The translations under genes were made by a program, and so were the position numbers. A stretch of DNA of 64,000 nt from Caldifarciminota bacterium. Its GTDB lineage: Bacteria > Hydrothermota > UBA3072. The stretch is taken from positions 1 to 64,000 of the forward strand of contig JAFGHJ010000030.1 of assembly GCA_016930175.1 (NCBI GenBank). Reading direction: 5' to 3'. Positions 1 to 64,000 of this stretch are shown here, in pieces; position 1 is the first letter of the stretch, and the number at the start of each line of letters is the position of its first letter. The notes under the pieces were generated by a model. The model did no database searches. It was not told the origin of the DNA and saw only the letters and a list, made by a program, of their open reading frames with translations.

Positions 1-485
1 AGTGAAGGTTCTACTAGATCGACAAAGAGTTTAAAGGAATTTACATCTGTAGTTAAAGGACATAATTTGTAAGCCTTTCCGGAGAAAGCCACAAGACCGA
101 AGCGGCTTCCCGGTAATTGCCCCAGCGCTGCCTTGATTGACTCTTTAGCCTTATTGATGCGTCCCCCTTTAACGTCCTGTGCTAACATGCTTGAGGATGC
201 GTCGAGCGCAAAAACTACGTTATAGCCTTCCGCTTCAGTTATTGATAATATTCGACCCCATCTTGGCCTTGCCAAGCTTAGGATTAAGAAGGTTAATGAT
301 AATATAAGTAAGATTTCTTTCCAGAGAGAAAGTTTTTTGTTTTCTTTCCATATGACATCGCGCAGTGGAGCATCTGCGATACTTTTGATTATTTTTTTGT
401 TTCTCCTTCGGCGGTAGATCGCTAGTGTTATTACGAGTGGTACAAGATAGAGAAAATTAAGAAAAATCGGGTTCGCCAAATTCAT
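1..485 (-). CDS. batB: BatB-like VWA-domain membrane protein (partial, 3' end outside window)
   Basis: Only the first 161 codons are present; the gene runs off the window start. Reading back from the ATG at 485, two hydrophobic segments (about residues 5-24 and 56-72) are followed by a von Willebrand A domain with the metal-site motif DASSS at residues 95-99. The order TM-TM-VWA is the Bat/aerotolerance architecture, in which membrane-anchored VWA proteins act with a MoxR ATPase. The ATG overlaps the stop of batA (ATGA type), so the two are translationally coupled. It is the fifth gene of the operon that starts with moxR. The second VWA gene after batA is usually batB; whether TPR repeats follow cannot be seen. 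Confidence 0.85.
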   Translation of the reverse strand, partial: MNLANPIFLNFLYLVPLVITLAIYRRRRNKKIIKSIADAPLRDVIWKENKKLSLWKEILLILSLTFLILSLARPRWGRILSITEAEGYNVVFALDASSSMLAQDVKGGRINKAKESIKAALGQLPGSRFGLVAFSGKAYKLCPLTTDVNSFKLFVDLVEPS

Positions 486-1453
486 GGTATCCTTCTTACG
501 ATTACAGGCTCTATGAAAATAATCACGAATAAAATTAAAGCCGGAATTAAAGCAAGGTGCAGTCTCTCTTTGTACTTCGAAATTTTTTCAACTTTAAAAG
601 TTGTTTTTTCCATTTTGTCGATTCTTTCATATATATCTTTTAGCGCTTCGCCGGAGGTAGCCCGGAAGTATTCTCCTCCTGTCTGATCTGCAATTCTCGT
701 CAGAGCTTCATCGTTGATTTCGAAATTTGCGTTGACATAGCGTGTGATTCCAAAAGCGTTCTGCGCGGGGAAAGGCACTTCTCCCCTTCTTCCGACTCCA
801 ATAGCATAAATCTTTATTCCCGCGTCAAGCGCGTTCTTCGCAGCAGTCTCCGGATCGATATTGCCGGCATTATTTCTCCCGTCGGTAAGAAGAACCATGA
901 TTTTAGTTTTACTCGTCGAATTTGAGAGAAGAAAAGTTCCATAGGTTATACCCATTCCTATTGCAGTGCCGTCCGGGAGAAGATCAAAATCGAGAGATTT
1001 TATCTGTTCTTTGACTAATTCATGGTCTAGAGTTAATGGGGCTTGAATTAATCCTTCTCTTGCATATACGACCAGTCCTATTCTATCTCCGCTTCTCATG
1101 TCCACGAATTCAGCCGCGAGTTTCTTTGCGGCTTCAAGGCGATCAGGTGTGAAATCGGCAGCCCTCATGGAACCGGAAATATCCATTACCAGGATAATAT
1201 CGATTCCCTGCTTGTGTATTATTTCGGTTTCGTAACCTTTTTGAGGGCGGGCAAGGCCGACAAACAAAAATGCCATAATTGCCAATATTAAGTAATCTCC
1301 TAATTTGGCGTAGAATTCGCTTGCGGGTTTTATCCCTACCCACGAAGTATCGGAATAAAGAATAGAACCTGAAATTCTTTTCTTATTTAGAAAGTAAAAA
1401 AGAGGCAGCAAAACAAGACCAATTAAATAAAAGGGATTATTGAAGTGAATCAT
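482..1453 (-). CDS. batA: BatA-like VWA-domain membrane protein
   Basis: 323 residues. Hydrophobic segments lie at about 8-22 and 53-68, then a VWA domain with an intact MIDAS motif DISGS (residues 91-95) and the later LLTDGRNN segment, then a single C-terminal membrane helix near 300-318. This is the BatA layout: a large VWA domain facing the periplasm or cytoplasm between membrane anchors. Such proteins sit with MoxR ATPases and DUF58 proteins and are thought to assist assembly or repair of envelope or metal-containing complexes; the exact substrate is unknown. Its start overlaps the upstream BatD-like gene by 17 bases and its stop overlaps batB, which indicates one transcript. Confidence 0.88.
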   Translation of the reverse strand: MIHFNNPFYLIGLVLLPLFYFLNKKRISGSILYSDTSWVGIKPASEFYAKLGDYLILAIMAFLFVGLARPQKGYETEIIHKQGIDIILVMDISGSMRAADFTPDRLEAAKKLAAEFVDMRSGDRIGLVVYAREGLIQAPLTLDHELVKEQIKSLDFDLLPDGTAIGMGITYGTFLLSNSTSKTKIMVLLTDGRNNAGNIDPETAAKNALDAGIKIYAIGVGRRGEVPFPAQNAFGITRYVNANFEINDEALTRIADQTGGEYFRATSGEALKDIYERIDKMEKTTFKVEKISKYKERLHLALIPALILFVIIFIEPVIVRRIP

Positions 1454-2231
1454 CTTTTTCCTCTTCTTTTTCCATTTGGTCTATAACCATTCGTACTAGC
1501 GCAACATCTTTATTAAATTCTTCGGATGTTGATTCCTCATCGGCAAATTTTATTAGGTCCCATTCCGGGAATTGTCTTGTTAGTGGAAAGAATAAATCGA
1601 GTCCTTCTTTTTTGATTAAAGGAAGCAATTCGGATGTGGTAGCTTCCACAGCAGGAATTTTCGCTTTCCTTTCTATATATCTTCTGGAGATATAAGATAA
1701 AGTAGTGTAAATCTTGTTCCAGTCCCATGAGTGCGCTTTTTCTTCTAGTATTTTCAAATTCTTGAGCGCCTCTTCTGCAGGCTCTATCTGCTCGGTTTCA
1801 ATAAATACTGTTCTGTTCTTTCTTAATCTTTTGAATAAAAGATAAAATATTAGAGCCATCGGGATAATCAACAAATACAAAAGATAATGCCAGTTAAAAA
1901 ACCCAAAAGGTCCCCAGATAGGTGACAAACCTTTGTTTTCGGGCTCCAGTACAGAGCTGACAAGGTAAGTTGCCTTCAAAGTGTCTTTGTTTATTTTTAG
2001 TTTAAAATCCTGACTCCCAGTTGAAAATGATGTAAATTTTACCGTAGCAATAGTGTCGTTGAGTTTTGTAAGCGAGTCCAGTATTAGAATATCGGGAAAG
2101 GAATCAGGCATTATAACAGAAACCGAGTCAGGCAGTTTTCCTTGTAGATTCGCAACTATTGTGTCTCCGACTGTTAGAGAATCGGGCGTTATCGTCAGGG
2201 TTAGTACCGAGAAGAGGTATAATACAATCAA
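1437..2231 (-). CDS. BatD/DUF4381-like membrane protein of the Bat operon
   Basis: 264 residues. A short N-terminal hydrophobic segment (1-16) looks like a signal or anchor. It is followed by a beta-rich extracytoplasmic part of about 90 residues with TITPDSLTVGD-type strands, one strong membrane helix at about 108-133, and a charged, helical cytoplasmic tail. This topology is shared by the small BatD-like or DUF4381 proteins found between DUF58 and batA genes. I base the call on position and topology rather than a catalytic motif. The ATG overlaps the stop of the DUF58 gene by four bases and the 3' end overlaps batA. Confidence 0.65.
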   Translation of the reverse strand: MIVLYLFSVLTLTITPDSLTVGDTIVANLQGKLPDSVSVIMPDSFPDILILDSLTKLNDTIATVKFTSFSTGSQDFKLKINKDTLKATYLVSSVLEPENKGLSPIWGPFGFFNWHYLLYLLIIPMALIFYLLFKRLRKNRTVFIETEQIEPAEEALKNLKILEEKAHSWDWNKIYTTLSYISRRYIERKAKIPAVEATTSELLPLIKKEGLDLFFPLTRQFPEWDLIKFADEESTSEEFNKDVALVRMVIDQMEKEEEKDDSLQ

Positions 2232-3112
2232 GGCAGCCTCTTCTGGAAGAGACGATGTATTGAGCCGACATAATCTTCTCCACTTGTAATTTCTATTCTG
2301 TCGAGACCGTTTATATTAAACAATCGGTTCATTTCTTCGTCTCTGGCTTTTCGGATTTCCTTTAATTTCTTGGTTAGTTCTTTACCATCAAACATTCTTA
2401 TTCTTTCGATTTCTGCGTCAAAAAAGGTTATTTTCCCGTTTATTCCAAATTCGTTTTCAAGCGGGTCACGGACTATAATTGGAATAAGATCGAATTTTTT
2501 TGCCATAAGAGATAGGGGCATTCTTATATGGTCAACATTGAATTTTTCTCCTAAAAAGTCGGAGATAAAAAGAACTATGGATCCATGACGGAGTACGCCT
2601 TGAGAAAATTCCATAGCCGGTACCGGATCGGTTTTTTTACTTTCTCCTTTAAAGAGTAAAATGTCACGAATTATATGAAGAGTATGCCTTCTTCCTTTAG
2701 CGGCGGGCAGGTAATGTTCTACTTTATCCGAAAACATTAAAAGTCCCGCCTTGTCGTTGTTTTTTTCAGCTGAGAACGCAAAAAGAGCCGCTATTCGTGC
2801 TATCAGATCTTTTTTCTTTTCTTTTTTTGTCCCGAATTCTCCCGAACCGCTGCAGTCAGCTATTATGAAGATCGTTAACTCTCTCTCCTCTACAAAACGT
2901 TTGACAAAGGGGTGATTCATCCTTGCCGTTACATTCCAGTCGATATTTCTTATATCGTCTCCGATGAAGTAGTCGCGAACTTCATGAAATTCCATTCCCT
3001 TACCCTTAAAGGAGCTTTTATATTCTCCTCCGAAAAGAGTGTTAACCACTTTTTTAGACTCTATTTCTATTTGTCTAACTTCTTTTAGTATATCTCTAAT
3101 GCGTTCTTCCAT
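2228..3112 (-). CDS. DUF58 family protein (VWA-like, Bat operon)
   Basis: 294 residues, with no signal peptide or membrane helix. The diagnostic DUF58 segment is present at about 51-63, reading GDDIRNIDWNVTAR, followed by a VWA-like core with IIADCSGSG near 84-92, a degenerate metal site. DUF58 proteins accompany MoxR AAA+ ATPases and VWA proteins and probably adapt the ATPase to its target. The gene is separated from moxR by 169 bases that contain a perfect inverted repeat (3125-3145), and it overlaps the next gene by ATGA. The start ATG at 3112 has only weak Shine-Dalgarno complementarity (GGAAATC). Confidence 0.88.
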   Translation of the reverse strand: MEERIRDILKEVRQIEIESKKVVNTLFGGEYKSSFKGKGMEFHEVRDYFIGDDIRNIDWNVTARMNHPFVKRFVEERELTIFIIADCSGSGEFGTKKEKKKDLIARIAALFAFSAEKNNDKAGLLMFSDKVEHYLPAAKGRRHTLHIIRDILLFKGESKKTDPVPAMEFSQGVLRHGSIVLFISDFLGEKFNVDHIRMPLSLMAKKFDLIPIIVRDPLENEFGINGKITFFDAEIERIRMFDGKELTKKLKEIRKARDEEMNRLFNINGLDRIEITSGEDYVGSIHRLFQKRLP

Positions 3113-3124
3113 GATTTCCAGACA

Positions 3125-3145
3125 CTTAGATTCGAAGAATCTAAG
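3125..3145. repeat. Perfect inverted repeat, member of the GATTC-TTC-GAATC family
   Basis: Nine-base arms CTTAGATTC and GAATCTAAG flank a three-base centre. It lies between moxR and the DUF58 gene and is followed by AAATAG-rich words. Related copies occur at 48487-48538, 48803-48830 and 55008-55040. No T-run follows on the minus strand, so a simple terminator is unlikely; a repeat family member or RNA-processing hairpin is more plausible. Confidence 0.7.
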
Positions 3146-3281
3146 TTAAATAGAGAAATATCAAAATAGTGAAATAGTATCATAGATTTTTTTTCTCTAT
3201 TTTTTTATTTTTGTTCGTCCCAAATTTACCATTTTTCAATTTTTCCATTTTTCTAACTTTCTTTTTAGCAGCTCTGCCGCG

Positions 3282-4271
3282 CTACGGGATTTCAATTGCT
3301 TCTAAGATATCTCTTATTATATCTTCCTCTTTCACGCCTTCTGCTTCAGCTTCGTAAGATAGTATTATCCTGTGCCGTAGAATGTCATATACAGCAGCTT
3401 TAACATCTTCAGGGATAACAAACCCACGTCTCTGCAAGAAAGCATGCGCCCTTGCTGCTTCGAAGAGATATATGGAAGCTCTTGGGGATGCGCCGTACCT
3501 GATATACACGTCGAGGTCTTTAATTCCGTAGTCGGAAGGTTTTCTTGTGGCGAATACTATATCTATTATATAATCCCTTATTTTTTCATCCGCGTGAATC
3601 TTGTAAATGAAATCCCTGAGCGAGTTAAGTTTCTTTATATCTACCACAGGTTTGGTTACAGGAAGTTCCTCGGCTGTTTGTTGTTTCATTATTCTCTTTT
3701 CTTCTTCTTTATTGGGATAAGTTATTACGAGTTTCTGCTTAAATCTATCCACCTGAGCTTCGGGGAGAGGATATGTTCCTTCCTGCTCAATCGGGTTCTG
3801 AGTCGCGAGAACCATAAAAGGCTCGGGCAAAGGGTAAGTCTCATCTCCTATTGTTACCTGCCTTTCCTGCATTGCTTCGAGTAAAGCGCTTTGGACCTTT
3901 GGGGGAGCTCTGTTTATCTCGTCTGAAAGTATAAAGTTCGCGAAGAGAGGGCCTTTCTTAGGTGTAAAATCACCTGTTTTCTGATTGTATATCTGTGTTC
4001 CTGTGATGTCAGCCGGGAGCAGGTCGGGTGTAAACTGAATTCTTCTGAATGTCGCCTTTACTGCTGCTGCCAGTGTTTTAATTATATAAGTTTTAGCCAA
4101 CCCCGGAACTCCTTCGATGAGTATATGTCCCCTCGTAAGAAGACCTATTATGGTTTTTTCAATAATTTCTCTTTGCCCTATAATAGATTTACCTATTTCT
4201 GCAAAGAGGTTTTCTATTATAGCGCTTTTATCTTTCGCTTCAGCATTAAGATTCTGTAAATCTACAGTCAT
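3282..4271 (-). CDS. moxR: MoxR family AAA+ ATPase
   Basis: 329 residues from the chosen start. It has Walker A GVPGLAKT, Walker B LSDEINRAPP, the ALLEAMQER helix and the ATQNPIEQEGTYPLPEAQ stretch that defines MoxR ATPases, and a C-terminal lid domain. It is a cytoplasmic AAA+ chaperone-like ATPase working with the DUF58 and VWA proteins encoded downstream. The open frame extends to 4286, but the five extra codons are themselves the ribosome binding site (GGAAGGAGGTAAA), so the ATG at 4271 is the real start. A -35/-10 pair lies at 4342-4315. Confidence 0.93.
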   Translation of the reverse strand: MTVDLQNLNAEAKDKSAIIENLFAEIGKSIIGQREIIEKTIIGLLTRGHILIEGVPGLAKTYIIKTLAAAVKATFRRIQFTPDLLPADITGTQIYNQKTGDFTPKKGPLFANFILSDEINRAPPKVQSALLEAMQERQVTIGDETYPLPEPFMVLATQNPIEQEGTYPLPEAQVDRFKQKLVITYPNKEEEKRIMKQQTAEELPVTKPVVDIKKLNSLRDFIYKIHADEKIRDYIIDIVFATRKPSDYGIKDLDVYIRYGASPRASIYLFEAARAHAFLQRRGFVIPEDVKAAVYDILRHRIILSYEAEAEGVKEEDIIRDILEAIEIP

Positions 4272-4314
4272 TTTACCTCCTTCCATCCATTATATTTTGT
4301 TATGGGAACGCCAA

Positions 4315-4342
4315 AATTTAATTATCATTAAATTCTTGTCAA
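4315..4342 (-). promoter_or_regulatory. Sigma-70-type promoter of the Bat operon
   Basis: TTGACA at 4342-4337, a 16-bp spacer, and TAAATT at 4320-4315. The predicted start site is about 38 bases before the moxR ATG at 4271. Confidence 0.55.
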
Positions 4343-4371
4343 CCCCCGCAGTAAGCTCTTAATTTTTGCTT

Positions 4372-5277
4372 TCATTTAACTTCATTTATTTCCGATTGTT
4401 CCGTAAGCGCTTCTCTTATACCTTTACCTCTATAATGATATTTTATAAGCCATTTAAGAAAAGGGTAAGAGAAGCCGTTTTTGTGACACATTAAATACTC
4501 TAGACCCTTTTTTTCTACCCAATGTTCCGTTCCGAAGAATTTCGTGACGAAATCTACATAACTTTTCTTTACATGTCGAGCTGCGGCACTTTTCCCAAAT
4601 TTTTGTGAAAATCTTACCGAGTTTTTTCCTCTCTCGTAAGATTTTTTTATAATCGACTTAATTTTATCAGTCGTTTCGTATCCGTCAAAATGCCAGGCAA
4701 GGCAGCTTCTAAAAGCGTAGGCAGTTCTTAATGCTAAGTTATTTTTTAATCTTCTTCCTATTTCTACGTCCATGTAACCCATTGTATTCCCAAAAGATTC
4801 GTCAAATCCGCCAGCTTCGATGAGATGCTTCTTCTTTACCGAAACATTTTGGGTAATAAGTCCGGCAAGGCACAGTCCGTCAATCTTCCAATTCGACTTT
4901 CCGTAGTCTTCGATTTTACGGATATGTCTCACCATGCCCTGAACAATTAACTTTTCTCTTTTTTTATGCAGATTTACATGATCTTGAATAAAGTTTTTGT
5001 CGACCAGAACATCGGAATCCACAAATATTATTATATCTCCTCTTGCGTTCTTGATTCCTTTGTTTCTCGCGTACGGTTGTCCTTTCTTTTCTTTGTTTCT
5101 AAAATAGCGAAAACGTTTATCTTTTATTTTTTTCATTAAGTTGCCGGTTGAATCGGTTGAACCGTCATCTATTGCTATGACTTCGTAGTCATCTGCCGAT
5201 TGGTTAAGCAGTTTTTCTATACAGTGAGTTAGAACAGGACCCCTATTGTATGCTACTATTATTGCTGAAGCTTTCAT
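4372..5277 (-). CDS. GT2-family glycosyltransferase
   Basis: 301 residues. It opens with the GT-A nucleotide-binding strand ASAIIVAYNRG, then IAIDDGSTDST and the metal-binding DxD motif as VDSD near residue 92. The acceptor part contains GGFDESFG and a cytoplasmic basic tail; no membrane helices. Family knowledge: it transfers a sugar from a nucleotide donor, probably for surface polysaccharide or glycolipid. Its 5' end overlaps the upstream paralogue by 35 bases, so the two are co-expressed. The pair share the same domain order and are recent-looking paralogues. Substrate cannot be deduced. Confidence 0.87.
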   Translation of the reverse strand: MKASAIIVAYNRGPVLTHCIEKLLNQSADDYEVIAIDDGSTDSTGNLMKKIKDKRFRYFRNKEKKGQPYARNKGIKNARGDIIIFVDSDVLVDKNFIQDHVNLHKKREKLIVQGMVRHIRKIEDYGKSNWKIDGLCLAGLITQNVSVKKKHLIEAGGFDESFGNTMGYMDVEIGRRLKNNLALRTAYAFRSCLAWHFDGYETTDKIKSIIKKSYERGKNSVRFSQKFGKSAAARHVKKSYVDFVTKFFGTEHWVEKKGLEYLMCHKNGFSYPFLKWLIKYHYRGKGIREALTEQSEINEVK

Positions 5278-6175
5278 TGTTTCTTGCTTTTTTTATCCCT
5301 TTACTTCGGTAATGGTAACGGGCTATTCCTTTAAGCACGGCTGCCGCTAGACCCGTATTCTTTTTACTTCGAACAATCATTTTAGGTATATTTTCGTTTT
5401 CTATCCACTTATCTGTACGTAGCAGCCGGCTAAAAAAGAGAGCTTTTTTTGTCCGTGCGTATTTTTCGCCTCTTCTTCCCCATTTTTTAACAAAATAGTA
5501 TGCTGAAGCACCCTGTTTTGTCCATTTGTTAAAGGTGCTTATAGTACTTTTTTCCGTTGGCTTTCCGTCTATATGAAAAGCCTTGCACTTTCTTATACCA
5601 TAAATCCATTTTAATCCAAGGTCCATTAATTTTAGTCCCGTGTCTATATCTTTGTAACCCATTTCAGGCCCAAACCGGTCGAAACCACCGGTAGCTATAA
5701 GGTATTTTCTCCGTACAGACGCGTTTTGCGTTATGAAAGTTCTGAGACAAAGAGCATTTGGTATATAAAATCTATTCATGTTAATATCTTTGATACTTTT
5801 TACGTGTTTTATCATTCCTTGAACAACAATATCTTCTCTTCTTCCGTGTATTTTTATATGGTCTTCGACAAAGTCCGGAAATACAATTACATCGGAATCG
5901 ACGAATATTATTATTTCTCCCTTTGCCTGTCTTATCGCTAAATTTCTTGCGTAATATGGACCGAGATGCTCTTTCAGGCGAATATATTTTAAATTGGGGA
6001 AATTAGAACTCTTTATGTATTCCTTTGTTCCGTCCGAAGAACAGTCATCTATAAGGAGAATTTCAAAGTTTTCGGTTGTTTGATTGATAAGTTTTGTAAG
6101 ACAGCTTTTGAGCACTGTGAGCCTGTTGTAAGTTGGTAGAATTACTGTCGCTTCGATTTTCATTTTAATAGCCAC
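5243..6175 (-). CDS. GT2-family glycosyltransferase (paralogue of the neighbour)
   Basis: 310 residues with the same layout as the next gene: EATVILPTYNRL, LLIDDCSSDGT, FVDSD (DxD) and GGFDRFGPEMGYKD. It is a predicted nucleotide-sugar transferase for envelope glycans. The frame opens with GTG at 6175, while an ATG lies four codons later at 6163; neither has a convincing Shine-Dalgarno sequence. The bases around the start (CCGTGTAAATCCGTGGCTAT) are a dispersed intergenic word also seen at 10510-10535, so the start region looks like repeat DNA captured by the gene. The upstream LpxB-like gene ends only a few bases away. Confidence 0.85.
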   Translation of the reverse strand: MAIKMKIEATVILPTYNRLTVLKSCLTKLINQTTENFEILLIDDCSSDGTKEYIKSSNFPNLKYIRLKEHLGPYYARNLAIRQAKGEIIIFVDSDVIVFPDFVEDHIKIHGRREDIVVQGMIKHVKSIKDINMNRFYIPNALCLRTFITQNASVRRKYLIATGGFDRFGPEMGYKDIDTGLKLMDLGLKWIYGIRKCKAFHIDGKPTEKSTISTFNKWTKQGASAYYFVKKWGRRGEKYARTKKALFFSRLLRTDKWIENENIPKMIVRSKKNTGLAAAVLKGIARYHYRSKGIKKARNNESFSNNSSIQ

Positions 6176-6179
6176 GGAT

Positions 6180-7304
6180 TTACACGGATAAACAAAGATT
6201 TTTACCTCTATTTTTTTCTTCTCTTTGAAATATATAGTTAGCTATCGCTCTCGATCCGCCGGATTCTCCGGCTCTTTGTTTTCCTTTTTCTTTTAGCTCT
6301 TCTAAAAGCGCTTTATTCTCGATTATCTCCAGAATTTTTTCTGCTATTTTTTTCGGCCTATACGGAAGTAATATAAACGCATCTCCGAGTAGTTTTTTTT
6401 GCCCTTTTAGTCTTCTTTTTGTATTTTGAGCTCCTCTTCCCGGGAATGATATAACGGGGGATTCGAGATAAAGAGCCTGCTCGCTTGCCGTTCCCGCAAG
6501 ACTTATAACAAGCTTTGAGCTCTTTACTATTCTTTCGAAACTCCCGTAAAGGAAATCGATTTTTTCCGGTAGTCCCGGCACATATTCCATCATTTTATTT
6601 TTATCAATAGTATCAGAAAGCGCAACAGCGAAATGCAGATTTTTTTTAAGGGTAAGAATTTCTTTAACCACCCTTCCTATTTTTCTCATATTCTCATATG
6701 CTTCTTTTCTTGACCCGGGAAGCAATCCTATAAGAGTCTTTCCGCTGGGCGGGGGATATTTCCTTTCTTCCTGCAAATCATCCATCATCGGGTTTCCGAA
6801 AAATTCGGCATTAATGCCCTTATTTTGCAAGTCTTCTGCTGTGATTTTATCGTGGGTAAAGACTTTATTTGTAAGTTTACGCATGAAAAACCTTTCCACG
6901 GCAAAGTGTGGAAATATATAGTTGGATTTGCATTGTTCCAGAAAGTATGCTTTTTTACGCAAAGAAATATATCCGAGAATCAGTATGGGAACGTCTCCTG
7001 CAATTATTACAATGTCTGTATTTTTTCTAAACTTACGAAGGCAGTCTACATAGGAAAACGGCAGAAAAAAGGCTTTTGTAATATCCGAAAAAAAGCTTTT
7101 TGCGCTTTTAAAAAGAAATCCGCCTGAGGGAGGAGGCGGATGACCTCCGATTACCTTGATATTTCTTTTTTCGTATTCTTCTCCGAAAGAGATCAGAGGA
7201 AAAGCATTGATTTTTATCTTTTTATTCAAACTTTTTAGCTCTTTTGCAATCAATGCTCCGCTTCTGTCTTCACCGTAAGAATTGCTTAATATTGCAACAT
7301 TCAT
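6180..7304 (-). CDS. LpxB-like lipid-A-disaccharide synthase-related glycosyltransferase
   Basis: 374 residues. GT-B fold pattern: an N-terminal ILSNSYGED segment, a central FGNPMMDDL, then LIGLLPGSRKEAY and the C-terminal donor-site stretch SLAGTASEQALYLESPVISFPG. These are features of the lipid-A-disaccharide synthase-related family rather than canonical LpxB. It would act at the cytoplasmic membrane, making a glycolipid. The last ten or so codons (NRGKNLCLSV) are read out of a dispersed repeat word, so the natural C-terminus may have been remodelled by repeat insertion. The ATG at 7304 has no Shine-Dalgarno sequence. Confidence 0.78.
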   Translation of the reverse strand: MNVAILSNSYGEDRSGALIAKELKSLNKKIKINAFPLISFGEEYEKRNIKVIGGHPPPPSGGFLFKSAKSFFSDITKAFFLPFSYVDCLRKFRKNTDIVIIAGDVPILILGYISLRKKAYFLEQCKSNYIFPHFAVERFFMRKLTNKVFTHDKITAEDLQNKGINAEFFGNPMMDDLQEERKYPPPSGKTLIGLLPGSRKEAYENMRKIGRVVKEILTLKKNLHFAVALSDTIDKNKMMEYVPGLPEKIDFLYGSFERIVKSSKLVISLAGTASEQALYLESPVISFPGRGAQNTKRRLKGQKKLLGDAFILLPYRPKKIAEKILEIIENKALLEELKEKGKQRAGESGGSRAIANYIFQREEKNRGKNLCLSV

Positions 7305-7339
7305 TATGGTTTCATAATCGTAATTTTGAAGAAAAAGTC

Positions 7340-7500
7340 AAGGCGGTTTTAGTTTACCACAGAGTACACAGAGAAAAAAACGAACTCACGGAGTACACAG
7401 AGAAAAGATAGCTCTGTTTTACCCCACGCACAACCCAAAAAATTCTCACACAGAGAGCACGAAGACACAAGGTTTTTATGTGTTATTTTTTTCTCAAGAC
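7340..7500 (-). repeat. Patch of TCTGTGTAC / CTTTGTGTGAGA intergenic words
   Basis: Read on the minus strand this gap contains two near-identical TTTCTCTGTGTACTC words, then a TCTCTGTGTGAGAAT word followed by TTGGGTTGTGCGTGGGG. The last part matches blocks at 15244-15300 and 48686-48729. No open frame. Confidence 0.6.
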
Positions 7501-7507
7501 TAATTTC

Positions 7508-8377
7508 TTATTCAAGCTGTATAAAGTTGGGATCGTGGGTTTTAAGATACTCCAGGTGTTTTTTAAACTGCTCGGTTGGGGATATTACCGGGTCAAAAGG
7601 ATCTAAAGGACCATAAACTATTAAAATGTTTCCTATGCTAAAATATATTCTTTCTGAAGCCTTATTGGAAGCGATAAAATAACCGACGCCGTCTCCGGCA
7701 ATGTTTCCCTCTGTGGTATATCCAATACGTGGGCCGCTTTCTGAATAAATGTAAATATTCCCTGATCCGTATTCAATAAAGTCGACATCAGGAGGGAATA
7801 TTCTTTCCTTTGGAATTATCAAACTGTCAACGCTGTAAAAAACCGTATCCAGTCTAAAAATATTTGACGCTCCGGAAGTATCAACATAGTGATAATATAA
7901 ATAAATGTCCAATTTATATCTTTCTGCTCCCTCACTTGAGCCCCAGTTAACAATGAGATCTTCATTCTGATGCAACGTAGAATCTCCTTTCAGAGCAGTA
8001 ATTTCAAAATCCCCGGGTAATGTAATTACAGCGTCTGCTTGACCTTCATCGTGATAGACAACCAATTTACATTCATCTCCGGGATCTAAAGACAAGTTTT
8101 CTCGGAATTCGCTAAGATAAGTATATTCTTCTCTTCTATAAGAGTATACTTCGAGGGTATCATTATTGATGCTTACCACTGGGACTAAACGTGTGCCGCC
8201 TACGTTAACGTGGATTACATTTTGAACTGTTTGATCCCTCTGTTCATCTCTGATTAATTCCGCAAATATTGCAGGTTTGCCGTAACTAATTACTGTAGGA
8301 CCTTTTTCGCATCCGTAAATTAGAGGAAGACTTAAAATAGCCAGAAGAATCGGTATTATGGTAATTGATTTCTGCAT
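7508..8377 (-). CDS. Putative lipoprotein, DUF4249-like layout (paralogue 1)
   Basis: 289 residues. A lipoprotein signal ends in a lipobox at LIYGC (Cys 23), so the mature protein is membrane-anchored. The mature part is beta-rich with immunoglobulin-like character; no enzyme motif is visible. It starts 9 bases after the stop of the preceding gene and shares clear colinear similarity with it: GPT-ISYG-P near the N-terminus, then ALITLPGDFEIT-like, NWGSSEGAERY versus SWSSSENAERY, and IPKERIFPPD. The two are therefore a tandem duplication. Function unknown; the DUF4249-like comparison is only an impression. Confidence 0.7.
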   Translation of the reverse strand: MQKSITIIPILLAILSLPLIYGCEKGPTVISYGKPAIFAELIRDEQRDQTVQNVIHVNVGGTRLVPVVSINNDTLEVYSYRREEYTYLSEFRENLSLDPGDECKLVVYHDEGQADAVITLPGDFEITALKGDSTLHQNEDLIVNWGSSEGAERYKLDIYLYYHYVDTSGASNIFRLDTVFYSVDSLIIPKERIFPPDVDFIEYGSGNIYIYSESGPRIGYTTEGNIAGDGVGYFIASNKASERIYFSIGNILIVYGPLDPFDPVISPTEQFKKHLEYLKTHDPNFIQLE

Positions 8378-8386
8378 ATTTCTTAC

Positions 8387-9142
8387 TCAATCTGGGGCAT
8401 CTTCTATATAGAAAGCAACGTTTCTATAAATATAAGCATTGAAATAGCCGATTCCTTCTCCTGATATATTCCCTTCAGCGGACGTCCCTATCTGCGGCCC
8501 ATTCTCAGAATGTATATTGACATAACCATTTCCTTCTAGAACAGAATCTATCTCAGAAGGGAATATCCTTTCTTTTGGTATAGTTATACTTGTATCAGCA
8601 TTAGAAATAAAAGTATCGAGCTGGAATCTATTGTAATATGGATTAGCTGTATCTCCGTAGTCGTACTCCAATCTAACATATAAATCATATCTTTCTGCGT
8701 TTTCACTTGAACTCCAGCTGACAGTGAGGTCATCTCCCTGATGAAAGGTGTCAGCTTCTTGTGGAGAAGTAATTTCAAAATCGCCGGGCATTGTAATTGT
8801 TGCACTTGCCTCACCTCCTTTGTGAGATACAACTAAATCGTATTCATTTTCGGGATCGGTCGATACTTCCTCTATAAAAAAACTTTTCCACATATATTCG
8901 CCTTCTGGATCGCAATAACTTAATTCAAGAGTATCGTTATTGATGACTACAATAGGAAGAAGCTCCGTACCATCGACTTCCACATGGGCTCTTGGTGTGT
9001 TGAGATAATCAGATTTACTCAATTCTGCTAGTATTAAAGGATCGCCATAACTTATGGCCGTAGGACCATTTTTACAGCCATAAGATAAGAAAACAATTAT
9101 AAAAACTGTAATAAAATTAACAACAATAAAATTTTTATTCAT
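8387..9142 (-). CDS. Putative lipoprotein (tandem paralogue 2)
   Basis: 251 residues with a lipobox at LSYGC (Cys 23) and a beta-rich mature part. It is the first of two tandem paralogues; shared segments include PGDFEIT, SSENAERYDLYV and IPKERIFPSEID. A Shine-Dalgarno AAGGAA sits 6 bases before the ATG. The divergence between the copies suggests an old duplication. Lipoproteins of this size in FCB bacteria are usually at the outer membrane, but nothing in the sequence gives the role. Confidence 0.7.
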   Translation of the reverse strand: MNKNFIVVNFITVFIIVFLSYGCKNGPTAISYGDPLILAELSKSDYLNTPRAHVEVDGTELLPIVVINNDTLELSYCDPEGEYMWKSFFIEEVSTDPENEYDLVVSHKGGEASATITMPGDFEITSPQEADTFHQGDDLTVSWSSSENAERYDLYVRLEYDYGDTANPYYNRFQLDTFISNADTSITIPKERIFPSEIDSVLEGNGYVNIHSENGPQIGTSAEGNISGEGIGYFNAYIYRNVAFYIEDAPD

Positions 9143-9243
9143 GATATTTCCTTAAAATAGACATTAATTCTTAAAAACCCTTTTTCTGTTTAAAGCCAAG
9201 GAAGTTGTCTGCTACTCCCTAACTTTTTCAAAGAGGTGACTAT

Positions 9244-10362
9244 TTATTTTATTATCAGCAGCTTTTTGGTATTTTTATAAGAATTCGTTTGCATCCGACA
9301 GAAATAGATGCCAGAAGGAATATCTTCGGGTGTCCACTCCACTGTGTGTTTACCTCGCCCGTATCTTGCTTCCGTTACGGTATCTATGGTTTGTCCCAGA
9401 ATATTTAAAATATCGATTGTCACCTTTGAGGATTTCGGGAGATTGAATTCGATAATCGTTTTATCTTCGAATGGATTCGGATAACTCAGAAAGGATATCC
9501 CGGGAGTTTCATAATTATCGTCGATACCACCTGATTCATCGATTAGTTCTATAGTCCCAAAACCGTCAGCGTTAATCCAGTGGTCGTTATACTCGTCTTC
9601 GGGAACCTCAACAGACCCGAAAAAGTTGTCCCGTGTTTTAGGCTCTTCATTGATGCTGTCATTATCGCAGTATGCCAGGGAGAGACCTGAGATTTTACCT
9701 TCAGACAGGTCTACCCTGGATTCTTCGGGATTACCGATATTAAAAGAATCGGCGTATACTGCCAGTGAGAATTCCCATGTGTATTGATTCCCGTCTTTTC
9801 TCATAGCGAGCTCCGGAAAATGACTGGCGTAGTTCACTGTGGATCCCGGCCCGGTCATATCGCATACTACAAAATCATTGTTAACTTCACCGTCTTCCGG
9901 AGCATCGACCACAATATGATAGGCAAACGCATTTTCTGTATCTTCATAATTATGAACACCTCCGGACTTATCTTCATCTATAAAGACTTCCACAATATCA
10001 TACTGATAATAGTCCCCGGGACCAAATACATAGCCGTCGACGAAAACGTCGTCGGTAATTTCTACCAAAAAGTATAAAACATTCTCTGTTGATGACCAGA
10101 CTATTTTGTATTGTCCGGTGTAATCATCCGCTTCCACGGACCCACCCCATGGGATCCAGACCTGATTTATTTCTTGCCATTCCACATTTCCCCAGCAGGC
10201 ATCGTCGCTTAGTCCGTCGATTGTAGGAACATTTTCCACGTCCGGGGTTTTAACCGTATCATCCTGAACTCTGGTACCGGAAGATTCAGCCACACCAGAA
10301 ATAGAAAAAAATATTAAAAAGAAAAAAACACTTACAAATTTAAAATATTGTCTAATAGACAA
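9244..10362 (-). CDS. Secreted protein with CBM9-like domain and C-terminal sorting domain
   Basis: 372 residues. Signal peptide at 1-25 (hydrophobic core FVSVFFFLIFFSISGVAES). The central region (about 40-270) begins VPTIDGLSDDACWG and contains VEFIDEDKSGG-like strands, the pattern of carbohydrate-binding family 9-like domains. The C-terminal 80 residues start SYPNPFEDKTIIEFNLP and end IPSGIYFCRM...KKLLIIK, a type-A gliding/T9SS sorting domain. It is thus predicted to be exported and cell-surface attached, binding polysaccharide. Strong promoter at 10455-10428; a Shine-Dalgarno AAAGGAGG precedes the ATG. Confidence 0.83.
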   Translation of the reverse strand: MSIRQYFKFVSVFFFLIFFSISGVAESSGTRVQDDTVKTPDVENVPTIDGLSDDACWGNVEWQEINQVWIPWGGSVEADDYTGQYKIVWSSTENVLYFLVEITDDVFVDGYVFGPGDYYQYDIVEVFIDEDKSGGVHNYEDTENAFAYHIVVDAPEDGEVNNDFVVCDMTGPGSTVNYASHFPELAMRKDGNQYTWEFSLAVYADSFNIGNPEESRVDLSEGKISGLSLAYCDNDSINEEPKTRDNFFGSVEVPEDEYNDHWINADGFGTIELIDESGGIDDNYETPGISFLSYPNPFEDKTIIEFNLPKSSKVTIDILNILGQTIDTVTEARYGRGKHTVEWTPEDIPSGIYFCRMQTNSYKNTKKLLIIK

Positions 10363-10427
10363 TTTAACCTCCTTTATTAGATACGCTTATAAAATTTCTT
10401 AAGACCTTTCAAAAATTTCTTATAGTA

Positions 10428-10455
10428 TTTATAGCTTTTTTTGTGATAGTGTCAA
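10428..10455 (-). promoter_or_regulatory. Sigma-70-type promoter of the CBM9-like protein gene
   Basis: TTGACA at 10455-10450, 16-bp spacer, TATAAA at 10433-10428. Confidence 0.6.
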
Positions 10456-10565
10456 GTAGTTGAAAAATTTTTTCAAAAGATTAAACACTTATGAAATAGA
10501 AAATCTGTGCAAATCAGTGTAAATCCGTGGCTATTATAGGGGTTGTTTGGTGAGGTTCTTCTCTA

Positions 10566-11423
10566 TTAAAGGTAAAATTTATAACTAAGTAACTTGTATA
10601 TCAACTTTGCGGCGAGGAAATCCGATGCCTTGTTTTCAGTTGGGCAGAGTTCAACAACGTCAAAACCAATTAAATTTCTATTTTTACAGACTTCTTTCAG
10701 TAGCTTTATAACAGCGTACCAGCCTAGACCACCAGGTTCGGGTGTTCCCGTGGATGGAAGGACCGCCGGGTCAAAAACGTCAAGATCTAACGATATATAA
10801 ACATTTTTGTTGAGTTTACCTATGGCTTTTTCTATCCATTCTTCGGAATTGTAAATGTCCCGAGCAAAAAAGATATTATCCTTATCGATATTTTTTAATT
10901 CCGACGAATCCTGGCTCCTTATTCCTATCGAAATAATATTGTTGTTTATTTCTTTTACTCTCGCCATAACACATGCGTGGCTGTATTTGTTGTCAAGGTA
11001 AGAATCCCTCATGTCGGTATGTGCATCGAGATGAAGAATAGATATATCTTTATAATTTTCATGGTGAGCTTTTATAGCAGGAAAAGATATAGAGTGTTCG
11101 CCGCCAAGTGTCAAGACAAACTTTCCGTCCTTTATTAATTCCGACACCCGTTCATAAACGCATTTAATCATTTCTTCGGAACTGTTTGATAAAATTTCTT
11201 CTGCAGTGAATATTCCTTTTTTATATACTTCAGAACTTGTCTCAATATCGTAGAGTTCCATATTCATGGATGCTTCAATTATTGCTTTTGGACCCCTGTC
11301 CGATCCCTTAATCCATGAACTTGTTTTATCAAAAGGTACTGGTAATACAACTATCTTTGCGTATTTATAATTAATGAGCTTATCGGAAAGCCCGCCGAAA
11401 TTGTAAGGGACGGATTCGGACAT
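10566..11423 (-). CDS. speB: Agmatinase / ureohydrolase
   Basis: 285 residues, typical length. All binuclear manganese ligands are visible: GGEHS (His 110), DAHTD (Asp 133, His 135, Asp 137) and SLDLDVFDP (Asp 213, Asp 215), plus the His 149 region YSHACVM. The enzyme hydrolyses agmatine to putrescine and urea. It directly follows the pyruvoyl arginine decarboxylase gene (start codon adjoining the previous stop), so arginine to agmatine to putrescine is encoded in one unit. Agmatinase rather than arginase is inferred from this context. Confidence 0.92.
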   Translation of the reverse strand: MSESVPYNFGGLSDKLINYKYAKIVVLPVPFDKTSSWIKGSDRGPKAIIEASMNMELYDIETSSEVYKKGIFTAEEILSNSSEEMIKCVYERVSELIKDGKFVLTLGGEHSISFPAIKAHHENYKDISILHLDAHTDMRDSYLDNKYSHACVMARVKEINNNIISIGIRSQDSSELKNIDKDNIFFARDIYNSEEWIEKAIGKLNKNVYISLDLDVFDPAVLPSTGTPEPGGLGWYAVIKLLKEVCKNRNLIGFDVVELCPTENKASDFLAAKLIYKLLSYKFYL

Positions 11424-11972
11424 TTACCTTACAGGTATGAAAACTGCGGCGGCAAGGACTGTCGTCCATAGACCGTCTTTATTTCCTTCTGCGGACTGGC
11501 ATATATTCCAGGTTTTGAATATGTGTTCGCTTGCCTGATAGACCTGTTTCCTTTCATCCCATGCCTGATCGGAATCAAAAGGTATCCCCAGGGTTGAAGC
11601 AAGCATTGTAGCTGCAAGATCTTCAGCGTATTCTCCACTCTTTTTAGCGGTTTCTCCATAAGCATGGTGTTCTGATAGATATCCGTAATTGTTTTTATCC
11701 GAAGGAATCGCAACTCCGATTGCGGAGGAAACCAGCCGGTTCGGTTCATTGGTCGAATTCCTTGCCATAACAACGAAAGTTATTACTCCGGGGCTTAGCT
11801 TCGAAAGACCTTCCTCTCTCGATATTTGTTTGCAAAATGGCGGCAAAATACTGGAAACATTAACCAAATTACATTTTTCAATGCCGCCGTTCCTTAATGC
11901 AAGCTCGAATGAAGCAAGATTATCTTTATGAATACCAACACCTTTGGTAAAAAATACCTCTTTTGGCGTCAT
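11424..11972 (-). CDS. pdaD: Pyruvoyl-dependent arginine decarboxylase
   Basis: 182 residues. The self-processing site NVSSILPP is present; cleavage between Ser 40 and Ser 41 would give beta and alpha chains with a pyruvoyl group on the latter. It also has the conserved SAIGVAIP and [12 protein letters not shown] segments. It decarboxylates arginine to agmatine and is cytoplasmic. The enzyme is widespread in archaea, chlamydiae and some bacteria. It lies between the deoxyhypusine-synthase-like gene (4 bases upstream) and speB (directly adjoining), so a single polyamine operon is very likely. Confidence 0.92.
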
Positions 11973-11976
11973 TTTT

Positions 11977-13008
11977 CTATTCCCCCTCCTTATTCAATAA
12001 ATTGTTAAATTTTTTTTCTTCTCTATTCTTCCAACTTCCTCTATGGTAGGCATAGCTTGCTAAAAGTGGTAAGGCTATAGTTGCCTCGGAAAAAACCATT
12101 TGTTCGGAGCCTTCGTCAACTTTTCCCCATGAGTGGGCTTCTTTTAGAGTTGAACCGGATAGACCTCCGTCTCTTTCGTCAGCGACCGTTATCTGTATAG
12201 CATACTTATGCATGTTTGCTTTTTTCTCAAGAATATCTGCAGCTACTGTTACGTCCTGTGCGAAGTTTTTGGGGACTCCTCCTCCAATCATTAAAAGACC
12301 CGTTTCCTTGGAATTTACTTTAATTTTAGTAAGTTCCAGAAAATCTTTGACGGAGTCTATAGATACTTTAGCCTTTTTCTTTCTTTTCCATTGATGGTAT
12401 ACCAGACCAAAACCAGCGCTTGAATCTGAAAAAGCAGGTACAAATATCGGGAGGTTTTTTTCGTAGGATATTCGGACTACTGATTCTTTTCCCATGTTTT
12501 TTTTCTTCAAATATTGACCCATGAATTTAATAAATTCACGAGAAGAGTAGGGGGCAGCCTCAATACTGTCTGCGATTTCTGCTATTGTCATGTCGCAGAT
12601 TCTTAATTGTTCTTCATCTATATATGTATCGTATATTCTGTCGATCATTAATTTCATCAATTCGTTATCGTCCACCTGGGGTGTGCCACGGAAATGTTTG
12701 AACCCTAGTGCCTCAAAGAAGTCCTGGTCTACTATTATTGCTCCGGTGGAAACTATGGCATCTACCATGTTATTATTAACCATGTCGAATACAACTTTCC
12801 GTAAACCCGCGCTAAAAATAGAACCCGCGAGACATAATATTATTGAACAATCTGTATCCGATAACATTGAGTCATAAATCTTTGCGGCTCTTGCTAAGTT
12901 TCTTGCCTGGAAAGCCGTTTTGTCGAACTGCTCAATTATGGGTATTGAATCGAAGGCTTTTATATCTATGTGTTTGATTTCTTTATTTAAATAGTGTTTC
13001 TTTTTCAT
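11977..13008 (-). CDS. Deoxyhypusine synthase-like enzyme (probable polyamine aminobutyltransferase)
   Basis: 343 residues, full length for the DHS family. NAD-binding segments [21 protein letters not shown]-like ([14 protein letters not shown]) and IGGGVPKNF are present, as is the region of the catalytic lysine AHSWGKV (Lys 296). In eukaryotes and archaea the family modifies eIF5A; bacteria lack that target. Here the gene leads an operon with arginine decarboxylase and agmatinase, which make its likely substrate putrescine, so a homospermidine-type reaction is inferred. Promoter at 13072-13045; Shine-Dalgarno GAGGAGGTAAT before the ATG. Confidence 0.85.
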
Positions 13009-13044
13009 GCTCTATTACCTCCTCAAAAAACATGCTAATGTTGC

Positions 13045-13072
13045 AATATACAAAAAAAACCTCGGACGTCAA
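13045..13072 (-). promoter_or_regulatory. Sigma-70-type promoter of the polyamine operon
   Basis: TTGACG at 13072-13067, 16-bp spacer, TATATT at 13050-13045, 37 bases before the first ATG. Confidence 0.6.
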
Positions 13073-13205
13073 GAGTTAACGGCTGAAAATTTTCGGGTAT
13101 GAGGTGGGTTCAGCGGAAAGCCGATAGCGTTAAGCCGTCAGCGTACTATTTTATGTTTCTTTATGCTTGACATTTTAAAGGATTTTGGGTAACTATTATG
13201 GATAT

Positions 13206-13691
13206 ATGAAAAGGGAAAGTAGGATTCTAATAAGAAATTATGGTAAAAAAGACTTAGAACGGCTGATCTTTATTGTGCATACTACAATTAAAAAGGCTTA
13301 TACTGGCGTTTACCCGGATGAGGCGATAGAGTATTTTTTAAATCTTCACTCAAAAGAAAATATCGAGAAAGACATCCCAAATGGTTGTACGTTTATGCTG
13401 GAATTGGATGGGAAAATTATCGCAAGCGGGTCAATAGTCGAAAGTGAAATAAAGAGAGTTTTTGTTTTGCCTCGTTACCAGGGTAAAGGTTACGGTAGAA
13501 AAATAATGGCAAGGATAGAGAAAGCCGCTTTGAGAAATGGGATTCGCAGAGTCGAATTGTGCGCATCGCTTCCTTCAAAAGATTTTTATCTGGCATTGGG
13601 GTACGAGATTGTCAGGTTTACTTATTTGCCGGTGAATAACAATAAGAAATTAGAATATTATGATATGGAGAAATATTTAGGGGAAAATTGA
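13206..13691 (+). CDS. GNAT family N-acetyltransferase
   Basis: 161 residues from the ATG at 13206; the frame could begin seven codons earlier at a TTG (13185) preceded by AAAGGA. The acetyl-CoA-binding motif is present as VLPRYQGKGYGRKIM, and the C-terminal strand ASLPSKDFYLALGYEIV is typical. The substrate is unknown. TTGACA at 13167 and a weak TAACTA at 13190 would put transcription start within a few bases of the ATG, which argues for 13206. It overlaps the next gene by TTGA, so the pair is translationally coupled. Confidence 0.82.
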   Translation: MKRESRILIRNYGKKDLERLIFIVHTTIKKAYTGVYPDEAIEYFLNLHSKENIEKDIPNGCTFMLELDGKIIASGSIVESEIKRVFVLPRYQGKGYGRKIMARIEKAALRNGIRRVELCASLPSKDFYLALGYEIVRFTYLPVNNNKKLEYYDMEKYLGEN

Positions 13692-15019
13692 AAAAAAGAA
13701 ACAACCATGGCGAATTTAAAGAGTTTATTTTATTGATTCTTCTAAAAGAAGGGAAACTAAACCTTGCAAAATTGGAAGAGAAAATATCTCTTTTTATTTC
13801 TTATTTCGCATTAAGTGCTTCTCATTTTGTTGCAGAAGTTTTTGAAAAGATTCCTATTCCCTTTCGTAAAAAAGATTTATTTCAGAAAGAAATTTTTGAT
13901 AAACGGCATAAGGATTTCAAAAAAATTGATTCGGTAAAAAATCAGTGCGAAGAACTAACAGAAGAGAGCTTAATAAGAAAAAATTTGGACGGCGAATATG
14001 AATTAACAGAAAAGGGTAAGTATAAAGCCGAGGATTTTAAAAAAGATTTGGAAAAGGGAGCCTCTGTATTTGAATCTCAAATACAGAGCCCCCAAGCAGC
14101 TACAAGAAATACTTTTATAGTTAATATTTTTCTTACGATAACAAAACTCACAGCTGGTTTTACCAGCGGCAGTGTTGGGCTGATTGCAGATGGAGCAGAT
14201 GCTTGCATAGATACAGCTTCCGCAGCTGCTGTATGGCTGGGTATGAGATTTAAAAAAGAACTGTTAGGAGTTGCGGTTATCATTGTAATGATGTTTGTTA
14301 CCGGAATAGGTGTGGGGGTGGAATCTGTGTCCAAGTTAGTTCAGATTTTTAGCGGAGCTATTGAACCTATTACACATCCTTTACTTGTAATTTTCGTAGA
14401 AATAGTAGCTATGGTATTTGCCGCAGTATTAACTCTTTACCAGAGATATGTAGGTAAAAGCCATGGTAGTTTTGCCCTTATCTCACAATCAGTAGATTCA
14501 AAAAATCATATTTTTGTTGCCGGTGCTGTTATACTGGGGGCTATACTTTCCGTTTTTGGATTACATTTCGTTGATGCCTCTATAGGCGTTTACATATCCT
14601 ATAGGATTTTAAAAGACGCATTCGGACTTACAAAAGAAGCTTTCGCAACCGCAAAAGGCGAGGAAGCGAATTTTGATAAATATAAATATCTCTTTGAAGA
14701 ACAATGGCATCTATCGAAGCTTGAATCTTTTAGGCTATGGGTTTTGTACACGATAAGAGAAAACAAAATAAAGAGTGGAGAAAAAATAATCAAAAGTTTA
14801 AAGGACACTTTCGACCCTGAATATATGCCAGTAATCAGCGAGTTTAAATTCAGTCTTGGCAAGGGTTTTAATTTTGGGGCAAAATTCAATATTTTAATCA
14901 AACCTCTTTTAGAAAAAAATTTAATAGTTGAGAATCAAGGTGGATTTTCTCTAACAAAAGAAGGTGAAAGACACCTTGATAGAAAGTTTCATCTAATACG
15001 ATACCATGAGCATAAATGA
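13688..15019 (+). CDS. Cation diffusion facilitator-like transporter with winged-helix-like ends
   Basis: 443 residues, TTG start preceded by AGGGGA. The middle (about 138-335) is a CDF transporter: TRNTFIVNIFLTITKLTAGF, the signature SGSVGLIADGADACID with a DxxxD metal pair, then four further membrane helices. In the fifth helix the usual HxxxD pair appears as DSKNH, i.e. reversed. Both ends are soluble: about 8-130 and 340-443 have winged-helix/PadR-like character, each ending in a LT-E-KG-type wing (ELTEKGKYKAEDF; SLTKEGERHLD). Metal efflux with a built-in DNA-binding or sensing module is my inference. Coupled to the GNAT gene upstream. Confidence 0.72.
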   Translation: MKKRNNHGEFKEFILLILLKEGKLNLAKLEEKISLFISYFALSASHFVAEVFEKIPIPFRKKDLFQKEIFDKRHKDFKKIDSVKNQCEELTEESLIRKNLDGEYELTEKGKYKAEDFKKDLEKGASVFESQIQSPQAATRNTFIVNIFLTITKLTAGFTSGSVGLIADGADACIDTASAAAVWLGMRFKKELLGVAVIIVMMFVTGIGVGVESVSKLVQIFSGAIEPITHPLLVIFVEIVAMVFAAVLTLYQRYVGKSHGSFALISQSVDSKNHIFVAGAVILGAILSVFGLHFVDASIGVYISYRILKDAFGLTKEAFATAKGEEANFDKYKYLFEEQWHLSKLESFRLWVLYTIRENKIKSGEKIIKSLKDTFDPEYMPVISEFKFSLGKGFNFGAKFNILIKPLLEKNLIVENQGGFSLTKEGERHLDRKFHLIRYHEHK

Positions 15020-15328
15020 TAAATTCATTTAGTCCCGGCGTTAAGTATCTTCGTTAAGAAGAGAAAAAATTTGTGCTATTTGTGTGAGTTAGGGTTTAGG
15101 GTTTCGTTTTAAAGTTTCGAGTTAAAAACAACAAAAATAAATCCTTTTAAATCTGAGTTCATCTGCGTCCCAACTTAGAACTTTGGATTTGGGGGTGGGT
15201 TTTATTAACAAAAAAATAATATTTTTTTTGGTTGTGTGGTGGGGCTTTGTGTTCTTTGTGTGAGATTAATTTTGGGTGGTAGTGGGTGTGGGTTCTTGAC
15301 AATAAAATAGACTTTGTTAATATGAGCT
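15020..15328 (+). repeat. Intergenic word mosaic upstream of alaS
   Basis: This 309-base gap has no credible open frame. It contains in order: TTGTGCTATTTGTGTGAGTT, a GTTTAGGG doublet, a GGTTTCG...AAAGTTTCGAGTTA block (15100-15124, matched at 55081-55106), TCATCTGCGTCCCAACTTAG, GGATTTGGGGGTGGG, and at 15244-15300 a CTTTGTGTTCTTTGTGTGAG block. The last ends in the TTGAC that forms the -35 box of alaS; a diverged copy lies at 48686-48729. Confidence 0.65.
15296..15323 (+). promoter_or_regulatory. alaS promoter, leaderless arrangement
   Basis: TTGACA at 15296-15301, 16-bp spacer, TAATAT at 15318-15323. The alaS ATG begins at 15329, five bases after the -10 box, exactly where transcription should start, and no Shine-Dalgarno sequence exists. 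Confidence 0.65.
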
Positions 15329-17881
15329 ATGTGGAATTCGGATAAATTAGTAGAAGAATTTCTTAAATTTTTCAAAGAAAAAGGGCATAAAATAGTCGAT
15401 TCATCACCGCTGATTCCCGGCGATAAGACACTGCTATTTACTTCTGCAGGTATGGTCCAATTTAAACCTTTATGGTCCGGTGAGATGCCAGTCGAATTCA
15501 GCCGGGCGGCATCGGTTCAAAAGTGCCTCAGGCTGTCTGATTTGACTGAAGTGGGTAAAACTTTCTGGCACGATACTTTTTTTGAAATGCTCGGGAATTT
15601 TTCCTTTGGTGATTATTTTAAAGAGGAAACGCTTAAATGGGGATGGGAATTCCTGACTGAAATTCTCGGAATTGCTGAGGAAAAACTTTTTATATCCGTA
15701 TATACTGAGGATGAAGAAGCTTATAATATTTGGAAAGAAGGAATCGGAGTATCCGAAAAAAAGATAATTAGAAGGGATGATAATTTCTGGGGACCCGCGG
15801 GCGGAAGAGGTCCCTGCGGGCCCGACAGTGAGATTTTTTATGATATGGGGAAAAAGTTTGGGAACTGTGAGTTCGACGGAGAATGCGATAGATACATCGA
15901 ATTGTGGAATCATGTCTTTCCTCAGTACGACCATAAAGAGAATGGCAGGTATCCGCTGAAAAATAAGGGCGTTGATACAGGTATGGGATTAGAGCGGCTC
16001 GCGATGGTAATGCAGGATAAACCTTCTATATTTGAAACCGATTTGTTCTTTCCTATAATTCAGGCAGCAGAAGATTTATCCGGAGCAAAGTACAAAGATA
16101 ACGAAAAAATTTTCAATATTATTGCGGATCATACAAGAGCATTGGTTTTTGCTATAAGTGAAGGGGCTTATCCCGGAAATACCGGAAGGGGATATGTTTT
16201 AAGGAGATTGGTAAGGCGAGCCTTAACTTCGGCCAGGAAAATCGGTGTGGAAAAGCCAATATTGAGTGAACTGGTTCCTTCTGTTATTTCAATAATGCGG
16301 AAGCGCTATCCTTACCTCAAAGGCAAAATCGAACAGGTTACACTTATTATAAAATCAGAAGAGGAAAGCTTTATAGAGACTCTGGCTTCAGGGATTTCGA
16401 TTTTAAGTGAAATCGTCGATGCGGCTAAAAATAAGAAAAATTTAAAAATAGGCGGGGAAGATGCATTTAAACTGTATGATACTTACGGGTTTCCCTTTAC
16501 TTTAACCAAAGAGATAGCCGAAGAAGAAGGACTTTCTGTGGATGAGGAAGGGTTTAAAAAAGAGATGGAGAAACAAAAAGACAGAGGACGTCAAAAGCAT
16601 GAATTTGAAGCCGAAGATAAAATTAAGTGGGAAATTGTGAAAAAAAATGAATCGAAATTTGTTGGTTACGATAAAGAAAAGTGCGAAAGCGAGATTTTAG
16701 CCTATAGAAAACTAAACGGTGATTTTGAAATTGTTTTGAGCGAGACCCCATTTTATGCAGAGCAAGGAGGGCAGGTAGGTGATACAGGCATAATTGAGGG
16801 GGAAGGCTGGAAGTTGAATGTTAAAGATACTTTCCCTTCAGAGTTAGGTAATGTTCATAAAGGAAAACTCGAAGGGAAATTCAAGATTTCGAAAGTAAGT
16901 GCAAAGATAGACATAGAAAGGCGCAATGCTATAAGAAGAAATCATACCGCTACTCATCTCCTCCATAAAGTTTTAAGACAGGTGCTTGGAGATTGGGTTA
17001 AACAGGAGGGATCTTTCGTAGCTCCCGACCATTTCCGCTTTGATTTTACACACCCAAAGCCGTTAGAGCAAGAGGAAATCGAACTGGTAGAGCAGGAAGT
17101 TAATAAGGCAATTATAAAAGAAATGGAAGTCAAGACGGAGGTGCTATCCTTTGAGGAAGCGAAAAAGAAAGGAGCGGTAGCTCTTTTTACCGAAGAGTAT
17201 GGAGAGACTGTTCGTATGGTTTCCGTTGATGATTTTTCAAGAGAGTTGTGCGGCGGGACTCATCTTAATAACACAGTAGAAGCAGGTCTTTTTAAGATTA
17301 CTTCTGAAACAGGTATAGCATCCGGCGTGAGAAGAATTGAGGGCGTTACCGGATATTCTACATATAAGTGGATGAGAGATATGGAAAATTTGGTACAGGA
17401 GATGGAGTTTCTTCTCGATATAGACAGGAAAAATCTGCCGAAAAGGATTGAAAAGACGCTGGCTTTATTAAAAGAACAAAAGAAACAGATAGACAAAATG
17501 GAAAGTAAGGCAGCTGACACAAGAGTAAAAGAACTGCTAAAAAAGGTTTCTAAAATTGGGAATTATAATTTTGTCGCCGCGGAAGTCGAGGGTAGTAGAG
17601 AATCTTTGAGAAAGATTTCCGGAATATTAAGAGAAAAAATGCCGGAAGGGATAGGTTTACTTACGAGTACTATAGGACCTTCTGTTTTTGTGTTATTATT
17701 TGTGGGCGAAAAATTAACGAAAAAGTTAAATGCGAGCGAATTAATCAAGAAAGTTTGTAAAATAATTAATGGCGGGGGAGGAGGTGATAGAAGAAGGGCA
17801 GAAGGAGGCGGAAGCGAGGTTAAAAAAGTACCTAAAATGCTAAAGGAATTCCCGGAAATTTTGAAAAAAGAACTTAAATGA
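15329..17881 (+). CDS. alaS: Alanyl-tRNA synthetase
   Basis: 850 residues, near the normal bacterial length. The class II catalytic domain starts LVEEFLKFFKEKGHKIV and contains FTSAGMVQFKPLW and GPCGPDSEIFYD. The editing domain carries the zinc motif HTATHLL (about residue 538) and CGGTHL (about 640). The C-terminal C-Ala part is present, with a glycine-rich tail IINGGGGGDRRRAEGGG typical of the family. It charges tRNA-Ala in the cytoplasm and clears mischarged Ser or Gly. The stop overlaps the next ATG (ATGA). Its mRNA is probably leaderless. Confidence 0.98.
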   Translation: MWNSDKLVEEFLKFFKEKGHKIVDSSPLIPGDKTLLFTSAGMVQFKPLWSGEMPVEFSRAASVQKCLRLSDLTEVGKTFWHDTFFEMLGNFSFGDYFKEETLKWGWEFLTEILGIAEEKLFISVYTEDEEAYNIWKEGIGVSEKKIIRRDDNFWGPAGGRGPCGPDSEIFYDMGKKFGNCEFDGECDRYIELWNHVFPQYDHKENGRYPLKNKGVDTGMGLERLAMVMQDKPSIFETDLFFPIIQAAEDLSGAKYKDNEKIFNIIADHTRALVFAISEGAYPGNTGRGYVLRRLVRRALTSARKIGVEKPILSELVPSVISIMRKRYPYLKGKIEQVTLIIKSEEESFIETLASGISILSEIVDAAKNKKNLKIGGEDAFKLYDTYGFPFTLTKEIAEEEGLSVDEEGFKKEMEKQKDRGRQKHEFEAEDKIKWEIVKKNESKFVGYDKEKCESEILAYRKLNGDFEIVLSETPFYAEQGGQVGDTGIIEGEGWKLNVKDTFPSELGNVHKGKLEGKFKISKVSAKIDIERRNAIRRNHTATHLLHKVLRQVLGDWVKQEGSFVAPDHFRFDFTHPKPLEQEEIELVEQEVNKAIIKEMEVKTEVLSFEEAKKKGAVALFTEEYGETVRMVSVDDFSRELCGGTHLNNTVEAGLFKITSETGIASGVRRIEGVTGYSTYKWMRDMENLVQEMEFLLDIDRKNLPKRIEKTLALLKEQKKQIDKMESKAADTRVKELLKKVSKIGNYNFVAAEVEGSRESLRKISGILREKMPEGIGLLTSTIGPSVFVLLFVGEKLTKKLNASELIKKVCKIINGGGGGDRRRAEGGGSEVKKVPKMLKEFPEILKKELK

Positions 17882-18597
17882 CTATTTATCAAAAAATCCT
17901 TTCTAAGAAGAAACAGAAAGAAAAGATGCTGTTTGCGCTTCTTGATCCCGATTCCGAAAACTTAGGAAGCCTCGAGAGAAAAATTGAATTGATAGAGAAA
18001 AGTGAAATTGATTTTATTCTTGTAGGAGGCAGTACGTCATGGAATAATAACTTTGAGAGGTTCACTGAAAAGGTTAAATCCGTAGCTTCTAAAGCTGTTA
18101 TTATTTTTCCGGGTTCTGCTGAGCAGATTTCGTCCTCGGCAGACGCCATTCTTTTTCTGTCTCTTATAAGTGGTAAAAATCCTAAATATTTGATAGAGGA
18201 ACAAATCAAGGCGGCGCCTATTTTAAAAAAAACGGATATAGAGGTTATACCTACCGGTTATATTTTACTTGACGGGGGGAGAAAAACCACTGTGGAATTT
18301 GTCTCAGGTACAAAACCGATATCTCAGGACGATGTAGAAAAAATAAAAGATACGGCATATGCAGCTCAACTTCTTGGCATGAAAATGGTTTATTTGGAGT
18401 GCGGTAGCGGTGCAAGATATCCGGTTAAAGATGAAATAATAAAGAGAGTCAAGGAATATATAGAAATTCCACTTGTGGTTGGAGGTGGAATTAAAGACAG
18501 GAAAGAAATTGATAGCAAACATAGAGCAGGTGCTGATATAGTGGTAGTAGGAAATGCACTCGAAGATGACCCCACAATCTTACTCGAAAAGAAGTAG
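17878..18597 (+). CDS. Geranylgeranylglyceryl phosphate synthase family protein (GGGPS/PcrB)
   Basis: 239 residues, TIM-barrel prenyltransferase. Visible motifs: FALLDPDSENLG, VGGSTSWN, IPTGYILLDGG, YLECGSGARYPV and PLVVGGGIKDRKEI followed by GADIVVVGNAL; these are the phosphate and prenyl binding segments of group II GGGPS. The family joins a polyprenyl diphosphate to glycerol-1-phosphate, the first ether bond of archaeal-type lipids; bacterial members are known, especially in FCB lineages. The gene overlaps alaS by four bases and the next membrane protein gene by 44. Chain length cannot be read from sequence by eye. Confidence 0.9.
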   Translation: MTIYQKILSKKKQKEKMLFALLDPDSENLGSLERKIELIEKSEIDFILVGGSTSWNNNFERFTEKVKSVASKAVIIFPGSAEQISSSADAILFLSLISGKNPKYLIEEQIKAAPILKKTDIEVIPTGYILLDGGRKTTVEFVSGTKPISQDDVEKIKDTAYAAQLLGMKMVYLECGSGARYPVKDEIIKRVKEYIEIPLVVGGGIKDRKEIDSKHRAGADIVVVGNALEDDPTILLEKK

Positions 18598-19615
18598 TCT
18601 ATCCAGATCTTCTATAATAAAAGGGCTAAAAATATTCATTGCTCTTTGTATAGCAACTTTCACATTATTGTTAGTCTTCACCGCTACTAATAAAACGTGG
18701 GATTCCTTCAGGGAAATAAATTTGGTTTATCTCCCAATAGTTCTTTTCATGCTTTCTTTATATCTTATTTTTGAGTCTTTCAGGATAAGACTTATCGCTA
18801 AGGCAATTTCAGGAAAATGGATTGCCTTTGGGCGCTGTACCCAGGTTATCTTCTGCGGGGCTTTTCTTTCTGCGGTTACACCGTTTCAGGCAGGAGGATC
18901 TCCATTGCAGGCTTATGTTCTTAATAAGGCTGGGTTAAAATGGGGTACCGCTTTATTGTTGCTATTGTTTAGAGGCCTTTTCTATCTTATTGGTATGCTT
19001 ATATTTTTGCCTTTTATATTACCTTTTTTTAGAACTGAATACCCCGGCAGGTCCATGCAAATTTTGTCTCGGTATTCTATATTTGCATATCTTTTTCTTT
19101 TCAGCCTTCTGTTTTTGGTTCTTTCTATGCCAAAACTTTTAAAAAAAATGATTTACTCTTTGACTTTTAGGAAAGGAAAAACCACAAGAGCAACAAGAAT
19201 TATATTCCGCGTTTTAAGAGAGTTGAAATTAATTAGAAATAAATTACTTGAATTCATAAAGAACAAAAAATTGTATGCTTTGGCGATTATTTTTACAACT
19301 ATTATTGTATACATACCAAACTACTCTATAGCTTACTTTATACTAAAAGGGCTATCAATAGACGTTCCCTATTTGGAGACGATATTTCGACAGGTTTTTC
19401 TGCTGTTCGCTGCTTTCTTTTTTCCTACTCCCGGTGCAGAAGGTATAATAGAAGGCGGTTTTGCGGTTTTGTTTTATTCGTCAATCCCCCGTTACCTTAT
19501 AGGTATGTTTGCGATTTTATGGAGGTTCATAACTTATCATTTGATTGTTATAATTGGCGGTATTTTAACACTAAGGATTATGAATCTTAAGGAAATAGTT
19601 TCAGAAAAAAATTAA
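18554..19615 (+). CDS. Flippase-like / lysylphosphatidylglycerol synthase TM-region family (UPF0104)
   Basis: 353 residues with about eight membrane helices. Family signatures are AGGSPLQAYVLNKAGLKWG and PTPGAEGIIEGGFA, as in UPF0104/COG0392 integral membrane proteins related to the flippase half of MprF. It sits in the cytoplasmic membrane. The start overlaps the GGGPS-family gene by 44 bases; an alternative ATG lies at 18566. Linkage to a prenylglyceryl-lipid enzyme suggests lipid translocation, but that is inference from position only. Confidence 0.83.
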   Translation: MHSKMTPQSYSKRSSLSRSSIIKGLKIFIALCIATFTLLLVFTATNKTWDSFREINLVYLPIVLFMLSLYLIFESFRIRLIAKAISGKWIAFGRCTQVIFCGAFLSAVTPFQAGGSPLQAYVLNKAGLKWGTALLLLLFRGLFYLIGMLIFLPFILPFFRTEYPGRSMQILSRYSIFAYLFLFSLLFLVLSMPKLLKKMIYSLTFRKGKTTRATRIIFRVLRELKLIRNKLLEFIKNKKLYALAIIFTTIIVYIPNYSIAYFILKGLSIDVPYLETIFRQVFLLFAAFFFPTPGAEGIIEGGFAVLFYSSIPRYLIGMFAILWRFITYHLIVIIGGILTLRIMNLKEIVSEKN

Positions 19616-19922
19616 ATATCAAAACATTTAACAACAAATAAAACTAAGCTTTCTATGTCTCCCCCCGCCTCATTTTTTAACAACAAATAGCACAAATTTC
19701 ACAAATAAATTTAAGAATATTAATTTTTATTAATATAGATAATAAAGTTTGTTTTACTAATATTCGTGTTATTCGTGTGATTTGTTGTTTCTTGTTTTTT
19801 ACTTTTTTAACTTTAATTTAAGATTTTACATCTTGATATTTGATTTTTACATTGTGAAGGGCTTATAATGTCGCTTTTTCTTTAAAATTTTTGTTTGATA
19901 ATGCAGGAGTATTGGTAATTGT
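19616..19922. repeat. Intergenic region with inverted copies of the ATTCGTGTGATTTGTTG word
   Basis: The 307-base gap between convergent genes holds AACAACAAATAGCACAAATT at 19679 onward and, about 80 bases later (19761-19790), its reverse-complement relative TATTCGTGTTATTCGTGTGA followed by TTTGTTGTT. Together they could fold into a long imperfect hairpin. Near-identical same-strand copies are at 45819-45850 and 60506-60537. No gene seen. Confidence 0.65.
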
Positions 19923-20537
19923 TTATTGCAGGGCTCTTAAGACTCTGATTACTTTCCCAAGGACCTGAATTTCCGATTTGTGATAAACCTGAATATCATA
20001 CTCGATGTTTGAAGGTATTAATATAACAGTACTCCCTACTTTTTCAATTTTCTTTAGGGTTACTTTCCCTTTTTTACCTTTATCGTAAAATATTGCAACA
20101 GCATAAATATTTTTTATATGAAGATCTACATAAGAAGTGTCTATGACGACCAAATCGCCTTTTAAAATACCTGCGTTTTTCATACTTTCACTTTCAACTT
20201 TTAAAAGAGCGAAATCTGCACCGGAAGGTAAAATTTCCTTTATGTTAATATTTTTACTGATATTTTCAGGAGCTAGAACAGAAGTATTTTGAAATAGACC
20301 TTCAACGTAAGGATAAAGTATTTTGTCGGGTTTTTCTTCGAATAAGAGACTGGGGGAAATACCGATTAGTTTACAAACTCTATCGACTTTGGTCGAGGGG
20401 ATGCCGTATTTACCTTTTTCCCAGGCTTGGATAGTGGTCCAGTGTAACCCTAATTTCCCGGCCATTTCTTTAAGAGTCCAGCCCTTATTTTTTCTGAATC
20501 TTCTTAATTTTTTCCCTATCTCTTCAGTTTGTTTCAA
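19923..20537 (-). CDS. LexA/CI-like transcriptional regulator (XRE HTH plus S24 peptidase)
   Basis: 204 residues. An N-terminal Cro/CI helix-turn-helix (about 8-62: WTLKEMAGKLGLHWTTIQAWEKG) is joined to an S24 self-cleaving domain with the serine motif VESESMKNAGILKGD and the lysine strand GKVTLKKIEK. This is the architecture of LexA-like or phage CI-like repressors that cleave themselves after DNA damage. The start is TTG at 20537, with AAGGA seven bases upstream. No phage genes are nearby, so it may be a chromosomal stress regulator. Promoter-like boxes at 20622-20595. Confidence 0.87.
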   Translation of the reverse strand: MKQTEEIGKKLRRFRKNKGWTLKEMAGKLGLHWTTIQAWEKGKYGIPSTKVDRVCKLIGISPSLLFEEKPDKILYPYVEGLFQNTSVLAPENISKNINIKEILPSGADFALLKVESESMKNAGILKGDLVVIDTSYVDLHIKNIYAVAIFYDKGKKGKVTLKKIEKVGSTVILIPSNIEYDIQVYHKSEIQVLGKVIRVLRALQ

Positions 20538-20594
20538 TGTTTTTTCCTTCTTTTTTTGTATTATTAATTTTAATTTCGCTTTTTCCTCTATAAT

Positions 20595-20622
20595 AATATA
20601 ATGATAAGTTAAATTTTTGCAA
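20595..20622 (-). promoter_or_regulatory. Promoter of the LexA/CI-like regulator
   Basis: TTGCAA at 20622-20617, 16-bp spacer, TATATT at 20600-20595. Confidence 0.45.
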
Positions 20623-20718
20623 TAGACGAAGGATAATAACTTTAATATACAATATTCATCGGTGTATATTTTATAAAAATTTTCTACGTATATGCCGTTT
20701 GAAGCAGAAAAAACCCCC

Positions 20719-20747
20719 TTGACAAATTATTGAAAAAATCGTAAAAT
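20719..20747 (+). promoter_or_regulatory. Promoter of the HD-GYP gene
   Basis: TTGACA at 20719-20724, 17-bp spacer, TAAAAT at 20742-20747. The mRNA leader would be about 70 bases. Confidence 0.6.
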
Positions 20748-20822
20748 AAAACTTAAGATTATATATTTTTATAAAAATTTGATTAGTAATTAAGCAGTTC
20801 TTTATAATTAGAGGTGTATGAA

Positions 20823-21500
20823 ATGCATGAGTTTGCGGAGTTCCGTCAAAAAGTAAGTGATTGGGAAGAGGAGTGTTCGGATCATAAAAACGCAGCTGAG
20901 GAATTGCATCAAAGATTCGAGCTCCTAAAAGAAGTGATGTCTGAATCGCTCCCAGCCGTTGAAAAATACGTAGAGAGTGTAGAGACTCGTGTTAGTAAGC
21001 ACCAAAAGAAAGTTGCCGAGATCAGTGAGACTTTAGCCGAATATCTTGAATTAAGTCTCAGGCAGAAATTAGCTTTGAGGGCTGCGAGTAAACTGCACGA
21101 TGTAGGTAAAATATGTGTACCTTCGGAAATTCTTAATAAACCCGGAAGTTTGACAAAATTAGAGTATGAAATTGCACAATTTCATTCATATATTGGATAC
21201 AAAGTAATATCAAAAATCAGGGTGATGGAAGAAGCGGCCAGAATAGTTCTTCAGCACCATGAAAGAATTGATGGGTCCGGTTATCCTTTAGGGCTTAAGG
21301 GAGATAAAATCGATATGGGAGCAAGAATCCTTGCTGTAGCAGATGTTTTGGAGGCTATGACTTCTTCTCAACCGTACAGGTTTTCTCACGATATTAAAAA
21401 GACCCTGGAGGAACTTTTAAAGGGCAAAGGTAAAAAGTACGACCCTGACGTCGTTGATGCTTGTATAGAACTCTTTGAAAAAAAGAACTTAAATTTATAA
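20823..21500 (+). CDS. HD-GYP domain protein (probable c-di-GMP phosphodiesterase)
   Basis: 225 residues. An N-terminal coiled-coil-like segment of about 50 residues precedes the HD-GYP domain with KLHDVGK, LQHHERIDGSGYP and ARILAVADVLEAMTS, so all metal ligands and the GYP triplet are intact. The family hydrolyses cyclic di-GMP or related dinucleotides. There is no receiver domain. The frame extends to a GTG at 20814, but GAGGTG at 20811-20816 is the ribosome binding site for the ATG at 20823. It converges on the next gene with a gap of 9 bases. Confidence 0.92.
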   Translation: MHEFAEFRQKVSDWEEECSDHKNAAEELHQRFELLKEVMSESLPAVEKYVESVETRVSKHQKKVAEISETLAEYLELSLRQKLALRAASKLHDVGKICVPSEILNKPGSLTKLEYEIAQFHSYIGYKVISKIRVMEEAARIVLQHHERIDGSGYPLGLKGDKIDMGARILAVADVLEAMTSSQPYRFSHDIKKTLEELLKGKGKKYDPDVVDACIELFEKKNLNL

Positions 21501-21509
21501 TACTTTAAA

Positions 21510-22418
21510 TTATTCCCCATCCCATCCGGCAAGACGCGCCCACAACCACCATGCTGCATACCCTTTCTGGTTTTCGTTTATAGGGTAGGTATGAGAACCC
21601 GGAGTAGAATACCAATCCACTCCTTCGGTATGGGAATTCTGCCATTTTTCTCCCCAGTTACCAAGGAAATTGCCTCCCACCGCATCGTAGTAGTCACAAT
21701 TATCATTTACAAATTCATAATAAGTACCGTCAGGATCGTGACGGTCAAAATCAGCAAAATCAAAAAGCCATTTACCATTATTCTGACAGTATGATCTTAT
21801 TGAGTCATTCGCTGCCTTATTGTTAGCATCATCGTTTATATCCACGTGTCCCGTCATATAAATGAAGGTTACATTTGGATAATCCTCTTCTAACTGTGTC
21901 ATAGGCCCAAGGTATTGATCCCAGAGAAGACCTGAAGAATATCTGCTGCTCACCTGCCCGCACCATGACCACATAATAACATTTACATCCGAATGAGAAG
22001 GGTCGTCAAGATATTCTCTCGTTTCGTCTACCCAATTGGGATAGTATCCGCAGTCAAGCTCGAGCCAGCCTTCACCATAACCGTCTCCGTCCTCGAAATC
22101 GAGGGCTCCGTTCGTTCCTCCATTGTTAAAAGCAAAAATACTATCGGGAAGAGAAAGGCCTTTTCCTCCGCTGTTGGCGAAGTCGACCAATCCCCTCATA
22201 CCATAGGTTATCTGCCATCCATGAGATGTGTGACCGTAGCCTATATGGAGTGTATTTTTTGCTTCTTCAATCCAGCTTACCGATATTTGGGTTATGTCTA
22301 CGCAGTGATGGTCTATTGTTGACCCTGAGAAATCGAAGTTATCGTTTTCTTCACAATCAGCTCCGGCAAGCAGAATAACAAGTAATAAAATAAACATAAT
22401 AAAAGATATTTTTTTCAT
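21510..22418 (-). CDS. Secreted protein of a GHTSHG-motif family, function unknown
   Basis: 302 residues. N-terminal signal peptide (MKKISFIMFILLLVILLAGA) followed by Cys 22, which is a poor lipobox. The mature part starts IDHHCVDITQISVSWIEEAK and contains IGYGHTSHGWQITYGM, IMWSWCGQVSS, FIYMTGHVD and DFDRHDPDG. The clustered His and Asp residues suggest a hydrolase or metal site. I have seen this type of GHTSHG protein in environmental bacteria but know no characterised member. It has a near-perfect promoter (22480-22452) and Shine-Dalgarno GGGAGGAGA. Confidence 0.7.
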   Translation of the reverse strand: MKKISFIMFILLLVILLAGADCEENDNFDFSGSTIDHHCVDITQISVSWIEEAKNTLHIGYGHTSHGWQITYGMRGLVDFANSGGKGLSLPDSIFAFNNGGTNGALDFEDGDGYGEGWLELDCGYYPNWVDETREYLDDPSHSDVNVIMWSWCGQVSSRYSSGLLWDQYLGPMTQLEEDYPNVTFIYMTGHVDINDDANNKAANDSIRSYCQNNGKWLFDFADFDRHDPDGTYYEFVNDNCDYYDAVGGNFLGNWGEKWQNSHTEGVDWYSTPGSHTYPINENQKGYAAWWLWARLAGWDGE

Positions 22419-22812
22419 CTTCTCCTCCCGCGTTTATAGTTAATACATAAGATTATAATGATTATTGAAAAATGTGTCAAGGATATAAAAAGGAGCTATC
22501 GGCTGTTCGCTTTTAGCCGTTAGCTTAGAAAACAAATAAATTTTCTGTGTGGTCCTTTTGTGAGAAACAGGTATTAGGTCTTGAGTCCCAAGTTTTAGTC
22601 AAAAAAAATCCTGTTAATCTACATTTATCTGAGTCCTGTTCTTGGATGTTGGGATGTGATTCTGAATTCTCATCTCCTGACTTCTCTTTTCTTCTCGTGG
22701 TTCAAAAATCTTTCAGGTTCTAAAAGAAAAGGGTTGACAGAATAGCAATTTCATTTAACTTCTTTGCAATCTATTCTCGATATAAGGATAAAAGGAGGAA
22801 AAGAGAGATTTT
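22419..22812. repeat. 394-base divergent intergenic region with repeat words
   Basis: It holds the leftward promoter at 22480-22452 and then words of the dispersed families: CTATCGGCTGTTCGCTTTTA, TTTTGTGAGAAACAGGTATT followed by AGGTCTTGAGTCCCAAG (relative at 49087-49112), and a CTGAGTCCTG...TTGGGATGTG block. TTGACA at 22734 probably serves the small gene at 22813, with a poor -10. No open frame was found. Confidence 0.6.
22452..22480 (-). promoter_or_regulatory. Consensus sigma-70 promoter
   Basis: TTGACA at 22480-22475, 17-bp spacer, TATAAT at 22457-22452: a perfect match on both boxes, 34 bases before the ATG at 22418. Confidence 0.75.
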
Positions 22813-22908
22813 ATGCCGAGTGGTAGAAAAAGAAAATTAAAGAAGATAAAAAAACATAAAAGAAAAAAGAAAAGAAGAGCCGATAGACATAAAAAGAAGA
22901 ACAGGTAA
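22813..22908 (+). CDS. 31-residue Lys/Arg-rich COX24/AURKAIP1 (bS22/mS38-like) small protein
   Basis: A tiny gene encoding 31 residues, starting MPSGRKRKLKKIKKHKRKKK, more than half of them Lys or Arg. The pattern PSG-KRK-K-K-HKRKKR-R--RHKKK matches the mini protein of Bacteroidetes-type genomes annotated as AURKAIP1/COX24 domain, related to mitochondrial mS38 and mycobacterial bS22, which sit on the small ribosomal subunit. A Shine-Dalgarno AGGAGG lies before the ATG, and a classic intrinsic terminator follows at 22960-22983. It is a free-standing gene. Its ribosomal role here is inferred from the family. Confidence 0.85.
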   Translation: MPSGRKRKLKKIKKHKRKKKRRADRHKKKNR

Positions 22909-22959
22909 ATTTCGGTAGGTTCCCGGAATAAATCTCTTCCCTTTATTTATACAAATGAT

Positions 22960-22983
22960 TGCGTAATCACTTACGCATTTTTT
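22960..22983 (+). terminator. Intrinsic terminator after the small basic protein gene
   Basis: Perfect 7-bp stem TGCGTAA / TTACGCA with loop TCAC, followed by six T residues. Confidence 0.85.
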
Positions 22984-23019
22984 ATTATCAAATAAGTATA
23001 ACTCGCCAATATTTAAGGG

Positions 23020-23580
23020 TTGTTTTTTGCTTTAGTCCAAGATATAATTAGTATTATCATACTTCTTGGAGGGAAAGGAGAAAAAGCACTGATGAATATG
23101 CCTCCAGGAAAACAGGAGGAACATATATTAAATAAAAGGACAATTACCGAGATAGCTCCGCCGGGGTTTTTAGTAGGGGCTCTTGCTTTTGCTAAATTCG
23201 CGCTTTTTATGTTTAGAGAAGGAGTGACTCTTACCGTTGGAAACGAGCATACTATTCTTTATGCCAGGGCGACAACGGTAAGCTACCTAACTATTGCTTA
23301 CTGTCAATTCGCAAATGTCCTGCCGGGAAGATATGATCTTTCTTCTGCTTTTAATCGAAAATTTTTGAGTGATAAGATATTATTATGGTTTATATTAGCA
23401 TCGATCGGACTTGTCTTCTTAGGGGTTTACGGGCCTTTGATCAGCGAATTTCTTTCTTTCGCGGCGATTAAGTTAATCGACTGGCTTTATTTTTTGGGCG
23501 CAATGGTCGTATTTCTTTCTGCATTAGAGATAATGGAAAATTTTAAGAGATGTAAAATCAAAGGAGATACAATTCAATGA
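23020..23580 (+). pseudogene. P-type cation ATPase C-terminal membrane fragment
   Basis: 186 residues matching only the last membrane part of P2-type cation ATPases: EHILNKRTITEI before helix 7, an ARATTVSYLTIAYCQFANVLPGR-like stretch (helices 8-9 and loop), and a final helix ending EIMENFKR. The phosphorylation loop (DKTGT), nucleotide-binding and actuator domains are absent, and no remnant of them occurs upstream, where a small ribosomal-type gene and terminator lie. The start is a TTG with weak AAGGG. It is probably a remnant, unless the fragment has been recruited as a small membrane protein. The stop overlaps the next ATG (ATGA), so it may still be translated. Confidence 0.65.
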
Positions 23581-24110
23581 TTATCCTGATAATTATTCAA
23601 TATTTCTTTGGTGGCGGTGTCGGGGGTTTAGCCGGAGGTAATGACGCGTTGACTTTTTCTTTGGATTTCGGGAAAAGAGTTTATCCTACTTTAAATTTCG
23701 GGACCAAGCTAACAATGTCCATGACAGGCAACGCCCCGGCGCACTATGATATTCCCTTTTACAATTGGGGTGACCCGGAAGATTATCCCGAAGATTATTT
23801 CGCCGAGTATAGAGAAAGAAACGAAGTAGCAGCACATTTTGTTGCAAGAAAATACATAAGCAATTTTATTTTGATAGGACTAGCAGGCGTTTCAATGCAG
23901 GAGTATATTCTTCTTCCCATACAGGACTCTCTTCCTTCCTATCCTTTTGGAGAATGGGATGAGTATCATATAGTTTACGGAGCAGGGATGGGAATAAGAA
24001 TAAGTAAATTTGATTTTTGTTTAACATATTCCAATAGATTTGGGGCACTATTTTACGTTACCCGGGAATTTGGTTTCCAAGCCAGAGAAAAACCAAATAG
24101 CTGGGAGTAA
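23577..24110 (+). CDS. Hypothetical exported or outer-membrane barrel-like protein
   Basis: 177 residues. It starts with a short hydrophobic stretch (MIILIIIQYFF) that could act as a signal, followed by amphipathic beta strands rich in Gly, Tyr and Phe (TLNFGTKLTMSMTG, IVYGAGMGIRISKF) and aromatic residues. This suits a small beta-barrel or barrel-associated protein. No catalytic motif is visible. Its ATG overlaps the stop of the ATPase fragment. The function is not recognisable. Confidence 0.5.
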   Translation: MIILIIIQYFFGGGVGGLAGGNDALTFSLDFGKRVYPTLNFGTKLTMSMTGNAPAHYDIPFYNWGDPEDYPEDYFAEYRERNEVAAHFVARKYISNFILIGLAGVSMQEYILLPIQDSLPSYPFGEWDEYHIVYGAGMGIRISKFDFCLTYSNRFGALFYVTREFGFQAREKPNSWE

Positions 24111-24129
24111 GTTTAATTGTACGAAAAGC

Positions 24130-24157
24130 TTGAAAAATTATAGAAAATCAGTATAAT
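24130..24157 (+). promoter_or_regulatory. Promoter of the HEAT-repeat protein gene
   Basis: TTGAAA at 24130-24135, 16-bp spacer, TATAAT at 24152-24157. Transcription would start near 24164, just ahead of the Shine-Dalgarno AGGAGG at 24167. Confidence 0.6.
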
Positions 24158-24177
24158 TATCTTAACAGGAGGAAATA

Positions 24178-26961
24178 ATAGAGAAAGAGACATTGATAGA
24201 TCTTCTTAGGGATCTTGCTCTTGGAGTTAATCATAAAATAGCCTATCCCGGAGAACATCCTATAATAAAGGAACAGAATAAGAAAATAGTTGATGAGATT
24301 AATTCTTTTGCGGAAGAAATCGCTGAGATTTCTTTTGTTTTCTTAGGAGAAAGCATAATTGTGGAAGACGTTCATGTTGATCTTGCCGATTACGAGAGTG
24401 TGCAGATTTTTGTTAAAAGGCTTAAGAGACTAAATGTTGAGAGTTTGACCTTTGACACGTCTTGCACTGAGATAGATATAGAAGGTTTTTTAGATCTGGT
24501 AGCTAATCCCCCAAGGGATGTTAACACTTATGACGATATAAATAATCTTTTAATAGAAAGAAGGGCGGATAAAGTATATTTCAATACTGTCGAGTTTAAA
24601 ATTAGAACGAAAGGTGAGGGAGACTATGAGGGAGGAGGAGAAGGAGTTGTAGATATAGTTGAGGAGGAAGAGTTTAATTTGGTTCGCTTCCTTGAGAATA
24701 CTTGTAAAGTTCAAACGGAAGATCCTCCTTCTGTAGAAGCAGAAAAGGTGACAGCGGGTCTTGTTAAATTGTATGATGGTATGGCTGAGGCTTCATCTAA
24801 ACCGGATATAAAAGAACGTGAAGCTGTTTTCGAGGAAGTCATGGGATCAATAAGCCAGGAGGCTAAGAGATTCATACTCAAAGATAAATTAAAACTAAAG
24901 CAGGTTTCTTCTATAATAAAATCAATTATAATGAGCTTTTCCGATGAAGAAATTGTGGAAATTTTTGTAAACAGGGTCCGACTTCTCGGAGTTTTTGATG
25001 CTGAGGATTTACTTCTTAATCTGACACCGGAAAGACTGGACGGGATTCTACCTGAAATAAGGGAAAGACTAAAAATGATGAATATTGAGGAAAAGTATAT
25101 ATCCGGACTTGAGAAAAAGATTAAATCAAAGATGGGGAAGAAGAAAGAAACAGAGAAAAAGAAAGGAGAGAAAAAAGATGAAAAAAAGGGAGAAGTTAAG
25201 AAGTTAAGAGCTGGAAGCGGTGCGGGAGTCGTGCCAGGAGATATTAGATCTTTTGTAAGTAAGTTTTCGGAAGTTTCTAAGGAAGATTATGGTGCTGAAC
25301 AAGTCTCTACTTTTTTCAGTTCTGTGTGTAAGCTCGATAAAGATGATGATAATAAAGCAGAAAAAATAAGTGAAGGTCTTGAAAACTTTGTAAAGGAATT
25401 TATAAGGCAATTTGGGGAAGATAATTTGCTGAGTGAAGCTAGTAAGATCAGAAAGACTTTCAAAAAAGTTCCTGATAGACTCAGGAAAGAAATCTTTGCT
25501 CGTATTATCAATAGCAAAAGTCCGGTAAAGGTTACGATGGCTAAGGTTTTGTTACCTTTAATGGATAACGAAAGCATTGTTTCACTGATTATTGTTTTAA
25601 TTGAAGAAAAGCAAAGAGAAATGCTGGATGGACTTTTATCTTCTTTGGGAAAAGAAAAGCTTCAAGACCTGCGTGTGTTTACAGAAGAGCGTTTAGGGCA
25701 ATTGGGAATTAGCGGAGATGAATTTTCAAAATTGTGGAAGCAATTAATAACAGAACCGCAAAGCCTTAAAAAGGTAGGCGGTGTAAGCAGAAAAGCTTAT
25801 GGCCGTTTGCAGGATAAGCTGAAGTCGAGTATGGATTTGACGGACATAAAATCTTTCATGGAATCTTTTTATGAAAGTCTTGCGTCAGAATCAACTGAGG
25901 TCAGGATCACTGCGATTTCAAATATTCAGAACCTTCTCGAGCAGCTCTTTAAAGGAGAAAAGATTGCCGTTATTCGAAGGATTGTTGACAGATTGATGGA
26001 ATATGCAAGAAGCGAGAAAAATAAGGAAGTTTATATTAAGTATACAGATGCTCTGGCTGTGGTAGGTCAAAGGAGTGTGGTTGTAGGATATGATTTTTTA
26101 GCCAGCTCTATTGTTTCTTTTTTTGCAGGCGAAGTAAGCAATGCAGCCAAAGCAAAGATTATTATTCCCCGTTTGGCTGAATTCAAGACCAAGGAAGCGA
26201 TAAACGTTTTGCTTTCCCTCTTGTGGGAAGAAGACCTTAGAAAAATTGTAGTGGATAAGGTCGATGAGTTTGGAGAAGAGTCAATTCCCTATCTGATGGA
26301 GTTATTGAAGGATTCTGAGGATAAGGAAGTCAGATTTTCTCTTTTGAAAATAATTCAAAGTATAGGTAGCACAGCTCCCGATATTGTCAAGAAATATCTT
26401 AACGATAAAAGATGGTTCGTGAGAAGAAACGCAGTTTTGATTCTTGGTAGTATTGGGAACAAAGAAATTATAGATGATATTTATGCGTTAAAAGATGACC
26501 ACGAAAAAGTTCAGATAGAAATAATAAGAGCAATCAGACATGTTTTGAAAGAAGAAGCAGAAACTTATTTGTTATCTTTTTTAGATTCGAATTTTTCGGA
26601 AGTACAAAAATACGCGATTTCTATTCTTGGGCCTATTATTTCAGATGAAGGAGTGACAGCCTTGAATAAAAGATTGCTCTTAAATAAATTTTCGAAAGAT
26701 GAAGGAACAGAGATAAAGAAAATGATTTGTGGAATTCTACTTGAAAAGGGCAACAGCCAATCTGTAGAGTCTTTAGCTCAAATAATCGAGGCGAAGAAAG
26801 TTTTCGGCATACCTGAATTTTCGGATGAGCTTAGGTTTGAGGCGGTGAAAGCTGTGGCTGAGATAGGAGGGGTACGGGCGGAGGGCTTGCTTAAGACATT
26901 AAGTCGTGATCGTTCTAAAAAAATACGAACTTTTGTAACGGAAAGACTTTCTAACCATTGA
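24178..26961 (+). CDS. Long HEAT-repeat protein, apparent ATA start
   Basis: About 928 residues, no signal peptide. An N-terminal alpha/beta part with YPGEHPIIKEQ is followed by a Lys/Glu-rich linker (about 320-350), then helical repeats. The last 350 residues are clear HEAT repeats (AKIIIPRLAEFKTKEAINVL; VRFSLLKIIQSIGS; VRRNAVLILGSIGN). HEAT arrays bind proteins and are often scaffolds; FCB and delta-type genomes carry similar ones near HD-GYP genes. AGGAGG at 24167-24172 is followed by ATA codons at 24175 and 24178; the only normal start is TTG at 24193, 20 bases away, which is too far. Confidence 0.78.
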   Translation: MEKETLIDLLRDLALGVNHKIAYPGEHPIIKEQNKKIVDEINSFAEEIAEISFVFLGESIIVEDVHVDLADYESVQIFVKRLKRLNVESLTFDTSCTEIDIEGFLDLVANPPRDVNTYDDINNLLIERRADKVYFNTVEFKIRTKGEGDYEGGGEGVVDIVEEEEFNLVRFLENTCKVQTEDPPSVEAEKVTAGLVKLYDGMAEASSKPDIKEREAVFEEVMGSISQEAKRFILKDKLKLKQVSSIIKSIIMSFSDEEIVEIFVNRVRLLGVFDAEDLLLNLTPERLDGILPEIRERLKMMNIEEKYISGLEKKIKSKMGKKKETEKKKGEKKDEKKGEVKKLRAGSGAGVVPGDIRSFVSKFSEVSKEDYGAEQVSTFFSSVCKLDKDDDNKAEKISEGLENFVKEFIRQFGEDNLLSEASKIRKTFKKVPDRLRKEIFARIINSKSPVKVTMAKVLLPLMDNESIVSLIIVLIEEKQREMLDGLLSSLGKEKLQDLRVFTEERLGQLGISGDEFSKLWKQLITEPQSLKKVGGVSRKAYGRLQDKLKSSMDLTDIKSFMESFYESLASESTEVRITAISNIQNLLEQLFKGEKIAVIRRIVDRLMEYARSEKNKEVYIKYTDALAVVGQRSVVVGYDFLASSIVSFFAGEVSNAAKAKIIIPRLAEFKTKEAINVLLSLLWEEDLRKIVVDKVDEFGEESIPYLMELLKDSEDKEVRFSLLKIIQSIGSTAPDIVKKYLNDKRWFVRRNAVLILGSIGNKEIIDDIYALKDDHEKVQIEIIRAIRHVLKEEAETYLLSFLDSNFSEVQKYAISILGPIISDEGVTALNKRLLLNKFSKDEGTEIKKMICGILLEKGNSQSVESLAQIIEAKKVFGIPEFSDELRFEAVKAVAEIGGVRAEGLLKTLSRDRSKKIRTFVTERLSNH

Positions 26962-27004
26962 AAAATTTTAAGTTTAAAGTGACTCATTGAATCTTTAAAT
27001 TAAC

Positions 27005-27032
27005 TTGACAAAAAGGGGTGAACTAATATACT
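27005..27032 (+). promoter_or_regulatory. Promoter of glnA
   Basis: TTGACA at 27005-27010, 16-bp spacer, TATACT at 27027-27032; no NtrC-type sigma-54 motif noticed. Confidence 0.65.
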
Positions 27033-27083
27033 TTAACCTGATTTATAGGATAAATACGAATAAATCTATATTATGGGGGGAAA

Positions 27084-28391
27084 ATGAATAAATCGGATCT
27101 GTTTTCTCTATTAAAAGCAGGAGAGGTGAAAGCCATCCGTTTATGGTTTACAGATATCCTTGGTAAAGTTAAAGGTTTTTCAATAAGTCATAAAGAAGCG
27201 GGAAGAGCTCTTAATGAGGGGATGAATTTCGACGGTTCTTCGATTGAAGGTTTAGTACGAATAGAAGAATCCGACCTTACCGCAAAACCCGACCTTTCCT
27301 CCTCTTATATTTTTCCGGACGAAAACGGAAAGAAAACGATTGTTTTCGTTTGTGATATATATTATCCTGATGGTACGCCGGTTGAATCTTCTCCGAGGCA
27401 CGTTTTGAAAAGTATTTTAAAACAAACGAAGAAAAACGGCTGGGATTTTTTTGTCGGCTCCGAGCTTGAATTTTTCTATTTTTCGGAGAAGAGAAACCTT
27501 AACATTCGCGATACTAAAGGGTATTTTGACGTTCTCCCTTACGATAAGTATGACGAGATTTCGGAAGAAATCGTCAATATTTTAAACGGAGTAGGCGTAG
27601 AAGTTGAAGTGGCTCATCATGAGGTTTCCGAAAACCAGCACGAGATAGATCTCAGGTATGAAGAAGCTTTAAAAATGGCTGACCATATTCAGGTTGCGAA
27701 ATATGTAATCAAAGAGACAGCTCGCGCAAACGGTGTATTTGCAACATTTATGCCGAAGCCCGTTTTCGGACTTAATGGCTCTGGGCTCCATCTTCATCAG
27801 TCTTTCTTCTCTAAAGGGAAGAATATTTTCTACGACAAGAAGGATAATTATCATCTTTCTCCAATAGCCAAAAATTATTCTGCGGGTCTCTTAAGGTACG
27901 CAATAGAAATTACTTCTATAACGAATCAATGGGTAAATTCGTACAAGCGCCTTGTTCCCGGATATGAAGCACCTGTTTACGTTTCCTGGGGAAGACAGAA
28001 TCGTTCCGCCCTTCTCAGGGTACCTTCTTTCAAAAGCGTAAGTTCATGCAGGGTAGAATACAGAACTCCGGATCCGGCAACCAATCCTTATTTAGCTATC
28101 TCGGCTATGCTTGGAGCGGGCCTTGCTGGAATAAAAGAGAAATTAGAACTGGGAAACCCGATTGAAGAGGATATTTATACAATGTCCAAAGAAAGAAAGA
28201 AAAAATTGAATATAGAAGTGCTTCCTGATTCGCTTTATACGGCAATAATGGAAACAGAAAAAAGTAAAATGGTTAAAGGTCTGTTTGGTGATAGATTCTT
28301 TAATAAATACATTCAGAACAAGAAGAAAGAGTGGGAAAATTACAGAATCCACGTAACCGATTACGAGATTGATAAGTATCTCTCACTGTAA
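27084..28391 (+). CDS. glnA: Glutamine synthetase, type I (short alpha-like form)
   Basis: 435 residues, shorter than the adenylylated enterobacterial type. N-terminal beta-grasp segment KAIRLWFTDILGKVKG, then MNFDGSSIEGL, the catalytic GSELEFFYF metal strand, and VEVAHHEVSENQHEIDLRY. The ammonia and ATP site segments GLHLHQS and NRSALLRVPSF, and the C-terminal VEYRTPDPATNPYLAI, are all present. It makes glutamine from glutamate, ammonia and ATP in the cytoplasm. The length and lack of the extra loop suggest regulation other than adenylylation. It has its own promoter, and GGGGGG before the ATG. Confidence 0.96.
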   Translation: MNKSDLFSLLKAGEVKAIRLWFTDILGKVKGFSISHKEAGRALNEGMNFDGSSIEGLVRIEESDLTAKPDLSSSYIFPDENGKKTIVFVCDIYYPDGTPVESSPRHVLKSILKQTKKNGWDFFVGSELEFFYFSEKRNLNIRDTKGYFDVLPYDKYDEISEEIVNILNGVGVEVEVAHHEVSENQHEIDLRYEEALKMADHIQVAKYVIKETARANGVFATFMPKPVFGLNGSGLHLHQSFFSKGKNIFYDKKDNYHLSPIAKNYSAGLLRYAIEITSITNQWVNSYKRLVPGYEAPVYVSWGRQNRSALLRVPSFKSVSSCRVEYRTPDPATNPYLAISAMLGAGLAGIKEKLELGNPIEEDIYTMSKERKKKLNIEVLPDSLYTAIMETEKSKMVKGLFGDRFFNKYIQNKKKEWENYRIHVTDYEIDKYLSL

Positions 28392-28447
28392 ATCGTCTTG
28401 ACTTATTAACTTATACAATTAATATACTTAAATAAGGGAGAACAATA

Positions 28448-29197
28448 ATGAAAATTGCGATAATAGGATATGGTAAAATGGGAAAAATTACCGGACAACT
28501 GGCTCGTGAAAACGGACATAAAGTTGTTTCGACAATTGACCCGGCAATAAAATCGGCAAAATTCAAAGAATTGAGTAAAGAAAATCTTTGCGGCGCTGAC
28601 GTCGTTATTGATTTTACCATTCCGGCTATTATTCTTGAAAATATCGATAACTATATAAAATATGGCATAAACGCAGTAATCGGAACTACGGGCTGGTATG
28701 AATATTTGCAGGAAGTCAAAGAAAAAGTCGAAAAGAGCAAAATAGGACTGATATGGTCGGGTAATTTCTCGATAGGAGTCAATTTATTCTTTCGAATAAT
28801 AAAGCATAGCGCCGGTTTAATGAATAAGTTCCCGATATACGATGTAATGGGATATGAGGTTCATCATAATAGAAAGCAAGACAGCCCTTCTGGAACTATG
28901 AATATGATTGGAGATATTCTTCTCGAGAATTTAAAAAACAAGAAGAAAATAATAACGGAAAAACTTTCCCGGAAAATTTCAGAGGAAGAGATACATCTTG
29001 CATCTGTAAGAGGCGGCAGCGTCCCGGGTACCCATGTGGTAGCTTTCGATAGTGAAGTCGATACAATCGAGTTAAAACACACTGCGAGAAGCCGGAGAGG
29101 CTTAGCCGTGGGAGCATTAAAGGCTGCCGAATGGATAAAAGGGAAGAAAGGTTTTTATAATATTGAAGACATGATGAATGAAATAATAGGAGGGTGA
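28448..29197 (+). CDS. dapB: 4-hydroxy-tetrahydrodipicolinate reductase
   Basis: 249 residues. NAD(P)-binding GYGKMGK at residues 7-13, IGTTGW near 78-83, and the catalytic motif VHHNRKQDSPSGT with His 139, His 140 and Lys 143. It reduces the DapA product toward diaminopimelate and lysine. The unusual order is dapB before dapA, with one base between them, in one operon. It starts at an ATG with AGGGAG upstream and a weak TTGACT-based promoter near 28398. No lysine riboswitch was seen in the short leader. Confidence 0.95.
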   Translation: MKIAIIGYGKMGKITGQLARENGHKVVSTIDPAIKSAKFKELSKENLCGADVVIDFTIPAIILENIDNYIKYGINAVIGTTGWYEYLQEVKEKVEKSKIGLIWSGNFSIGVNLFFRIIKHSAGLMNKFPIYDVMGYEVHHNRKQDSPSGTMNMIGDILLENLKNKKKIITEKLSRKISEEEIHLASVRGGSVPGTHVVAFDSEVDTIELKHTARSRRGLAVGALKAAEWIKGKKGFYNIEDMMNEIIGG

Positions 29198-29198
29198 G

Positions 29199-30074
29199 AT
29201 GTTTCAAGGTGTTTTTACCGCGTTAGTTACGCCATTCAATGATGATAAAAGCATAAATGAAGAAGACCTTAAAAAATTAGTGGATTTTAATATAGAAAAC
29301 GGAGTGGCGGGTATAGTTCCCATGGGGACAACAGGGGAATCTCCCACTCTGAATCATGAGGAACATGTACACGTAATAGAAATAGTCTGTAAACATGTCA
29401 ATAAAAGGGTACCGGTTATAGCCGGAACCGGTTCGAATTCGACAAGAGAAGCTCTTTTTATGACTTCCAGAGCTAAAGATTTGAAGGCAGATGCAAGTCT
29501 TCAGGTTGCACCTTATTACAATAAACCTACCCAGGAGGGATTTTATCGCCATTTCAAAACGATTGCCGACGAGGTTGACCTTCCGATGATAATTTACAAT
29601 ATACCGGGAAGAACCGGCAAAAATATTGAAACCGACACGATAGTGAGACTGGCGGAACACCCGAACATCGTAGGAGTAAAGGAGGCTTCGGGGAGTCTTC
29701 CCCAGATGATGGATGTGATAGACCGAACTCCTGATGATTTCATTGTCCTTTCGGGAGACGACAACTTAACCCTTCCTTTAATGGCAGCAGGCGGGAAAGG
29801 CGTTATAAGCGTTGCGAGCAATATCATACCCGACAGGATGAGTGCAATGGTAAAAGCAGGTTTGAACGGGAATTTCGAGGAAATGAGGAAATTACATTAT
29901 GAGCTTTTACCTTTCTTCAAAGTCGAATTTATAGAAACAAATCCAATACCAATAAAAACCGCTCTTGCGATGAAGGGAATGGTAAGAGAAGTTTTCCGTC
30001 TTCCTATGTGCGAAATGAGCGGCGAAAATAAGAAAAAACTAAAAACCGTTCTTAAAGAACTGAGAATTATTTAG
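29199..30074 (+). CDS. dapA: 4-hydroxy-tetrahydrodipicolinate synthase
   Basis: 291 residues, TIM barrel. The family pattern is complete: GVFTALVTPF, GTTGESPTLNHEEH, YNIPGRTG with Tyr 133, and the Schiff-base lysine in VGVKEASG (Lys 161). It condenses pyruvate with aspartate semialdehyde, the committed step of the diaminopimelate branch, in the cytoplasm. It sits directly behind dapB and is cotranscribed. The Shine-Dalgarno AGGAGGG overlaps the end of dapB. No feedback site can be judged from sequence. Confidence 0.96.
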   Translation: MFQGVFTALVTPFNDDKSINEEDLKKLVDFNIENGVAGIVPMGTTGESPTLNHEEHVHVIEIVCKHVNKRVPVIAGTGSNSTREALFMTSRAKDLKADASLQVAPYYNKPTQEGFYRHFKTIADEVDLPMIIYNIPGRTGKNIETDTIVRLAEHPNIVGVKEASGSLPQMMDVIDRTPDDFIVLSGDDNLTLPLMAAGGKGVISVASNIIPDRMSAMVKAGLNGNFEEMRKLHYELLPFFKVEFIETNPIPIKTALAMKGMVREVFRLPMCEMSGENKKKLKTVLKELRII

Positions 30075-30156
30075 ATCTTTTTTACCACAGAGAACACAGA
30101 GTTTTTTGTTTTTTTAACTCCCTCTAAATCCAAGGTCCTGAAAACGGAGGAGAAGA

Positions 30157-30987
30157 ATGTTTGAATTGCCTGAAATAGTAAATTTTGCGAAACAATTCAA
30201 TGAAACTTTAAAAGGGAAAACAATAAAAGAAGGTTCATTAGGGAACAAACCTCATAAGTTTGTCTGGTATAATAGGACTCACGAAGAATTCGAAAAATTA
30301 ACGAAAGGTAAAAAAATAGGAGTTACAAAGTCAAAAGGTAAATGGCTTTTTATTCCTCTTGACCCCGGTTATGTTTTGCTGTTTGGTGAGTGCGGAGGAA
30401 AACTGTTATTCAACTCTCCTGACGCAAAAATGCCGAAAACATACCACTTATACCTTATTTTTACAGACGATTCGTTTCTCACCTTTACCACACAGATGTG
30501 GGGGGCAATGGAACTGTATGAAAAGGGTGAGGAACGGAACAGGCAATATGCAAAAGATATGAGAGTAACACCAGTAGAAAAGGAATTCACATTCGAGTAT
30601 TTTTCCAGGCTTATAGATTCACTTTTAGACGATAAAAAAAGAAGCGTTAAAGGACTTTTAACGCAGGATCAATTAATCCCGGGTCTCGGGAACGCTATTG
30701 CGCAGGATATTCTTTTTAAAGCCCGTCTCCACCCAAGATTTCTAATAAGCGGGCTGGATAAGAATAAAAGAAAAAAGCTCTATGATGAGATAATCGCAAC
30801 AGTTAATGAGGTGATAGAAAAGGGCGGAAGGTATGACGAGGTAGATTTGTATAACAATCCCGGAGGATATGTTCGTATTCTGGATAAGAACGCGGCTGGT
30901 AAACCCTGTCCAGTATGCGGCAAAGTTATAGAAAAAATGCAGTATTTAGGCGGAACCTGCTATTTCTGCTCTAGTTGTCAGGCGTAA
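30157..30987 (+). CDS. Fpg/Nei-family DNA glycosylase-like protein lacking the catalytic N-terminal proline
   Basis: 276 residues with the full Fpg/Nei fold: N-terminal strand domain, helix-two-turn-helix QDQLIPGLGNAIAQDILF at about 170-187, and a C-terminal zinc finger with Cys 251, 254, 271 and 274. Classical Fpg begins MPELPE, with Pro 2 as nucleophile and Glu 3 as acid. Here the start is MFELPE: the proline is replaced by Phe while the Glu remains. A similar proline-less branch exists in other bacteria. Activity is therefore uncertain; DNA binding is likely. Shine-Dalgarno GGAGGAG precedes the ATG. Confidence 0.88.
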   Translation: MFELPEIVNFAKQFNETLKGKTIKEGSLGNKPHKFVWYNRTHEEFEKLTKGKKIGVTKSKGKWLFIPLDPGYVLLFGECGGKLLFNSPDAKMPKTYHLYLIFTDDSFLTFTTQMWGAMELYEKGEERNRQYAKDMRVTPVEKEFTFEYFSRLIDSLLDDKKRSVKGLLTQDQLIPGLGNAIAQDILFKARLHPRFLISGLDKNKRKKLYDEIIATVNEVIEKGGRYDEVDLYNNPGGYVRILDKNAAGKPCPVCGKVIEKMQYLGGTCYFCSSCQA

Positions 30988-30999
30988 TCCAACCTTAGA

Positions 31000-31413
31000 T
31001 TAACCGGGGTTTTTTATTCGATTGTATATTTTTTCTAAAGTTCCTTTTTTATGTAAAAATGCCTTATTTAATATATCCATTTCTTCCCTATTGCAGACTC
31101 TTCTGGCGTTAGCCGTCAACCGCTTTGTCCTTTCGTAAGCTGCGTTTACTAAGTCGCAGGGATAATTATCGCATAAACCGCAATTAGGGATTTTTTTCTC
31201 ATAAGCACAATTGCGAAGTTCCGGATAAGCGCATTTAACTTCCGGACTGCAACCGTAACAGACCAGCTTGTCGGCAGAGAATGATTCGTCTCTCCAACCT
31301 AAACGAACCCACAATTCTTTTACTTTTTCCAGTTCTTCTATATTACCACTTAGAGTTGCGAGGTACCTGGGACAATAAGAACAGTTATCGCCGCAAACGC
31401 CGATTTTATACAT
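31000..31413 (-). CDS. Cys-rich DUF3795 protein
   Basis: 137 residues with many paired cysteines: IGVCGDNCSYCPRY at the N-terminus, VCYGCSP, CAYPELRNCAYE and NCGLCDNYPCD. This is the DUF3795 pattern, a small zinc- or iron-binding protein of unknown function common in anaerobes. It is soluble, without a signal. It lies 19 bases downstream of the TPR/DUF2271 gene and has no Shine-Dalgarno sequence, so translation may be coupled. A second family member is at 33175-33540. Confidence 0.83.
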   Translation of the reverse strand: MYKIGVCGDNCSYCPRYLATLSGNIEELEKVKELWVRLGWRDESFSADKLVCYGCSPEVKCAYPELRNCAYEKKIPNCGLCDNYPCDLVNAAYERTKRLTANARRVCNREEMDILNKAFLHKKGTLEKIYNRIKNPG

Positions 31414-31432
31414 ACATAATTAAATGCGCATT

Positions 31433-33046
31433 TTATTTCTTCGGATAATAAGTGGCTTCTAAGAAGGGTATTATGTCTCCTTCTTCAACGGTTGATTTAT
31501 TTTTTTTGCCATTGATTTTTATTGCGACTGAAGCCAATTGATATTTCATCGATGGCCAGGAAGAAACCTCGACTTTGACAACATATTCCCCTGATTTTAC
31601 TTTTTTACCGTTATGGTCTTTTAATTCCCAGATGTAAATATGATGTCCGACATCGATACTTGCCGAGGTAACCGCATCTGTATCCACATATTTGGAAGAT
31701 TCCGCCCATTTCTTTAACCAGAGCTGTTTTTCTTTAACGTAACCGCTGAAACCCGATACATAAAGGGTCTTTATGAAGTTACCTTTTTTATCCTCTATCC
31801 ATACCGCAGTTTGCGGAGCCAAGGCGTCCTGAAATCCCAAAACAAAATCCACAACCACAGTGGCATCTTTAAATTTATCAGTGTCGATTCTTTTTATACC
31901 CGGACGCATACTTTCAAAGACCATTTTTGATGCATCCGATTTAGGATAATCTGCTATCACTTTATCCCAGTATTCCAGAGCTTTTCTCTGATATGCAATA
32001 CCGAGATGATACATTGCCTCAGCTTTCATAGAACTTTCCGCATCGCTTTCTAAAATCTTGTTTAAATCTTCTATACTCTGGTCGAGTTTTCCCAAAAAGA
32101 AAGGCATATATACACCCACAGAACCTCTTGTAAGCCTGAGTTCCCCGTCTCCCGGCGAGAGAGCAACCGCCTTATCCAGCACATTCATTACTTCAAATGC
32201 TATTTTCGTGCGATAATCGGTATTTTCATAAATTTTCTCGTCATATCCCTTCTCGACGAGACATCCTAAAGCTAAAGCAAGAGATTTATATGCTTCTATA
32301 TTCTTCGAATCTATCTCAAGCAGCTTTCTGAAAACGGCAACAGCTTCTTCACAGTTTTCTTTCTCTAAATAAGCTTTTCCTTCCTTCATAAGAGATTTAG
32401 CATCCTTGGGACTCTCTTTAATTATTTCCTTCGATGGTTTAGTATCGAGAATGGGGGTTTCCTTAACGTGTTTTTTTGCTTCTTCGGCAAAAACAGAACC
32501 AGGAGCAAGTTCAATAACTTTATTCCACGCGGAAATAGCCTTCTCATTTTCACCCTGTTTCTGATATCCTTTCCCGAGATAAATATATGTCTGAATGAGA
32601 ATTTCATTCGGTACCGTTTTTGGCGATTTCTGATGCCTCTTAACAATGAATTCAAAGTCTTTGATCCCGTCGTTCAGTTTTCCAAAAAAATCCGGAACCT
32701 CGATGTCCATAATTCCCCTATGTAGCCTTGCAATCACGTTGAGAGTATCAAGCGCTACAGCTTTATCCAGTTGCTCAAATGAGGTCGCAACGAGTTTGCC
32801 TGCCAGAACCAAATCCTGAGTTTGTCCCGCCTGCATACCTGTATAAAGACCCAAATAAGCATAAGCACTGGAACTGTCCGGATACGTATCTAAAGCTTCT
32901 TCCATCAACTTTGCTGCTTCTTCGACTTTACCGGAATTCTGTAAAGCTTTAGCTTCCTCGATGTAATCCTTTAACGATTTAGCCTGAACGACAAAAGAAA
33001 AAAACACAACAAATAGCACAAAAAGATATTTTGCGGATATTTTCAT
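31433..33046 (-). CDS. Exported TPR protein with C-terminal DUF2271-type domain
   Basis: 537 residues. Signal peptide (KYLFVLFVVFFSFVVQA) at 1-23, then several TPR-like helical pairs (KALQNSGKVEEAAKLMEEAL; GKGYQKQGENEKAISAWNKV; GKAYLEKENCEEAVAVFRKL) up to about 390. The last 140 residues fit DUF2271: TAVWIEDKKGNFIKTLYVSG and VGHHIYIWELKDHNGKKVKSGEYVVKV-like strands. DUF2271 is a periplasmic domain found near flavin-linked (FMN transfer) systems, but none is nearby. Strong Shine-Dalgarno AAGGAGGAG. Confidence 0.8.
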   Translation of the reverse strand: MKISAKYLFVLFVVFFSFVVQAKSLKDYIEEAKALQNSGKVEEAAKLMEEALDTYPDSSSAYAYLGLYTGMQAGQTQDLVLAGKLVATSFEQLDKAVALDTLNVIARLHRGIMDIEVPDFFGKLNDGIKDFEFIVKRHQKSPKTVPNEILIQTYIYLGKGYQKQGENEKAISAWNKVIELAPGSVFAEEAKKHVKETPILDTKPSKEIIKESPKDAKSLMKEGKAYLEKENCEEAVAVFRKLLEIDSKNIEAYKSLALALGCLVEKGYDEKIYENTDYRTKIAFEVMNVLDKAVALSPGDGELRLTRGSVGVYMPFFLGKLDQSIEDLNKILESDAESSMKAEAMYHLGIAYQRKALEYWDKVIADYPKSDASKMVFESMRPGIKRIDTDKFKDATVVVDFVLGFQDALAPQTAVWIEDKKGNFIKTLYVSGFSGYVKEKQLWLKKWAESSKYVDTDAVTSASIDVGHHIYIWELKDHNGKKVKSGEYVVKVEVSSWPSMKYQLASVAIKINGKKNKSTVEEGDIIPFLEATYYPKK

Positions 33047-33174
33047 CCTTCTCCTCCTTTTTTAATTCTAAGACTTATTTTTAAAACGTTTCATTTTGTT
33101 TGACGCAATAATATTATAAAATGTTTCAGAAGTGAATTACGCAGAAGACACATAGTTTTTCTTTTTTTGCTATT

Positions 33175-33540
33175 TTACAGATGTAAAGCATCTCGCATTT
33201 CATCCAAACGTTTTTTTGCATCGGGTTCTCTTGCAAAAAAATCCTCGAGTGTCTGGCAAATATATTCCTCACAATAAGCGCAACTTTCAATTCTTTTCTG
33301 TTTCGCGCATTTTCTTATAGTGCAATCCTTACAAGCTCTGAATAGTCTGCCTGTATCTGCCATACAACCATCACAGTCGGTAATATCTTCTAATCTATAA
33401 TTCTGTCCGTAATTTTCTTTAAGGAATTGCAAGATTTCTTCCCTTTTCTCTTTTTGTTTCTTTTTATCCTGCTCTCTTGTTACTAAATAGATAGGACAAG
33501 TGCGGCACGTGAGCCCGCAATAAGCAATCATTTTATTCAT
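33175..33540 (-). CDS. Cys-rich DUF3795 protein (second copy)
   Basis: 121 residues. It begins MIAYCGLTCRTCPIYL after MNK and has further pairs CDGCMADTGR, CKDCTIRKC and CAYCEEYICQ. It is a more compact member of the family seen at 31000-31413, with the same opening YCGLxCxxCP pattern. The cysteine spacing suggests two metal sites. It follows the racemase gene by 7 bases and probably shares its transcript. Biochemical role unknown. Confidence 0.85.
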   Translation of the reverse strand: MNKMIAYCGLTCRTCPIYLVTREQDKKKQKEKREEILQFLKENYGQNYRLEDITDCDGCMADTGRLFRACKDCTIRKCAKQKRIESCAYCEEYICQTLEDFFAREPDAKKRLDEMRDALHL

Positions 33541-33547
33541 ATTTTTT

Positions 33548-34243
33548 TTACCCTTCGATACAATATTTTACAATACTTTCGCAGTGTATCGCAGTTGTGT
33601 TTAAAAAGGGAATACCGTATTTACTCTCGGTCAGAATTAAAGGTAATTCAGTACAGCCTAAAATTAAGGAATCGATTTTATCATCTTCTATCATTCTTTT
33701 AACGATTTTTAACAGCTCATCTCTTGTAGAATCTTTAAAAATGCCCAATTCGATTTCCGAAAACAACCTCTTTTGGATAAGCTCTCGTTCGGTTTCAGAA
33801 GGTATAGCTACCGATATACCCTTTTCCTGGAGATGCTCTTTATAAAAATCCGATTCCATTGTTAGTCTTGTACCCAAAAGGCCGATTCTTTTTGCTTTTA
33901 TCCTTTGGGCTTCTTTACATGTTTCCTCGACTATACTCAACATAGGAATCGGAGATTTTTTATTGACTTCTTCAAAAACAATATGAGGCGTATTGGAAGC
34001 AATGGCAGCGAATTCGGCGCCGGCACGGTAAACGGATGAGACTTTTTCCCCTAACCATTCTGCGAATTCCGGCCATTTTTTTGAATTTACGAATTCAAGC
34101 AGCTTGTTAATGTTAGCACTGTATATAACCATTTCCGGATATGCCAGGTCTTTATATTGCGTATTAAATGCCTTTATTATCTCTTTGTAATAATCAACTG
34201 TAGATTCCGGACCAAGTCCGCCAATAATTCCTATTTTTTTCAT
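33548..34243 (-). CDS. Aspartate/glutamate racemase family protein (Ser83/Cys197 pair)
   Basis: 231 residues. Start IGIIGGLGPESTVDYY; the two catalytic positions lie in IASNTPH (Ser 83) and LGCTEL (Cys 197). Ordinary aspartate racemases use two cysteines. Escherichia coli YgeA has Thr 83/Cys 197 at the same numbers and acts mainly in one direction on L-substrates, so this Ser/Cys version may be similar. It is a cytoplasmic amino-acid racemase. GAGGTAT precedes the ATG; the DUF3795 gene follows. Substrate (Asp, Glu or other) is undetermined. Confidence 0.87.
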   Translation of the reverse strand: MKKIGIIGGLGPESTVDYYKEIIKAFNTQYKDLAYPEMVIYSANINKLLEFVNSKKWPEFAEWLGEKVSSVYRAGAEFAAIASNTPHIVFEEVNKKSPIPMLSIVEETCKEAQRIKAKRIGLLGTRLTMESDFYKEHLQEKGISVAIPSETERELIQKRLFSEIELGIFKDSTRDELLKIVKRMIEDDKIDSLILGCTELPLILTESKYGIPFLNTTAIHCESIVKYCIEG

Positions 34244-34298
34244 TTATACCTCATATATACTTTTTACTAAAACCTAAGCCCCAAGATCCAATACCTAA

Positions 34299-34862
34299 TC
34301 AAATCCATTTAATCAGCGGTTCTTTCTTAGGAGCGCGTTCCGGCAGATCATCCTGCGGATATCCCAGAAGAATTGGGCCGTAAACTTTCTCCCCTTCCTT
34401 CATCTCAAGCGATTCTCTGACTTCGGGAACATCCAAAACCAGCTGGCCAAAATATACCCAGCAGCTGCCTATTCCCAGTGACTTTGCAGCCACCATTACG
34501 TTCTCACATACCATAGGACAATCGAAATCTGATGTTATTCCGCTGCCAATAATAAAAACGACAGCCGGCGCGGAATAATAAACAGGATCTTCGACTTCCG
34601 AGTCGATTTTATCTCTGAGCGTTTTCAGCATATCAGGTGCATTTTCCATCCACTTCTTATAACGTGGAAGTGCGAGTTCTGCCAATTTTTTCCTGAACTC
34701 GTGGTCTTCGACGACAACAAATCTCCACATTTGTGTACCTGCGCCTGTGGGCGCATAATTACCTGCCTGTATTATAGCTTCCATCTGGTCTCTTGGAATA
34801 GGTTTATCCTTGTAAAAACGAACAGATCTTCTGTTCATAATAGTATCGATTACCGGATTCAT
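34299..34862 (-). CDS. Nitroreductase family protein
   Basis: 187 residues. The FMN-binding N-terminal signature NRRSVRFYKDKPI is followed by APTGAGTQMWRFVVVED and the C-terminal LGIGSCWVYFGQ and GPILLGYPQDD segments. The family is a flavin-dependent, NAD(P)H-using reductase, dimeric and cytoplasmic. The physiological substrate is unknown. Promoter boxes at 34909-34882 and Shine-Dalgarno GAGGAAG. It lies upstream of and in line with the racemase gene but has its own gap of 55 bases. Confidence 0.9.
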   Translation of the reverse strand: MNPVIDTIMNRRSVRFYKDKPIPRDQMEAIIQAGNYAPTGAGTQMWRFVVVEDHEFRKKLAELALPRYKKWMENAPDMLKTLRDKIDSEVEDPVYYSAPAVVFIIGSGITSDFDCPMVCENVMVAAKSLGIGSCWVYFGQLVLDVPEVRESLEMKEGEKVYGPILLGYPQDDLPERAPKKEPLIKWI

Positions 34863-34881
34863 TTTCTTCCTCGAATTATAG

Positions 34882-34909
34882 AATGTACGAAATTAAACAA
34901 TCCTGTCAA
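34882..34909 (-). promoter_or_regulatory. Promoter of the nitroreductase gene
   Basis: TTGACA at 34909-34904, 16-bp spacer, TACATT at 34887-34882. Confidence 0.5.
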
Positions 34910-34954
34910 GGATTTTTACTGTTGCGCCGTTGATTGATTGAAGAGATACCCAAA

Positions 34955-36151
34955 TTAATTTTTTATCATTACTGCCGCGAGCCCTTCCGAAAAATCCCAT
35001 GCCCAATCGAACCCCGGTTCTATAACCCATGCCCCTTTTTTGTCGATAAAACCATGTTTAGAATTTTTCCTTGCCGCCGCGAGCCCTTCCGAAAAATCCC
35101 CGACATTATCGAATCCGGGCTCTATTATTATTTGCCCGCTTGTATCGATGTAACCCCATTTGCCGTTTTCCTTTACCGCCGCCAGCCCTTCGGAAAATTT
35201 CCCGGCAAAATCGAAGTTTGATTCGATTATAATTTCGCCGGTTTTGTCGATAAAGGCAAAACTATCTTCTTTTATTATCCTTGCTAGCCCGTCAGAAAAA
35301 GTATCCATATTGAATTCTATATCGATGTAGTAGTATTTATTGCGCAGCCAGGCTCTTTTTTTTATATCTACTAAAGTTAATTCCTCGGGACGATATTCTG
35401 ACCATTCAAATTGAGGTTTTATAACCCATTCTCCCTTTTTGTCTATGTAACCCCAATTACGATATGTCCATACTTTTGCCAGCCCTTCGGAAAAGTCGCA
35501 GGCAGATTTTAATTGCGGTTCGATAACCCATTTGCCCCTCTTATCTATATAACCACGTCTGCCTCTTATTTTCCTTAGTCCTCTGGTAATAATACCCGGC
35601 TCTTCAGCCCAGGCTAACCCTTCGTGAAAATCCCCTGCGTCGTTAAATTGAGCCCTGATTACCATTTTGCCGGTCTTATCTATATACCCGTATCCCCGGT
35701 TTTCCTTTACTACCGCCAAACCCTCGGAGAATCTCCCGGCTTCATCAAATTCCGGTTCGATTACTATATCACCGGCTTTATCGATGTACCCGAATTTGCC
35801 GTCTATCTCTACCGCCGCCAGCCCTTCGGAAAAATAACGGGCGGCGTCGAATTCGGGTTCGATTACAACCTCGCCTTTTTTATTGATGAACCCGTATTTG
35901 TTGTCTTTCTCTATCATAGCCAGTCCTTCGGAGAAGTGCCCGGCGTATTTGAATTGCAATTCGATTACAACCTTACCGGTTGTATCGATATAACCCCACT
36001 TACCTTCTGGTGTTGTTTGCAATGTGTGTTCCCAATGAGGAAGGTCGTCGAAATGTGCATTATCTACATTTTTTTCGATTTCATCTGCTAAAACATCATT
36101 AATCCCAAATAGCGTAAAAGTTATTAGTATGAAGAAGGACAGTTTTTTCAT
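34955..36151 (-). CDS. Exported WG-repeat protein
   Basis: 399 residues from the chosen ATG. Signal peptide MKKLSFFILITFTLFGINDVLA, then about nine WG/YIDKTG repeats of roughly 35-45 residues with the core KYGYIDK-G-xVIEPxFDxAxxFSEGLAAV. WG repeats form extracytoplasmic beta-rich domains of unclear role; many occur in predators and gut bacteria. The open frame extends 23 codons upstream to 36220, but a perfect promoter (36198-36170) lies inside that stretch, and GGATGGG precedes the ATG at 36151. Confidence 0.85.
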   Translation of the reverse strand: MKKLSFFILITFTLFGINDVLADEIEKNVDNAHFDDLPHWEHTLQTTPEGKWGYIDTTGKVVIELQFKYAGHFSEGLAMIEKDNKYGFINKKGEVVIEPEFDAARYFSEGLAAVEIDGKFGYIDKAGDIVIEPEFDEAGRFSEGLAVVKENRGYGYIDKTGKMVIRAQFNDAGDFHEGLAWAEEPGIITRGLRKIRGRRGYIDKRGKWVIEPQLKSACDFSEGLAKVWTYRNWGYIDKKGEWVIKPQFEWSEYRPEELTLVDIKKRAWLRNKYYYIDIEFNMDTFSDGLARIIKEDSFAFIDKTGEIIIESNFDFAGKFSEGLAAVKENGKWGYIDTSGQIIIEPGFDNVGDFSEGLAAARKNSKHGFIDKKGAWVIEPGFDWAWDFSEGLAAVMIKN

Positions 36152-36169
36152 ATCCCATCCTATTAAAAT

Positions 36170-36198
36170 ATTATACAATTCTTTTATGTTTTTGTCAA
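36170..36198 (-). promoter_or_regulatory. Consensus promoter of the WG-repeat gene
   Basis: TTGACA at 36198-36193, 17-bp spacer, TATAAT at 36175-36170. It rules out the upstream start at 36220. Confidence 0.75.
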
Positions 36199-36286
36199 AG
36201 GGAATTTGTTTTAAATTCAAAATTCAAAATTATTATTGTCCCAAGACCTAAGACCTAATATTTCACACGGGGACACAAATGGTTTT

Positions 36287-36325
36287 AATAGCAGGGGTAC
36301 GGCTAAAGTCCGTACCCCTGCTATT
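36287..36325. other. Perfect 16-bp inverted repeat (hairpin) between surface-protein genes
   Basis: Arms at 36287-36302 (AATAGCAGGGGTACGG) and 36310-36325 with a 7-base loop. It lies 15 bases past the stop of the minus-strand gene 38623-36341. No T-run follows, so it could be a terminator-like, processing or mobile hairpin. Confidence 0.6.
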
Positions 36326-36340
36326 ATTTAATGTAAAAAT

Positions 36341-38623
36341 TTAGTTTATTAAAGTTACCTTTATCTTTGTATTGATTCCCGGTCCAAGCATTTCGACAAA
36401 GTATATGTCGCTCGGGAGATTTAACTCCTTAAGCGACAGAGGATAACACCCGCGTTTCACTTTTCCGTTAAGAAGTGTTCCTTCTTCTCTTCCTAACTTG
36501 TCGTATATCTTAACCGTAACTTCGCCTTCTTCCGCTACCGCGCAGAGAATCTCTCCGCTTCCGAACGCGGCGCTTATACCGGAAACAGCGGGAATTTCTT
36601 CGATGCCCTCCGCTACGACTTCGATGTCTACCGTGGTATTGAGAGTGTCTAAGAGATTTGCGGATACCCACATTGTCTGTACCGTAACGTTTTCTTCGGT
36701 GCTTCCCGCAGTAAATTCAGTGTACACTTCGCCCGCTCCGTCAGTTACGCCGCTCGTGGGATCCAGGGAACCATCACCGGTTATAACGGCAAAGTTAAGT
36801 TCTTCACCCGCGACAGGGGAACCGTCTTTTTCAAGATAGGCTGTCAGGGCTAAAGTTGCGCCGAACTCGATTGTTTCGCCGTCCGGAGACAGGGAAAGTC
36901 CGTCGGCGGTGCTTCCCGCTATGACTTCGATATCGACCGTGGCGGTGAGAGTGTCGAGAAGATTATAAGATACCCACATTACTTCTACCGTGACGGTTTC
37001 TTCAGTGCTGCCCGCGATAAAATCTGTTTGTACTTCGCCCGATGCGTCAGTCACGCCGCTCGTGGGATCCAGGGAACCATCACCGGTTATCACGGCAAAG
37101 TTAAGCTCTTCGCCTTCGACACCGGAAGCGTCTTTTTCAAGATAGGCTGTCAATTCTAAAGTATCGCCGAACTCGATTGTTTCGCCATCCGGAGACAGGG
37201 AAAGTCCGTCGGGGGTTAACCAGTCGCTTCTGTCGAACCATGCCATCTCTTCCGTTGTGGGATAGTTGACATATAATATGCCGTAGATTCCGTCAGCTAT
37301 CCTTTCGATGCAGGGTTTTATGTTCGCGCGCGTCACGTTGTCTGCAAAAGAAACCGGCGGAGTCCATAGGCTCGAACTGTAACTTCTGTGTCTGTATATC
37401 CCTTCGGCTGACAACCCTGTTGTTTGGTACACGGCACCGATACCATCTCCTCCTCTTGCGGTAACGTCATTTACCCAGCTCGCAGTATTTGAGGCGCTTA
37501 ATATAGTTCCCACGCCCCAGTTGCTTCCGTTATTAGTAGTGATATAATATCTAACTTCATGGGTGGGTGAAGTAGGAAAGGGATAAACAATAATAACAGT
37601 GTCTCCGTAAGCGGATATTGATGTTACATAAAAGCCGTTAGTTCCGAGATCCGCTGAAGTCGGATAAGTAGTCCATGATGACCATCCTCCTATAAAATAG
37701 AGTTCGTTGTCTGTCCCGATATATGAAGCCCACAGTTTATTTGGAGCCGCCCAGCAGGCGTCTATTCCTCTATCCACGTTCGGGACGTTAAAATTGACGG
37801 TACGAGTCCAGGATGTCGCCGTCGGATTGCTGAAATATAGTCTCATCGAGTCGTTTTCCATAAGGGCTAAGAAAAACAGGTATTGAGAGGTAGGGCTGTC
37901 GGCGTCGCTGGTAAGCACGATTTCTCTTAAGACAACTCCTTCGTTGATAACTGTTAAATATGCGTATGCGTTGTCAGAGGTACCGTCGCTTGTAGAAAAT
38001 CTTCTTATTCGTCCTACTTGATTATCGAGGTTTGTATATGCCACATAAAAATAGCCGTTATAAACGGCGGCGTCTATATAAAATTCATTATCGACAGAGG
38101 CAGTCCAGAGATAAGTTTCTGTCCAGGTTTTTCCTGTGTCTGATGACATGTTTATGGTAAATCTATAATAAGTATCATTATACTGGTAAAGAAGGACTGC
38201 TAGCAAATTCCCGTTGGAATTGTCCACATCGAAATCGATATCCGTAATCGAATCTACCGTACCTACACGAACATCACCCGCCCACCTACTTAAGGGTGTC
38301 TTAACAGGTTCTTTCCACTGTATTCCCAGAGCCGCGTTTTCCAGTTCGGTCGCTCTTTTCAGCGATTCTATCGCTTCTTCGTAGTCTCCTCTATTCCATG
38401 TTTCTTCGATTAAGTCGGCTTGCTCCATGTTTTCTTCATTATATTCTATATCTATAACAGCGTTCGATTTTTCGTATGTGGATAAATTTTCCAGTATTTG
38501 AGAGATGGGCTGACTTTCAGTCGAGCTTATGTTTGGAATATCGTAAGTTCCCTGGTTGTCTTCCGAAGCCAATCCTGCGAAAGAAAACAAAATACACACA
38601 AAAACGACCAATACTTTTTTCAT
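36341..38623 (-). CDS. Large surface protein with beta-propeller-like region, two Ig-like repeats and C-terminal sorting domain
   Basis: 760 residues. Signal peptide at 1-19; a short helical part with Glu-rich repeats; a long beta region (about 110-470) containing SSDTGKTWTETYLWT and NNGSNWGVGT Asp-box-like blades, as in sialidase-type propellers. Then come two 102-residue Ig-like (Big_1-type) repeats, each opening DGLSLSPDGETIEFG, nearly identical in DNA too. The C-terminus (VTVKIYDKLGREEGTL; SDIYFVEML) is a sorting domain. It is predicted to be secreted and surface bound. Shine-Dalgarno AAAGGAGG. Confidence 0.82.
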   Translation of the reverse strand: MKKVLVVFVCILFSFAGLASEDNQGTYDIPNISSTESQPISQILENLSTYEKSNAVIDIEYNEENMEQADLIEETWNRGDYEEAIESLKRATELENAALGIQWKEPVKTPLSRWAGDVRVGTVDSITDIDFDVDNSNGNLLAVLLYQYNDTYYRFTINMSSDTGKTWTETYLWTASVDNEFYIDAAVYNGYFYVAYTNLDNQVGRIRRFSTSDGTSDNAYAYLTVINEGVVLREIVLTSDADSPTSQYLFFLALMENDSMRLYFSNPTATSWTRTVNFNVPNVDRGIDACWAAPNKLWASYIGTDNELYFIGGWSSWTTYPTSADLGTNGFYVTSISAYGDTVIIVYPFPTSPTHEVRYYITTNNGSNWGVGTILSASNTASWVNDVTARGGDGIGAVYQTTGLSAEGIYRHRSYSSSLWTPPVSFADNVTRANIKPCIERIADGIYGILYVNYPTTEEMAWFDRSDWLTPDGLSLSPDGETIEFGDTLELTAYLEKDASGVEGEELNFAVITGDGSLDPTSGVTDASGEVQTDFIAGSTEETVTVEVMWVSYNLLDTLTATVDIEVIAGSTADGLSLSPDGETIEFGATLALTAYLEKDGSPVAGEELNFAVITGDGSLDPTSGVTDGAGEVYTEFTAGSTEENVTVQTMWVSANLLDTLNTTVDIEVVAEGIEEIPAVSGISAAFGSGEILCAVAEEGEVTVKIYDKLGREEGTLLNGKVKRGCYPLSLKELNLPSDIYFVEMLGPGINTKIKVTLIN
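36602..37213 (-). repeat. Tandem 306-bp duplication encoding two Ig-like domains
   Basis: Unit 1 spans 37213-36908 and unit 2 36907 to about 36602. The protein units are 102 residues and start with identical 15-residue stretches; DNA conservation is also high (e.g. CGAACTCGATTGTTTCGCC in both). This suggests a recent duplication. Confidence 0.8.
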
Positions 38624-38756
38624 AACGAACCTCCTTTTTTTGTGGAACTAAAATATAAGCACAGAACACATATTAGGCAAGAGGTTATTTCCTTCACAAA
38701 GAACTAAATTTTAATAAATTTAACCGAGAACACGCGACTCACACTATATCGATTAG

Positions 38757-38784
38757 TTGACATAACCAAACAGGCGAATATATT
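38757..38784 (+). promoter_or_regulatory. Promoter of the 38802 gene
   Basis: TTGACA at 38757-38762, 16-bp spacer, TATATT at 38779-38784. Confidence 0.65.
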
Positions 38785-38801
38785 GAATAGGAGGAAATCT
38801 T

Positions 38802-40652
38802 ATGTGGCTAATATTATTAATGAGTACCATATTTTTTGACCAGCCCAGAATTGATGAGGCTATGGAATTTTTTAGACACAATTACGCTGAGCAAATTTTC
38901 TGGGGTCAAAAAGGGGTTATTGACGAGATAATACCTGCCGGGCCAGGGCGGTTATGGGAACATGCGCCAAAGCTGCGCGCGGAGCTTGTGATCGGTGATA
39001 CCCCGGCTGAAACATTAAGCGTTTCCGGTTATTTTTATTACGAGGGCGATATTGTAATCGTGAATGACGGAGTGCTTGAAGTCAAAAATGCCGATTTCAA
39101 TCTCGACGGCGATATAATCATAGCTAACCATGGAGAAGCCACTTTTGATTCAAGTGATGTCAATATCGTTCAACATTATATCTACCAGCATATTCTTTTT
39201 ATAGGCGATTCTGCTTGCTGCTCGATAGCAAACTCCGAGACTTCCTTCAGCGGATATCAGCTTTCCGTCAGTATCGCCTTTGATGGTGAAATAAATATGA
39301 AGAATGTCACAAATAAGGACTGGATAACTGCCGTTGTTCAGCATACTGCGAGTGCGACCTTAACAGATGTTAAAGGGTATACAGGTGAATGGCTTTTTAT
39401 CGATAATTGTTACGCAGAGTTTAAGCATGTAGACTATCTTCTTACCTGGTATTTTTTCCCGCCCTATTCGGTAGTAGATTTTGATTTCCCGGAAGATGAT
39501 ACCCTCTACGGTTTTTATCTCGACTCTACGCTTGCGAACGTTAGCGGTGTCGGCTACCACGTTGAAATAGACAGCAGTACCGATTGTATGTGGGCGACAA
39601 TACCTCTCCGGGGCTCTGACGTCACTGTCCGGGATTCCGAATTAAGAGTAACCGGACTTATGTTCGAGGGAACGGACACATTTGCAATTTCCGGTCTGGT
39701 TAACGGGCTCGATTATTCCGATTGGGTTTTGCCTGTTAGCGACCGGACTTATCGGCTTATAAACACTTCAATACAAACCTGGAATCTTTATCCGGATGAT
39801 ACAACCAATATTACCCTTTCAAGCTCGATATTCGGCGAGCTGTGCGGATTTACTGACAGCTATACAATAATTCAAAACGCGTACTGCGACGGAACCGGAG
39901 GTCATATCGAAACAGCACACCGTTCATTTGTAGCTGTTTACACCTCCAGTATATTTGCCGATGTTATCTCAAAAGACAGGGGAATCTGCCTGCTTGCTAA
40001 CTGTGCGATGCCCTATGGTCGGATATGGGCAACCGGCGCCTCGATTATGGTAATTGTCAATACCACATTCCCGGAAGACCCGATTCCATCCGATACCTCG
40101 GTTGTTTTTGTCGCGTCGTTAGATGCTCCTTCGAGCGGTTATACAGAAGACTCGATCGGTATTATAGGCTCGGCATGGATAGATAAAGGACCGTATCAAC
40201 CATTAGATTTTGGCCATTACAGACTATATTTTCGCAAGGTCGGTGAAGAACCCTTAACCCCGTTTAGTGATGTAAAGTATCAGGAAGTAAGGCGAGGCAC
40301 CCTGGATTATTGGAATACAGCCGGACTCTCGGAGGGTACTTACGAAATAAAACTCGTTCTTAAAGATAATGCCGGCGACAGCGTCGAAGTATGGAAGCAG
40401 ATAAGCCTGTCGGAAGCATCCGGCATCAAAGAAGAAATAGATATTCCCGATATTACGATTAGAAAGGTAGGAAGCAGGCTATTCTACATAGAAACAAATC
40501 CGGAGATAACTGAAATTAATATTTATAACGTCTCCGGTTGTCTGATTAAAAAAATCACTGATAATAAAACCTACTGGCATGCCCCGGCAAGCGGTATATA
40601 CTATTTAAGAAACAGCGAAAAAGATATCAGTAAGAAAATAGTAGTATTCTGA
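38802..40652 (+). CDS. Secreted beta-rich (beta-helix-like) protein with C-terminal sorting domain
   Basis: 616 residues. The N-terminus is only weakly hydrophobic (MWLILLMSTIFF), possibly a short signal. The bulk consists of repeating beta strands with turns such as VIVNDGVLEVKNADFNLDGDI and SDVTVRDSELRVTG, resembling a right-handed beta-helix without an exact repeat length. The last 70 residues (IRKVGSRLFYIE; ITEINIYNVSGCLIKK; SGIYYLR) form a T9SS-like sorting domain. Probably exported; no catalytic site seen. Shine-Dalgarno AGGAGG seven bases before the ATG. Confidence 0.72.
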   Translation: MWLILLMSTIFFDQPRIDEAMEFFRHNYAEQIFWGQKGVIDEIIPAGPGRLWEHAPKLRAELVIGDTPAETLSVSGYFYYEGDIVIVNDGVLEVKNADFNLDGDIIIANHGEATFDSSDVNIVQHYIYQHILFIGDSACCSIANSETSFSGYQLSVSIAFDGEINMKNVTNKDWITAVVQHTASATLTDVKGYTGEWLFIDNCYAEFKHVDYLLTWYFFPPYSVVDFDFPEDDTLYGFYLDSTLANVSGVGYHVEIDSSTDCMWATIPLRGSDVTVRDSELRVTGLMFEGTDTFAISGLVNGLDYSDWVLPVSDRTYRLINTSIQTWNLYPDDTTNITLSSSIFGELCGFTDSYTIIQNAYCDGTGGHIETAHRSFVAVYTSSIFADVISKDRGICLLANCAMPYGRIWATGASIMVIVNTTFPEDPIPSDTSVVFVASLDAPSSGYTEDSIGIIGSAWIDKGPYQPLDFGHYRLYFRKVGEEPLTPFSDVKYQEVRRGTLDYWNTAGLSEGTYEIKLVLKDNAGDSVEVWKQISLSEASGIKEEIDIPDITIRKVGSRLFYIETNPEITEINIYNVSGCLIKKITDNKTYWHAPASGIYYLRNSEKDISKKIVVF

Positions 40653-40727
40653 TTCCCCACCACATTCTAATTTTCACATATAGGACATGTAGATATTGTG
40701 GTTATCGTCTTTACAATTAGGCTGTTT

Positions 40728-41159
40728 CTAACGTTTCGGTCTATCTTTTCTGATTTCCATCCAATCATCAGGTTTTTTTATCGGCTTAAATCCGGATTTA
40801 CTATAAACGCCATGGGCGTCTTTTGTTAACAATACCCACTGATAGACATCTTTTAAATCATCGTGTTTAAGAATATTATTTATCATTAACTGACCAATGC
40901 CGCTTTTTCTATATCTTTCATCTACATAGACATCGAGTATGTATGCAAATCTGGTTTTATCTGAGATTACTCTCGCATAACCTATCTGCTCATTATTATA
41001 AAATATCCCTATTATTAATGCGGAATTCGATGCTCCTTTTTTTACTTCATCTATTTTAATATTCTCGCACCAGAACGCTTTTGACAACATCCCGGTTACT
41101 TTTTCGAAATCCATATTTTTAAAACCGTATCTAATGATACATTCGTCTAAATTAATCAT
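40728..41159 (-). CDS. GNAT family N-acetyltransferase
   Basis: 143 residues. Acetyl-CoA site VYVDERYRKSGIGQLMINNIL and C-terminal LTKDAHGVYSKSGFKPI. It is a single-domain cytoplasmic acetyltransferase with unknown acceptor. GGGGGAAC precedes the ATG, and a TTGACA box lies upstream near 41217. It converges on the gene ending at 40652 and is separate from the hemerythrin gene upstream. It is one of three GNAT genes in the window, none in an obvious pathway. Confidence 0.87.
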   Translation of the reverse strand: MINLDECIIRYGFKNMDFEKVTGMLSKAFWCENIKIDEVKKGASNSALIIGIFYNNEQIGYARVISDKTRFAYILDVYVDERYRKSGIGQLMINNILKHDDLKDVYQWVLLTKDAHGVYSKSGFKPIKKPDDWMEIRKDRPKR

Positions 41160-41259
41160 TATCGTTCCCCCTGTTTTAATGGATTACATTAAGGTATATG
41201 ACAAAATAAAAGTGTCAAGCTTTTTTTGGACTTAAGACTCACGACTTGTGGCCTATGAC

Positions 41260-41823
41260 TTAAAGTTTTTCTTGTTTGGTTTTCCTGATACCTATGTTTT
41301 TTAATTCCTCTACAACCATTTTATATTTTTCATGAATCATCTTTTTATCGAAATCCCAGAATTCTTTAAGCATCTTTTGCTGTTCATCTTCCGTGAAATA
41401 TTTTTCCGAATTAAGAAAGAAATTTTTATCCTCTTTTTCTATATGTTTGGGGTAGAATTCAACTAACGTATCGAGTTTTTCTAAGATTATTTTTAAAGTG
41501 TCTTTACCTTTCAGGTATTCTTCTTTCGCGGTAACTAATTCCCCCACTATTTTTCTTCCGAATTTGTGTTCCTCGATTAACTCATTCATAACTTTTGCGT
41601 CTTCTTCGGTCATTTTTTTCTTGGCGCATTCACGAAACAAGATATCTTCCTCTTTTCCGTGGTGTGTCTTATCGGCGTAAATTCTTATGAAATCGACTGC
41701 TGTATCAATAAAAGACGGCTCGACATTTTTTGTTTCTTTGATTTTTGACGACTCTTTTTTTATTAACTCGATCATTTCTTCGATGAGACGATGTTCTATC
41801 ATCAACGGTCCTCTTGGTTTCAT
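41260..41823 (-). CDS. Hemerythrin-like HHE domain protein
   Basis: 187 residues from the ATG at 41823; helical throughout. Iron ligands expected for HHE proteins are present: EHRLIEEM near residue 11, THHGKEEDILF, EEHKFGR and YPKHIEKEDKNFF. Such proteins bind O2, NO or iron and are common in anaerobes facing oxygen. The open frame goes on to 41883, but AAAGGAGAA lies just before ATG 41823 and a TTGACA box overlaps the upstream codons, so the longer form is unlikely. Confidence 0.88.
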   Translation of the reverse strand: MKPRGPLMIEHRLIEEMIELIKKESSKIKETKNVEPSFIDTAVDFIRIYADKTHHGKEEDILFRECAKKKMTEEDAKVMNELIEEHKFGRKIVGELVTAKEEYLKGKDTLKIILEKLDTLVEFYPKHIEKEDKNFFLNSEKYFTEDEQQKMLKEFWDFDKKMIHEKYKMVVEELKNIGIRKTKQEKL

Positions 41824-42024
41824 AATATTCTCCTTTAGTTTAATGGTTTGAACTGTACTTATTAACATAAGCGTTAAAAACACTTATGTCAAGAAAGATA
41901 ATGTTACGAAGACAAAAAGAAATTGGGACGCAGATAAACGCAGATTTTTAGGATTTTATTTTTTGTTTTTCCTAATTAACCAATCAACCAATTTCCCAAT
42001 TAACTGGTGTGAAGCATCTCCCCC

Positions 42025-42054
42025 TTGACATCCCACCCTCTTTACGGGTATACT
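42025..42054 (+). promoter_or_regulatory. Promoter of the TPR gene, leaderless arrangement
   Basis: TTGACA at 42025-42030, 18-bp spacer, TATACT at 42049-42054. Two consecutive ATG codons follow at 42059 and 42062 with no Shine-Dalgarno sequence. Confidence 0.6.
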
Positions 42055-42058
42055 AGAG

Positions 42059-42868
42059 ATGATGAATATAGAAAAACCTGAAGAAAACAAAGAGCAATTT
42101 AGTAAAGAACGTGCAAATCGCATCATAGCAATTGCGTTCGCTGTTTTTATATCGGTAGGAATCGTAATGTCTATTTGTTACGAAATGGATTTAATTCCAA
42201 AAGCGGTTGAAGGAGAACAGGGTTTTGTAAAGAAAATCGAGAATTTATTTAATTCCGATGATACGGATTTTTCAGATGCAGATATAGAAAGGGCAAACGA
42301 TTACTTCCGGGATGGAAACGCATACTTCGATGAAGGGAATTTTGAGATGGCAGTCTGGAGTTTTGATAGCGCGTTAAGTTTATATCCTGAGTTCGCTGAT
42401 GCTTACAACAGCCGCGGCTGTGCTTACTTTTATAGCAGTAAACCTGATTCGGCGATGCGAGATTTCAATAAGGCAATCGAAATAAATCCGGATTTTTACG
42501 AGGCTTATGGTAATCGAGGAAGGGTTTATGGGTTGAGAAAGGAATACGAATTTGCATTTCAGGATTATAATAAAGCATTGGAATTAAATCCGGAATATTC
42601 TGAAGCGTACACCAGCAGAGCGGTTTTATATGCTATTCAGGAAGAATATGACGATGCTCTCCGGGATTATGATAAAGCATTAGAATTGAATCCAAAGGAT
42701 AGCAGAGCCATATTTAACAAAGCTATTCTGTATGAGGATTTGGATAAGTATGGGGAAGCTGTTGAATTGTACAAAAAATTCATCGAGGTTGCTGAGAATC
42801 TCGACAAAAGGATAATTCCTTATGCCGAAAAAAAGATAGAAGAACTTGAGGATTCTTTAGGGGAATAA
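42059..42868 (+). CDS. Membrane-anchored TPR protein
   Basis: 269 residues. One membrane helix near 24-42 (IIAIAFAVFISVGIVMSIC), then a linker and five clear TPR units of 34 residues (AYNSRGCAYFYSSKPDSAMRDFNKAIEINP and so on) up to about 245. A probable inner-membrane scaffold with its TPR domain in the periplasm or cytoplasm. A lipoprotein gene follows 15 bases later and may be its partner. The start could be either of two adjacent ATGs; the promoter spacing favours a leaderless message. Confidence 0.87.
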   Translation: MMNIEKPEENKEQFSKERANRIIAIAFAVFISVGIVMSICYEMDLIPKAVEGEQGFVKKIENLFNSDDTDFSDADIERANDYFRDGNAYFDEGNFEMAVWSFDSALSLYPEFADAYNSRGCAYFYSSKPDSAMRDFNKAIEINPDFYEAYGNRGRVYGLRKEYEFAFQDYNKALELNPEYSEAYTSRAVLYAIQEEYDDALRDYDKALELNPKDSRAIFNKAILYEDLDKYGEAVELYKKFIEVAENLDKRIIPYAEKKIEELEDSLGE

Positions 42869-42883
42869 TATTTGGAGGGTTTT

Positions 42884-43417
42884 ATGAAAAAAATTTCAAG
42901 GTTAATGATCGTTGTATTATTTATTGTTGTTCTTCTTAAGTGTGCTACAGGGCAAGCACCTCTTAGAAAAACCGTTGAAATAGATGAAGATATACATGAA
43001 AAGGCTATCGTAGTCATAGGAATAGAAGAAAGAATCGGAAGTCCCAAGTCTTTAAATTACTTTTTTATCAGAAGTTTTATATTTAAAGATAGCGGGAATG
43101 TGATGCATCAGATTTGCGCTGATTATGGTTATACGGGAAAAGAGTGGGAATTTTATACAAAAGCATATAGCCAGGAAGGACAACCCTTACAATGTGTTAA
43201 AATAGATAGTAATGTGACTCGGTATGAATCTATTAATGTTTATTATGAAGCAGTAGGTGTAACAATTGCGGATGATTATATTAGAAATCATTTAAACGGA
43301 TTCTCAATTAAAGTATCAGCTAAGAGCGGTGATTCGTTTACAGTTGAACCGACCCCAAAACAAATAAAATCTCAACTTGCTAAGATACAAGAATATAAGA
43401 AATTACATGGTTTATAG
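42884..43417 (+). CDS. Putative lipoprotein
   Basis: 177 residues from ATG 42884, which is preceded by GGAGGG; the frame also opens at a TTG (42872) that overlaps this Shine-Dalgarno sequence. The signal peptide ends at a lipobox VLLKC (Cys 19). The mature part is a mixed alpha/beta domain with no motif I can name. It is probably cotranscribed with the TPR protein gene 15 bases upstream. It is likely anchored in the inner or outer membrane; the role is unknown. Confidence 0.72.
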   Translation: MKKISRLMIVVLFIVVLLKCATGQAPLRKTVEIDEDIHEKAIVVIGIEERIGSPKSLNYFFIRSFIFKDSGNVMHQICADYGYTGKEWEFYTKAYSQEGQPLQCVKIDSNVTRYESINVYYEAVGVTIADDYIRNHLNGFSIKVSAKSGDSFTVEPTPKQIKSQLAKIQEYKKLHGL

Positions 43418-43535
43418 TTGATGAGTCTCGCACTTTCGTTTTTCTTGCAAAAAATACAATGTGTTTCTACCATTTTTATATAGGGACGTTAGGTCTTAAT
43501 CAAATTTTGAACCTTTTCTCTATTTTTTAATTTTA

Positions 43536-44339
43536 TCATTTTTTGTAAAAAGGATTTTTGATTTTCATGATATCCTCAAAAGATCCTTTATCTGAAGTTA
43601 TAGTATATGGGATATAGTAATTGTTAATTTCCTCTGACACGTTTGATAACAGCCAAATAAAATGTAATTTCAATCCTCTTCTTTCGCTCCGTCCGAAAGA
43701 TATCCCTCTATGATACTTGTATACTTGCATTAAGACTGCATTCTCATTAGTTTTTTCAAAATAATGCGTATCAACTTTTGTAGTATCTCCTGTAGTTTTT
43801 TTGAAGTAAAGAGTGTCAAATTTTTCTACAGATTTTTCAGAGAATGGAAAACCGCTACCGATAGTAGTATCAACAAGTTCGTCCCCTCCAGTATAATAAA
43901 TGGTAAAATCATCTTCTTCTGTGCTTGTAACAGAAATACTAAGTGCAGGATCAACATCTAGACGGTGATTTATTTGAATGTCTTTGGCTATAGCATTCCC
44001 GGAATTGAATAAATTGCAACGAAATATTATTGCCTTATAATTAATCTTATTGTAAGTAGTGTTAACAGGGTCAATGTCTCTTACCTCCAGATATAATTCA
44101 GGTTTTCTTGACATTTCGTTAAGCTGGCGGATTGCAACGCATAAAACCACCGCATTAACTAAAAGAGCGAAGGCTGTAAATCCTAAAGTTAGATATTTGA
44201 TTTTAGATGATTTTTTAACCTCTCTTACTGTATCATCAACCGTTGAATCAATTTTGTTGAATTTTTCTTTTACATCTTTGCGAATTGATTTTAATATCTC
44301 AACAATTTCTTTCTGAGGGTCTTCGTTCTCTTTTTTCAT
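43536..44339 (-). CDS. Hypothetical single-pass membrane protein
   Basis: 267 residues. A charged N-terminal helix of about 45 residues with heptad character (EILKSIRKDVKEKFNKIDST) is followed by one membrane helix near 49-70 and a beta-rich domain (YLEVRDIDPVNTTYNKINYK). This topology resembles small membrane sensors or anti-phage accessory proteins, but no motif supports that. It lies next to the toxin-antitoxin pair, with a gap of about 200 bases. The start is an ATG with weak GGGTAAG. I do not recognise a family. Confidence 0.6.
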   Translation of the reverse strand: MKKENEDPQKEIVEILKSIRKDVKEKFNKIDSTVDDTVREVKKSSKIKYLTLGFTAFALLVNAVVLCVAIRQLNEMSRKPELYLEVRDIDPVNTTYNKINYKAIIFRCNLFNSGNAIAKDIQINHRLDVDPALSISVTSTEEDDFTIYYTGGDELVDTTIGSGFPFSEKSVEKFDTLYFKKTTGDTTKVDTHYFEKTNENAVLMQVYKYHRGISFGRSERRGLKLHFIWLLSNVSEEINNYYIPYTITSDKGSFEDIMKIKNPFYKK

Positions 44340-44537
44340 AAAAAACTTACCCTAAAGTTTTCGAAAAAGAAAATAAACACATCCCTTTTTCCCAGACAAC
44401 TTGATTTTTTTAAGATATCCATTGTATACTAAAAATTTAAAAAGATTGAGAAACTAGTCAAGGGGAACCGAGTCATGCGTCGAGCGTCTTGCGTCACGAG
44501 TCAAACAAAAAACTGATATGGAGATGCTTCGCGTTCC

Positions 44538-44915
44538 CTATCCGAAATATTTGATAATTCTATCCCTATTCTCATTTTCTTTATCTCCTTTATAATAAAT
44601 TTCTATTAACGTTACTTTATCTCTATCGTTTTCTTTTTCGCTGTACGCGTATATTACTCTAATTCCGGAATAGCTGCCTCCTCCTAGTGACTGACAACTG
44701 AACCTTGTGGCTTTAAAGATTTTGGGTTCTTTTATTCCCAATCCCGGAATCCTGTATAATCCCTTAACGTCGTGCTTCTCAATATGGTGCATATAAACCT
44801 GTGCCAATAAAAATCTGCGCAAATCATCCTCTAATGTTCTATGTTTCTTCAATTTCTTCATATCTTTATCAAATTCAGGCAAGCGGATAACTTCTAAATG
44901 TTCTTCAATCTTCAA
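44538..44915 (-). CDS. RelE/HigB-like toxin candidate
   Basis: 125 residues, TTG start inside the end of the upstream gene (11-base overlap). The fold pattern is RelE/ParE-like: an N-terminal helix with EFDKDMKKLKKHRTLEDDL, a central strand KGLYRIPGLGIKEPKIFKATRF, and the C-terminal strands GIRVIYAYSE and VTLIEIYYKGDKENENRDRI. This matches HigB/RelE-type toxins, which cut mRNA on the ribosome or inhibit gyrase. Coupling to an HTH-Panacea protein makes a toxin-antitoxin pair likely. It is unusual in following, not leading, its antitoxin, unlike classical higBA. Confidence 0.7.
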   Translation of the reverse strand: MKIEEHLEVIRLPEFDKDMKKLKKHRTLEDDLRRFLLAQVYMHHIEKHDVKGLYRIPGLGIKEPKIFKATRFSCQSLGGGSYSGIRVIYAYSEKENDRDKVTLIEIYYKGDKENENRDRIIKYFG

Positions 44916-45702
44916 TATCGTATTCTCTCACATTGTACGGCGGATTTCTGTAAAAAACCAATTCGTAATCTATAGGTTCTTCATCCTCTGTGGTCAACCA
45001 TGGGATATCTCCATGTGAATATTCGCTTATCTGGGCAGCGTTCATATCTGAAAGCCTGTTAAGAACTTCATCGATAACATCTTTTTCGGAAGCGCTTAGT
45101 TTTTTAAGATCGGGTTTCCTTCGAGGAAGATATTTGGTTTGCGGATAGCTATAATAATCACTGTCGACTTTTTCGATTTCGCCTTCTTTGACCATCTTTT
45201 TAACAAGCTTTGCAAACTCTACAGGGGTCGGGCCGTATTTGTTTTTAATATAAGAAGCACCTATAAGCTGCTCTTCATATTTCTCGTAATAATCGAAATC
45301 GATAAAATAAAGAAGCTTATAGATAACAGTTTCTCCCACATTAGCCTTGGAACCGACTTTGTTAAGAATATAAAGCAAAACTTCTTTAAATTTCTCAAAA
45401 TTTTTCTGAGGCACACTTATACGCATTACAGGAGTTTCGGCGGTTTTTTCTTTAGACTCTTTCTTCTCTTCCAAAATTACTTCAATCCCCTTTCTCAAAT
45501 CCATCAAGTCATTAACATCGACCTCGAAAATTTCAGCCAATTTGAACAATTCCTCAGCACAGACTTTTCTTTCTCCTGTTTCTATTTGAGAATAAGCGGA
45601 TCTAGACACCCCTAACGCACTTGCAACTTCTCTTTGACTTAAACCCGCATTCATCCTCAAATCTTTTAACCTCCTTCTTAAAACTTTATCTATCCTACTC
45701 AT
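44905..45702 (-). CDS. HTH-Panacea (DUF4065) antitoxin candidate
   Basis: 265 residues. An N-terminal XRE helix-turn-helix (about 5-62: LRMNAGLSQREVASALGVSR) is joined by a Lys/Glu linker to a DUF4065/Panacea domain (about 100-255): LLYFIDFDYYEKYEEQLIGA, YIKNKYGPTPVEF and the C-terminal SEYSHGDIPWL. Panacea domains are known as promiscuous antitoxins that neutralise many toxin folds. The HTH would autorepress the operon. Shine-Dalgarno AGGAGG; promoter at 45785-45758 with a near-perfect inverted repeat at 45712-45729 before the ATG. Confidence 0.82.
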   Translation of the reverse strand: MSRIDKVLRRRLKDLRMNAGLSQREVASALGVSRSAYSQIETGERKVCAEELFKLAEIFEVDVNDLMDLRKGIEVILEEKKESKEKTAETPVMRISVPQKNFEKFKEVLLYILNKVGSKANVGETVIYKLLYFIDFDYYEKYEEQLIGASYIKNKYGPTPVEFAKLVKKMVKEGEIEKVDSDYYSYPQTKYLPRRKPDLKKLSASEKDVIDEVLNRLSDMNAAQISEYSHGDIPWLTTEDEEPIDYELVFYRNPPYNVREYDIED

Positions 45703-45711
45703 TTCACCTCC

Positions 45712-45729
45712 TAAGGGAAACCTCCCTAA
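45712..45729. promoter_or_regulatory. Candidate operator of the toxin-antitoxin operon
   Basis: TAAGGGA-AACC-TCCCTAA: 7-base arms with one mismatch, between promoter and start codon and touching the Shine-Dalgarno sequence. A good site for autoregulation by the encoded HTH protein. Confidence 0.5.
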
Positions 45730-45757
45730 CCTTAGAATAAATTTAACTTTTATCTAT

Positions 45758-45785
45758 AATATAACCAAGTTAGATTATCTGTCAA
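45758..45785 (-). promoter_or_regulatory. Promoter of the HTH-Panacea/RelE operon
   Basis: TTGACA at 45785-45780, 16-bp spacer, TATATT at 45763-45758. Confidence 0.65.
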
Positions 45786-45818
45786 GGCCTTGTTTGATTT
45801 TTTAACAGGGGAATTCTT

Positions 45819-45850
45819 TATTTGTGATATTTGTGTGATTTGTTGTTAAA
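45819..45850 (+). repeat. TATTTGTGATATTTGTGTGA word copy
   Basis: 32 bases, one mismatch from the copy at 60506-60537 and closely related to 19761-19790. All end in TTTGTTGTT. Confidence 0.75.
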
Positions 45851-45893
45851 AGTTTTTCTCTAATCCGTATTCAAACACCCAAATCGTTGAATG

Positions 45894-45952
45894 GTTAAAT
45901 AGGAACATATAATCATAGTATTAATTTAGTGTACTAAATTAATAAGTCAAGC
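45894..45952. repeat. 59-bp exact direct repeat, copy 1
   Basis: Identical to 48845-48903. It contains a 24-base palindrome (45920-45943: ATTAATTTAG-TGTA-CTAAATTAAT). On the minus strand it reads TTGACT (45950) and TAAATT (45928) at 16 bp, a possible promoter overlapping the palindrome. Confidence 0.85.
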
Positions 45953-46215
45953 ATTGGAGATTTCGTACATTAAATTAGAGAAATGGGAAAATAGAAAAAT
46001 GGGTAAATGGGGGAGACAAAATAAAAACTGCGAGGTGTCAGTAGGTTTTTCGTTAGTGTGTTAGTGCGTGGGTGTGTTGTTGTGTTTTGTTTTTTTGCTA
46101 AGCCCTAACCCCTAAATCCTATATCCTAAAATTGCTGACTAACAGTTAAAGATCTTTGTGGTTTTTGTGAAAACAGAGTTACGAGTTAGCAATAACAAAA
46201 AAGAGGCAAGCTAAT

Positions 46216-48354
46216 TTATTTCAATATCACAATTTTTTCTGTTTTTGAAAAGTCGTCTGCAGTCATACAGCAGAAGTATAGGCCGGCGTTGAGATTATAA
46301 GTATTTAGCTTTACTTCATACATACCTGCTTCAAGTTGTCCCTTAACCAGTACTGATGCTAATCGGCCCGTAACGTCGAATAGGAGTAAATTAACAGCGG
46401 AAAATTTAGGCAGTGCAAATCTAATTTTCTCTTCTGCACTTATCAGATTCGGGCAGTAAAGAGCAAAAGATTCTATTTTTTCTTCTATACCTGTTACCAC
46501 TCCGACTCCTTCACCTAGCAATTCTACAATATCAAGAGAAGCATTGCTTTCTATTCGTAAGGTATCCGTATAAACCATCTCGGAATCCGGTGTAAAGCTA
46601 ACCGTTATGATGAGACTGTCACCGGGTATAATTAGAGTATCTGTCGGATTCCAATTATTCGAGAAAACGGATAAATCGTTAGAAATATTACTGAGAATAA
46701 GATTTGTGTCCCCTGTATTTTTAATAGAAAGAGGCAGGTCGTCCGAAAGTTCTACGGTTACAGTATCAAAATCGAGAAGAGTTGCGGATAGTTCGAGAAC
46801 TGGTCTTCTTTGATCAAAGAAGTACCTTCCCATATCAGAAATTGTACCATCCGGGTCATATGGAGAGGAAAGCATTCCCGCATCGATACATGGAGATTTT
46901 GTTGAATCTGGAGTGGGGAAGTTTTCCCATGTCAAATGGAAGTCGCTGATTGTATCTACAAATAACGGGTCGAGGAATATATTACCGTATATATCGCATG
47001 AATCTCCGTTGAAGTTGACTGTATCGAGTACTCCTAAAGGAGCAGCAAGGCCTATTTGATCGTAATCGTAAAAATCCGAGTTGTATACCAGTCCGCCACT
47101 ACCTGTTATTACGTAGTCATTGGTAAAATGCTCAAATATACAATTTGTTATAAGCCAATTGGTAGCATTGTAAAAATTGACAGCTGCCGTTCCCTCTATA
47201 GACCCGTATATAGTACAGTGGTCCATCAGGAATTCTGAGTTGTTTTCATAAACTGAAATTGTGCTTGCCCTATAGGCTCTGTTATTAACAAATGTGCAAC
47301 GCGAAACGTTTATAGAATCCCGATCTATATATATAGCTCCGCCTCCGAAATTATATCCTATTCCATCAGCATGATTCTTGATGAAGGTACAGTTCGTAAT
47401 ATTGAGATTAGAAGTTTCTTCAATGCAGATGGCTCCGCCTTGCCCGCCAGAAAAATTGTCATTGAAAGTGCATCCGGAGATTTCCAGCGGGATATCTGAT
47501 AGATAACCGTAGACGGCTATAGCGCCGCCGAAATAAAAAGCAGAATCATTACTGAATTCGCACCCCGAAATAGATATCGTCGGATTATCGCCCCAGTTAA
47601 ATATAAAGATAGCTCCACCGTACTCATCTGTAGTTGTATTAGCACTAAAAGTACATTCGGAGATTTCCAATGTATTTCGATCTGCTTCATAGGCGCATAT
47701 TGCCCCGCCCATTCCTGCTGTATTCCCGCCAAAAGTGCATCCGGAAATTTTTATAACGCTTTCAACTGCTTCTATATAGATTGCCCCTCCAAAATCTACC
47801 GCTGTACTATTGGTAAAGGAACAATCGTAAATTTCTATTGTATCTTCTTCCACATAACCGAGTTCTATTGCACCTCCGGTACCTCCATTATTATCCCTGA
47901 AAGTGCAGTTTGATATTTGGGCACGGTATATTGTAGATACGGCAACTGCGTTGTTACTCATTGTGCAATGTGATATGAATACGGAAGACGGAAGTCTAAT
48001 AGCCTCTTGGGCATATCTAAGATCGCAGTATGACAGCTGCAGGACGCCACTGCGGATCCCGGTCCAGCGGGAAGATGTGTCTTCAGGAAAAAAATATATG
48101 GAGTCATTTACTGTTCCAATTGCGTTAAAAGAACCGTTTACCCTGATATAATAAGCTCCAAGGAAAATTACTTCGACACCGGGTTCTATAGATAGAGTTG
48201 AATCGGTAGGTACTGTAATATTTCCGGTTATATAATAAGGTGAGTTTGCTTCATACCAGGTTCCCGAGACATTACCTCCGGGAATAGTATCGGCAGATAG
48301 TGTTAATGTTATAAAGAAAATTGTAACTGGAATTAAAAAGATAAAATTTTTCGT
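46216..48354 (-). CDS. Right-handed beta-helix (polymorphic-type) surface protein with C-terminal sorting domain
   Basis: About 713 residues from the proposed ACG codon at 48354. Signal peptide (M/T)KNFIFLIPVTIFFITLTLSA, then many repeats of the type ISGCTFGGNTAGMGGAI and CTFSNNTA-like, i.e. chlamydial-polymorphic-protein/parallel beta-helix repeats. An ASPM/HYDIN-like Ig domain follows (about residues 545-630) and a C-terminal sorting domain starting FALYCPN. The frame stays open to an ATG at 48468, but those 38 codons contain the promoter (48407-48379) and dispersed repeat words, so they are probably not coding. Confidence 0.82.
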   Translation of the reverse strand, partial: TKNFIFLIPVTIFFITLTLSADTIPGGNVSGTWYEANSPYYITGNITVPTDSTLSIEPGVEVIFLGAYYIRVNGSFNAIGTVNDSIYFFPEDTSSRWTGIRSGVLQLSYCDLRYAQEAIRLPSSVFISHCTMSNNAVAVSTIYRAQISNCTFRDNNGGTGGAIELGYVEEDTIEIYDCSFTNSTAVDFGGAIYIEAVESVIKISGCTFGGNTAGMGGAICAYEADRNTLEISECTFSANTTTDEYGGAIFIFNWGDNPTISISGCEFSNDSAFYFGGAIAVYGYLSDIPLEISGCTFNDNFSGGQGGAICIEETSNLNITNCTFIKNHADGIGYNFGGGAIYIDRDSINVSRCTFVNNRAYRASTISVYENNSEFLMDHCTIYGSIEGTAAVNFYNATNWLITNCIFEHFTNDYVITGSGGLVYNSDFYDYDQIGLAAPLGVLDTVNFNGDSCDIYGNIFLDPLFVDTISDFHLTWENFPTPDSTKSPCIDAGMLSSPYDPDGTISDMGRYFFDQRRPVLELSATLLDFDTVTVELSDDLPLSIKNTGDTNLILSNISNDLSVFSNNWNPTDTLIIPGDSLIITVSFTPDSEMVYTDTLRIESNASLDIVELLGEGVGVVTGIEEKIESFALYCPNLISAEEKIRFALPKFSAVNLLLFDVTGRLASVLVKGQLEAGMYEVKLNTYNLNAGLYFCCMTADDFSKTEKIVILK

Positions 48355-48378
48355 AATCCTCCTTAAATTCTTAGAATC

Positions 48379-48407
48379 AGTATATGGATTTTTTCTTATA
48401 TTGTCAA
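48379..48407 (-). promoter_or_regulatory. Promoter of the beta-helix protein gene
   Basis: TTGACA at 48407-48402, 17-bp spacer, TATACT at 48384-48379. Shine-Dalgarno AAGGAGG at 48364-48358. Confidence 0.7.
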
Positions 48408-48685
48408 GACGATTTGTTGTTGATGAAGATGAGAGAAGTTGTAAGTTAGAATTTAGTTCGTGGTTCATTGTTCGTCGTTCGTAGTAGAAGATTCTACGAA
48501 TCTAAGTTGAGTAGTAAAATAGAAAAATGGTTAAATAGCTATACGGATCCTTCGGATCAGTAATAATTTTGAATTTTGAGTGTTGAACGATATTAATTTT
48601 GAATGTTTAATTTTAAATTTGCAATTTTCAACTTACAATTTACAATTAGATACTCGGCGGTAAACGGATAGCCGATTTTCTTAGT

Positions 48686-48729
48686 CGCTTTGTGTGAGAT
48701 TAATATTGGGTTGTGGTGGGGCTCTTGAC
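48686..48729 (+). repeat. CTTTGTGTGAGATTAAT-TTGGG word copy ending in TTGAC
   Basis: Matches 15255-15300 closely: CTTTGTGTGAGATTAAT, then TTGGGT-GT-GTGGG and CTTGAC. In both, the final TTGAC is a possible -35 box (here TTGACT with TAGAAT 17 bases on), but no gene follows here. Confidence 0.7.
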
Positions 48730-48844
48730 TTATCCCCAAAAAATCTTTAGAATCTAAAATCGAAATTTTAACAGGGTCACCTATGAAATGTGAAAAGATT
48801 CCATAGATTCTTCGAATCTCGTCGAATCCCCAAATCTCCGAACA

Positions 48845-48903
48845 GTTAAATAGGAACATATAATCATAGTATTAATTTAGTGTACTAAATTAATAAGTCA
48901 AGC
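48845..48903. repeat. 59-bp exact direct repeat, copy 2
   Basis: Identical to 45894-45952, including the palindrome at 48871-48894. The flanks differ, so it behaves as a discrete unit. Confidence 0.85.
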
Positions 48904-48905
48904 GC

Positions 48906-49056
48906 GGTGCGTAGCACCGAGTCACTAGTCGCTGGTCATTAGTCAAAAAAAGCAAAAAAAACGACGGAAGACGGCAAAGAATACAAAGAAGTCAAGAGGC
49001 GATGCGTAGCACCGAGTCATCAGTCACTAGTCTCTGGTCATTAGTCAACAAAAAAC
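48906..49056 (+). repeat. Two GTAGCACC...GTCATTAGTC blocks
   Basis: Blocks at 48906-48950 and 49001-49056 each hold GCGTAGCACCGAGTCA, then imperfect 10-base units (AGTCACTAGTC, GCTGGTC, ATTAGTCAA). A shortened relative is at 53080-53115 after acpP, and a variant at 44467-44511. The first block also has a GGTGC/GCACC hairpin. Confidence 0.7.
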
Positions 49057-49162
49057 TTTGCGTCTTTGTGTGAGAACAGAGTTTCGAGTTAAAGAAACAG
49101 GTATTAGGTTTAGGGGAAAAATAGAAAAATACGGGCCGCCGGGCATCAGCTTAAAAAAACCC

Positions 49163-49190
49163 TTGACAAATTTGAAAAAATCATTATAAT
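49163..49190 (+). promoter_or_regulatory. Consensus promoter of the 49230 lipoprotein gene
   Basis: TTGACA at 49163-49168, 16-bp spacer, TATAAT at 49185-49190. Confidence 0.75.
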
Positions 49191-49200
49191 ACTTTATATA

Positions 49201-49214
49201 ACAAAGCACTTTGT
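49201..49214. promoter_or_regulatory. Candidate operator palindrome ACAAAG-CA-CTTTGT
   Basis: Perfect 6-base arms just after the predicted transcription start and four bases before AAGGAGGG. It could be a repressor site or a 5' hairpin. Confidence 0.45.
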
Positions 49215-49229
49215 TGTAAGGAGGGTGAA

Positions 49230-49997
49230 ATGGCTGGAGAAAATATTAAATTTAGTTGTTTTGGTTTGGTGTCTTTTGTCGTGCTGATTGTTTGCTTTCT
49301 AGGTGGATGTGGTTCTATTGTCAAATTGGATTATTCTTCCAGGTTGATAGGTGAGTTCGAAAACGAGAAAATTTTCTATGTCTCTGAATTTGAAGATAAG
49401 AGACCGGAAATTGAAAAAAGGGGTACAACGCCTGCTTTTAAAAGAGGCTTGGGGTATGATTTTTTCTTGCCGCTGCCAGAAGTTGCTTTTGAACCTATGC
49501 CTCCCGCAGATTTTTTAAGACAAAATCTTTCTTCCGGAGTAAAAAAGATTTCAAGAATAACTTCCAACCCTGACTCAGCCGATTATATCATTTCGGGCTC
49601 GCTCGATCATCTGTGGCTCCAGCAAAGACCTTCGGTCTTGTCAAAAATATCCGGTTGTACTGCTTTGGGTGCCAGTTTGCTATGTTTGCTGGTGTTGTCT
49701 TTCGGAAATGAGTCGTCCTCCGGTTATTTGCTAACGCTCGGAATGGTTCCTCTTTTTTCTTCGGTGGGCATGGCGGCAGGTAATATTGAATACATAGGTA
49801 TTATGGAAGTAACCATAAATATTAAGGGGGTAAAAGATGGGGCTTTGCTTGCGAAGAGTTTCTCCGCCGAAAAGAGGAAAAAACTTTCCGGTTTCTCGCA
49901 GTTAGAGCAAACGGAATTTATTAATTCAATTTTTGAAGAAACAATGGATGAAATTCTTTATTATTTGATTGCTGGAGAGAAAGAGAAAAATGGCTAA
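49230..49997 (+). CDS. Putative lipoprotein with membrane-associated C-terminal part
   Basis: 255 residues. Signal with lipobox FLGGC (Cys 27). The mature part has a YajG-like feel (FYVSEFEDKRPEIEKRG; ADYIISGSLDHLWL) up to about 135, then a hydrophobic stretch of about 50 residues (GASLLCLLVLSFG...YLLTLGMVPLFSSVG), then a strand-rich end. Possibly an outer-membrane assembly or transport lipoprotein. The 3' end overlaps the next gene by 8 bases. Function not recognised. Strong Shine-Dalgarno AAGGAGGG. Confidence 0.7.
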   Translation: MAGENIKFSCFGLVSFVVLIVCFLGGCGSIVKLDYSSRLIGEFENEKIFYVSEFEDKRPEIEKRGTTPAFKRGLGYDFFLPLPEVAFEPMPPADFLRQNLSSGVKKISRITSNPDSADYIISGSLDHLWLQQRPSVLSKISGCTALGASLLCLLVLSFGNESSSGYLLTLGMVPLFSSVGMAAGNIEYIGIMEVTINIKGVKDGALLAKSFSAEKRKKLSGFSQLEQTEFINSIFEETMDEILYYLIAGEKEKNG

Positions 49998-50718
49998 AAA
50001 TATACGACAATTTTTTATTGTTTTTATTCTTTTTTTCTTAATTTTTATATTAGGTTGCACAACTATACCATGTTCTAATCTTGAGTCCCCGGTAATTGAG
50101 GAAGGGGTAAGTTTTGGAATGGGTGTAGAAACACTTAATCAGGAGTTTAATGACTTTGTAAAAGACAGTTTAGGGTCTAGTTTAGAGATTGTTAAGTCAA
50201 GTGCCTTAATTTTTAAATTTAGTCAAGGATGGGAAACGTTCGTTACTGTGCCGACGCCACGAAGAGTTAACTGGGAATTTAGCTTTTCTACTCATTGTCT
50301 TTATCCTCACCCCACTATAGACGAAGTATTATTTGAAGGTAATGAAAATGATAATTCTGCTGCAGAATCTATCTATCAAGATATAGTCTGGAATATGCGA
50401 TTTCATACCAAAGTTTCGTATGAAAATGTAGCTTTTAGCGCATCGTATATTCCTTTTGCAGCTGGATTTACTTTTAGCCCTATTTTTTCTCTTCCTTTAA
50501 GGAACAAAACCTTTATACCCTATATGGTGCCTTCTTTTTCTTATTCAGATCTCCTCTCCAAAAGACTCTCTCTTTCTTTAGGTTTTTCCTTTCGACCTGC
50601 TGATCATTTAGAAATACTTGGCGAGGGAACTTACGTTCACTCCTCTTTATATGACTCCGTTTCAAAATCCTCAGATTTTCCTGTTTTAGCTATATTTATT
50701 AAGTATTTATCAAATTAA
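49990..50718 (+). CDS. Putative lipoprotein / outer-membrane protein
   Basis: 242 residues from ATG 49990; a TTG at 49969 opens the frame earlier but without support. The signal peptide is followed by a lipobox FILGC (Cys 23). The mature part has amphipathic strands (WEFSFSTHCLYPHPT; VSYENVAFSASYIPFAAGFTF; LSLSLGFSFRPADHLEILG) and ends FLVLAIFIKYLSN-like, which suits an outer-membrane barrel or a lipoprotein facing one. It is coupled to the lipoprotein gene upstream. I cannot name a family. Confidence 0.65.
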   Translation: MAKNIRQFFIVFILFFLIFILGCTTIPCSNLESPVIEEGVSFGMGVETLNQEFNDFVKDSLGSSLEIVKSSALIFKFSQGWETFVTVPTPRRVNWEFSFSTHCLYPHPTIDEVLFEGNENDNSAAESIYQDIVWNMRFHTKVSYENVAFSASYIPFAAGFTFSPIFSLPLRNKTFIPYMVPSFSYSDLLSKRLSLSLGFSFRPADHLEILGEGTYVHSSLYDSVSKSSDFPVLAIFIKYLSN

Positions 50719-50949
50719 TTAGAGAATTTACATACCTTAAATTAGAGAAATGGTTAAATGGCTTTTTCTTTGTGTTCTTCGTGTGCTTTGCGGCAATATT
50801 TTGGGATTTTGGATTTAAGGATTGGGATTTAGAAAAGATGCAGTTCACCGCTAATGGCTGATAGGTTTTATTTAGGATTGGGAGAAAAGCAGGGAACGTG
50901 AAGAGTTTTGAATGTTGAATTGAGAACAGGAAAAGAAGAATATTTTTTC

Positions 50950-50977
50950 TTGACAAGTAAGAACAGAATCGTAATTT
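50950..50977 (+). promoter_or_regulatory. Promoter of the ankyrin protein gene
   Basis: TTGACA at 50950-50955, 16-bp spacer, TAATTT at 50972-50977, inside the longer open frame. Confidence 0.6.
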
Positions 50978-51000
50978 ACATGAAAGAAGGAGAAGGTTTT

Positions 51001-51924
51001 ATGGAGTCTAAAAAATCGGAAAATAAAGGAATTCGTAACTGGCTTTCTCGTAGAAGGGAGAATGCGAATCAGCAATCAAATGTAATGCCGGAAAAATCAA
51101 AGGATTTTTCTGCCAGAGATGAGGCTGTTGGGCCTGAGGAAAAAGAAAGCGTTACAAACCTGATGGATGCGGCATCACATGGGAACGTAGACAAGGTAAA
51201 ACTACTTTTGGACAAAGGCGCGGATGTTAACACGAAAAACAAAAAAGGCTGGACCGCCTTGATGTTTGCGGCGTCCGAAATGCGGGCTGAAACGATTGAG
51301 TTTTTGCTGGGCAGGGGTGCGGATATTAATGCTAAAGACAAAGAAGGTAATTCTGCCTTAATGATTGCTGAGTCAGTGTGTCATGCCGGCACCATGAAAC
51401 TTTTGCTGGATAAAGGGGCAGACATTAATGCCAAAAACAAAGAGGGCTGGACAGCCCTAATGAATGCGGCAGCTAAAGGTCATTTCGAAATGGCGAAATT
51501 CTTGGTGTTCAGCGGTGCGGATGTTAACATAAAAGATAAGGAAGGTTGGACAGCCTTGATGCTTGCATCCTCACAGGGGCATACCGGTACCGTCCGACTA
51601 CTGCTGGACAAGGGTGCGGATGTTAATGCCAAGAATAAAGACCGGGGAACGGCTTTGACGTCATCGGCGTTTAACGGTCACACCGAGACGGTAGAACTAC
51701 TGCTGGACAGGGGTACGGAGGTCAATCACAAAGGTGGAAATGGTTATACGGCATTGATGAATTCGGCGATAAAAGGACACATCGATACGGCAAGACTCCT
51801 GATAGACAGGGGTGCGGACGTTAATGCAAAAAACACAATTGGTGGCACGGCTTTTACGATTGCGGAGTTGGGTAATTACACCGAATTTATTTATTTGTTG
51901 GAAGCGTCAGGTGCTGGAGAGTAA
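51001..51924 (+). CDS. Ankyrin-repeat protein
   Basis: 307 residues. A charged N-terminal segment of about 45 residues is followed by eight ankyrin units of 33 residues, each with the core TALM-AA-GH-ET-KLLLDKGADVNAK. No signal peptide; probably cytoplasmic protein-binding scaffold. The frame extends to 50908, but that part is repeat-derived (GAATGTTGAATTGAGAACAG) and contains a promoter; GGAGAAGG precedes ATG 51001. DNA similarity between units is moderate, so the array is not very recent. Confidence 0.88.
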   Translation: MESKKSENKGIRNWLSRRRENANQQSNVMPEKSKDFSARDEAVGPEEKESVTNLMDAASHGNVDKVKLLLDKGADVNTKNKKGWTALMFAASEMRAETIEFLLGRGADINAKDKEGNSALMIAESVCHAGTMKLLLDKGADINAKNKEGWTALMNAAAKGHFEMAKFLVFSGADVNIKDKEGWTALMLASSQGHTGTVRLLLDKGADVNAKNKDRGTALTSSAFNGHTETVELLLDRGTEVNHKGGNGYTALMNSAIKGHIDTARLLIDRGADVNAKNTIGGTAFTIAELGNYTEFIYLLEASGAGE

Positions 51925-52011
51925 AAAAGATAGCTCTCGGCTTACCGCTCACAGCTGACAACAAAAAAAATCTGCGAATCCTTTTCCTATCTCAATCCCA
52001 GGGAAAAACTC

Positions 52012-52039
52012 TTGACTTTTGATAACAGCACAATATCAT
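52012..52039 (+). promoter_or_regulatory. Promoter candidate for the plsC-acp unit
   Basis: TTGACT at 52012-52017, 16-bp spacer, TATCAT at 52034-52039. It leaves a leader of about 160 bases that contains the small frame at 52081. Confidence 0.45.
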
Positions 52040-52080
52040 TTAAGCAATGAGTAGGTCTGCCATAGATCAGAAAACCTGCT

Positions 52081-52206
52081 ATGTGCAAGAGTACTCCAGA
52101 GGGAGAAAAAATAGGAAAACTAAAAGAAATATCATACATTATAACATTCACGGCTTTAGCCTTAAGTCCAGGGTATTTGCTCTCATATATACCAATTAGG
52201 ATATAG
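52081..52206 (+). CDS. Small ORF (41 residues) abutting plsC in the same frame
   Basis: The frame begins MCKSTPEGEKIGKLKEISYI and ends SYIPIRI, with a short hydrophobic middle. Its TAG stop directly precedes the plsC ATG, and both are in the same frame. No good Shine-Dalgarno sequence precedes the ATG; a GAGGGAG lies inside the frame. It may be a leader peptide, a small membrane protein, or an N-terminal extension of PlsC lost by a stop. Confidence 0.35.
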   Translation: MCKSTPEGEKIGKLKEISYIITFTALALSPGYLLSYIPIRI

Positions 52207-52824
52207 ATGTTTTATTCAATCGTACATTCAATCTTTCGTGTTATAGCAATAATCTATATTAGATTACAAGCTATTAGAGTTGAAAACATTCCGGAAGAAG
52301 GCGGCGTAATCCTGGCACCAAACCATCCCAGTGATCTGGACTCATTTATTCTGGGAGCTGCGATCAACAGACAACTCCATACAATGGGCAAAGAGGAACT
52401 ATTTAGAAAACGCTTTGCAGGATTCGTCTTTAGAAAGTTGAACGCTTTCCCCGTAAGAAGAGGAGAATTTGATAGAGAAGCCATCCGAACTGCTATTAAA
52501 ATCCTAAAAGATGGCCATGTAATAGATATGTATCCAGAAGGAACGGTGAGCTTAGACGGCTCTTTACAGGAGCCAAAATCGGGAACAGCATTTATTGCTT
52601 TGCAGGCAAAGGCAGCTGTTGTTCCTGTAGCGATAATTGGTTCTTTCGATGTTATGTCAAAAGGGCAAAGATTTCCCCGACCGCATAAAGTAATACTCAA
52701 ATTTGGGAAACCACTCTATTTTGATGAATATTATGGCAAGCCTTATAATAGAGAAACATTAAAAATCGTAACCGAGAAAATAATGGACGAGATAAAAATA
52801 CTGTTGAACTCGGATAAATTATAG
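52207..52824 (+). CDS. plsC: PlsC-type 1-acyl-glycerol-phosphate acyltransferase
   Basis: 205 residues. The acyltransferase motif I is NHPSDLDS (His 40, Asp 45), followed by FPVRRGEFDR, the YPEGTVSLDGSL glycerophosphate-binding motif and VVPVAIIGS. It acylates lysophosphatidate at the membrane, using acyl-ACP or acyl-CoA. Its neighbour 10 bases downstream is an acyl carrier protein, which suggests the ACP-dependent type or a dedicated acyl pair. AGGATAT precedes the ATG. Confidence 0.9.
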   Translation: MFYSIVHSIFRVIAIIYIRLQAIRVENIPEEGGVILAPNHPSDLDSFILGAAINRQLHTMGKEELFRKRFAGFVFRKLNAFPVRRGEFDREAIRTAIKILKDGHVIDMYPEGTVSLDGSLQEPKSGTAFIALQAKAAVVPVAIIGSFDVMSKGQRFPRPHKVILKFGKPLYFDEYYGKPYNRETLKIVTEKIMDEIKILLNSDKL

Positions 52825-52834
52825 GAGGCGAACC

Positions 52835-53071
52835 ATGTCAGTATTTGAGAGAATAAAAAGAATTGTGGCGAAAGAATTTGACGTAAAGGCAACGGAAATT
52901 TTGCCGAAAAGCTCTTTTGCGGACGACCTTGGAGTAGATAGCCTCGGCTATGTTATACTACTACAAGCACTCGAAGAAGAATTCAATATGGAGTTCCCGG
53001 ATGAAGAAACAATGGATCTTAGAACTGTCGAAGATGCCGTAAAATACATAGAGAGTAAGATACAAAAATAG
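52835..53071 (+). CDS. acpP: Acyl carrier protein
   Basis: 78 residues, acidic. The phosphopantetheine site is DDLGVDSLGYV with Ser 36, and the recognition helix is present. AGGAGG lies seven bases before the ATG. ACPs in a general fatty-acid locus are normally beside fabF or fabD; here the partner is plsC, so this may be a second, dedicated ACP. A GTCATCAGTCACTG repeat word begins nine bases after the stop. Confidence 0.94.
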   Translation: MSVFERIKRIVAKEFDVKATEILPKSSFADDLGVDSLGYVILLQALEEEFNMEFPDEETMDLRTVEDAVKYIESKIQK

Positions 53072-53204
53072 ATATAATTAAGTCATCAGTCACTGTTCAT
53101 TAGTCAGAAACAAGAAATAAAAAACTTTGTGGGTAACCAACAACCTCTCTGGTGATATAGTTTAACCTTCCCCACGATACAAAACCAGAAAACGATTAAT
53201 GCCG

Positions 53205-54800
53205 TTACCCCAGGTTTTTCCTTCGTCCCCTTTTTTTCTGTTTTGCCTTTGTTACAAAGAGCCCTGATCTTGTTTTTCTGTTTTTGAAATGCGATAGTAA
53301 TATTTCCGCTTCATGAAAGGGAAGAGTCACAAAAGAAAACTTGTCGAGTATTTTTATATCTTTTATATTCCGGTTAGAAATATTGCATATCTTTTTTATT
53401 AACTCTACTAATTTTTTAGCGTTCAATCCATCTTTTTTACCGTGTGTTACAAATAAGCGTGTTTTGCCTTTGTTGTCAACATAAGCATTTTTTATTTCTG
53501 TATAGTTTTTCTCATTTAATTCATCTTGAAAAGTGTACTGAAGAATCGCCGCAAGTATATTTTCCGGATTGTTGCTTTGCAGAAGTTCCCGTGACATTTC
53601 AATATATTCTTTATGAAGTTCAGATTTTGAAATTTTTTCAAGATCCGATTTAATTTTGAGTTTTTTTGTTTCTATTACGTCTTTGATTTTTGGAAGCTTT
53701 GCCTTACGAATGTCTGTTTTCGCTGCCCTTTGAATAAATTTCAGTTTTTTGTATTCTTCCGGTGTTACGAAAGTGATGGCGATTCCTTCCCTACCTGCTC
53801 TTCCGGTTCTTCCTATTCGATGAACGTAATATTTAGGATCCTGAGGAAGAGCATAATTGATTACATGTGTAAGATTTTGAACATCCAACCCTCTTGCTGC
53901 CACGTCGGTTGCCACAAGAATATTTATGAAATGTTTTTTAAATTTGTTTAATATTCTTTCTCGTAAATGTTGCGACATATCTCCATGTAGAGCATCTACG
54001 TCGTAACCGCGTTCCATTAGATGTTTTGCAAGGTCGTCCACATCGATTTTAGTCCTGCAAAATACAAGTCCGTAAAAGTCATCTTCAATATCTATAATTC
54101 TGCACAGGGCTTCGAATTTATTTTCAGAATGCACTTCAAAGTAGATTTGATCTGTTTGGCTTACCGTAAGGTCCCCATTAGTTACCCTGAAAATATCATA
54201 TTCCACCATATATTTCTCTGCTATATTTATAATTTCTTTTGGCATTGTAGCCGAAAACAGCATAGTTCTTTTTTCTTTAGCTGTGTGTTCCATAATTTTT
54301 TTCACGTCATCAAGAAAGCCCATATCCAGCATTTCGTCCGCTTCATCAAGTATTAGGTGAGATATCCTGTCCAGTTTTAAAGTACGGCGGTTAAGATGGT
54401 CTATAACTCTCCCGGGTGTGCCAACGACGATATCGACGCCTTTTTTTAAGCTTCTGAGCTGTCTGGAAATTGCCTGTCCGCCATATATAGGGATAATTCG
54501 TAGTTTTTTACTTCCTTTTAGTGAATTGATTTCTTCCGCTACTTGAATCGCAAGTTCTCTTGTCGGTGTAAGTACAATTGCCTGGACGTTATTCGATCTT
54601 TCTCGAAGAAGTTCAATCAATGGAAGGCCGAAAGCGGCAGTTTTACCTGTTCCGGTTCGTGCCTGACCTATAATATCCTTTTTACCCGCGAGTAAGACCG
54701 GTATAGTTTGTTCCTGTATAGGCGTTGGTTCTTCAAACCCTCTTATTTTTAAAACATTAAGAGTTTTTTCTGATAAGCCTAAATCTTTAAAAGATTTCAT
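53205..54800 (-). CDS. DEAD-box RNA helicase
   Basis: 531 residues. All motifs are visible: Q motif (FKDLGLS...PIQEQ), ARTGTGKTAAFG, PTRELA, GTPGRVID, DEAD, SAT, and HRIGRTGRAGREG. The C-terminal 80 residues are a DbpA-type RNA-binding domain and a basic tail (KQKKRGRRKNLG). It resembles CsdA/DeaD-type helicases used in ribosome assembly and cold growth. The message seems to carry a leader of about 110 bases (promoter at 54944-54917). Shine-Dalgarno AGAGGAAA. Confidence 0.93.
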   Translation of the reverse strand: MKSFKDLGLSEKTLNVLKIRGFEEPTPIQEQTIPVLLAGKKDIIGQARTGTGKTAAFGLPLIELLRERSNNVQAIVLTPTRELAIQVAEEINSLKGSKKLRIIPIYGGQAISRQLRSLKKGVDIVVGTPGRVIDHLNRRTLKLDRISHLILDEADEMLDMGFLDDVKKIMEHTAKEKRTMLFSATMPKEIINIAEKYMVEYDIFRVTNGDLTVSQTDQIYFEVHSENKFEALCRIIDIEDDFYGLVFCRTKIDVDDLAKHLMERGYDVDALHGDMSQHLRERILNKFKKHFINILVATDVAARGLDVQNLTHVINYALPQDPKYYVHRIGRTGRAGREGIAITFVTPEEYKKLKFIQRAAKTDIRKAKLPKIKDVIETKKLKIKSDLEKISKSELHKEYIEMSRELLQSNNPENILAAILQYTFQDELNEKNYTEIKNAYVDNKGKTRLFVTHGKKDGLNAKKLVELIKKICNISNRNIKDIKILDKFSFVTLPFHEAEILLSHFKNRKTRSGLFVTKAKQKKRGRRKNLG

Positions 54801-55155
54801 AATTTATTTCCTCTTTGATCTAACATAGTTTAAGTGTACTAAAAAAAGATAACAAATATACTATATTAAAATCTTGGTTTTTTGTTTAAATTAAACTAAA
54901 TACATTATAAGTTTCTATAATAATCATTTTTTCCTAATTAACAAGGCTTTTTGTTTATTTGTCAACAGTATCAGCATGGTCAAACTTTGAAATGTGAAAA
55001 GAATACGTAGATTCTTCGGATTAGTAAAATGGTTAAATAGTGACAAATAGAGAGTAGGGAGTAGGAGAAATAAGGTTTCAGGTTTCGTGTTTAAAGTTTC
55101 GAGTTAGAAAACAGTCTAACGGACTAACGGACCAACGATTGAAAATCTTTGTGGT
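54801..55155. repeat. 355-base intergenic region: helicase leader and repeat words
   Basis: The proximal part is the AT-rich leader and promoter of the helicase gene, with AGTTTAAGTGTACTAAAA at 54829, resembling half of the palindrome in the 59-bp repeat. The distal part has GAAATGTGAAAAGAATACGT and TAGATTCTTCGGATT (54990-55024), an AAATGGTTAAATAG word, GGTTTCGTGTTTAAAGTTTC and AACGGACTAACGGACCAACG tandem words. Confidence 0.6.
54917..54944 (-). promoter_or_regulatory. Promoter candidate of the DEAD-box helicase gene
   Basis: TTGTTA at 54944-54939, 16-bp spacer, TATTAT at 54922-54917. It gives a leader of about 110 bases, as in cold-shock helicase genes. Confidence 0.4.
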
Positions 55156-55668
55156 TCAATCAATAGATTTATCAAGTGTGATTACTTCTGTTTCTGTATC
55201 TCCGTGCTTGTAGGGTTTTCTGCCTTTTTCCGAATATCCCATTTTTTTCCAGAAAGGTAGGACTTCTATATTCGATACAAGTACACCAATTCTTATTTTT
55301 TTGATATTCTTCCAGCCTTTAACCGTCTCTTCAAGTTTTTTGTATGCTCTAGCCCCTAATCCTTTTCTCTGATGGTTTTCTGATAATAAAAGAAGCCCGA
55401 GCGTAACGGTTGATGCGTTTGGGAATCCACGACATAGATCTATACATCCTATCATATAATTGTTTAGATATATCCCAAAGACAAATTTATCCTGAAATTC
55501 TTTCCCCGGCGCGATTGCAGAAAACAGCTCCTTTCCATCTTCAGAAGATGGAAAGTCACCTGAGACGTTGATAAAATAATTAGGCGATTCTTCAAGCACT
55601 CTCTGTACTTCGGATATTTCACCTTCTCTGCCTTCAAGGATTTTTAATTCAAGTTTTTCTTTTTTCAT
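55156..55668 (-). CDS. GNAT family N-acetyltransferase
   Basis: 170 residues. Acetyl-CoA binding segment SENHQRKGLGARAYKKLEET and C-terminal LPFWKKMGYSEKGRKPYKHG. Cytoplasmic; substrate unknown. There is no Shine-Dalgarno sequence; TTGTAA (55702) and TAAGAT (55680) with a 16-bp spacer leave only six bases between the -10 box and the ATG, so the transcript is probably leaderless. It is a free-standing gene between helicase and arabinofuranosidase genes. Confidence 0.85.
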   Translation of the reverse strand: MKKEKLELKILEGREGEISEVQRVLEESPNYFINVSGDFPSSEDGKELFSAIAPGKEFQDKFVFGIYLNNYMIGCIDLCRGFPNASTVTLGLLLLSENHQRKGLGARAYKKLEETVKGWKNIKKIRIGVLVSNIEVLPFWKKMGYSEKGRKPYKHGDTETEVITLDKSID

Positions 55669-55674
55669 GTATAA

Positions 55675-55702
55675 ATCTTACTAATATTTGGCAAATTTAC
55701 AA
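55675..55702 (-). promoter_or_regulatory. GNAT promoter, leaderless arrangement
   Basis: TTGTAA at 55702-55697, 16-bp spacer, TAAGAT at 55680-55675; the ATG starts at 55668. Confidence 0.5.
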
Positions 55703-55754
55703 GGGTTTAGGGGTTAGGTGTTGTTTTGGCTGGTACTCGAGACTCAAATTATCC

Positions 55755-55782
55755 TTGACAAATAGCTCGGGCTACTTACTTT
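55755..55782 (+). promoter_or_regulatory. Promoter of the GH51 gene
   Basis: TTGACA at 55755-55760, 16-bp spacer, TACTTT at 55777-55782. Confidence 0.55.
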
Positions 55783-55817
55783 GCAGATAAGCAAACAATA
55801 ATTAGAAAGGAGTGAAT

Positions 55818-57818
55818 ATGAATAATAAATATTTCTTACTCGTTTGTACTTTAATTGTCTTTTTGCTGCCACAAGTTTTGTCTGCGGATTCCTCAATTAA
55901 AATAGATACAGAAAAAAGAGGAGAGCCCATCTCTAAATACATCTACGGTCAGTTCATCGAACATCTGGGTAAGTGTATATACGGCGGACTGTGGGCGGAA
56001 ATGCTTATGGACCGTAAATTTTATTACGAAATTAAAGACAAATTCGATCCCTGGACTTACAGGAATGAACCTTTCTGGGATACAGACTATTATAGATGCT
56101 TAAGCGCTTCGCCCTGGGAGGTAATCGGACCCGCAGGAACTGTAACAATGGATTCTGATAATCCCTATACTGGAAAACATTCTCCTGTTATTCATGGAAA
56201 TAAAAGCAATGAAAAAACCGGAATCAAACAGTCATGGCTTACATTGAAGAAAGGGCAGAAATACACAGGCAGAATAATTCTCACCGGAGATAAAAAAGCC
56301 GCGCCTGTAAAAGTACAGCTTGTTATGAAAAACGGTAAAACTTTATCTAAAGAGATTAAAAATATATCTTCGGAATATAAAGAATATCCACTGGAATTCG
56401 TTACTCCCGCGTCGTGCGGGGATTACGGGAATGTAAGTATAGAAATATTCACTGAAAAAGAAGGAAATTTTAAAATCGGGGCAATTTCATTAATGCCCGC
56501 GGATAATATCAAAGGATGGAGAAAAGACGTAGTTAGCCTGTTAAAAGAACTGAACGCGCCTGTTTATCGCTGGCCTGGAGGAAATTTTGTCAGCGGATAT
56601 AACTGGAGAGACGGCATCGGGGAGCCTCGCGATAAACGCCCGCCTCGAAAAAATCCCGCCTGGCAGGGAGTAGAATCCAATGATGTGGGAATACATGAGT
56701 ATATGGAATTGATGGAACTTATCGACGCCGAACCATTCGTTGCCGTAAATACCGGTCTGGGAACAATAGAAGAAGTCGCGGAAGAAGTCGAGTATTGTAA
56801 TGGCGCTAAAGAAACTCCCATGGGAAAACTGCGGGCAAGAAACGGCCATCCAGAACCCTATAATGTTAAATGGTGGGCGGTCGGGAATGAAATGTACGGG
56901 AGCTGGCAGTTAGGGCATATGCCTATCGAGAAGTATACGGAAAAACACAATAAGACCGTAAAGGCTATGAGGAAAGTAGATAACAATATCAAGCCTATCG
57001 CTGTGGGTGAGGTTGGAGAATGGACTCAGAAAATGTTGGAGAACAGTTCGGATTATATGAGTCTTATCAGCGAACATATATATGTGAAAGAAAAAGTAAA
57101 CATACCCGAACATACAGCGCAATTAGCAGAAGCCATCAAGGGAAAGGCGGAAGCCCACAGGAAATACAGAAAAGAAATAGAAGGACTGGCAGAGAAAGAC
57201 ATAGATATCGCAATGGATGAATGGAATTACTGGTACGGTGATTATATTTACGGTGAACTTGGCGTTCGTTACCATACGAGGGATGCGCTCGGCGTCGCCA
57301 GAGCTTTCCACGAGTATTATAGAAATAGCGATATCATATTTATGGCTAACTATGCTCAAACCGTAAACGTTATCGGTGCTATAAAAACAAACGATACAAC
57401 TTCGACTTTTGCCGCGACCGGTATGGTTTTGAAATTATACAGAAACAATTTCGGTTCTATCCCCGTCGAAATATCGGGTAAGACGGGAGATTTGGATGTG
57501 GCTGCGGCTTTGACAAAAAATGAGGATTCGATAACCATCTCTATTGTTAATCCAACTGAAAACGCTCAAAAATTAAGTATAAATCTTCCGGAGGCCGGGA
57601 AAAAATCGAAAGCAATAAAGTGGGAGATACAGCATCACAATCCTGCCGCATATAATGAACCCGGGAAAAAACCTGAGGTAGATATAATCGAAGAAAAGGT
57701 AAACATAGATCTAAGCAAGCTATCAATTAAAAAGTATTCAATAGTTTTGTTTAAAATACCTCTATCCGGTAAAACAAAGGATGTCAAAGAAGAAGAAAAG
57801 GATTTTTTTACTGATTAG
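55818..57818 (+). CDS. Exported GH51-type alpha-L-arabinofuranosidase
   Basis: 666 residues. Signal peptide KYFLLVCTLIVFLLPQVLSA, then GH51 opening IYGQFIEHLGKCIYGGLWAE, a carbohydrate-binding-like insert, and the catalytic barrel with YRWPGGNF, the acid/base VGNEMYG (Glu near 357) and nucleophile MDEWNYWYGD (Glu near 468). A C-terminal beta sandwich follows. It removes arabinofuranosyl groups from plant or algal polysaccharide outside the cytoplasm. The ATG at 55818 has AAGGAG at good distance; the GTG at 55812 does not. No sorting domain. A strong terminator follows. Confidence 0.93.
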   Translation: MNNKYFLLVCTLIVFLLPQVLSADSSIKIDTEKRGEPISKYIYGQFIEHLGKCIYGGLWAEMLMDRKFYYEIKDKFDPWTYRNEPFWDTDYYRCLSASPWEVIGPAGTVTMDSDNPYTGKHSPVIHGNKSNEKTGIKQSWLTLKKGQKYTGRIILTGDKKAAPVKVQLVMKNGKTLSKEIKNISSEYKEYPLEFVTPASCGDYGNVSIEIFTEKEGNFKIGAISLMPADNIKGWRKDVVSLLKELNAPVYRWPGGNFVSGYNWRDGIGEPRDKRPPRKNPAWQGVESNDVGIHEYMELMELIDAEPFVAVNTGLGTIEEVAEEVEYCNGAKETPMGKLRARNGHPEPYNVKWWAVGNEMYGSWQLGHMPIEKYTEKHNKTVKAMRKVDNNIKPIAVGEVGEWTQKMLENSSDYMSLISEHIYVKEKVNIPEHTAQLAEAIKGKAEAHRKYRKEIEGLAEKDIDIAMDEWNYWYGDYIYGELGVRYHTRDALGVARAFHEYYRNSDIIFMANYAQTVNVIGAIKTNDTTSTFAATGMVLKLYRNNFGSIPVEISGKTGDLDVAAALTKNEDSITISIVNPTENAQKLSINLPEAGKKSKAIKWEIQHHNPAAYNEPGKKPEVDIIEEKVNIDLSKLSIKKYSIVLFKIPLSGKTKDVKEEEKDFFTD

Positions 57819-57855
57819 TATAATTTTTGAGTTTCGTGGCTAAATTCAAGTAGCA

Positions 57856-57888
57856 AAAGAGGCAGGAGCAACCAGCTCCTGCCTCTTT
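57856..57888. terminator. Bidirectional intrinsic terminator
   Basis: A 14-bp perfect stem (AAAGAGGCAGGAGC and its complement) with loop AACCA. T-runs occur on both strands, between the convergent GH51 and LVIVD genes. Confidence 0.88.
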
Positions 57889-57918
57889 GTATATATAAGA
57901 AAAACCAGTTATCCCTTC

Positions 57919-60126
57919 TTATCTCAATTTCGTTATCTTTGCCGGTTCAAAACCTTCTACTCTTACGAAATAAATACCGGGAGCCAGGTCAGCCCCGATA
58001 TTTACAGGGGAAGAATTATAAATTATTGTTTTTTCTCTTACTCTACCGGTTATATCGAACACATTAAGCGTTATCGGGAATTCTGCGCCGGAAAGTGCCA
58101 CCTCGGCTGTGCTGAGGAAAAGATTTTGGTTAACTTTTAGGACTTTTTCTCCATCTTTATATTCTACCTCGATTCCAGAAAGTAAATTCCGGTATATCTG
58201 TAAACCGGCATCATAATCCGCCACATATGCATAATCCCCTGAAACCGCTACGCCCCATGCCTCGCCGGGTGTATCATAATAACCCGCCTCTGTCGGGTCT
58301 TCCGGGTTGGAAATGTCAATTACACGAAACCCGGATCTCCCATCAGCCACGAATGCGTAATTTCCTGCAACCGATACGCTGAGTGCCCCGCCGGGTGTAT
58401 CGCATGAACCCGCCTCACTCGGGTGTTCCGGGTCGGAGATGTCGACTACCCGGAGTCCGAAATAATTATAAACCGCATACAAATAATCCCCTGAAACCGC
58501 TACGTCCTCTACCCTGCCTGGTATAGCGTATGAACTAACCTTCCACGGATTTTCCGGGTCGGAGATGTTAATCACATGCAGGCCGGAATCCATATCAGCC
58601 ACGAACGCATAATCCCCTGAAACCGCTACACCATGTGCCCAGCCTGGTGTATCGAAAGAATCCGCCAGGGTGGGGTTTGAGGGTGTAGAGAGATCTATTA
58701 TCTGTAGACCGGAATTCCAATCAGCCACATATGCATAATTCCCGGAAACCGCTACGTCATATGTATAATCGGGTGTATCGAAATGACCTATCTCGCTTGG
58801 GTGTTCCGGGTCGGAGATTTCGATTACCCGTAAACCAGAAACGTAATCAGCCACGAATGCGTAATCCCCGGAAACCGCTACGGAAAGCGCCAAGCCTGGT
58901 GTATCGTAATAACCCGCCAGAGTGGGGTTTGAAGGCGTGGAGATGTCTATTACCTGTAGACTAGCATAGTCAGCCACGAATGCGTAATCCCCTGAAACCG
59001 CTACACCATATGCCCAGTAGGGTGTATCGTATGAACCCTCCGGAATAGGGTTTGAGGGTGTGGAGATGTTTATTATCTGTAGACCGGAACCGCCGTCAGC
59101 CACATAAGCGTAACTACCTGAGACCACTACGTTCCATGCGTAGCCTGGCGTATTGTAATAACCCGCCTCAGTGGGGTTTGAGGGAGTGGAGATGTTTATT
59201 ATCCGCAGACCAGAACCATAATCTGCCACAAATGCGTAATTACCGTAAAGCGTTATGTTAAAGGCGGAACCGGGTGTATCGCATGAACCCGCCAGAGTGG
59301 GGTTTGAAAGTGTGGAGATATCTATTACCTGTAGACCGGAACCCTCATCTGCAACATATGCATAGCTGCCTGAAATCGCTACGTTCCATGCCCAGCCGGG
59401 TGTATCGCATGAGCCCACCTCACTTGGGCTTTCCGGGTCGGAGATGTCAATCACCCGGAGACCGGAATCCCCATCGGCCACGTACGCATAATTACCGGAA
59501 ACCGCGATGCCAAGCGCATTGCTGGGTGTATCGTAAGAACCCACTTCAGTGGGGTTTGAGAGTGTTGAGATATCTATTACCCGTAGACCCATCCACCCAT
59601 CTGCCACATATGCATAATTACCAGAGACTGCTACTTTCCATGCCTCACCCGGGGTGTCGTACGAACCTAACTTCTCCGGATTTACGGAATTTGCTACATT
59701 CCATAGTTCAATACCAGTTTCCCTAGCCGTAATGTAAAGCCTCTGGTTAGATTTTTCGTAAAGTAGGCCGTGAACAACACCTCTTGTTCTAATTTCAGAT
59801 AATTTAACCGGACTTCCCGGAGTAGAGACATCAAGGATGTAAATTCCGCCTCCTGAACCACAAAATGCGAGATTTCTTGCCGAATCGATTTCCGCGGCAT
59901 ATGAGTAGCCAAATGGCCAGTTACCGACGAACTTAACATCAAGGGAATCGAATCTTTCACTCGAGATTTCTCCCCTTGTTATTTCCTGGATATCCATCTC
60001 GTTCAAATTCTCAAGGTTCATGTTAGAAAAAGAGCCAGCCGGACTTTCTTTAGATAGAGATAATTCTCCGATGATTAGTTCGTTCATCGAGAGGACACTA
60101 AGAAGGAATAACAACAGACTATACAT
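57919..60126 (-). CDS. LVIVD-repeat beta-propeller surface protein with C-terminal sorting domain
   Basis: 735 residues. Signal peptide at the start (MYSLLLFLLSVLS), then about 14 LVIVD units of 42 residues: consensus GYAWNVAVSGDYAYVADYGSGL followed by QVIDISTPSNP. Twelve are clear and two near the N-terminus are degenerate. The unit is one propeller blade, so the array could form two seven-bladed propellers. The C-terminal 80 residues (FDITGRVREKTIIYNS; APGIYFVRVEGFEP) form a T9SS-like sorting domain. Predicted to be secreted and to bind partners or glycans at the surface. Shine-Dalgarno AAGGAGGG. Confidence 0.88.
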   Translation of the reverse strand: MYSLLLFLLSVLSMNELIIGELSLSKESPAGSFSNMNLENLNEMDIQEITRGEISSERFDSLDVKFVGNWPFGYSYAAEIDSARNLAFCGSGGGIYILDVSTPGSPVKLSEIRTRGVVHGLLYEKSNQRLYITARETGIELWNVANSVNPEKLGSYDTPGEAWKVAVSGNYAYVADGWMGLRVIDISTLSNPTEVGSYDTPSNALGIAVSGNYAYVADGDSGLRVIDISDPESPSEVGSCDTPGWAWNVAISGSYAYVADEGSGLQVIDISTLSNPTLAGSCDTPGSAFNITLYGNYAFVADYGSGLRIINISTPSNPTEAGYYNTPGYAWNVVVSGSYAYVADGGSGLQIINISTPSNPIPEGSYDTPYWAYGVAVSGDYAFVADYASLQVIDISTPSNPTLAGYYDTPGLALSVAVSGDYAFVADYVSGLRVIEISDPEHPSEIGHFDTPDYTYDVAVSGNYAYVADWNSGLQIIDLSTPSNPTLADSFDTPGWAHGVAVSGDYAFVADMDSGLHVINISDPENPWKVSSYAIPGRVEDVAVSGDYLYAVYNYFGLRVVDISDPEHPSEAGSCDTPGGALSVSVAGNYAFVADGRSGFRVIDISNPEDPTEAGYYDTPGEAWGVAVSGDYAYVADYDAGLQIYRNLLSGIEVEYKDGEKVLKVNQNLFLSTAEVALSGAEFPITLNVFDITGRVREKTIIYNSSPVNIGADLAPGIYFVRVEGFEPAKITKLR
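58190..59720 (-). repeat. 126-bp tandem repeat array encoding LVIVD blades
   Basis: About twelve units of 126 bases with recurring stretches such as CCACGAATGCGTAATCCC and GTGGGGTTTGAGGGTGT on the plus strand. The units differ enough that several expansion events are likely. Confidence 0.85.
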
Positions 60127-60629
60127 ATAAAACCCTCCTTTTATTATATTATATAATGTGACTATTATATGTGAAAAATAAAAAAAGTAAAGCGGTTTTA
60201 GTTAATAAATCAGGTCGCGGGGCGTTAAAAAAACTTTGCGCTCTGTGTGGTTCAGTGTGAAACAGTGTTTCGGATTACGTGTTTATTGCTTAGTGTTAAA
60301 ACAACAATAAAAATTTAGTGTATTTGGTGTGTTTCGTGGTTCCAAAATTGGGATTTTGGATTTAGGGGTTAGTCCGTGGTTCGTTGTTCCTGGTTCGTAG
60401 TTAAAAGTTAGATTAAAACTAAAGAAATCCAAAGAATCTGCGTGTATCTGCGTCCTTTTTTAGGATTTGGGATTTGGGGTATAGGATTTAGTAAAAACAA
60501 AAAACTATTCGTGATATTTGTGTGATTTGTTGTTAAACTAAGCTCTTTGCCTTTCGCCTTTGGCTATTAGCTTAAAACAACAAAAAAACTTTGTGTTCTT
60601 TGTGGCTTTGTGTGAGAAAAAAAATACTT
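60127..60629. repeat. 503-base intergenic word mosaic
   Basis: It contains CTTTGCGCTCTGTGTGGTTC, GATTACGTGTTTATTGC, GGATTTTGGATTTAGGGG, GTCCGTGGTTCGTTGTTCC, TGCGTGTATCTGCGTCC, GGATTTGGGATTTGGGG, the TATTCGTGATATTTGTGTGA copy at 60506-60537, GCCTTTGGCTATTAGCTT and CTTTGTGTTCTTTGTGGC. Nearly every dispersed family is represented once. No supported gene; no clear promoter for the 60126 gene beyond AT-rich boxes. Confidence 0.65.
60506..60537 (+). repeat. TATTCGTGATATTTGTGTGA word copy
   Basis: Near-identical to 45819-45850 (one mismatch in 32). Confidence 0.75.
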
Positions 60630-61652
60630 TTAGAATTTAGCCTTGAGATAGCAATTTAATATAAAAGTTCCAGCACTTTCCGAAGAGAATTCACCTGTTT
60701 CTTCCTCGGAAACGGGAAAATAAATTCCCGCTAAAAAATCCACACCATGAAGAACCTCGTTTTCTATGTAGGCGGCGAGAAGAGCACTCCGGTCATCGAG
60801 GTTAATAATTGCACTGCAGCCTATACTTCTTCCCAGAGGCACAAAGTGCAAGGCATTTAAAAACAGGTATTGAGTGCCCGCAAGGGATAAACCCTCTCTC
60901 GGCGACTGATACCTTCCTCCTCCGTTGTAGAGATACTCAAACATAATCATAAAGTTACTGAAACTGTAGTCCAAGCCCGCCGAGCTTGTTATATTAATAC
61001 TATCATCCTGCCCTATTTCAAATAAAGTTTCGTTAAACAGGGAAATTCCTAAATCTCCTTTAAACCCGAATCCAGGCAGAAAAGTTTCGCTCTGACCTTC
61101 ATATAAGCAAATAATGCTGTAGTCGAAAGAACCCAGATGGGAAGTTAGATTCAAGAGATGAGATGAAGAGGAAAGTTTCGCTTCGGGAGTAGCTACATAT
61201 TCCAGAGATGTCATGGGAGTGAGAAATTTTCTTAAGCGTAATCCATCTATACCTTTATAAATAACACTTTCTCTGAAAAATTGCGGTCCCAGAAAAACAT
61301 TCAGTGGCTGAAAGAAATTTGTGTAATGGTATTGTGGTAAGAATCTCCCCAATGTTAAATGTATGTCCAATAGGCTCGTTTCGAAGCTTAACCTCTGTAT
61401 ATCGAACTCTTCCTGGATAGACGTATCAGGCTGGGTAAGTAGTGAGAAGGAAAGATTCGTTTCCAATTCAAAATCGTCATAAGAGGGTTTAAGCAGTTTT
61501 AAATAAAAAAGGTTGAGGTCGAAGTACTGCCACTCTCCGCCTCTACGCATAACCGCTAAATTGTTATAGTACGTTCCGTATGTATTTATCTCAGGATACG
61601 CGAGAAAGGGAACCAGCAGAAACCCGACGATTCCAAAGATTTTTTTTATCAT
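60630..61652 (-). CDS. Putative outer-membrane beta-barrel protein (ABC/LolA operon)
   Basis: 340 residues. Signal peptide (KIFGIVGFLLVPFLAYP) and then alternating amphipathic strands ending in an aromatic-type C-terminus (NCYLKAKF), e.g. DDFELETNLSFSLLTQ, VDIHLTLGRFLP-like and GLDYSFSNFMIMFEYLYNG. It is the last gene of an operon with a LolA-like protein and two FtsX-type permeases; the ATG overlaps the LolA-like stop. Such clusters in FCB bacteria probably export a lipid or lipoprotein to the outer membrane. The function is inferred from context. Confidence 0.72.
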   Translation of the reverse strand: MIKKIFGIVGFLLVPFLAYPEINTYGTYYNNLAVMRRGGEWQYFDLNLFYLKLLKPSYDDFELETNLSFSLLTQPDTSIQEEFDIQRLSFETSLLDIHLTLGRFLPQYHYTNFFQPLNVFLGPQFFRESVIYKGIDGLRLRKFLTPMTSLEYVATPEAKLSSSSHLLNLTSHLGSFDYSIICLYEGQSETFLPGFGFKGDLGISLFNETLFEIGQDDSINITSSAGLDYSFSNFMIMFEYLYNGGGRYQSPREGLSLAGTQYLFLNALHFVPLGRSIGCSAIINLDDRSALLAAYIENEVLHGVDFLAGIYFPVSEEETGEFSSESAGTFILNCYLKAKF

Positions 61653-62380
61653 TTTAAGAGATTCTTTCTCGAGAAAATTTCTTCCGGAATTTTAACGTTT
61701 AATTCTAAATCTTTTAGCTCGAGCATAGTAGTAGAACCCTTTCGCAGCTCATCTGTCATTTTTACTTTAACAGGATAATTTTTACCTTTTATTTTCCGTG
61801 TTTCCAGCACTTCCGCACTTTTCATAAGTCTGCCGGATAGAGCGTAATATTCATATTTGTAGGGGAGAAAGTCCTCTTTTTCCACCCATATTTTTTGTTT
61901 TGCATAGGGAGCGTCTTCTTTATCCGATTCCAATTCCAGAATATAACACATCTCGTCTCTAATTTTTTCTTCTCCCGAGAGAGTTACTTCGTAGATTTCA
62001 CTCAATTTATGGCTCTCCATCATATCTTCGAAACTGAAATCGGAGCCCATTATACTCCTTTTAAGCAGGTGACCGGATATTTTTATTACGTCACCCTCTT
62101 CCGCGATCCAGAGTTCGTTTTCAATTTTTAGATATCTAACTCCGAAATCTTCTCTGTTTGTAAATTCTACAAAAGCTTTTTCGTCGCCCACAGCCCATCC
62201 TTTAAAATTTTTTACGAAGCTTCTGTCCCCTTTATTTATTATAAATTCACCTGTATAAACCATCGTTTCCGCGTAGACATTGTCCTCCGATTTTTTCAGT
62301 ATCTCTAACCCCGTAAGCTCAGCGGCTCTAACAGGTATTAAACAAAAGAGAAAAAAGAAAAACAAAAGAAAATTCCTCAT
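61649..62380 (-). CDS. LolA-like outer-membrane lipoprotein-sorting protein
   Basis: 243 residues. Signal peptide RNFLLFFFFLFCLIPVRA, then the LolA/LppX-type half barrel: ETMVYTGEFIINKGDRSFVKNF, RYLKIENELWIAEEGD, KLSEIYEVTLSGEEK, KQKIWVEKEDFLPYKYEYY and NYPVKVKMTDEL. This fits the outer membrane lipoprotein-sorting family (COG2834) that lies beside MacB/FtsX permeases. It would carry a lipid cargo in the periplasm. Coupled on both sides: 13 bases after the permease stop and overlapping the barrel gene. Confidence 0.85.
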   Translation of the reverse strand: MRNFLLFFFFLFCLIPVRAAELTGLEILKKSEDNVYAETMVYTGEFIINKGDRSFVKNFKGWAVGDEKAFVEFTNREDFGVRYLKIENELWIAEEGDVIKISGHLLKRSIMGSDFSFEDMMESHKLSEIYEVTLSGEEKIRDEMCYILELESDKEDAPYAKQKIWVEKEDFLPYKYEYYALSGRLMKSAEVLETRKIKGKNYPVKVKMTDELRKGSTTMLELKDLELNVKIPEEIFSRKNLLK

Positions 62381-62393
62381 ATCAGTCCTCCTT

Positions 62394-63623
62394 TCAGGTG
62401 GCTCTAAGCGCCCTTATAGGGTCTACTTTTACCGCTTTAAATGCCGGTATAGAGGCAAAGATAATACTTACCAGAAAGCCGAATATAAAAGCGAATATTA
62501 CCGTTTGCCACTGGGCTTTGAGATAAATCACATTTGAGATGTTCAAGTCCGACATAGTTTCCCCAAAAAGCGCGATTGTGTTGATCCCCACTTTGGATAA
62601 AATAAAGGAAATTAAACCGCCGGAGAGCGAACCCAGTAAACTGCCGATAATACTCAAGATACCGGCTTCCGTGACGAATAAGTAGAGAACTTCTCCCCGA
62701 CTCATTCCCAGCGCTGTCAAAGCTCCGATTTCCCTTTCTCTTTCATAAACGGAAATCAAAATGGTGTTTATTATAACGAAACTCGCGAGTAGAAGGAAGA
62801 AAAAATAAACCACATTGTAAATTTGAGTCGCTATCCTTATCATATTAAAGTAATTTTCCTGATTTTCCCACGCTTCAGCTGTATACTCTTCCGGCAACAT
62901 GGCGTTGACTTCATCTTCCACGGCAAGACTCTTTTCTATATTATCGAGTAAAATTAATATCTCGGACGTTCCGTCTCCCATCTTTACTAAGTCCTGAACA
63001 CTCGCTATCGGAGCGACCATCAGTCTTTCGTCCAAACTTTTTATTCCATAGGTAAATATGCCGGTTATCTTGAAAGACTCGACAGAAATCGAGTTGTAAA
63101 CGGTTGGAGATAATAGAGTTATCCTTTGACCCGTATGCAGGTCGAATTTTTCAGCAAACCCCGAACCAACCATAATACCTTTTGAATCTGAAGAAAGATA
63201 TTCTCCATCTACTATTTTTTCATGAATCACATTAAACCTTTTTTCTTTTTCAGGGTTTATAGCCAGAAGCTGAGTGTAATAATTTTTATCATTAATGTTG
63301 AGCATTACCGGAGCTTTAATACGAGGTGTCGCAAAATTAACTTCCGAGAGTTCTTCCAGTTGGTTAATGATTTTTTCGGCATCTACCACGTAATATTCCA
63401 GAGGCTGAGTCTTTTCTTTTTCCAGATATTTTTTATGTGCCACTTTTACGTGTCCCGTTTCGAGCATTATCACATTATTTATAGTGCTGCCCCACAGACC
63501 GCCGATGAAAGACTTAAACATTACCACAAGAAAAGTGGCAAAGAAAACGGCTGTAATGGTAAGAAAGGTTCTTCTTTTGTTGCGAAATATATTTTTAAAT
63601 CCGAGTTTTATGATATGCTTCAT
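62394..63623 (-). CDS. FtsX/LolE-type ABC transporter permease
   Basis: 409 residues. An N-terminal membrane helix (FLTITAVFFATFLVVMF) with a basic NIFRNKRRT cytoplasmic start, a large periplasmic domain of about 220 residues (MacB-type PCD), then three C-terminal helices with the FtsX signature VYEREREIGALTALGMSRGEVLYL and the end VKVDPIRALRAT. It is the permease half of a MacB/LolCDE-like mechanotransmission exporter. The ATG overlaps the stop of the first permease. No ATPase gene is in the window; it probably lies upstream, beyond the edge. Confidence 0.9.
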   Translation of the reverse strand: MKHIIKLGFKNIFRNKRRTFLTITAVFFATFLVVMFKSFIGGLWGSTINNVIMLETGHVKVAHKKYLEKEKTQPLEYYVVDAEKIINQLEELSEVNFATPRIKAPVMLNINDKNYYTQLLAINPEKEKRFNVIHEKIVDGEYLSSDSKGIMVGSGFAEKFDLHTGQRITLLSPTVYNSISVESFKITGIFTYGIKSLDERLMVAPIASVQDLVKMGDGTSEILILLDNIEKSLAVEDEVNAMLPEEYTAEAWENQENYFNMIRIATQIYNVVYFFFLLLASFVIINTILISVYEREREIGALTALGMSRGEVLYLFVTEAGILSIIGSLLGSLSGGLISFILSKVGINTIALFGETMSDLNISNVIYLKAQWQTVIFAFIFGFLVSIIFASIPAFKAVKVDPIRALRAT

Positions 63624-64000
63624 CCGAATTTTCCCGCGCTTTTCAGAGTTTCAGAGATACTTCTCTTTAAAGCTCTTCTTGACGGAAATATAGATATAAA
63701 GCTTGCCGATACGGTTGAAAATATCAGCGCCGTTATCATCATTCCGGGGTCCCATTTGGATTGAAAGACAGCGGAAACCCGGTATCCGTAACTTATGTCT
63801 CCTACGTAATTCGACATATCCCAGCCGTAATGTATTAGCCACCAGGTAACAATCGCGCCCAGCATGAGTCCCAGAATCCCCCCAAAAAACCCCATTGCTC
63901 CGGATTCAAATATAAAATTTAAAATTATTTCCCTGTTTGTCATTCCCATCGCCCGCATCATTCCTATTTCTCCGGTTCTTTCAAAAACTGCCATATTCAT
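63620..64000 (-). CDS. FtsX/LolE-type ABC permease, partial (5' part outside window)
   Basis: The last 126 or so codons of a second permease. It retains the FtsX segment VFERTGEIGMMRAMGMTNREIIL and the final two helices with SIFPSRRALKRSISETLKSAGKFG. The gene continues beyond base 64000; the visible first Met is only an internal codon. A stop/start overlap (ATGA) couples it to the second permease, so the complex is probably a heterodimer of the two permeases. Confidence 0.88.
   Translation of the reverse strand: MNMAVFERTGEIGMMRAMGMTNREIILNFIFESGAMGFFGGILGLMLGAIVTWWLIHYGWDMSNYVGDISYGYRVSAVFQSKWDPGMMITALIFSTVSASFISIFPSRRALKRSISETLKSAGKFG

Follow-up and report, generated by a model that had tools for sequence, protein, structure and literature searches.

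Short words are concentrated between genes

What are the short words that recur between the genes of this genome, and how did they come to be there? To our knowledge, reports of short words dispersed between genes go back decades and offer no mechanism. In the 64-kb window (the whole stretch of DNA that was analysed, at its full length), the initial annotation had described positions 3125-55040 as a patchwork, with almost every gap longer than ~100 bases built from a few words that are absent from gene interiors. With 400 kb sampled from the same genome added to the window (464 kb in total, of which 54.7 kb is intergenic and 409 kb is coding sequence), word density is ~10-100 times higher in intergenic than in coding DNA. 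The word CTTTGTGTGAGA has 14 intergenic copies and 1 coding copy in these 464 kb, TCTGCGTCC has 19 and 2, GGATTTAGG has 7 and 1, and TCATTAGTC has 9 and 1. Genome-wide, CTTTGTGTGAGA is found 64 times, and its pattern read backwards is never found. Among the 12-mers of the 464 kb, 102 different ones have at least 6 intergenic copies, compared with 0-4 in third-order Markov simulations, and quasi-tandem arrays of 7-10-bp units number 188 in intergenic DNA versus 15 in a simulated control (~13-fold). It is evident from both the 12-mer counts and the arrays that the intergenic word families are real and exceed random expectation, which supports copying rather than chance, as initially proposed.

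The details of that description need to be modified. The families are indeed dispersed, but each is a short unit repeated in degenerate form rather than a fixed word, and exact strings are sparse within the window (AGTCATTAGTC is absent, GGATTTTGGATTTAGG occurs once and CTTTGTGTGAGA four times). Some gaps contain no word at all (e.g., 20538-20813 and 26962-27083), and words also lie beyond the annotated span, at 55071-55140 and 60127-60629. No Rfam family matches within the window, and a literature search using the word sequences returned unrelated papers only.

The words fall into two classes by unit length

Rather than forming a single patchwork without a role, the words belong to two classes that differ in unit length, each tied to its own small gene family. 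The likeness to cyanobacterial short tandemly repeated repetitive (STRR) sequences, drawn earlier, is apt for the 7-bp class but does not extend to the 9-10-bp class.

The units of Class I are 9-10 bp long and conform to CRCRRAK (CTTTGTG, CTCTGTG, ATCTGCG and others). Dyads of this class number 83 in intergenic DNA and 4 in genes, with none for the reversed pattern. On the plus strand of the window, Class I arms are found at 7358-7464 (CACAGAGTACACAGAG at 7358, CACGGAGTACACAGAG at 7387 and CACAGAGAGCACGAAG at 7449), 30084-30101 (ACCACAGAGAACACAGAG) and 41926-41945 (GGACGCAGATAAACGCAGAT). The minus strand carries arms at 10498-10531 (10-bp units AATCTGTGCA AATCAGTGTA AATCCGTGGC), 15069-15084 (ATTTGTGCTATTTGTG), 15245-15265 (CTTTGTGTTCTTTGTGTGAGA, upstream of alaS), 45816-45846 (CTTTATTTGTGATATTTGTGTGATTTGTTGT), 50766-50793 (TTCTTTGTGTTCTTCGTGTGCTTTGCGG) and 60311-60341 (TTAGTGTATTTGGTGTGTTTCGTGGTT), a composite of three co-oriented arms at 60436-60612 (ATCTGCGTGTATCTGCG at 60436, ATTCGTGATATTTGTG at 60507 and CTTTGTGTTCTTTGTGGCTTTGTG at 60589), and words at 15162-15170 (TCTGCGTCC, the end of ATCTGAGTTCATCTGCGTCC), 48688-48699 (CTTTGTGTGAGA) and 49064-49075 (CTTTGTGTGAGA, the end of CTTTGCGTCTTTGTGTGAGA).

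Class II has 7-8-bp units (AGTCATT, GGATTTA, GGCTATT and others), all mapped on the plus strand. Its 7-bp arrays lie at 15086-15106 (GAGTTAGGGTTTAGGGTTTCG), 46098-46121 (CTAAGCCCTAACCCCTAAATCCTA), 48564-48638 (AATTTTG / CAATTTT type), 49015-49035 (AGTCATCAGTCACTAGTCTCT, AGTCATT family) and 51940-51960 (GCTTACCGCTCACAGCTGACA), and its 8-bp arrays at 41968-41992 (AATTAACCAATCAACCAAT) and 46051-46077 (CGTTAGTGTGTTAGTGCGTGGGTGTGT); 55071-55140 holds both a 7-bp (GTTTCAGGTTTCGTGTTTA) and an 8-bp array (CTAACGGACTAACGGACCAACG). Further arrays are found at 50798-50823 (ATTTTGGGATTTTGGATTTAAGGATT, GGATTTA family) and 60346-60485 (GGATTTTGGATTTAGG, CGTGGTTCGTTGTTCCTGGTTC and TAGGATTTGGGATTTGGGG), and the word GGCTATTAGCTT at 60562-60573 belongs to a family shared with the four-helix arms (see below) in locus L341. 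The palindromic word AGATTCGAAGAATCT (3128-3144, unstranded; TAGATTCTTCGAATC in the initial annotation) fits neither class and has a second copy at 48804.

In the window genome, arms are mostly solo, commonly with several word types end to end, and neighbouring arm pairs are mostly co-oriented (20 ++, 20 −− and 3 +−). Just one pair of arms in the window is clearly inverted, as in a hairpin: AACAACAAATAGCACAAATTTCACAAATA ... TATTCGTGTTATTCGTGTGATTTGTTGTT, with a 53-nt loop (19679-19789, unstranded).

Class I words enclose GxxExxY genes in other phyla

At least a dozen phyla contain Class I words, and a single genome often has hundreds of them; the reversed-pattern control gives 0-4 matches on either strand per genome. 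One three-unit word is identical across a dozen or more phyla, and the presence of words is very patchy between close genera. Among neighbouring arm pairs in other phyla, 77 of 97 are inverted. The outer 3 bases agree between the arms in 39 of these 77 pairs, where 15.5 are expected, and arms match better within an element (0.90) than between elements (0.83).

Many of these arms surround a gene of the GxxExxY family (TIGR04256/PF13366). Inverted arms enclose 34 of 79 GxxExxY genes, 14 of the 34 being from relatives not selected for words, and 13 more have one arm in place. A generic inverted-repeat test found flanking repeats for 58 of 81 GxxExxY genes (null 13.5%). In the phylum of the window genome, the word count tracks the presence of GxxExxY (17/18 vs 5/42, P = 1e-9). 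Similarly, it does so among 199 Pseudomonadota genomes drawn regardless of words (17/23 vs 14/176, P = 1e-11), and word-rich genomes without GxxExxY also exist (6/23 in Pseudomonadota).

The GxxExxY protein is small, with a PD-(D/E)XK nuclease signature whose D/E/K/Q residues are at least 99% conserved, and it matches Cas4 weakly; from its motifs it is a predicted PD-(D/E)XK nuclease. A PDB search found no solved relative, and a single-sequence structure model was set aside (mean pLDDT 46). The family is little studied, and the literature searched names it only in passing.

Class II words flank four-helix-bundle genes

Class II words flank genes of the four-helix-bundle 23S IVP/S23 family (PF05635). 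By the generic test, 50 of 68 such genes are flanked by inverted repeats (swapped-partner null 2.8%), compared with 40 of 1047 other genes in the same loci (3.8%), and the arms are 7-bp periodic in 30. About a quarter of the genes in both families have no inverted repeat by this test. In two cyanobacterial genomes, near-exact heptamer arrays flank four-helix genes (GGGGCAT in L356 and AGAAGGA in L357). In the PDB, the four-helix family matches 2gsc and 2rld, both uncharacterised.

Gene-bearing elements and empty sites

Few gene-bearing elements were found in the window genome itself, two with GxxExxY and three with four-helix genes, and they end in the words of the window. One GxxExxY gene has CTTTGTG/CTTCGTG arms (L369) and the second has ATCTGCG arms (L370), its word being that of the arm at 41926-41945. 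One four-helix gene has GTTAGTG arms (L366), the word of the array at 46051-46077. In one of the two GxxExxY proteins the catalytic Asp is replaced by Asn. The window itself yielded no remnant of a GxxExxY or four-helix gene when searched.

One Bacteroides element is missing from the orthologous site of three sister species, and the alignment breaks fall exactly at its arms; either insertion or loss could have produced the difference. We identified no target-site duplication in the one empty-site family read, where intergenic DNA is too diverged to call one.

Origin of the words

The words are probably the ends, mostly solo, of two families of small fold-back elements resembling the intervening sequences (IVS) of rRNA. 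On our best reading, a complete element is a small gene or short loop enclosed by a pair of inverted arms, and each arm is made of ~2-4 degenerate tandem units. The gene is GxxExxY in Family I, whose CRCRRAK units measure 9-10 bp, and that of the four-helix protein in Family II, whose units measure 7-8 bp. Gene-less copies greatly outnumber gene-bearing ones.

Could selection instead keep the words as stem-loops at gene ends, acting in transcription end, as RNase III sites or in mRNA 3′ protection, with the two kinds of gene merely adjoining them? Such hairpins would fit the many B. fragilis elements that begin 10-30 bp past a gene end, the sites that species have in common while the words at them turn over, and the co-variation of the outer arm bases. 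In the window genome, however, arms favour neither strand with respect to the genes (32 vs 35 in tandem gaps), convergent and tandem gaps hold them at about the same density, and most have no pairing partner. Selection for hairpins also sits poorly with the empty Bacteroides site and leaves the pairing of two unit lengths with two gene families unexplained, and we consider it unlikely. Replication slippage and template switching alone, creating and spreading quasi-tandem words through polymerase errors in non-coding DNA with no dedicated element, seem very improbable. The recurrence of one three-unit word across at least a dozen phyla, the strong patchiness among close genera and the linkage to two gene families all argue against them, even though tandem units are degenerate, unit number and one inverted loop differ between species, and long solo composites occur in the window.

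It is hardly credible that a Y1 (RAYT) transposase moves the words as elements of the REP/REPIN kind. Word counts do correlate with Y1 gene counts (Spearman 0.49), but none of 31 Y1 loci has paired arms around the gene, genome G021 lacks any Y1 gene despite its 73 words, and RAYT genes here have non-periodic ends of their own with a different sequence (e.g., GGGGTCAG...TTGACA). With no link in cis, Y1 was rejected as the mover of the words.

Returning to the fold-back elements, we infer that they actively move. They would insert, or be lost, as units, chiefly between genes, where they do the least damage, and the solo arms of the window genome would be decay products. A tentative mechanism, which we regard as possible but doubtful, is that the arms pair as a cruciform or RNA hairpin and that the GxxExxY nuclease acts on the paired structure or its junction. 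Another copy would then serve for repair or template switching, which would spread and rewrite the arms so that both change together. In Family II, the four-helix protein may be an accessory factor or may bind nucleic acid, much as is assumed for S23 in the IVS of rRNA.

Relation to known systems

The 23S rRNA IVS (e.g., in Coxiella) is ~0.4-0.5 kb long, has terminal repeats in inverted orientation that form a stem of ~28 bp, encodes an S23 (PF05635-type) protein, and is patchy and thought to be horizontally spread (PMC4990558). Excision by RNase III is a further mark of the IVS. Here too, PF05635 genes lie between terminal inverted repeats (50 of 68, among them L366 in the window genome), though none does so in the window itself. 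Unlike the IVS, the words of the window lie between protein genes and not in a 23S rRNA helix, the arms consist of arrays of 7-bp words, most copies have no gene and a second, parallel family carries GxxExxY.

Cyanobacterial STRR heptamers and the TAACTGA repeats of Beggiatoaceae, Cyanobacteria and Bacteroidetes, which are direct repeats with no partner gene described (PMC4679880), share with our words an intergenic location, 7-bp tandem units, patchiness across phyla and suspected horizontal spread; STRR are also of many copies. STRR are exact tandem heptamers, whereas the arrays of the window are degenerate and include 8-, 9- and 10-bp units. Unlike the TAACTGA repeats, the 7-bp words form the inverted arms of four-helix genes and are accompanied by a second, 9-10-bp class. 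Like MITEs and other fold-back elements, ours are short, have inverted ends (in other phyla; arms are mostly solo in the window genome) and are mostly gene-less. They differ in having no fixed terminal sequence, as the word varies between copies and matches within a copy, and no transposase was found, the parent gene being GxxExxY, nuclease-like by motif. REP/REPIN sequences with RAYT (PMC3116915) are also small, extragenic, paired in inverted orientation and numerous, but our arms are not internally palindromic and have no RAYT in cis among the 31 Y1 loci.

It is conceivable, if rather less than probable, that these elements form a superfamily of minimal, transposase-free mobile elements that spans the bacteria. 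Their variable word arms would be recognised as hairpins and be spread and rewritten by the GxxExxY nuclease (9-10-bp) or a four-helix S23-type protein (7-bp), which together may explain much of the dispersed short intergenic words of bacteria, including at least some cyanobacterial heptamers. The link between two unit-length classes and two small gene families gives the words a testable origin. It also provides a first genomic context for the GxxExxY family and connects the words to the IVS of rRNA. Since both elements and words turn over at fixed sites, they could be used as strain markers and could also give rise to local inversions.

Gene linkage of the intergenic words

Our starting idea was that genes of the PF13366 (GxxExxY) and PF05635 (four-helix) families lie beside such words. 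Across the phylum, word counts correlate with the counts of both gene families (Spearman 0.67 and 0.71, respectively, without phylogenetic correction), and the association is replicated in Pseudomonadota drawn regardless of words, again in counts without phylogenetic correction. In the first case found, a PF13366 match in genome G017 is exactly enclosed by an inverted word pair. Among 79 usable GxxExxY genes, retrieved with an HMM grown from two seeds, 34 have inverted word arms around them; a single arm is in place at a further 13, whereas 25 lack arms altogether. When inverted repeats were scored independently of the words, they flank 58 of 81 GxxExxY genes and 50 of 68 four-helix genes, compared with 13.5% and 2.8% in the respective swapped-flank controls and 3.8% of 1047 other genes of the same loci. 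The arm period is 7 in 30 and 8 in 6 of the 50 flanked four-helix genes; at the 58 flanked GxxExxY genes it is 9 (14 genes), 10 (5) or 8 (4), no clear period being found at 34 under our cut-off. The window word GGATTTA forms the ends of a four-helix gene in the congener (L249 in G001), and GGCTATTAGC-type and GTTCGTCGTTCGT-like window words form four-helix ends elsewhere (L341 and L347). In the source genome itself, the two GxxExxY genes carry CTTTGTG/CTTCGTG and ATCTGCG arms, and one four-helix gene carries GTTAGTG.

Structure and distribution of the words

In a sample of the 2.34-Mb draft source genome (the window plus 400 kb of further stretches, ~88% coding according to a simple codon-based script), the words are strongly denser between genes, as the initial annotation had claimed (e.g., CTTTGTGTGAGA, 14 intergenic versus 1 coding). 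Between genes, autocorrelation has its peaks at lags of 7, 8, 9 and 10 and echoes at 14 and 21. No such peaks are seen in genes or in simulated sequence, which identifies the words as degenerate repeats of short period. Most of the first word group reduces to a single grammar, CRCRRAK every 8-10 bp (83 intergenic and 4 coding; 0 for a reversed control at 9 bp), and the remaining words have units of mostly 7-8 bp.

In other word-bearing genomes, 77 of 97 neighbouring arm pairs are inverted, with arms facing across loops of ~4-180 nt, and the base chosen at the outer end agrees between arms in 39 of the 77 (15.5 expected). In the source genome, by contrast, most arms stand alone and share one orientation within composite blocks, such as an ATTTGTG arm, GGTGTGGTGGGG, TTTAAACAACAAAAA and a CTCTGTG arm. 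One block of this kind lies inside the right side of the GxxExxY element L369, which may point to nested insertion or to partial copies.

CCACRRAK-N(2-3)-CRCRRAK is present in 167 copies in the source genome, and in 3 in its sole sampled congener; a member of the same family has 80, and the rest of the phylum ranges from 0 to 182 per genome, with near-zero counts of the reversed control across the phylum genomes. A three-unit word in which 24 of the 26 positions are fixed matched at least 119 stretches across the collection, where we estimate ~0.002 by chance. By species label, its hosts include Deltaproteobacteria, Bacteroides, Aminicenantes, Beta- and Gammaproteobacteria, Planctomycetes, Peptococcaceae, Cyanobacteria, Acidobacteria, Chloroflexi, Chlamydiae and Verrucomicrobia, among others; it is also present in 93 stretches of viral contigs. 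The broader pattern has 8 to 548 copies in each of 45 named genomes with the three-unit word, which were picked because they bear words (the phylum relatives and Pseudomonadota were not so picked).

Turnover and a possible mechanism

Hairpin sites are mostly common to B. fragilis (G081) and its sister G118, whose flanks share 83-94% identity at most sites. At these shared sites the two arms have often switched word jointly (from CAGAG to CAGAT types), and unit number differs. In one case (L196-L215; A 74754 / B 86676) the loop is inverted, which makes a very small inversion bounded by word arms. One element of B. fragilis that carries a gene has a conserved counterpart in G118 and a version in G163 whose arms are different and whose gene has diverged; G116, G105 and G125 lack it at the same site. 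Alignments with these empty sites end exactly at the arm ends, with 38-68 bp of unrelated DNA in between; no target duplication was legible in the diverged sequence.

The GxxExxY residues E, D, E-x-K and Q-x-x-x-Y are kept at 96-100% in 84 sequences and Cas4 profiles match weakly, on which grounds the protein probably belongs to the RecB/Cas4-like nucleases and is active as one. We propose that the arms could fold into a hairpin or cruciform, which would be opened by this nuclease or by general repair enzymes, and that arms may then be copied from other elements during repair. This scheme would account for the fixed sites, the joint arm change, the loop inversion and the shared vocabulary. In L369 the catalytic Asp is replaced by Asn (RLNVLIED), which suggests a dead copy, and the family may therefore be dying in the source genome.

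Y1 genes and other features

In the flank test, the flanks of Y1 contrast loci were cut at the domain and not at the gene. Re-examined as full genes, RAYTs have non-periodic ends of their own. Five RAYT-like Y1 genes (L166, L169, L154, L160 and L156) have nearly perfect inverted ends of 23-38 bp (e.g., AGGGGTCAGGTCTTCACTTTTGACATAA), an end type different from the words. An IS200-like Y1 gene of Abditibacterium (L042, 716-1202) has long arms of the CACAGAG word on both sides and may be an exception to the finding that words do not enclose Y1 genes.

The window also holds a near-exact duplicate of ~53 bp (approximately 45910-45960 and 48860-48912) with the palindrome TATTAATTTAGTGTACTAAATTAATA (AATAGGAACATATAATCATAGTATTAATTTAGTG...AAGTCAAGC), which belongs to neither the CRCRRAK nor the 7-8-bp word class. 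Minus-strand genes have internal repeats of 126 bp (58215-59622), 102 bp (35065-35989) and 306 bp (36610-37216). A small ORF at approximately 52835-53070, absent from the 100-aa list, reads as acyl carrier protein (MSVFERIKRIVAKEFDVKATEILPKSSFADDLGVDSLGYV...).
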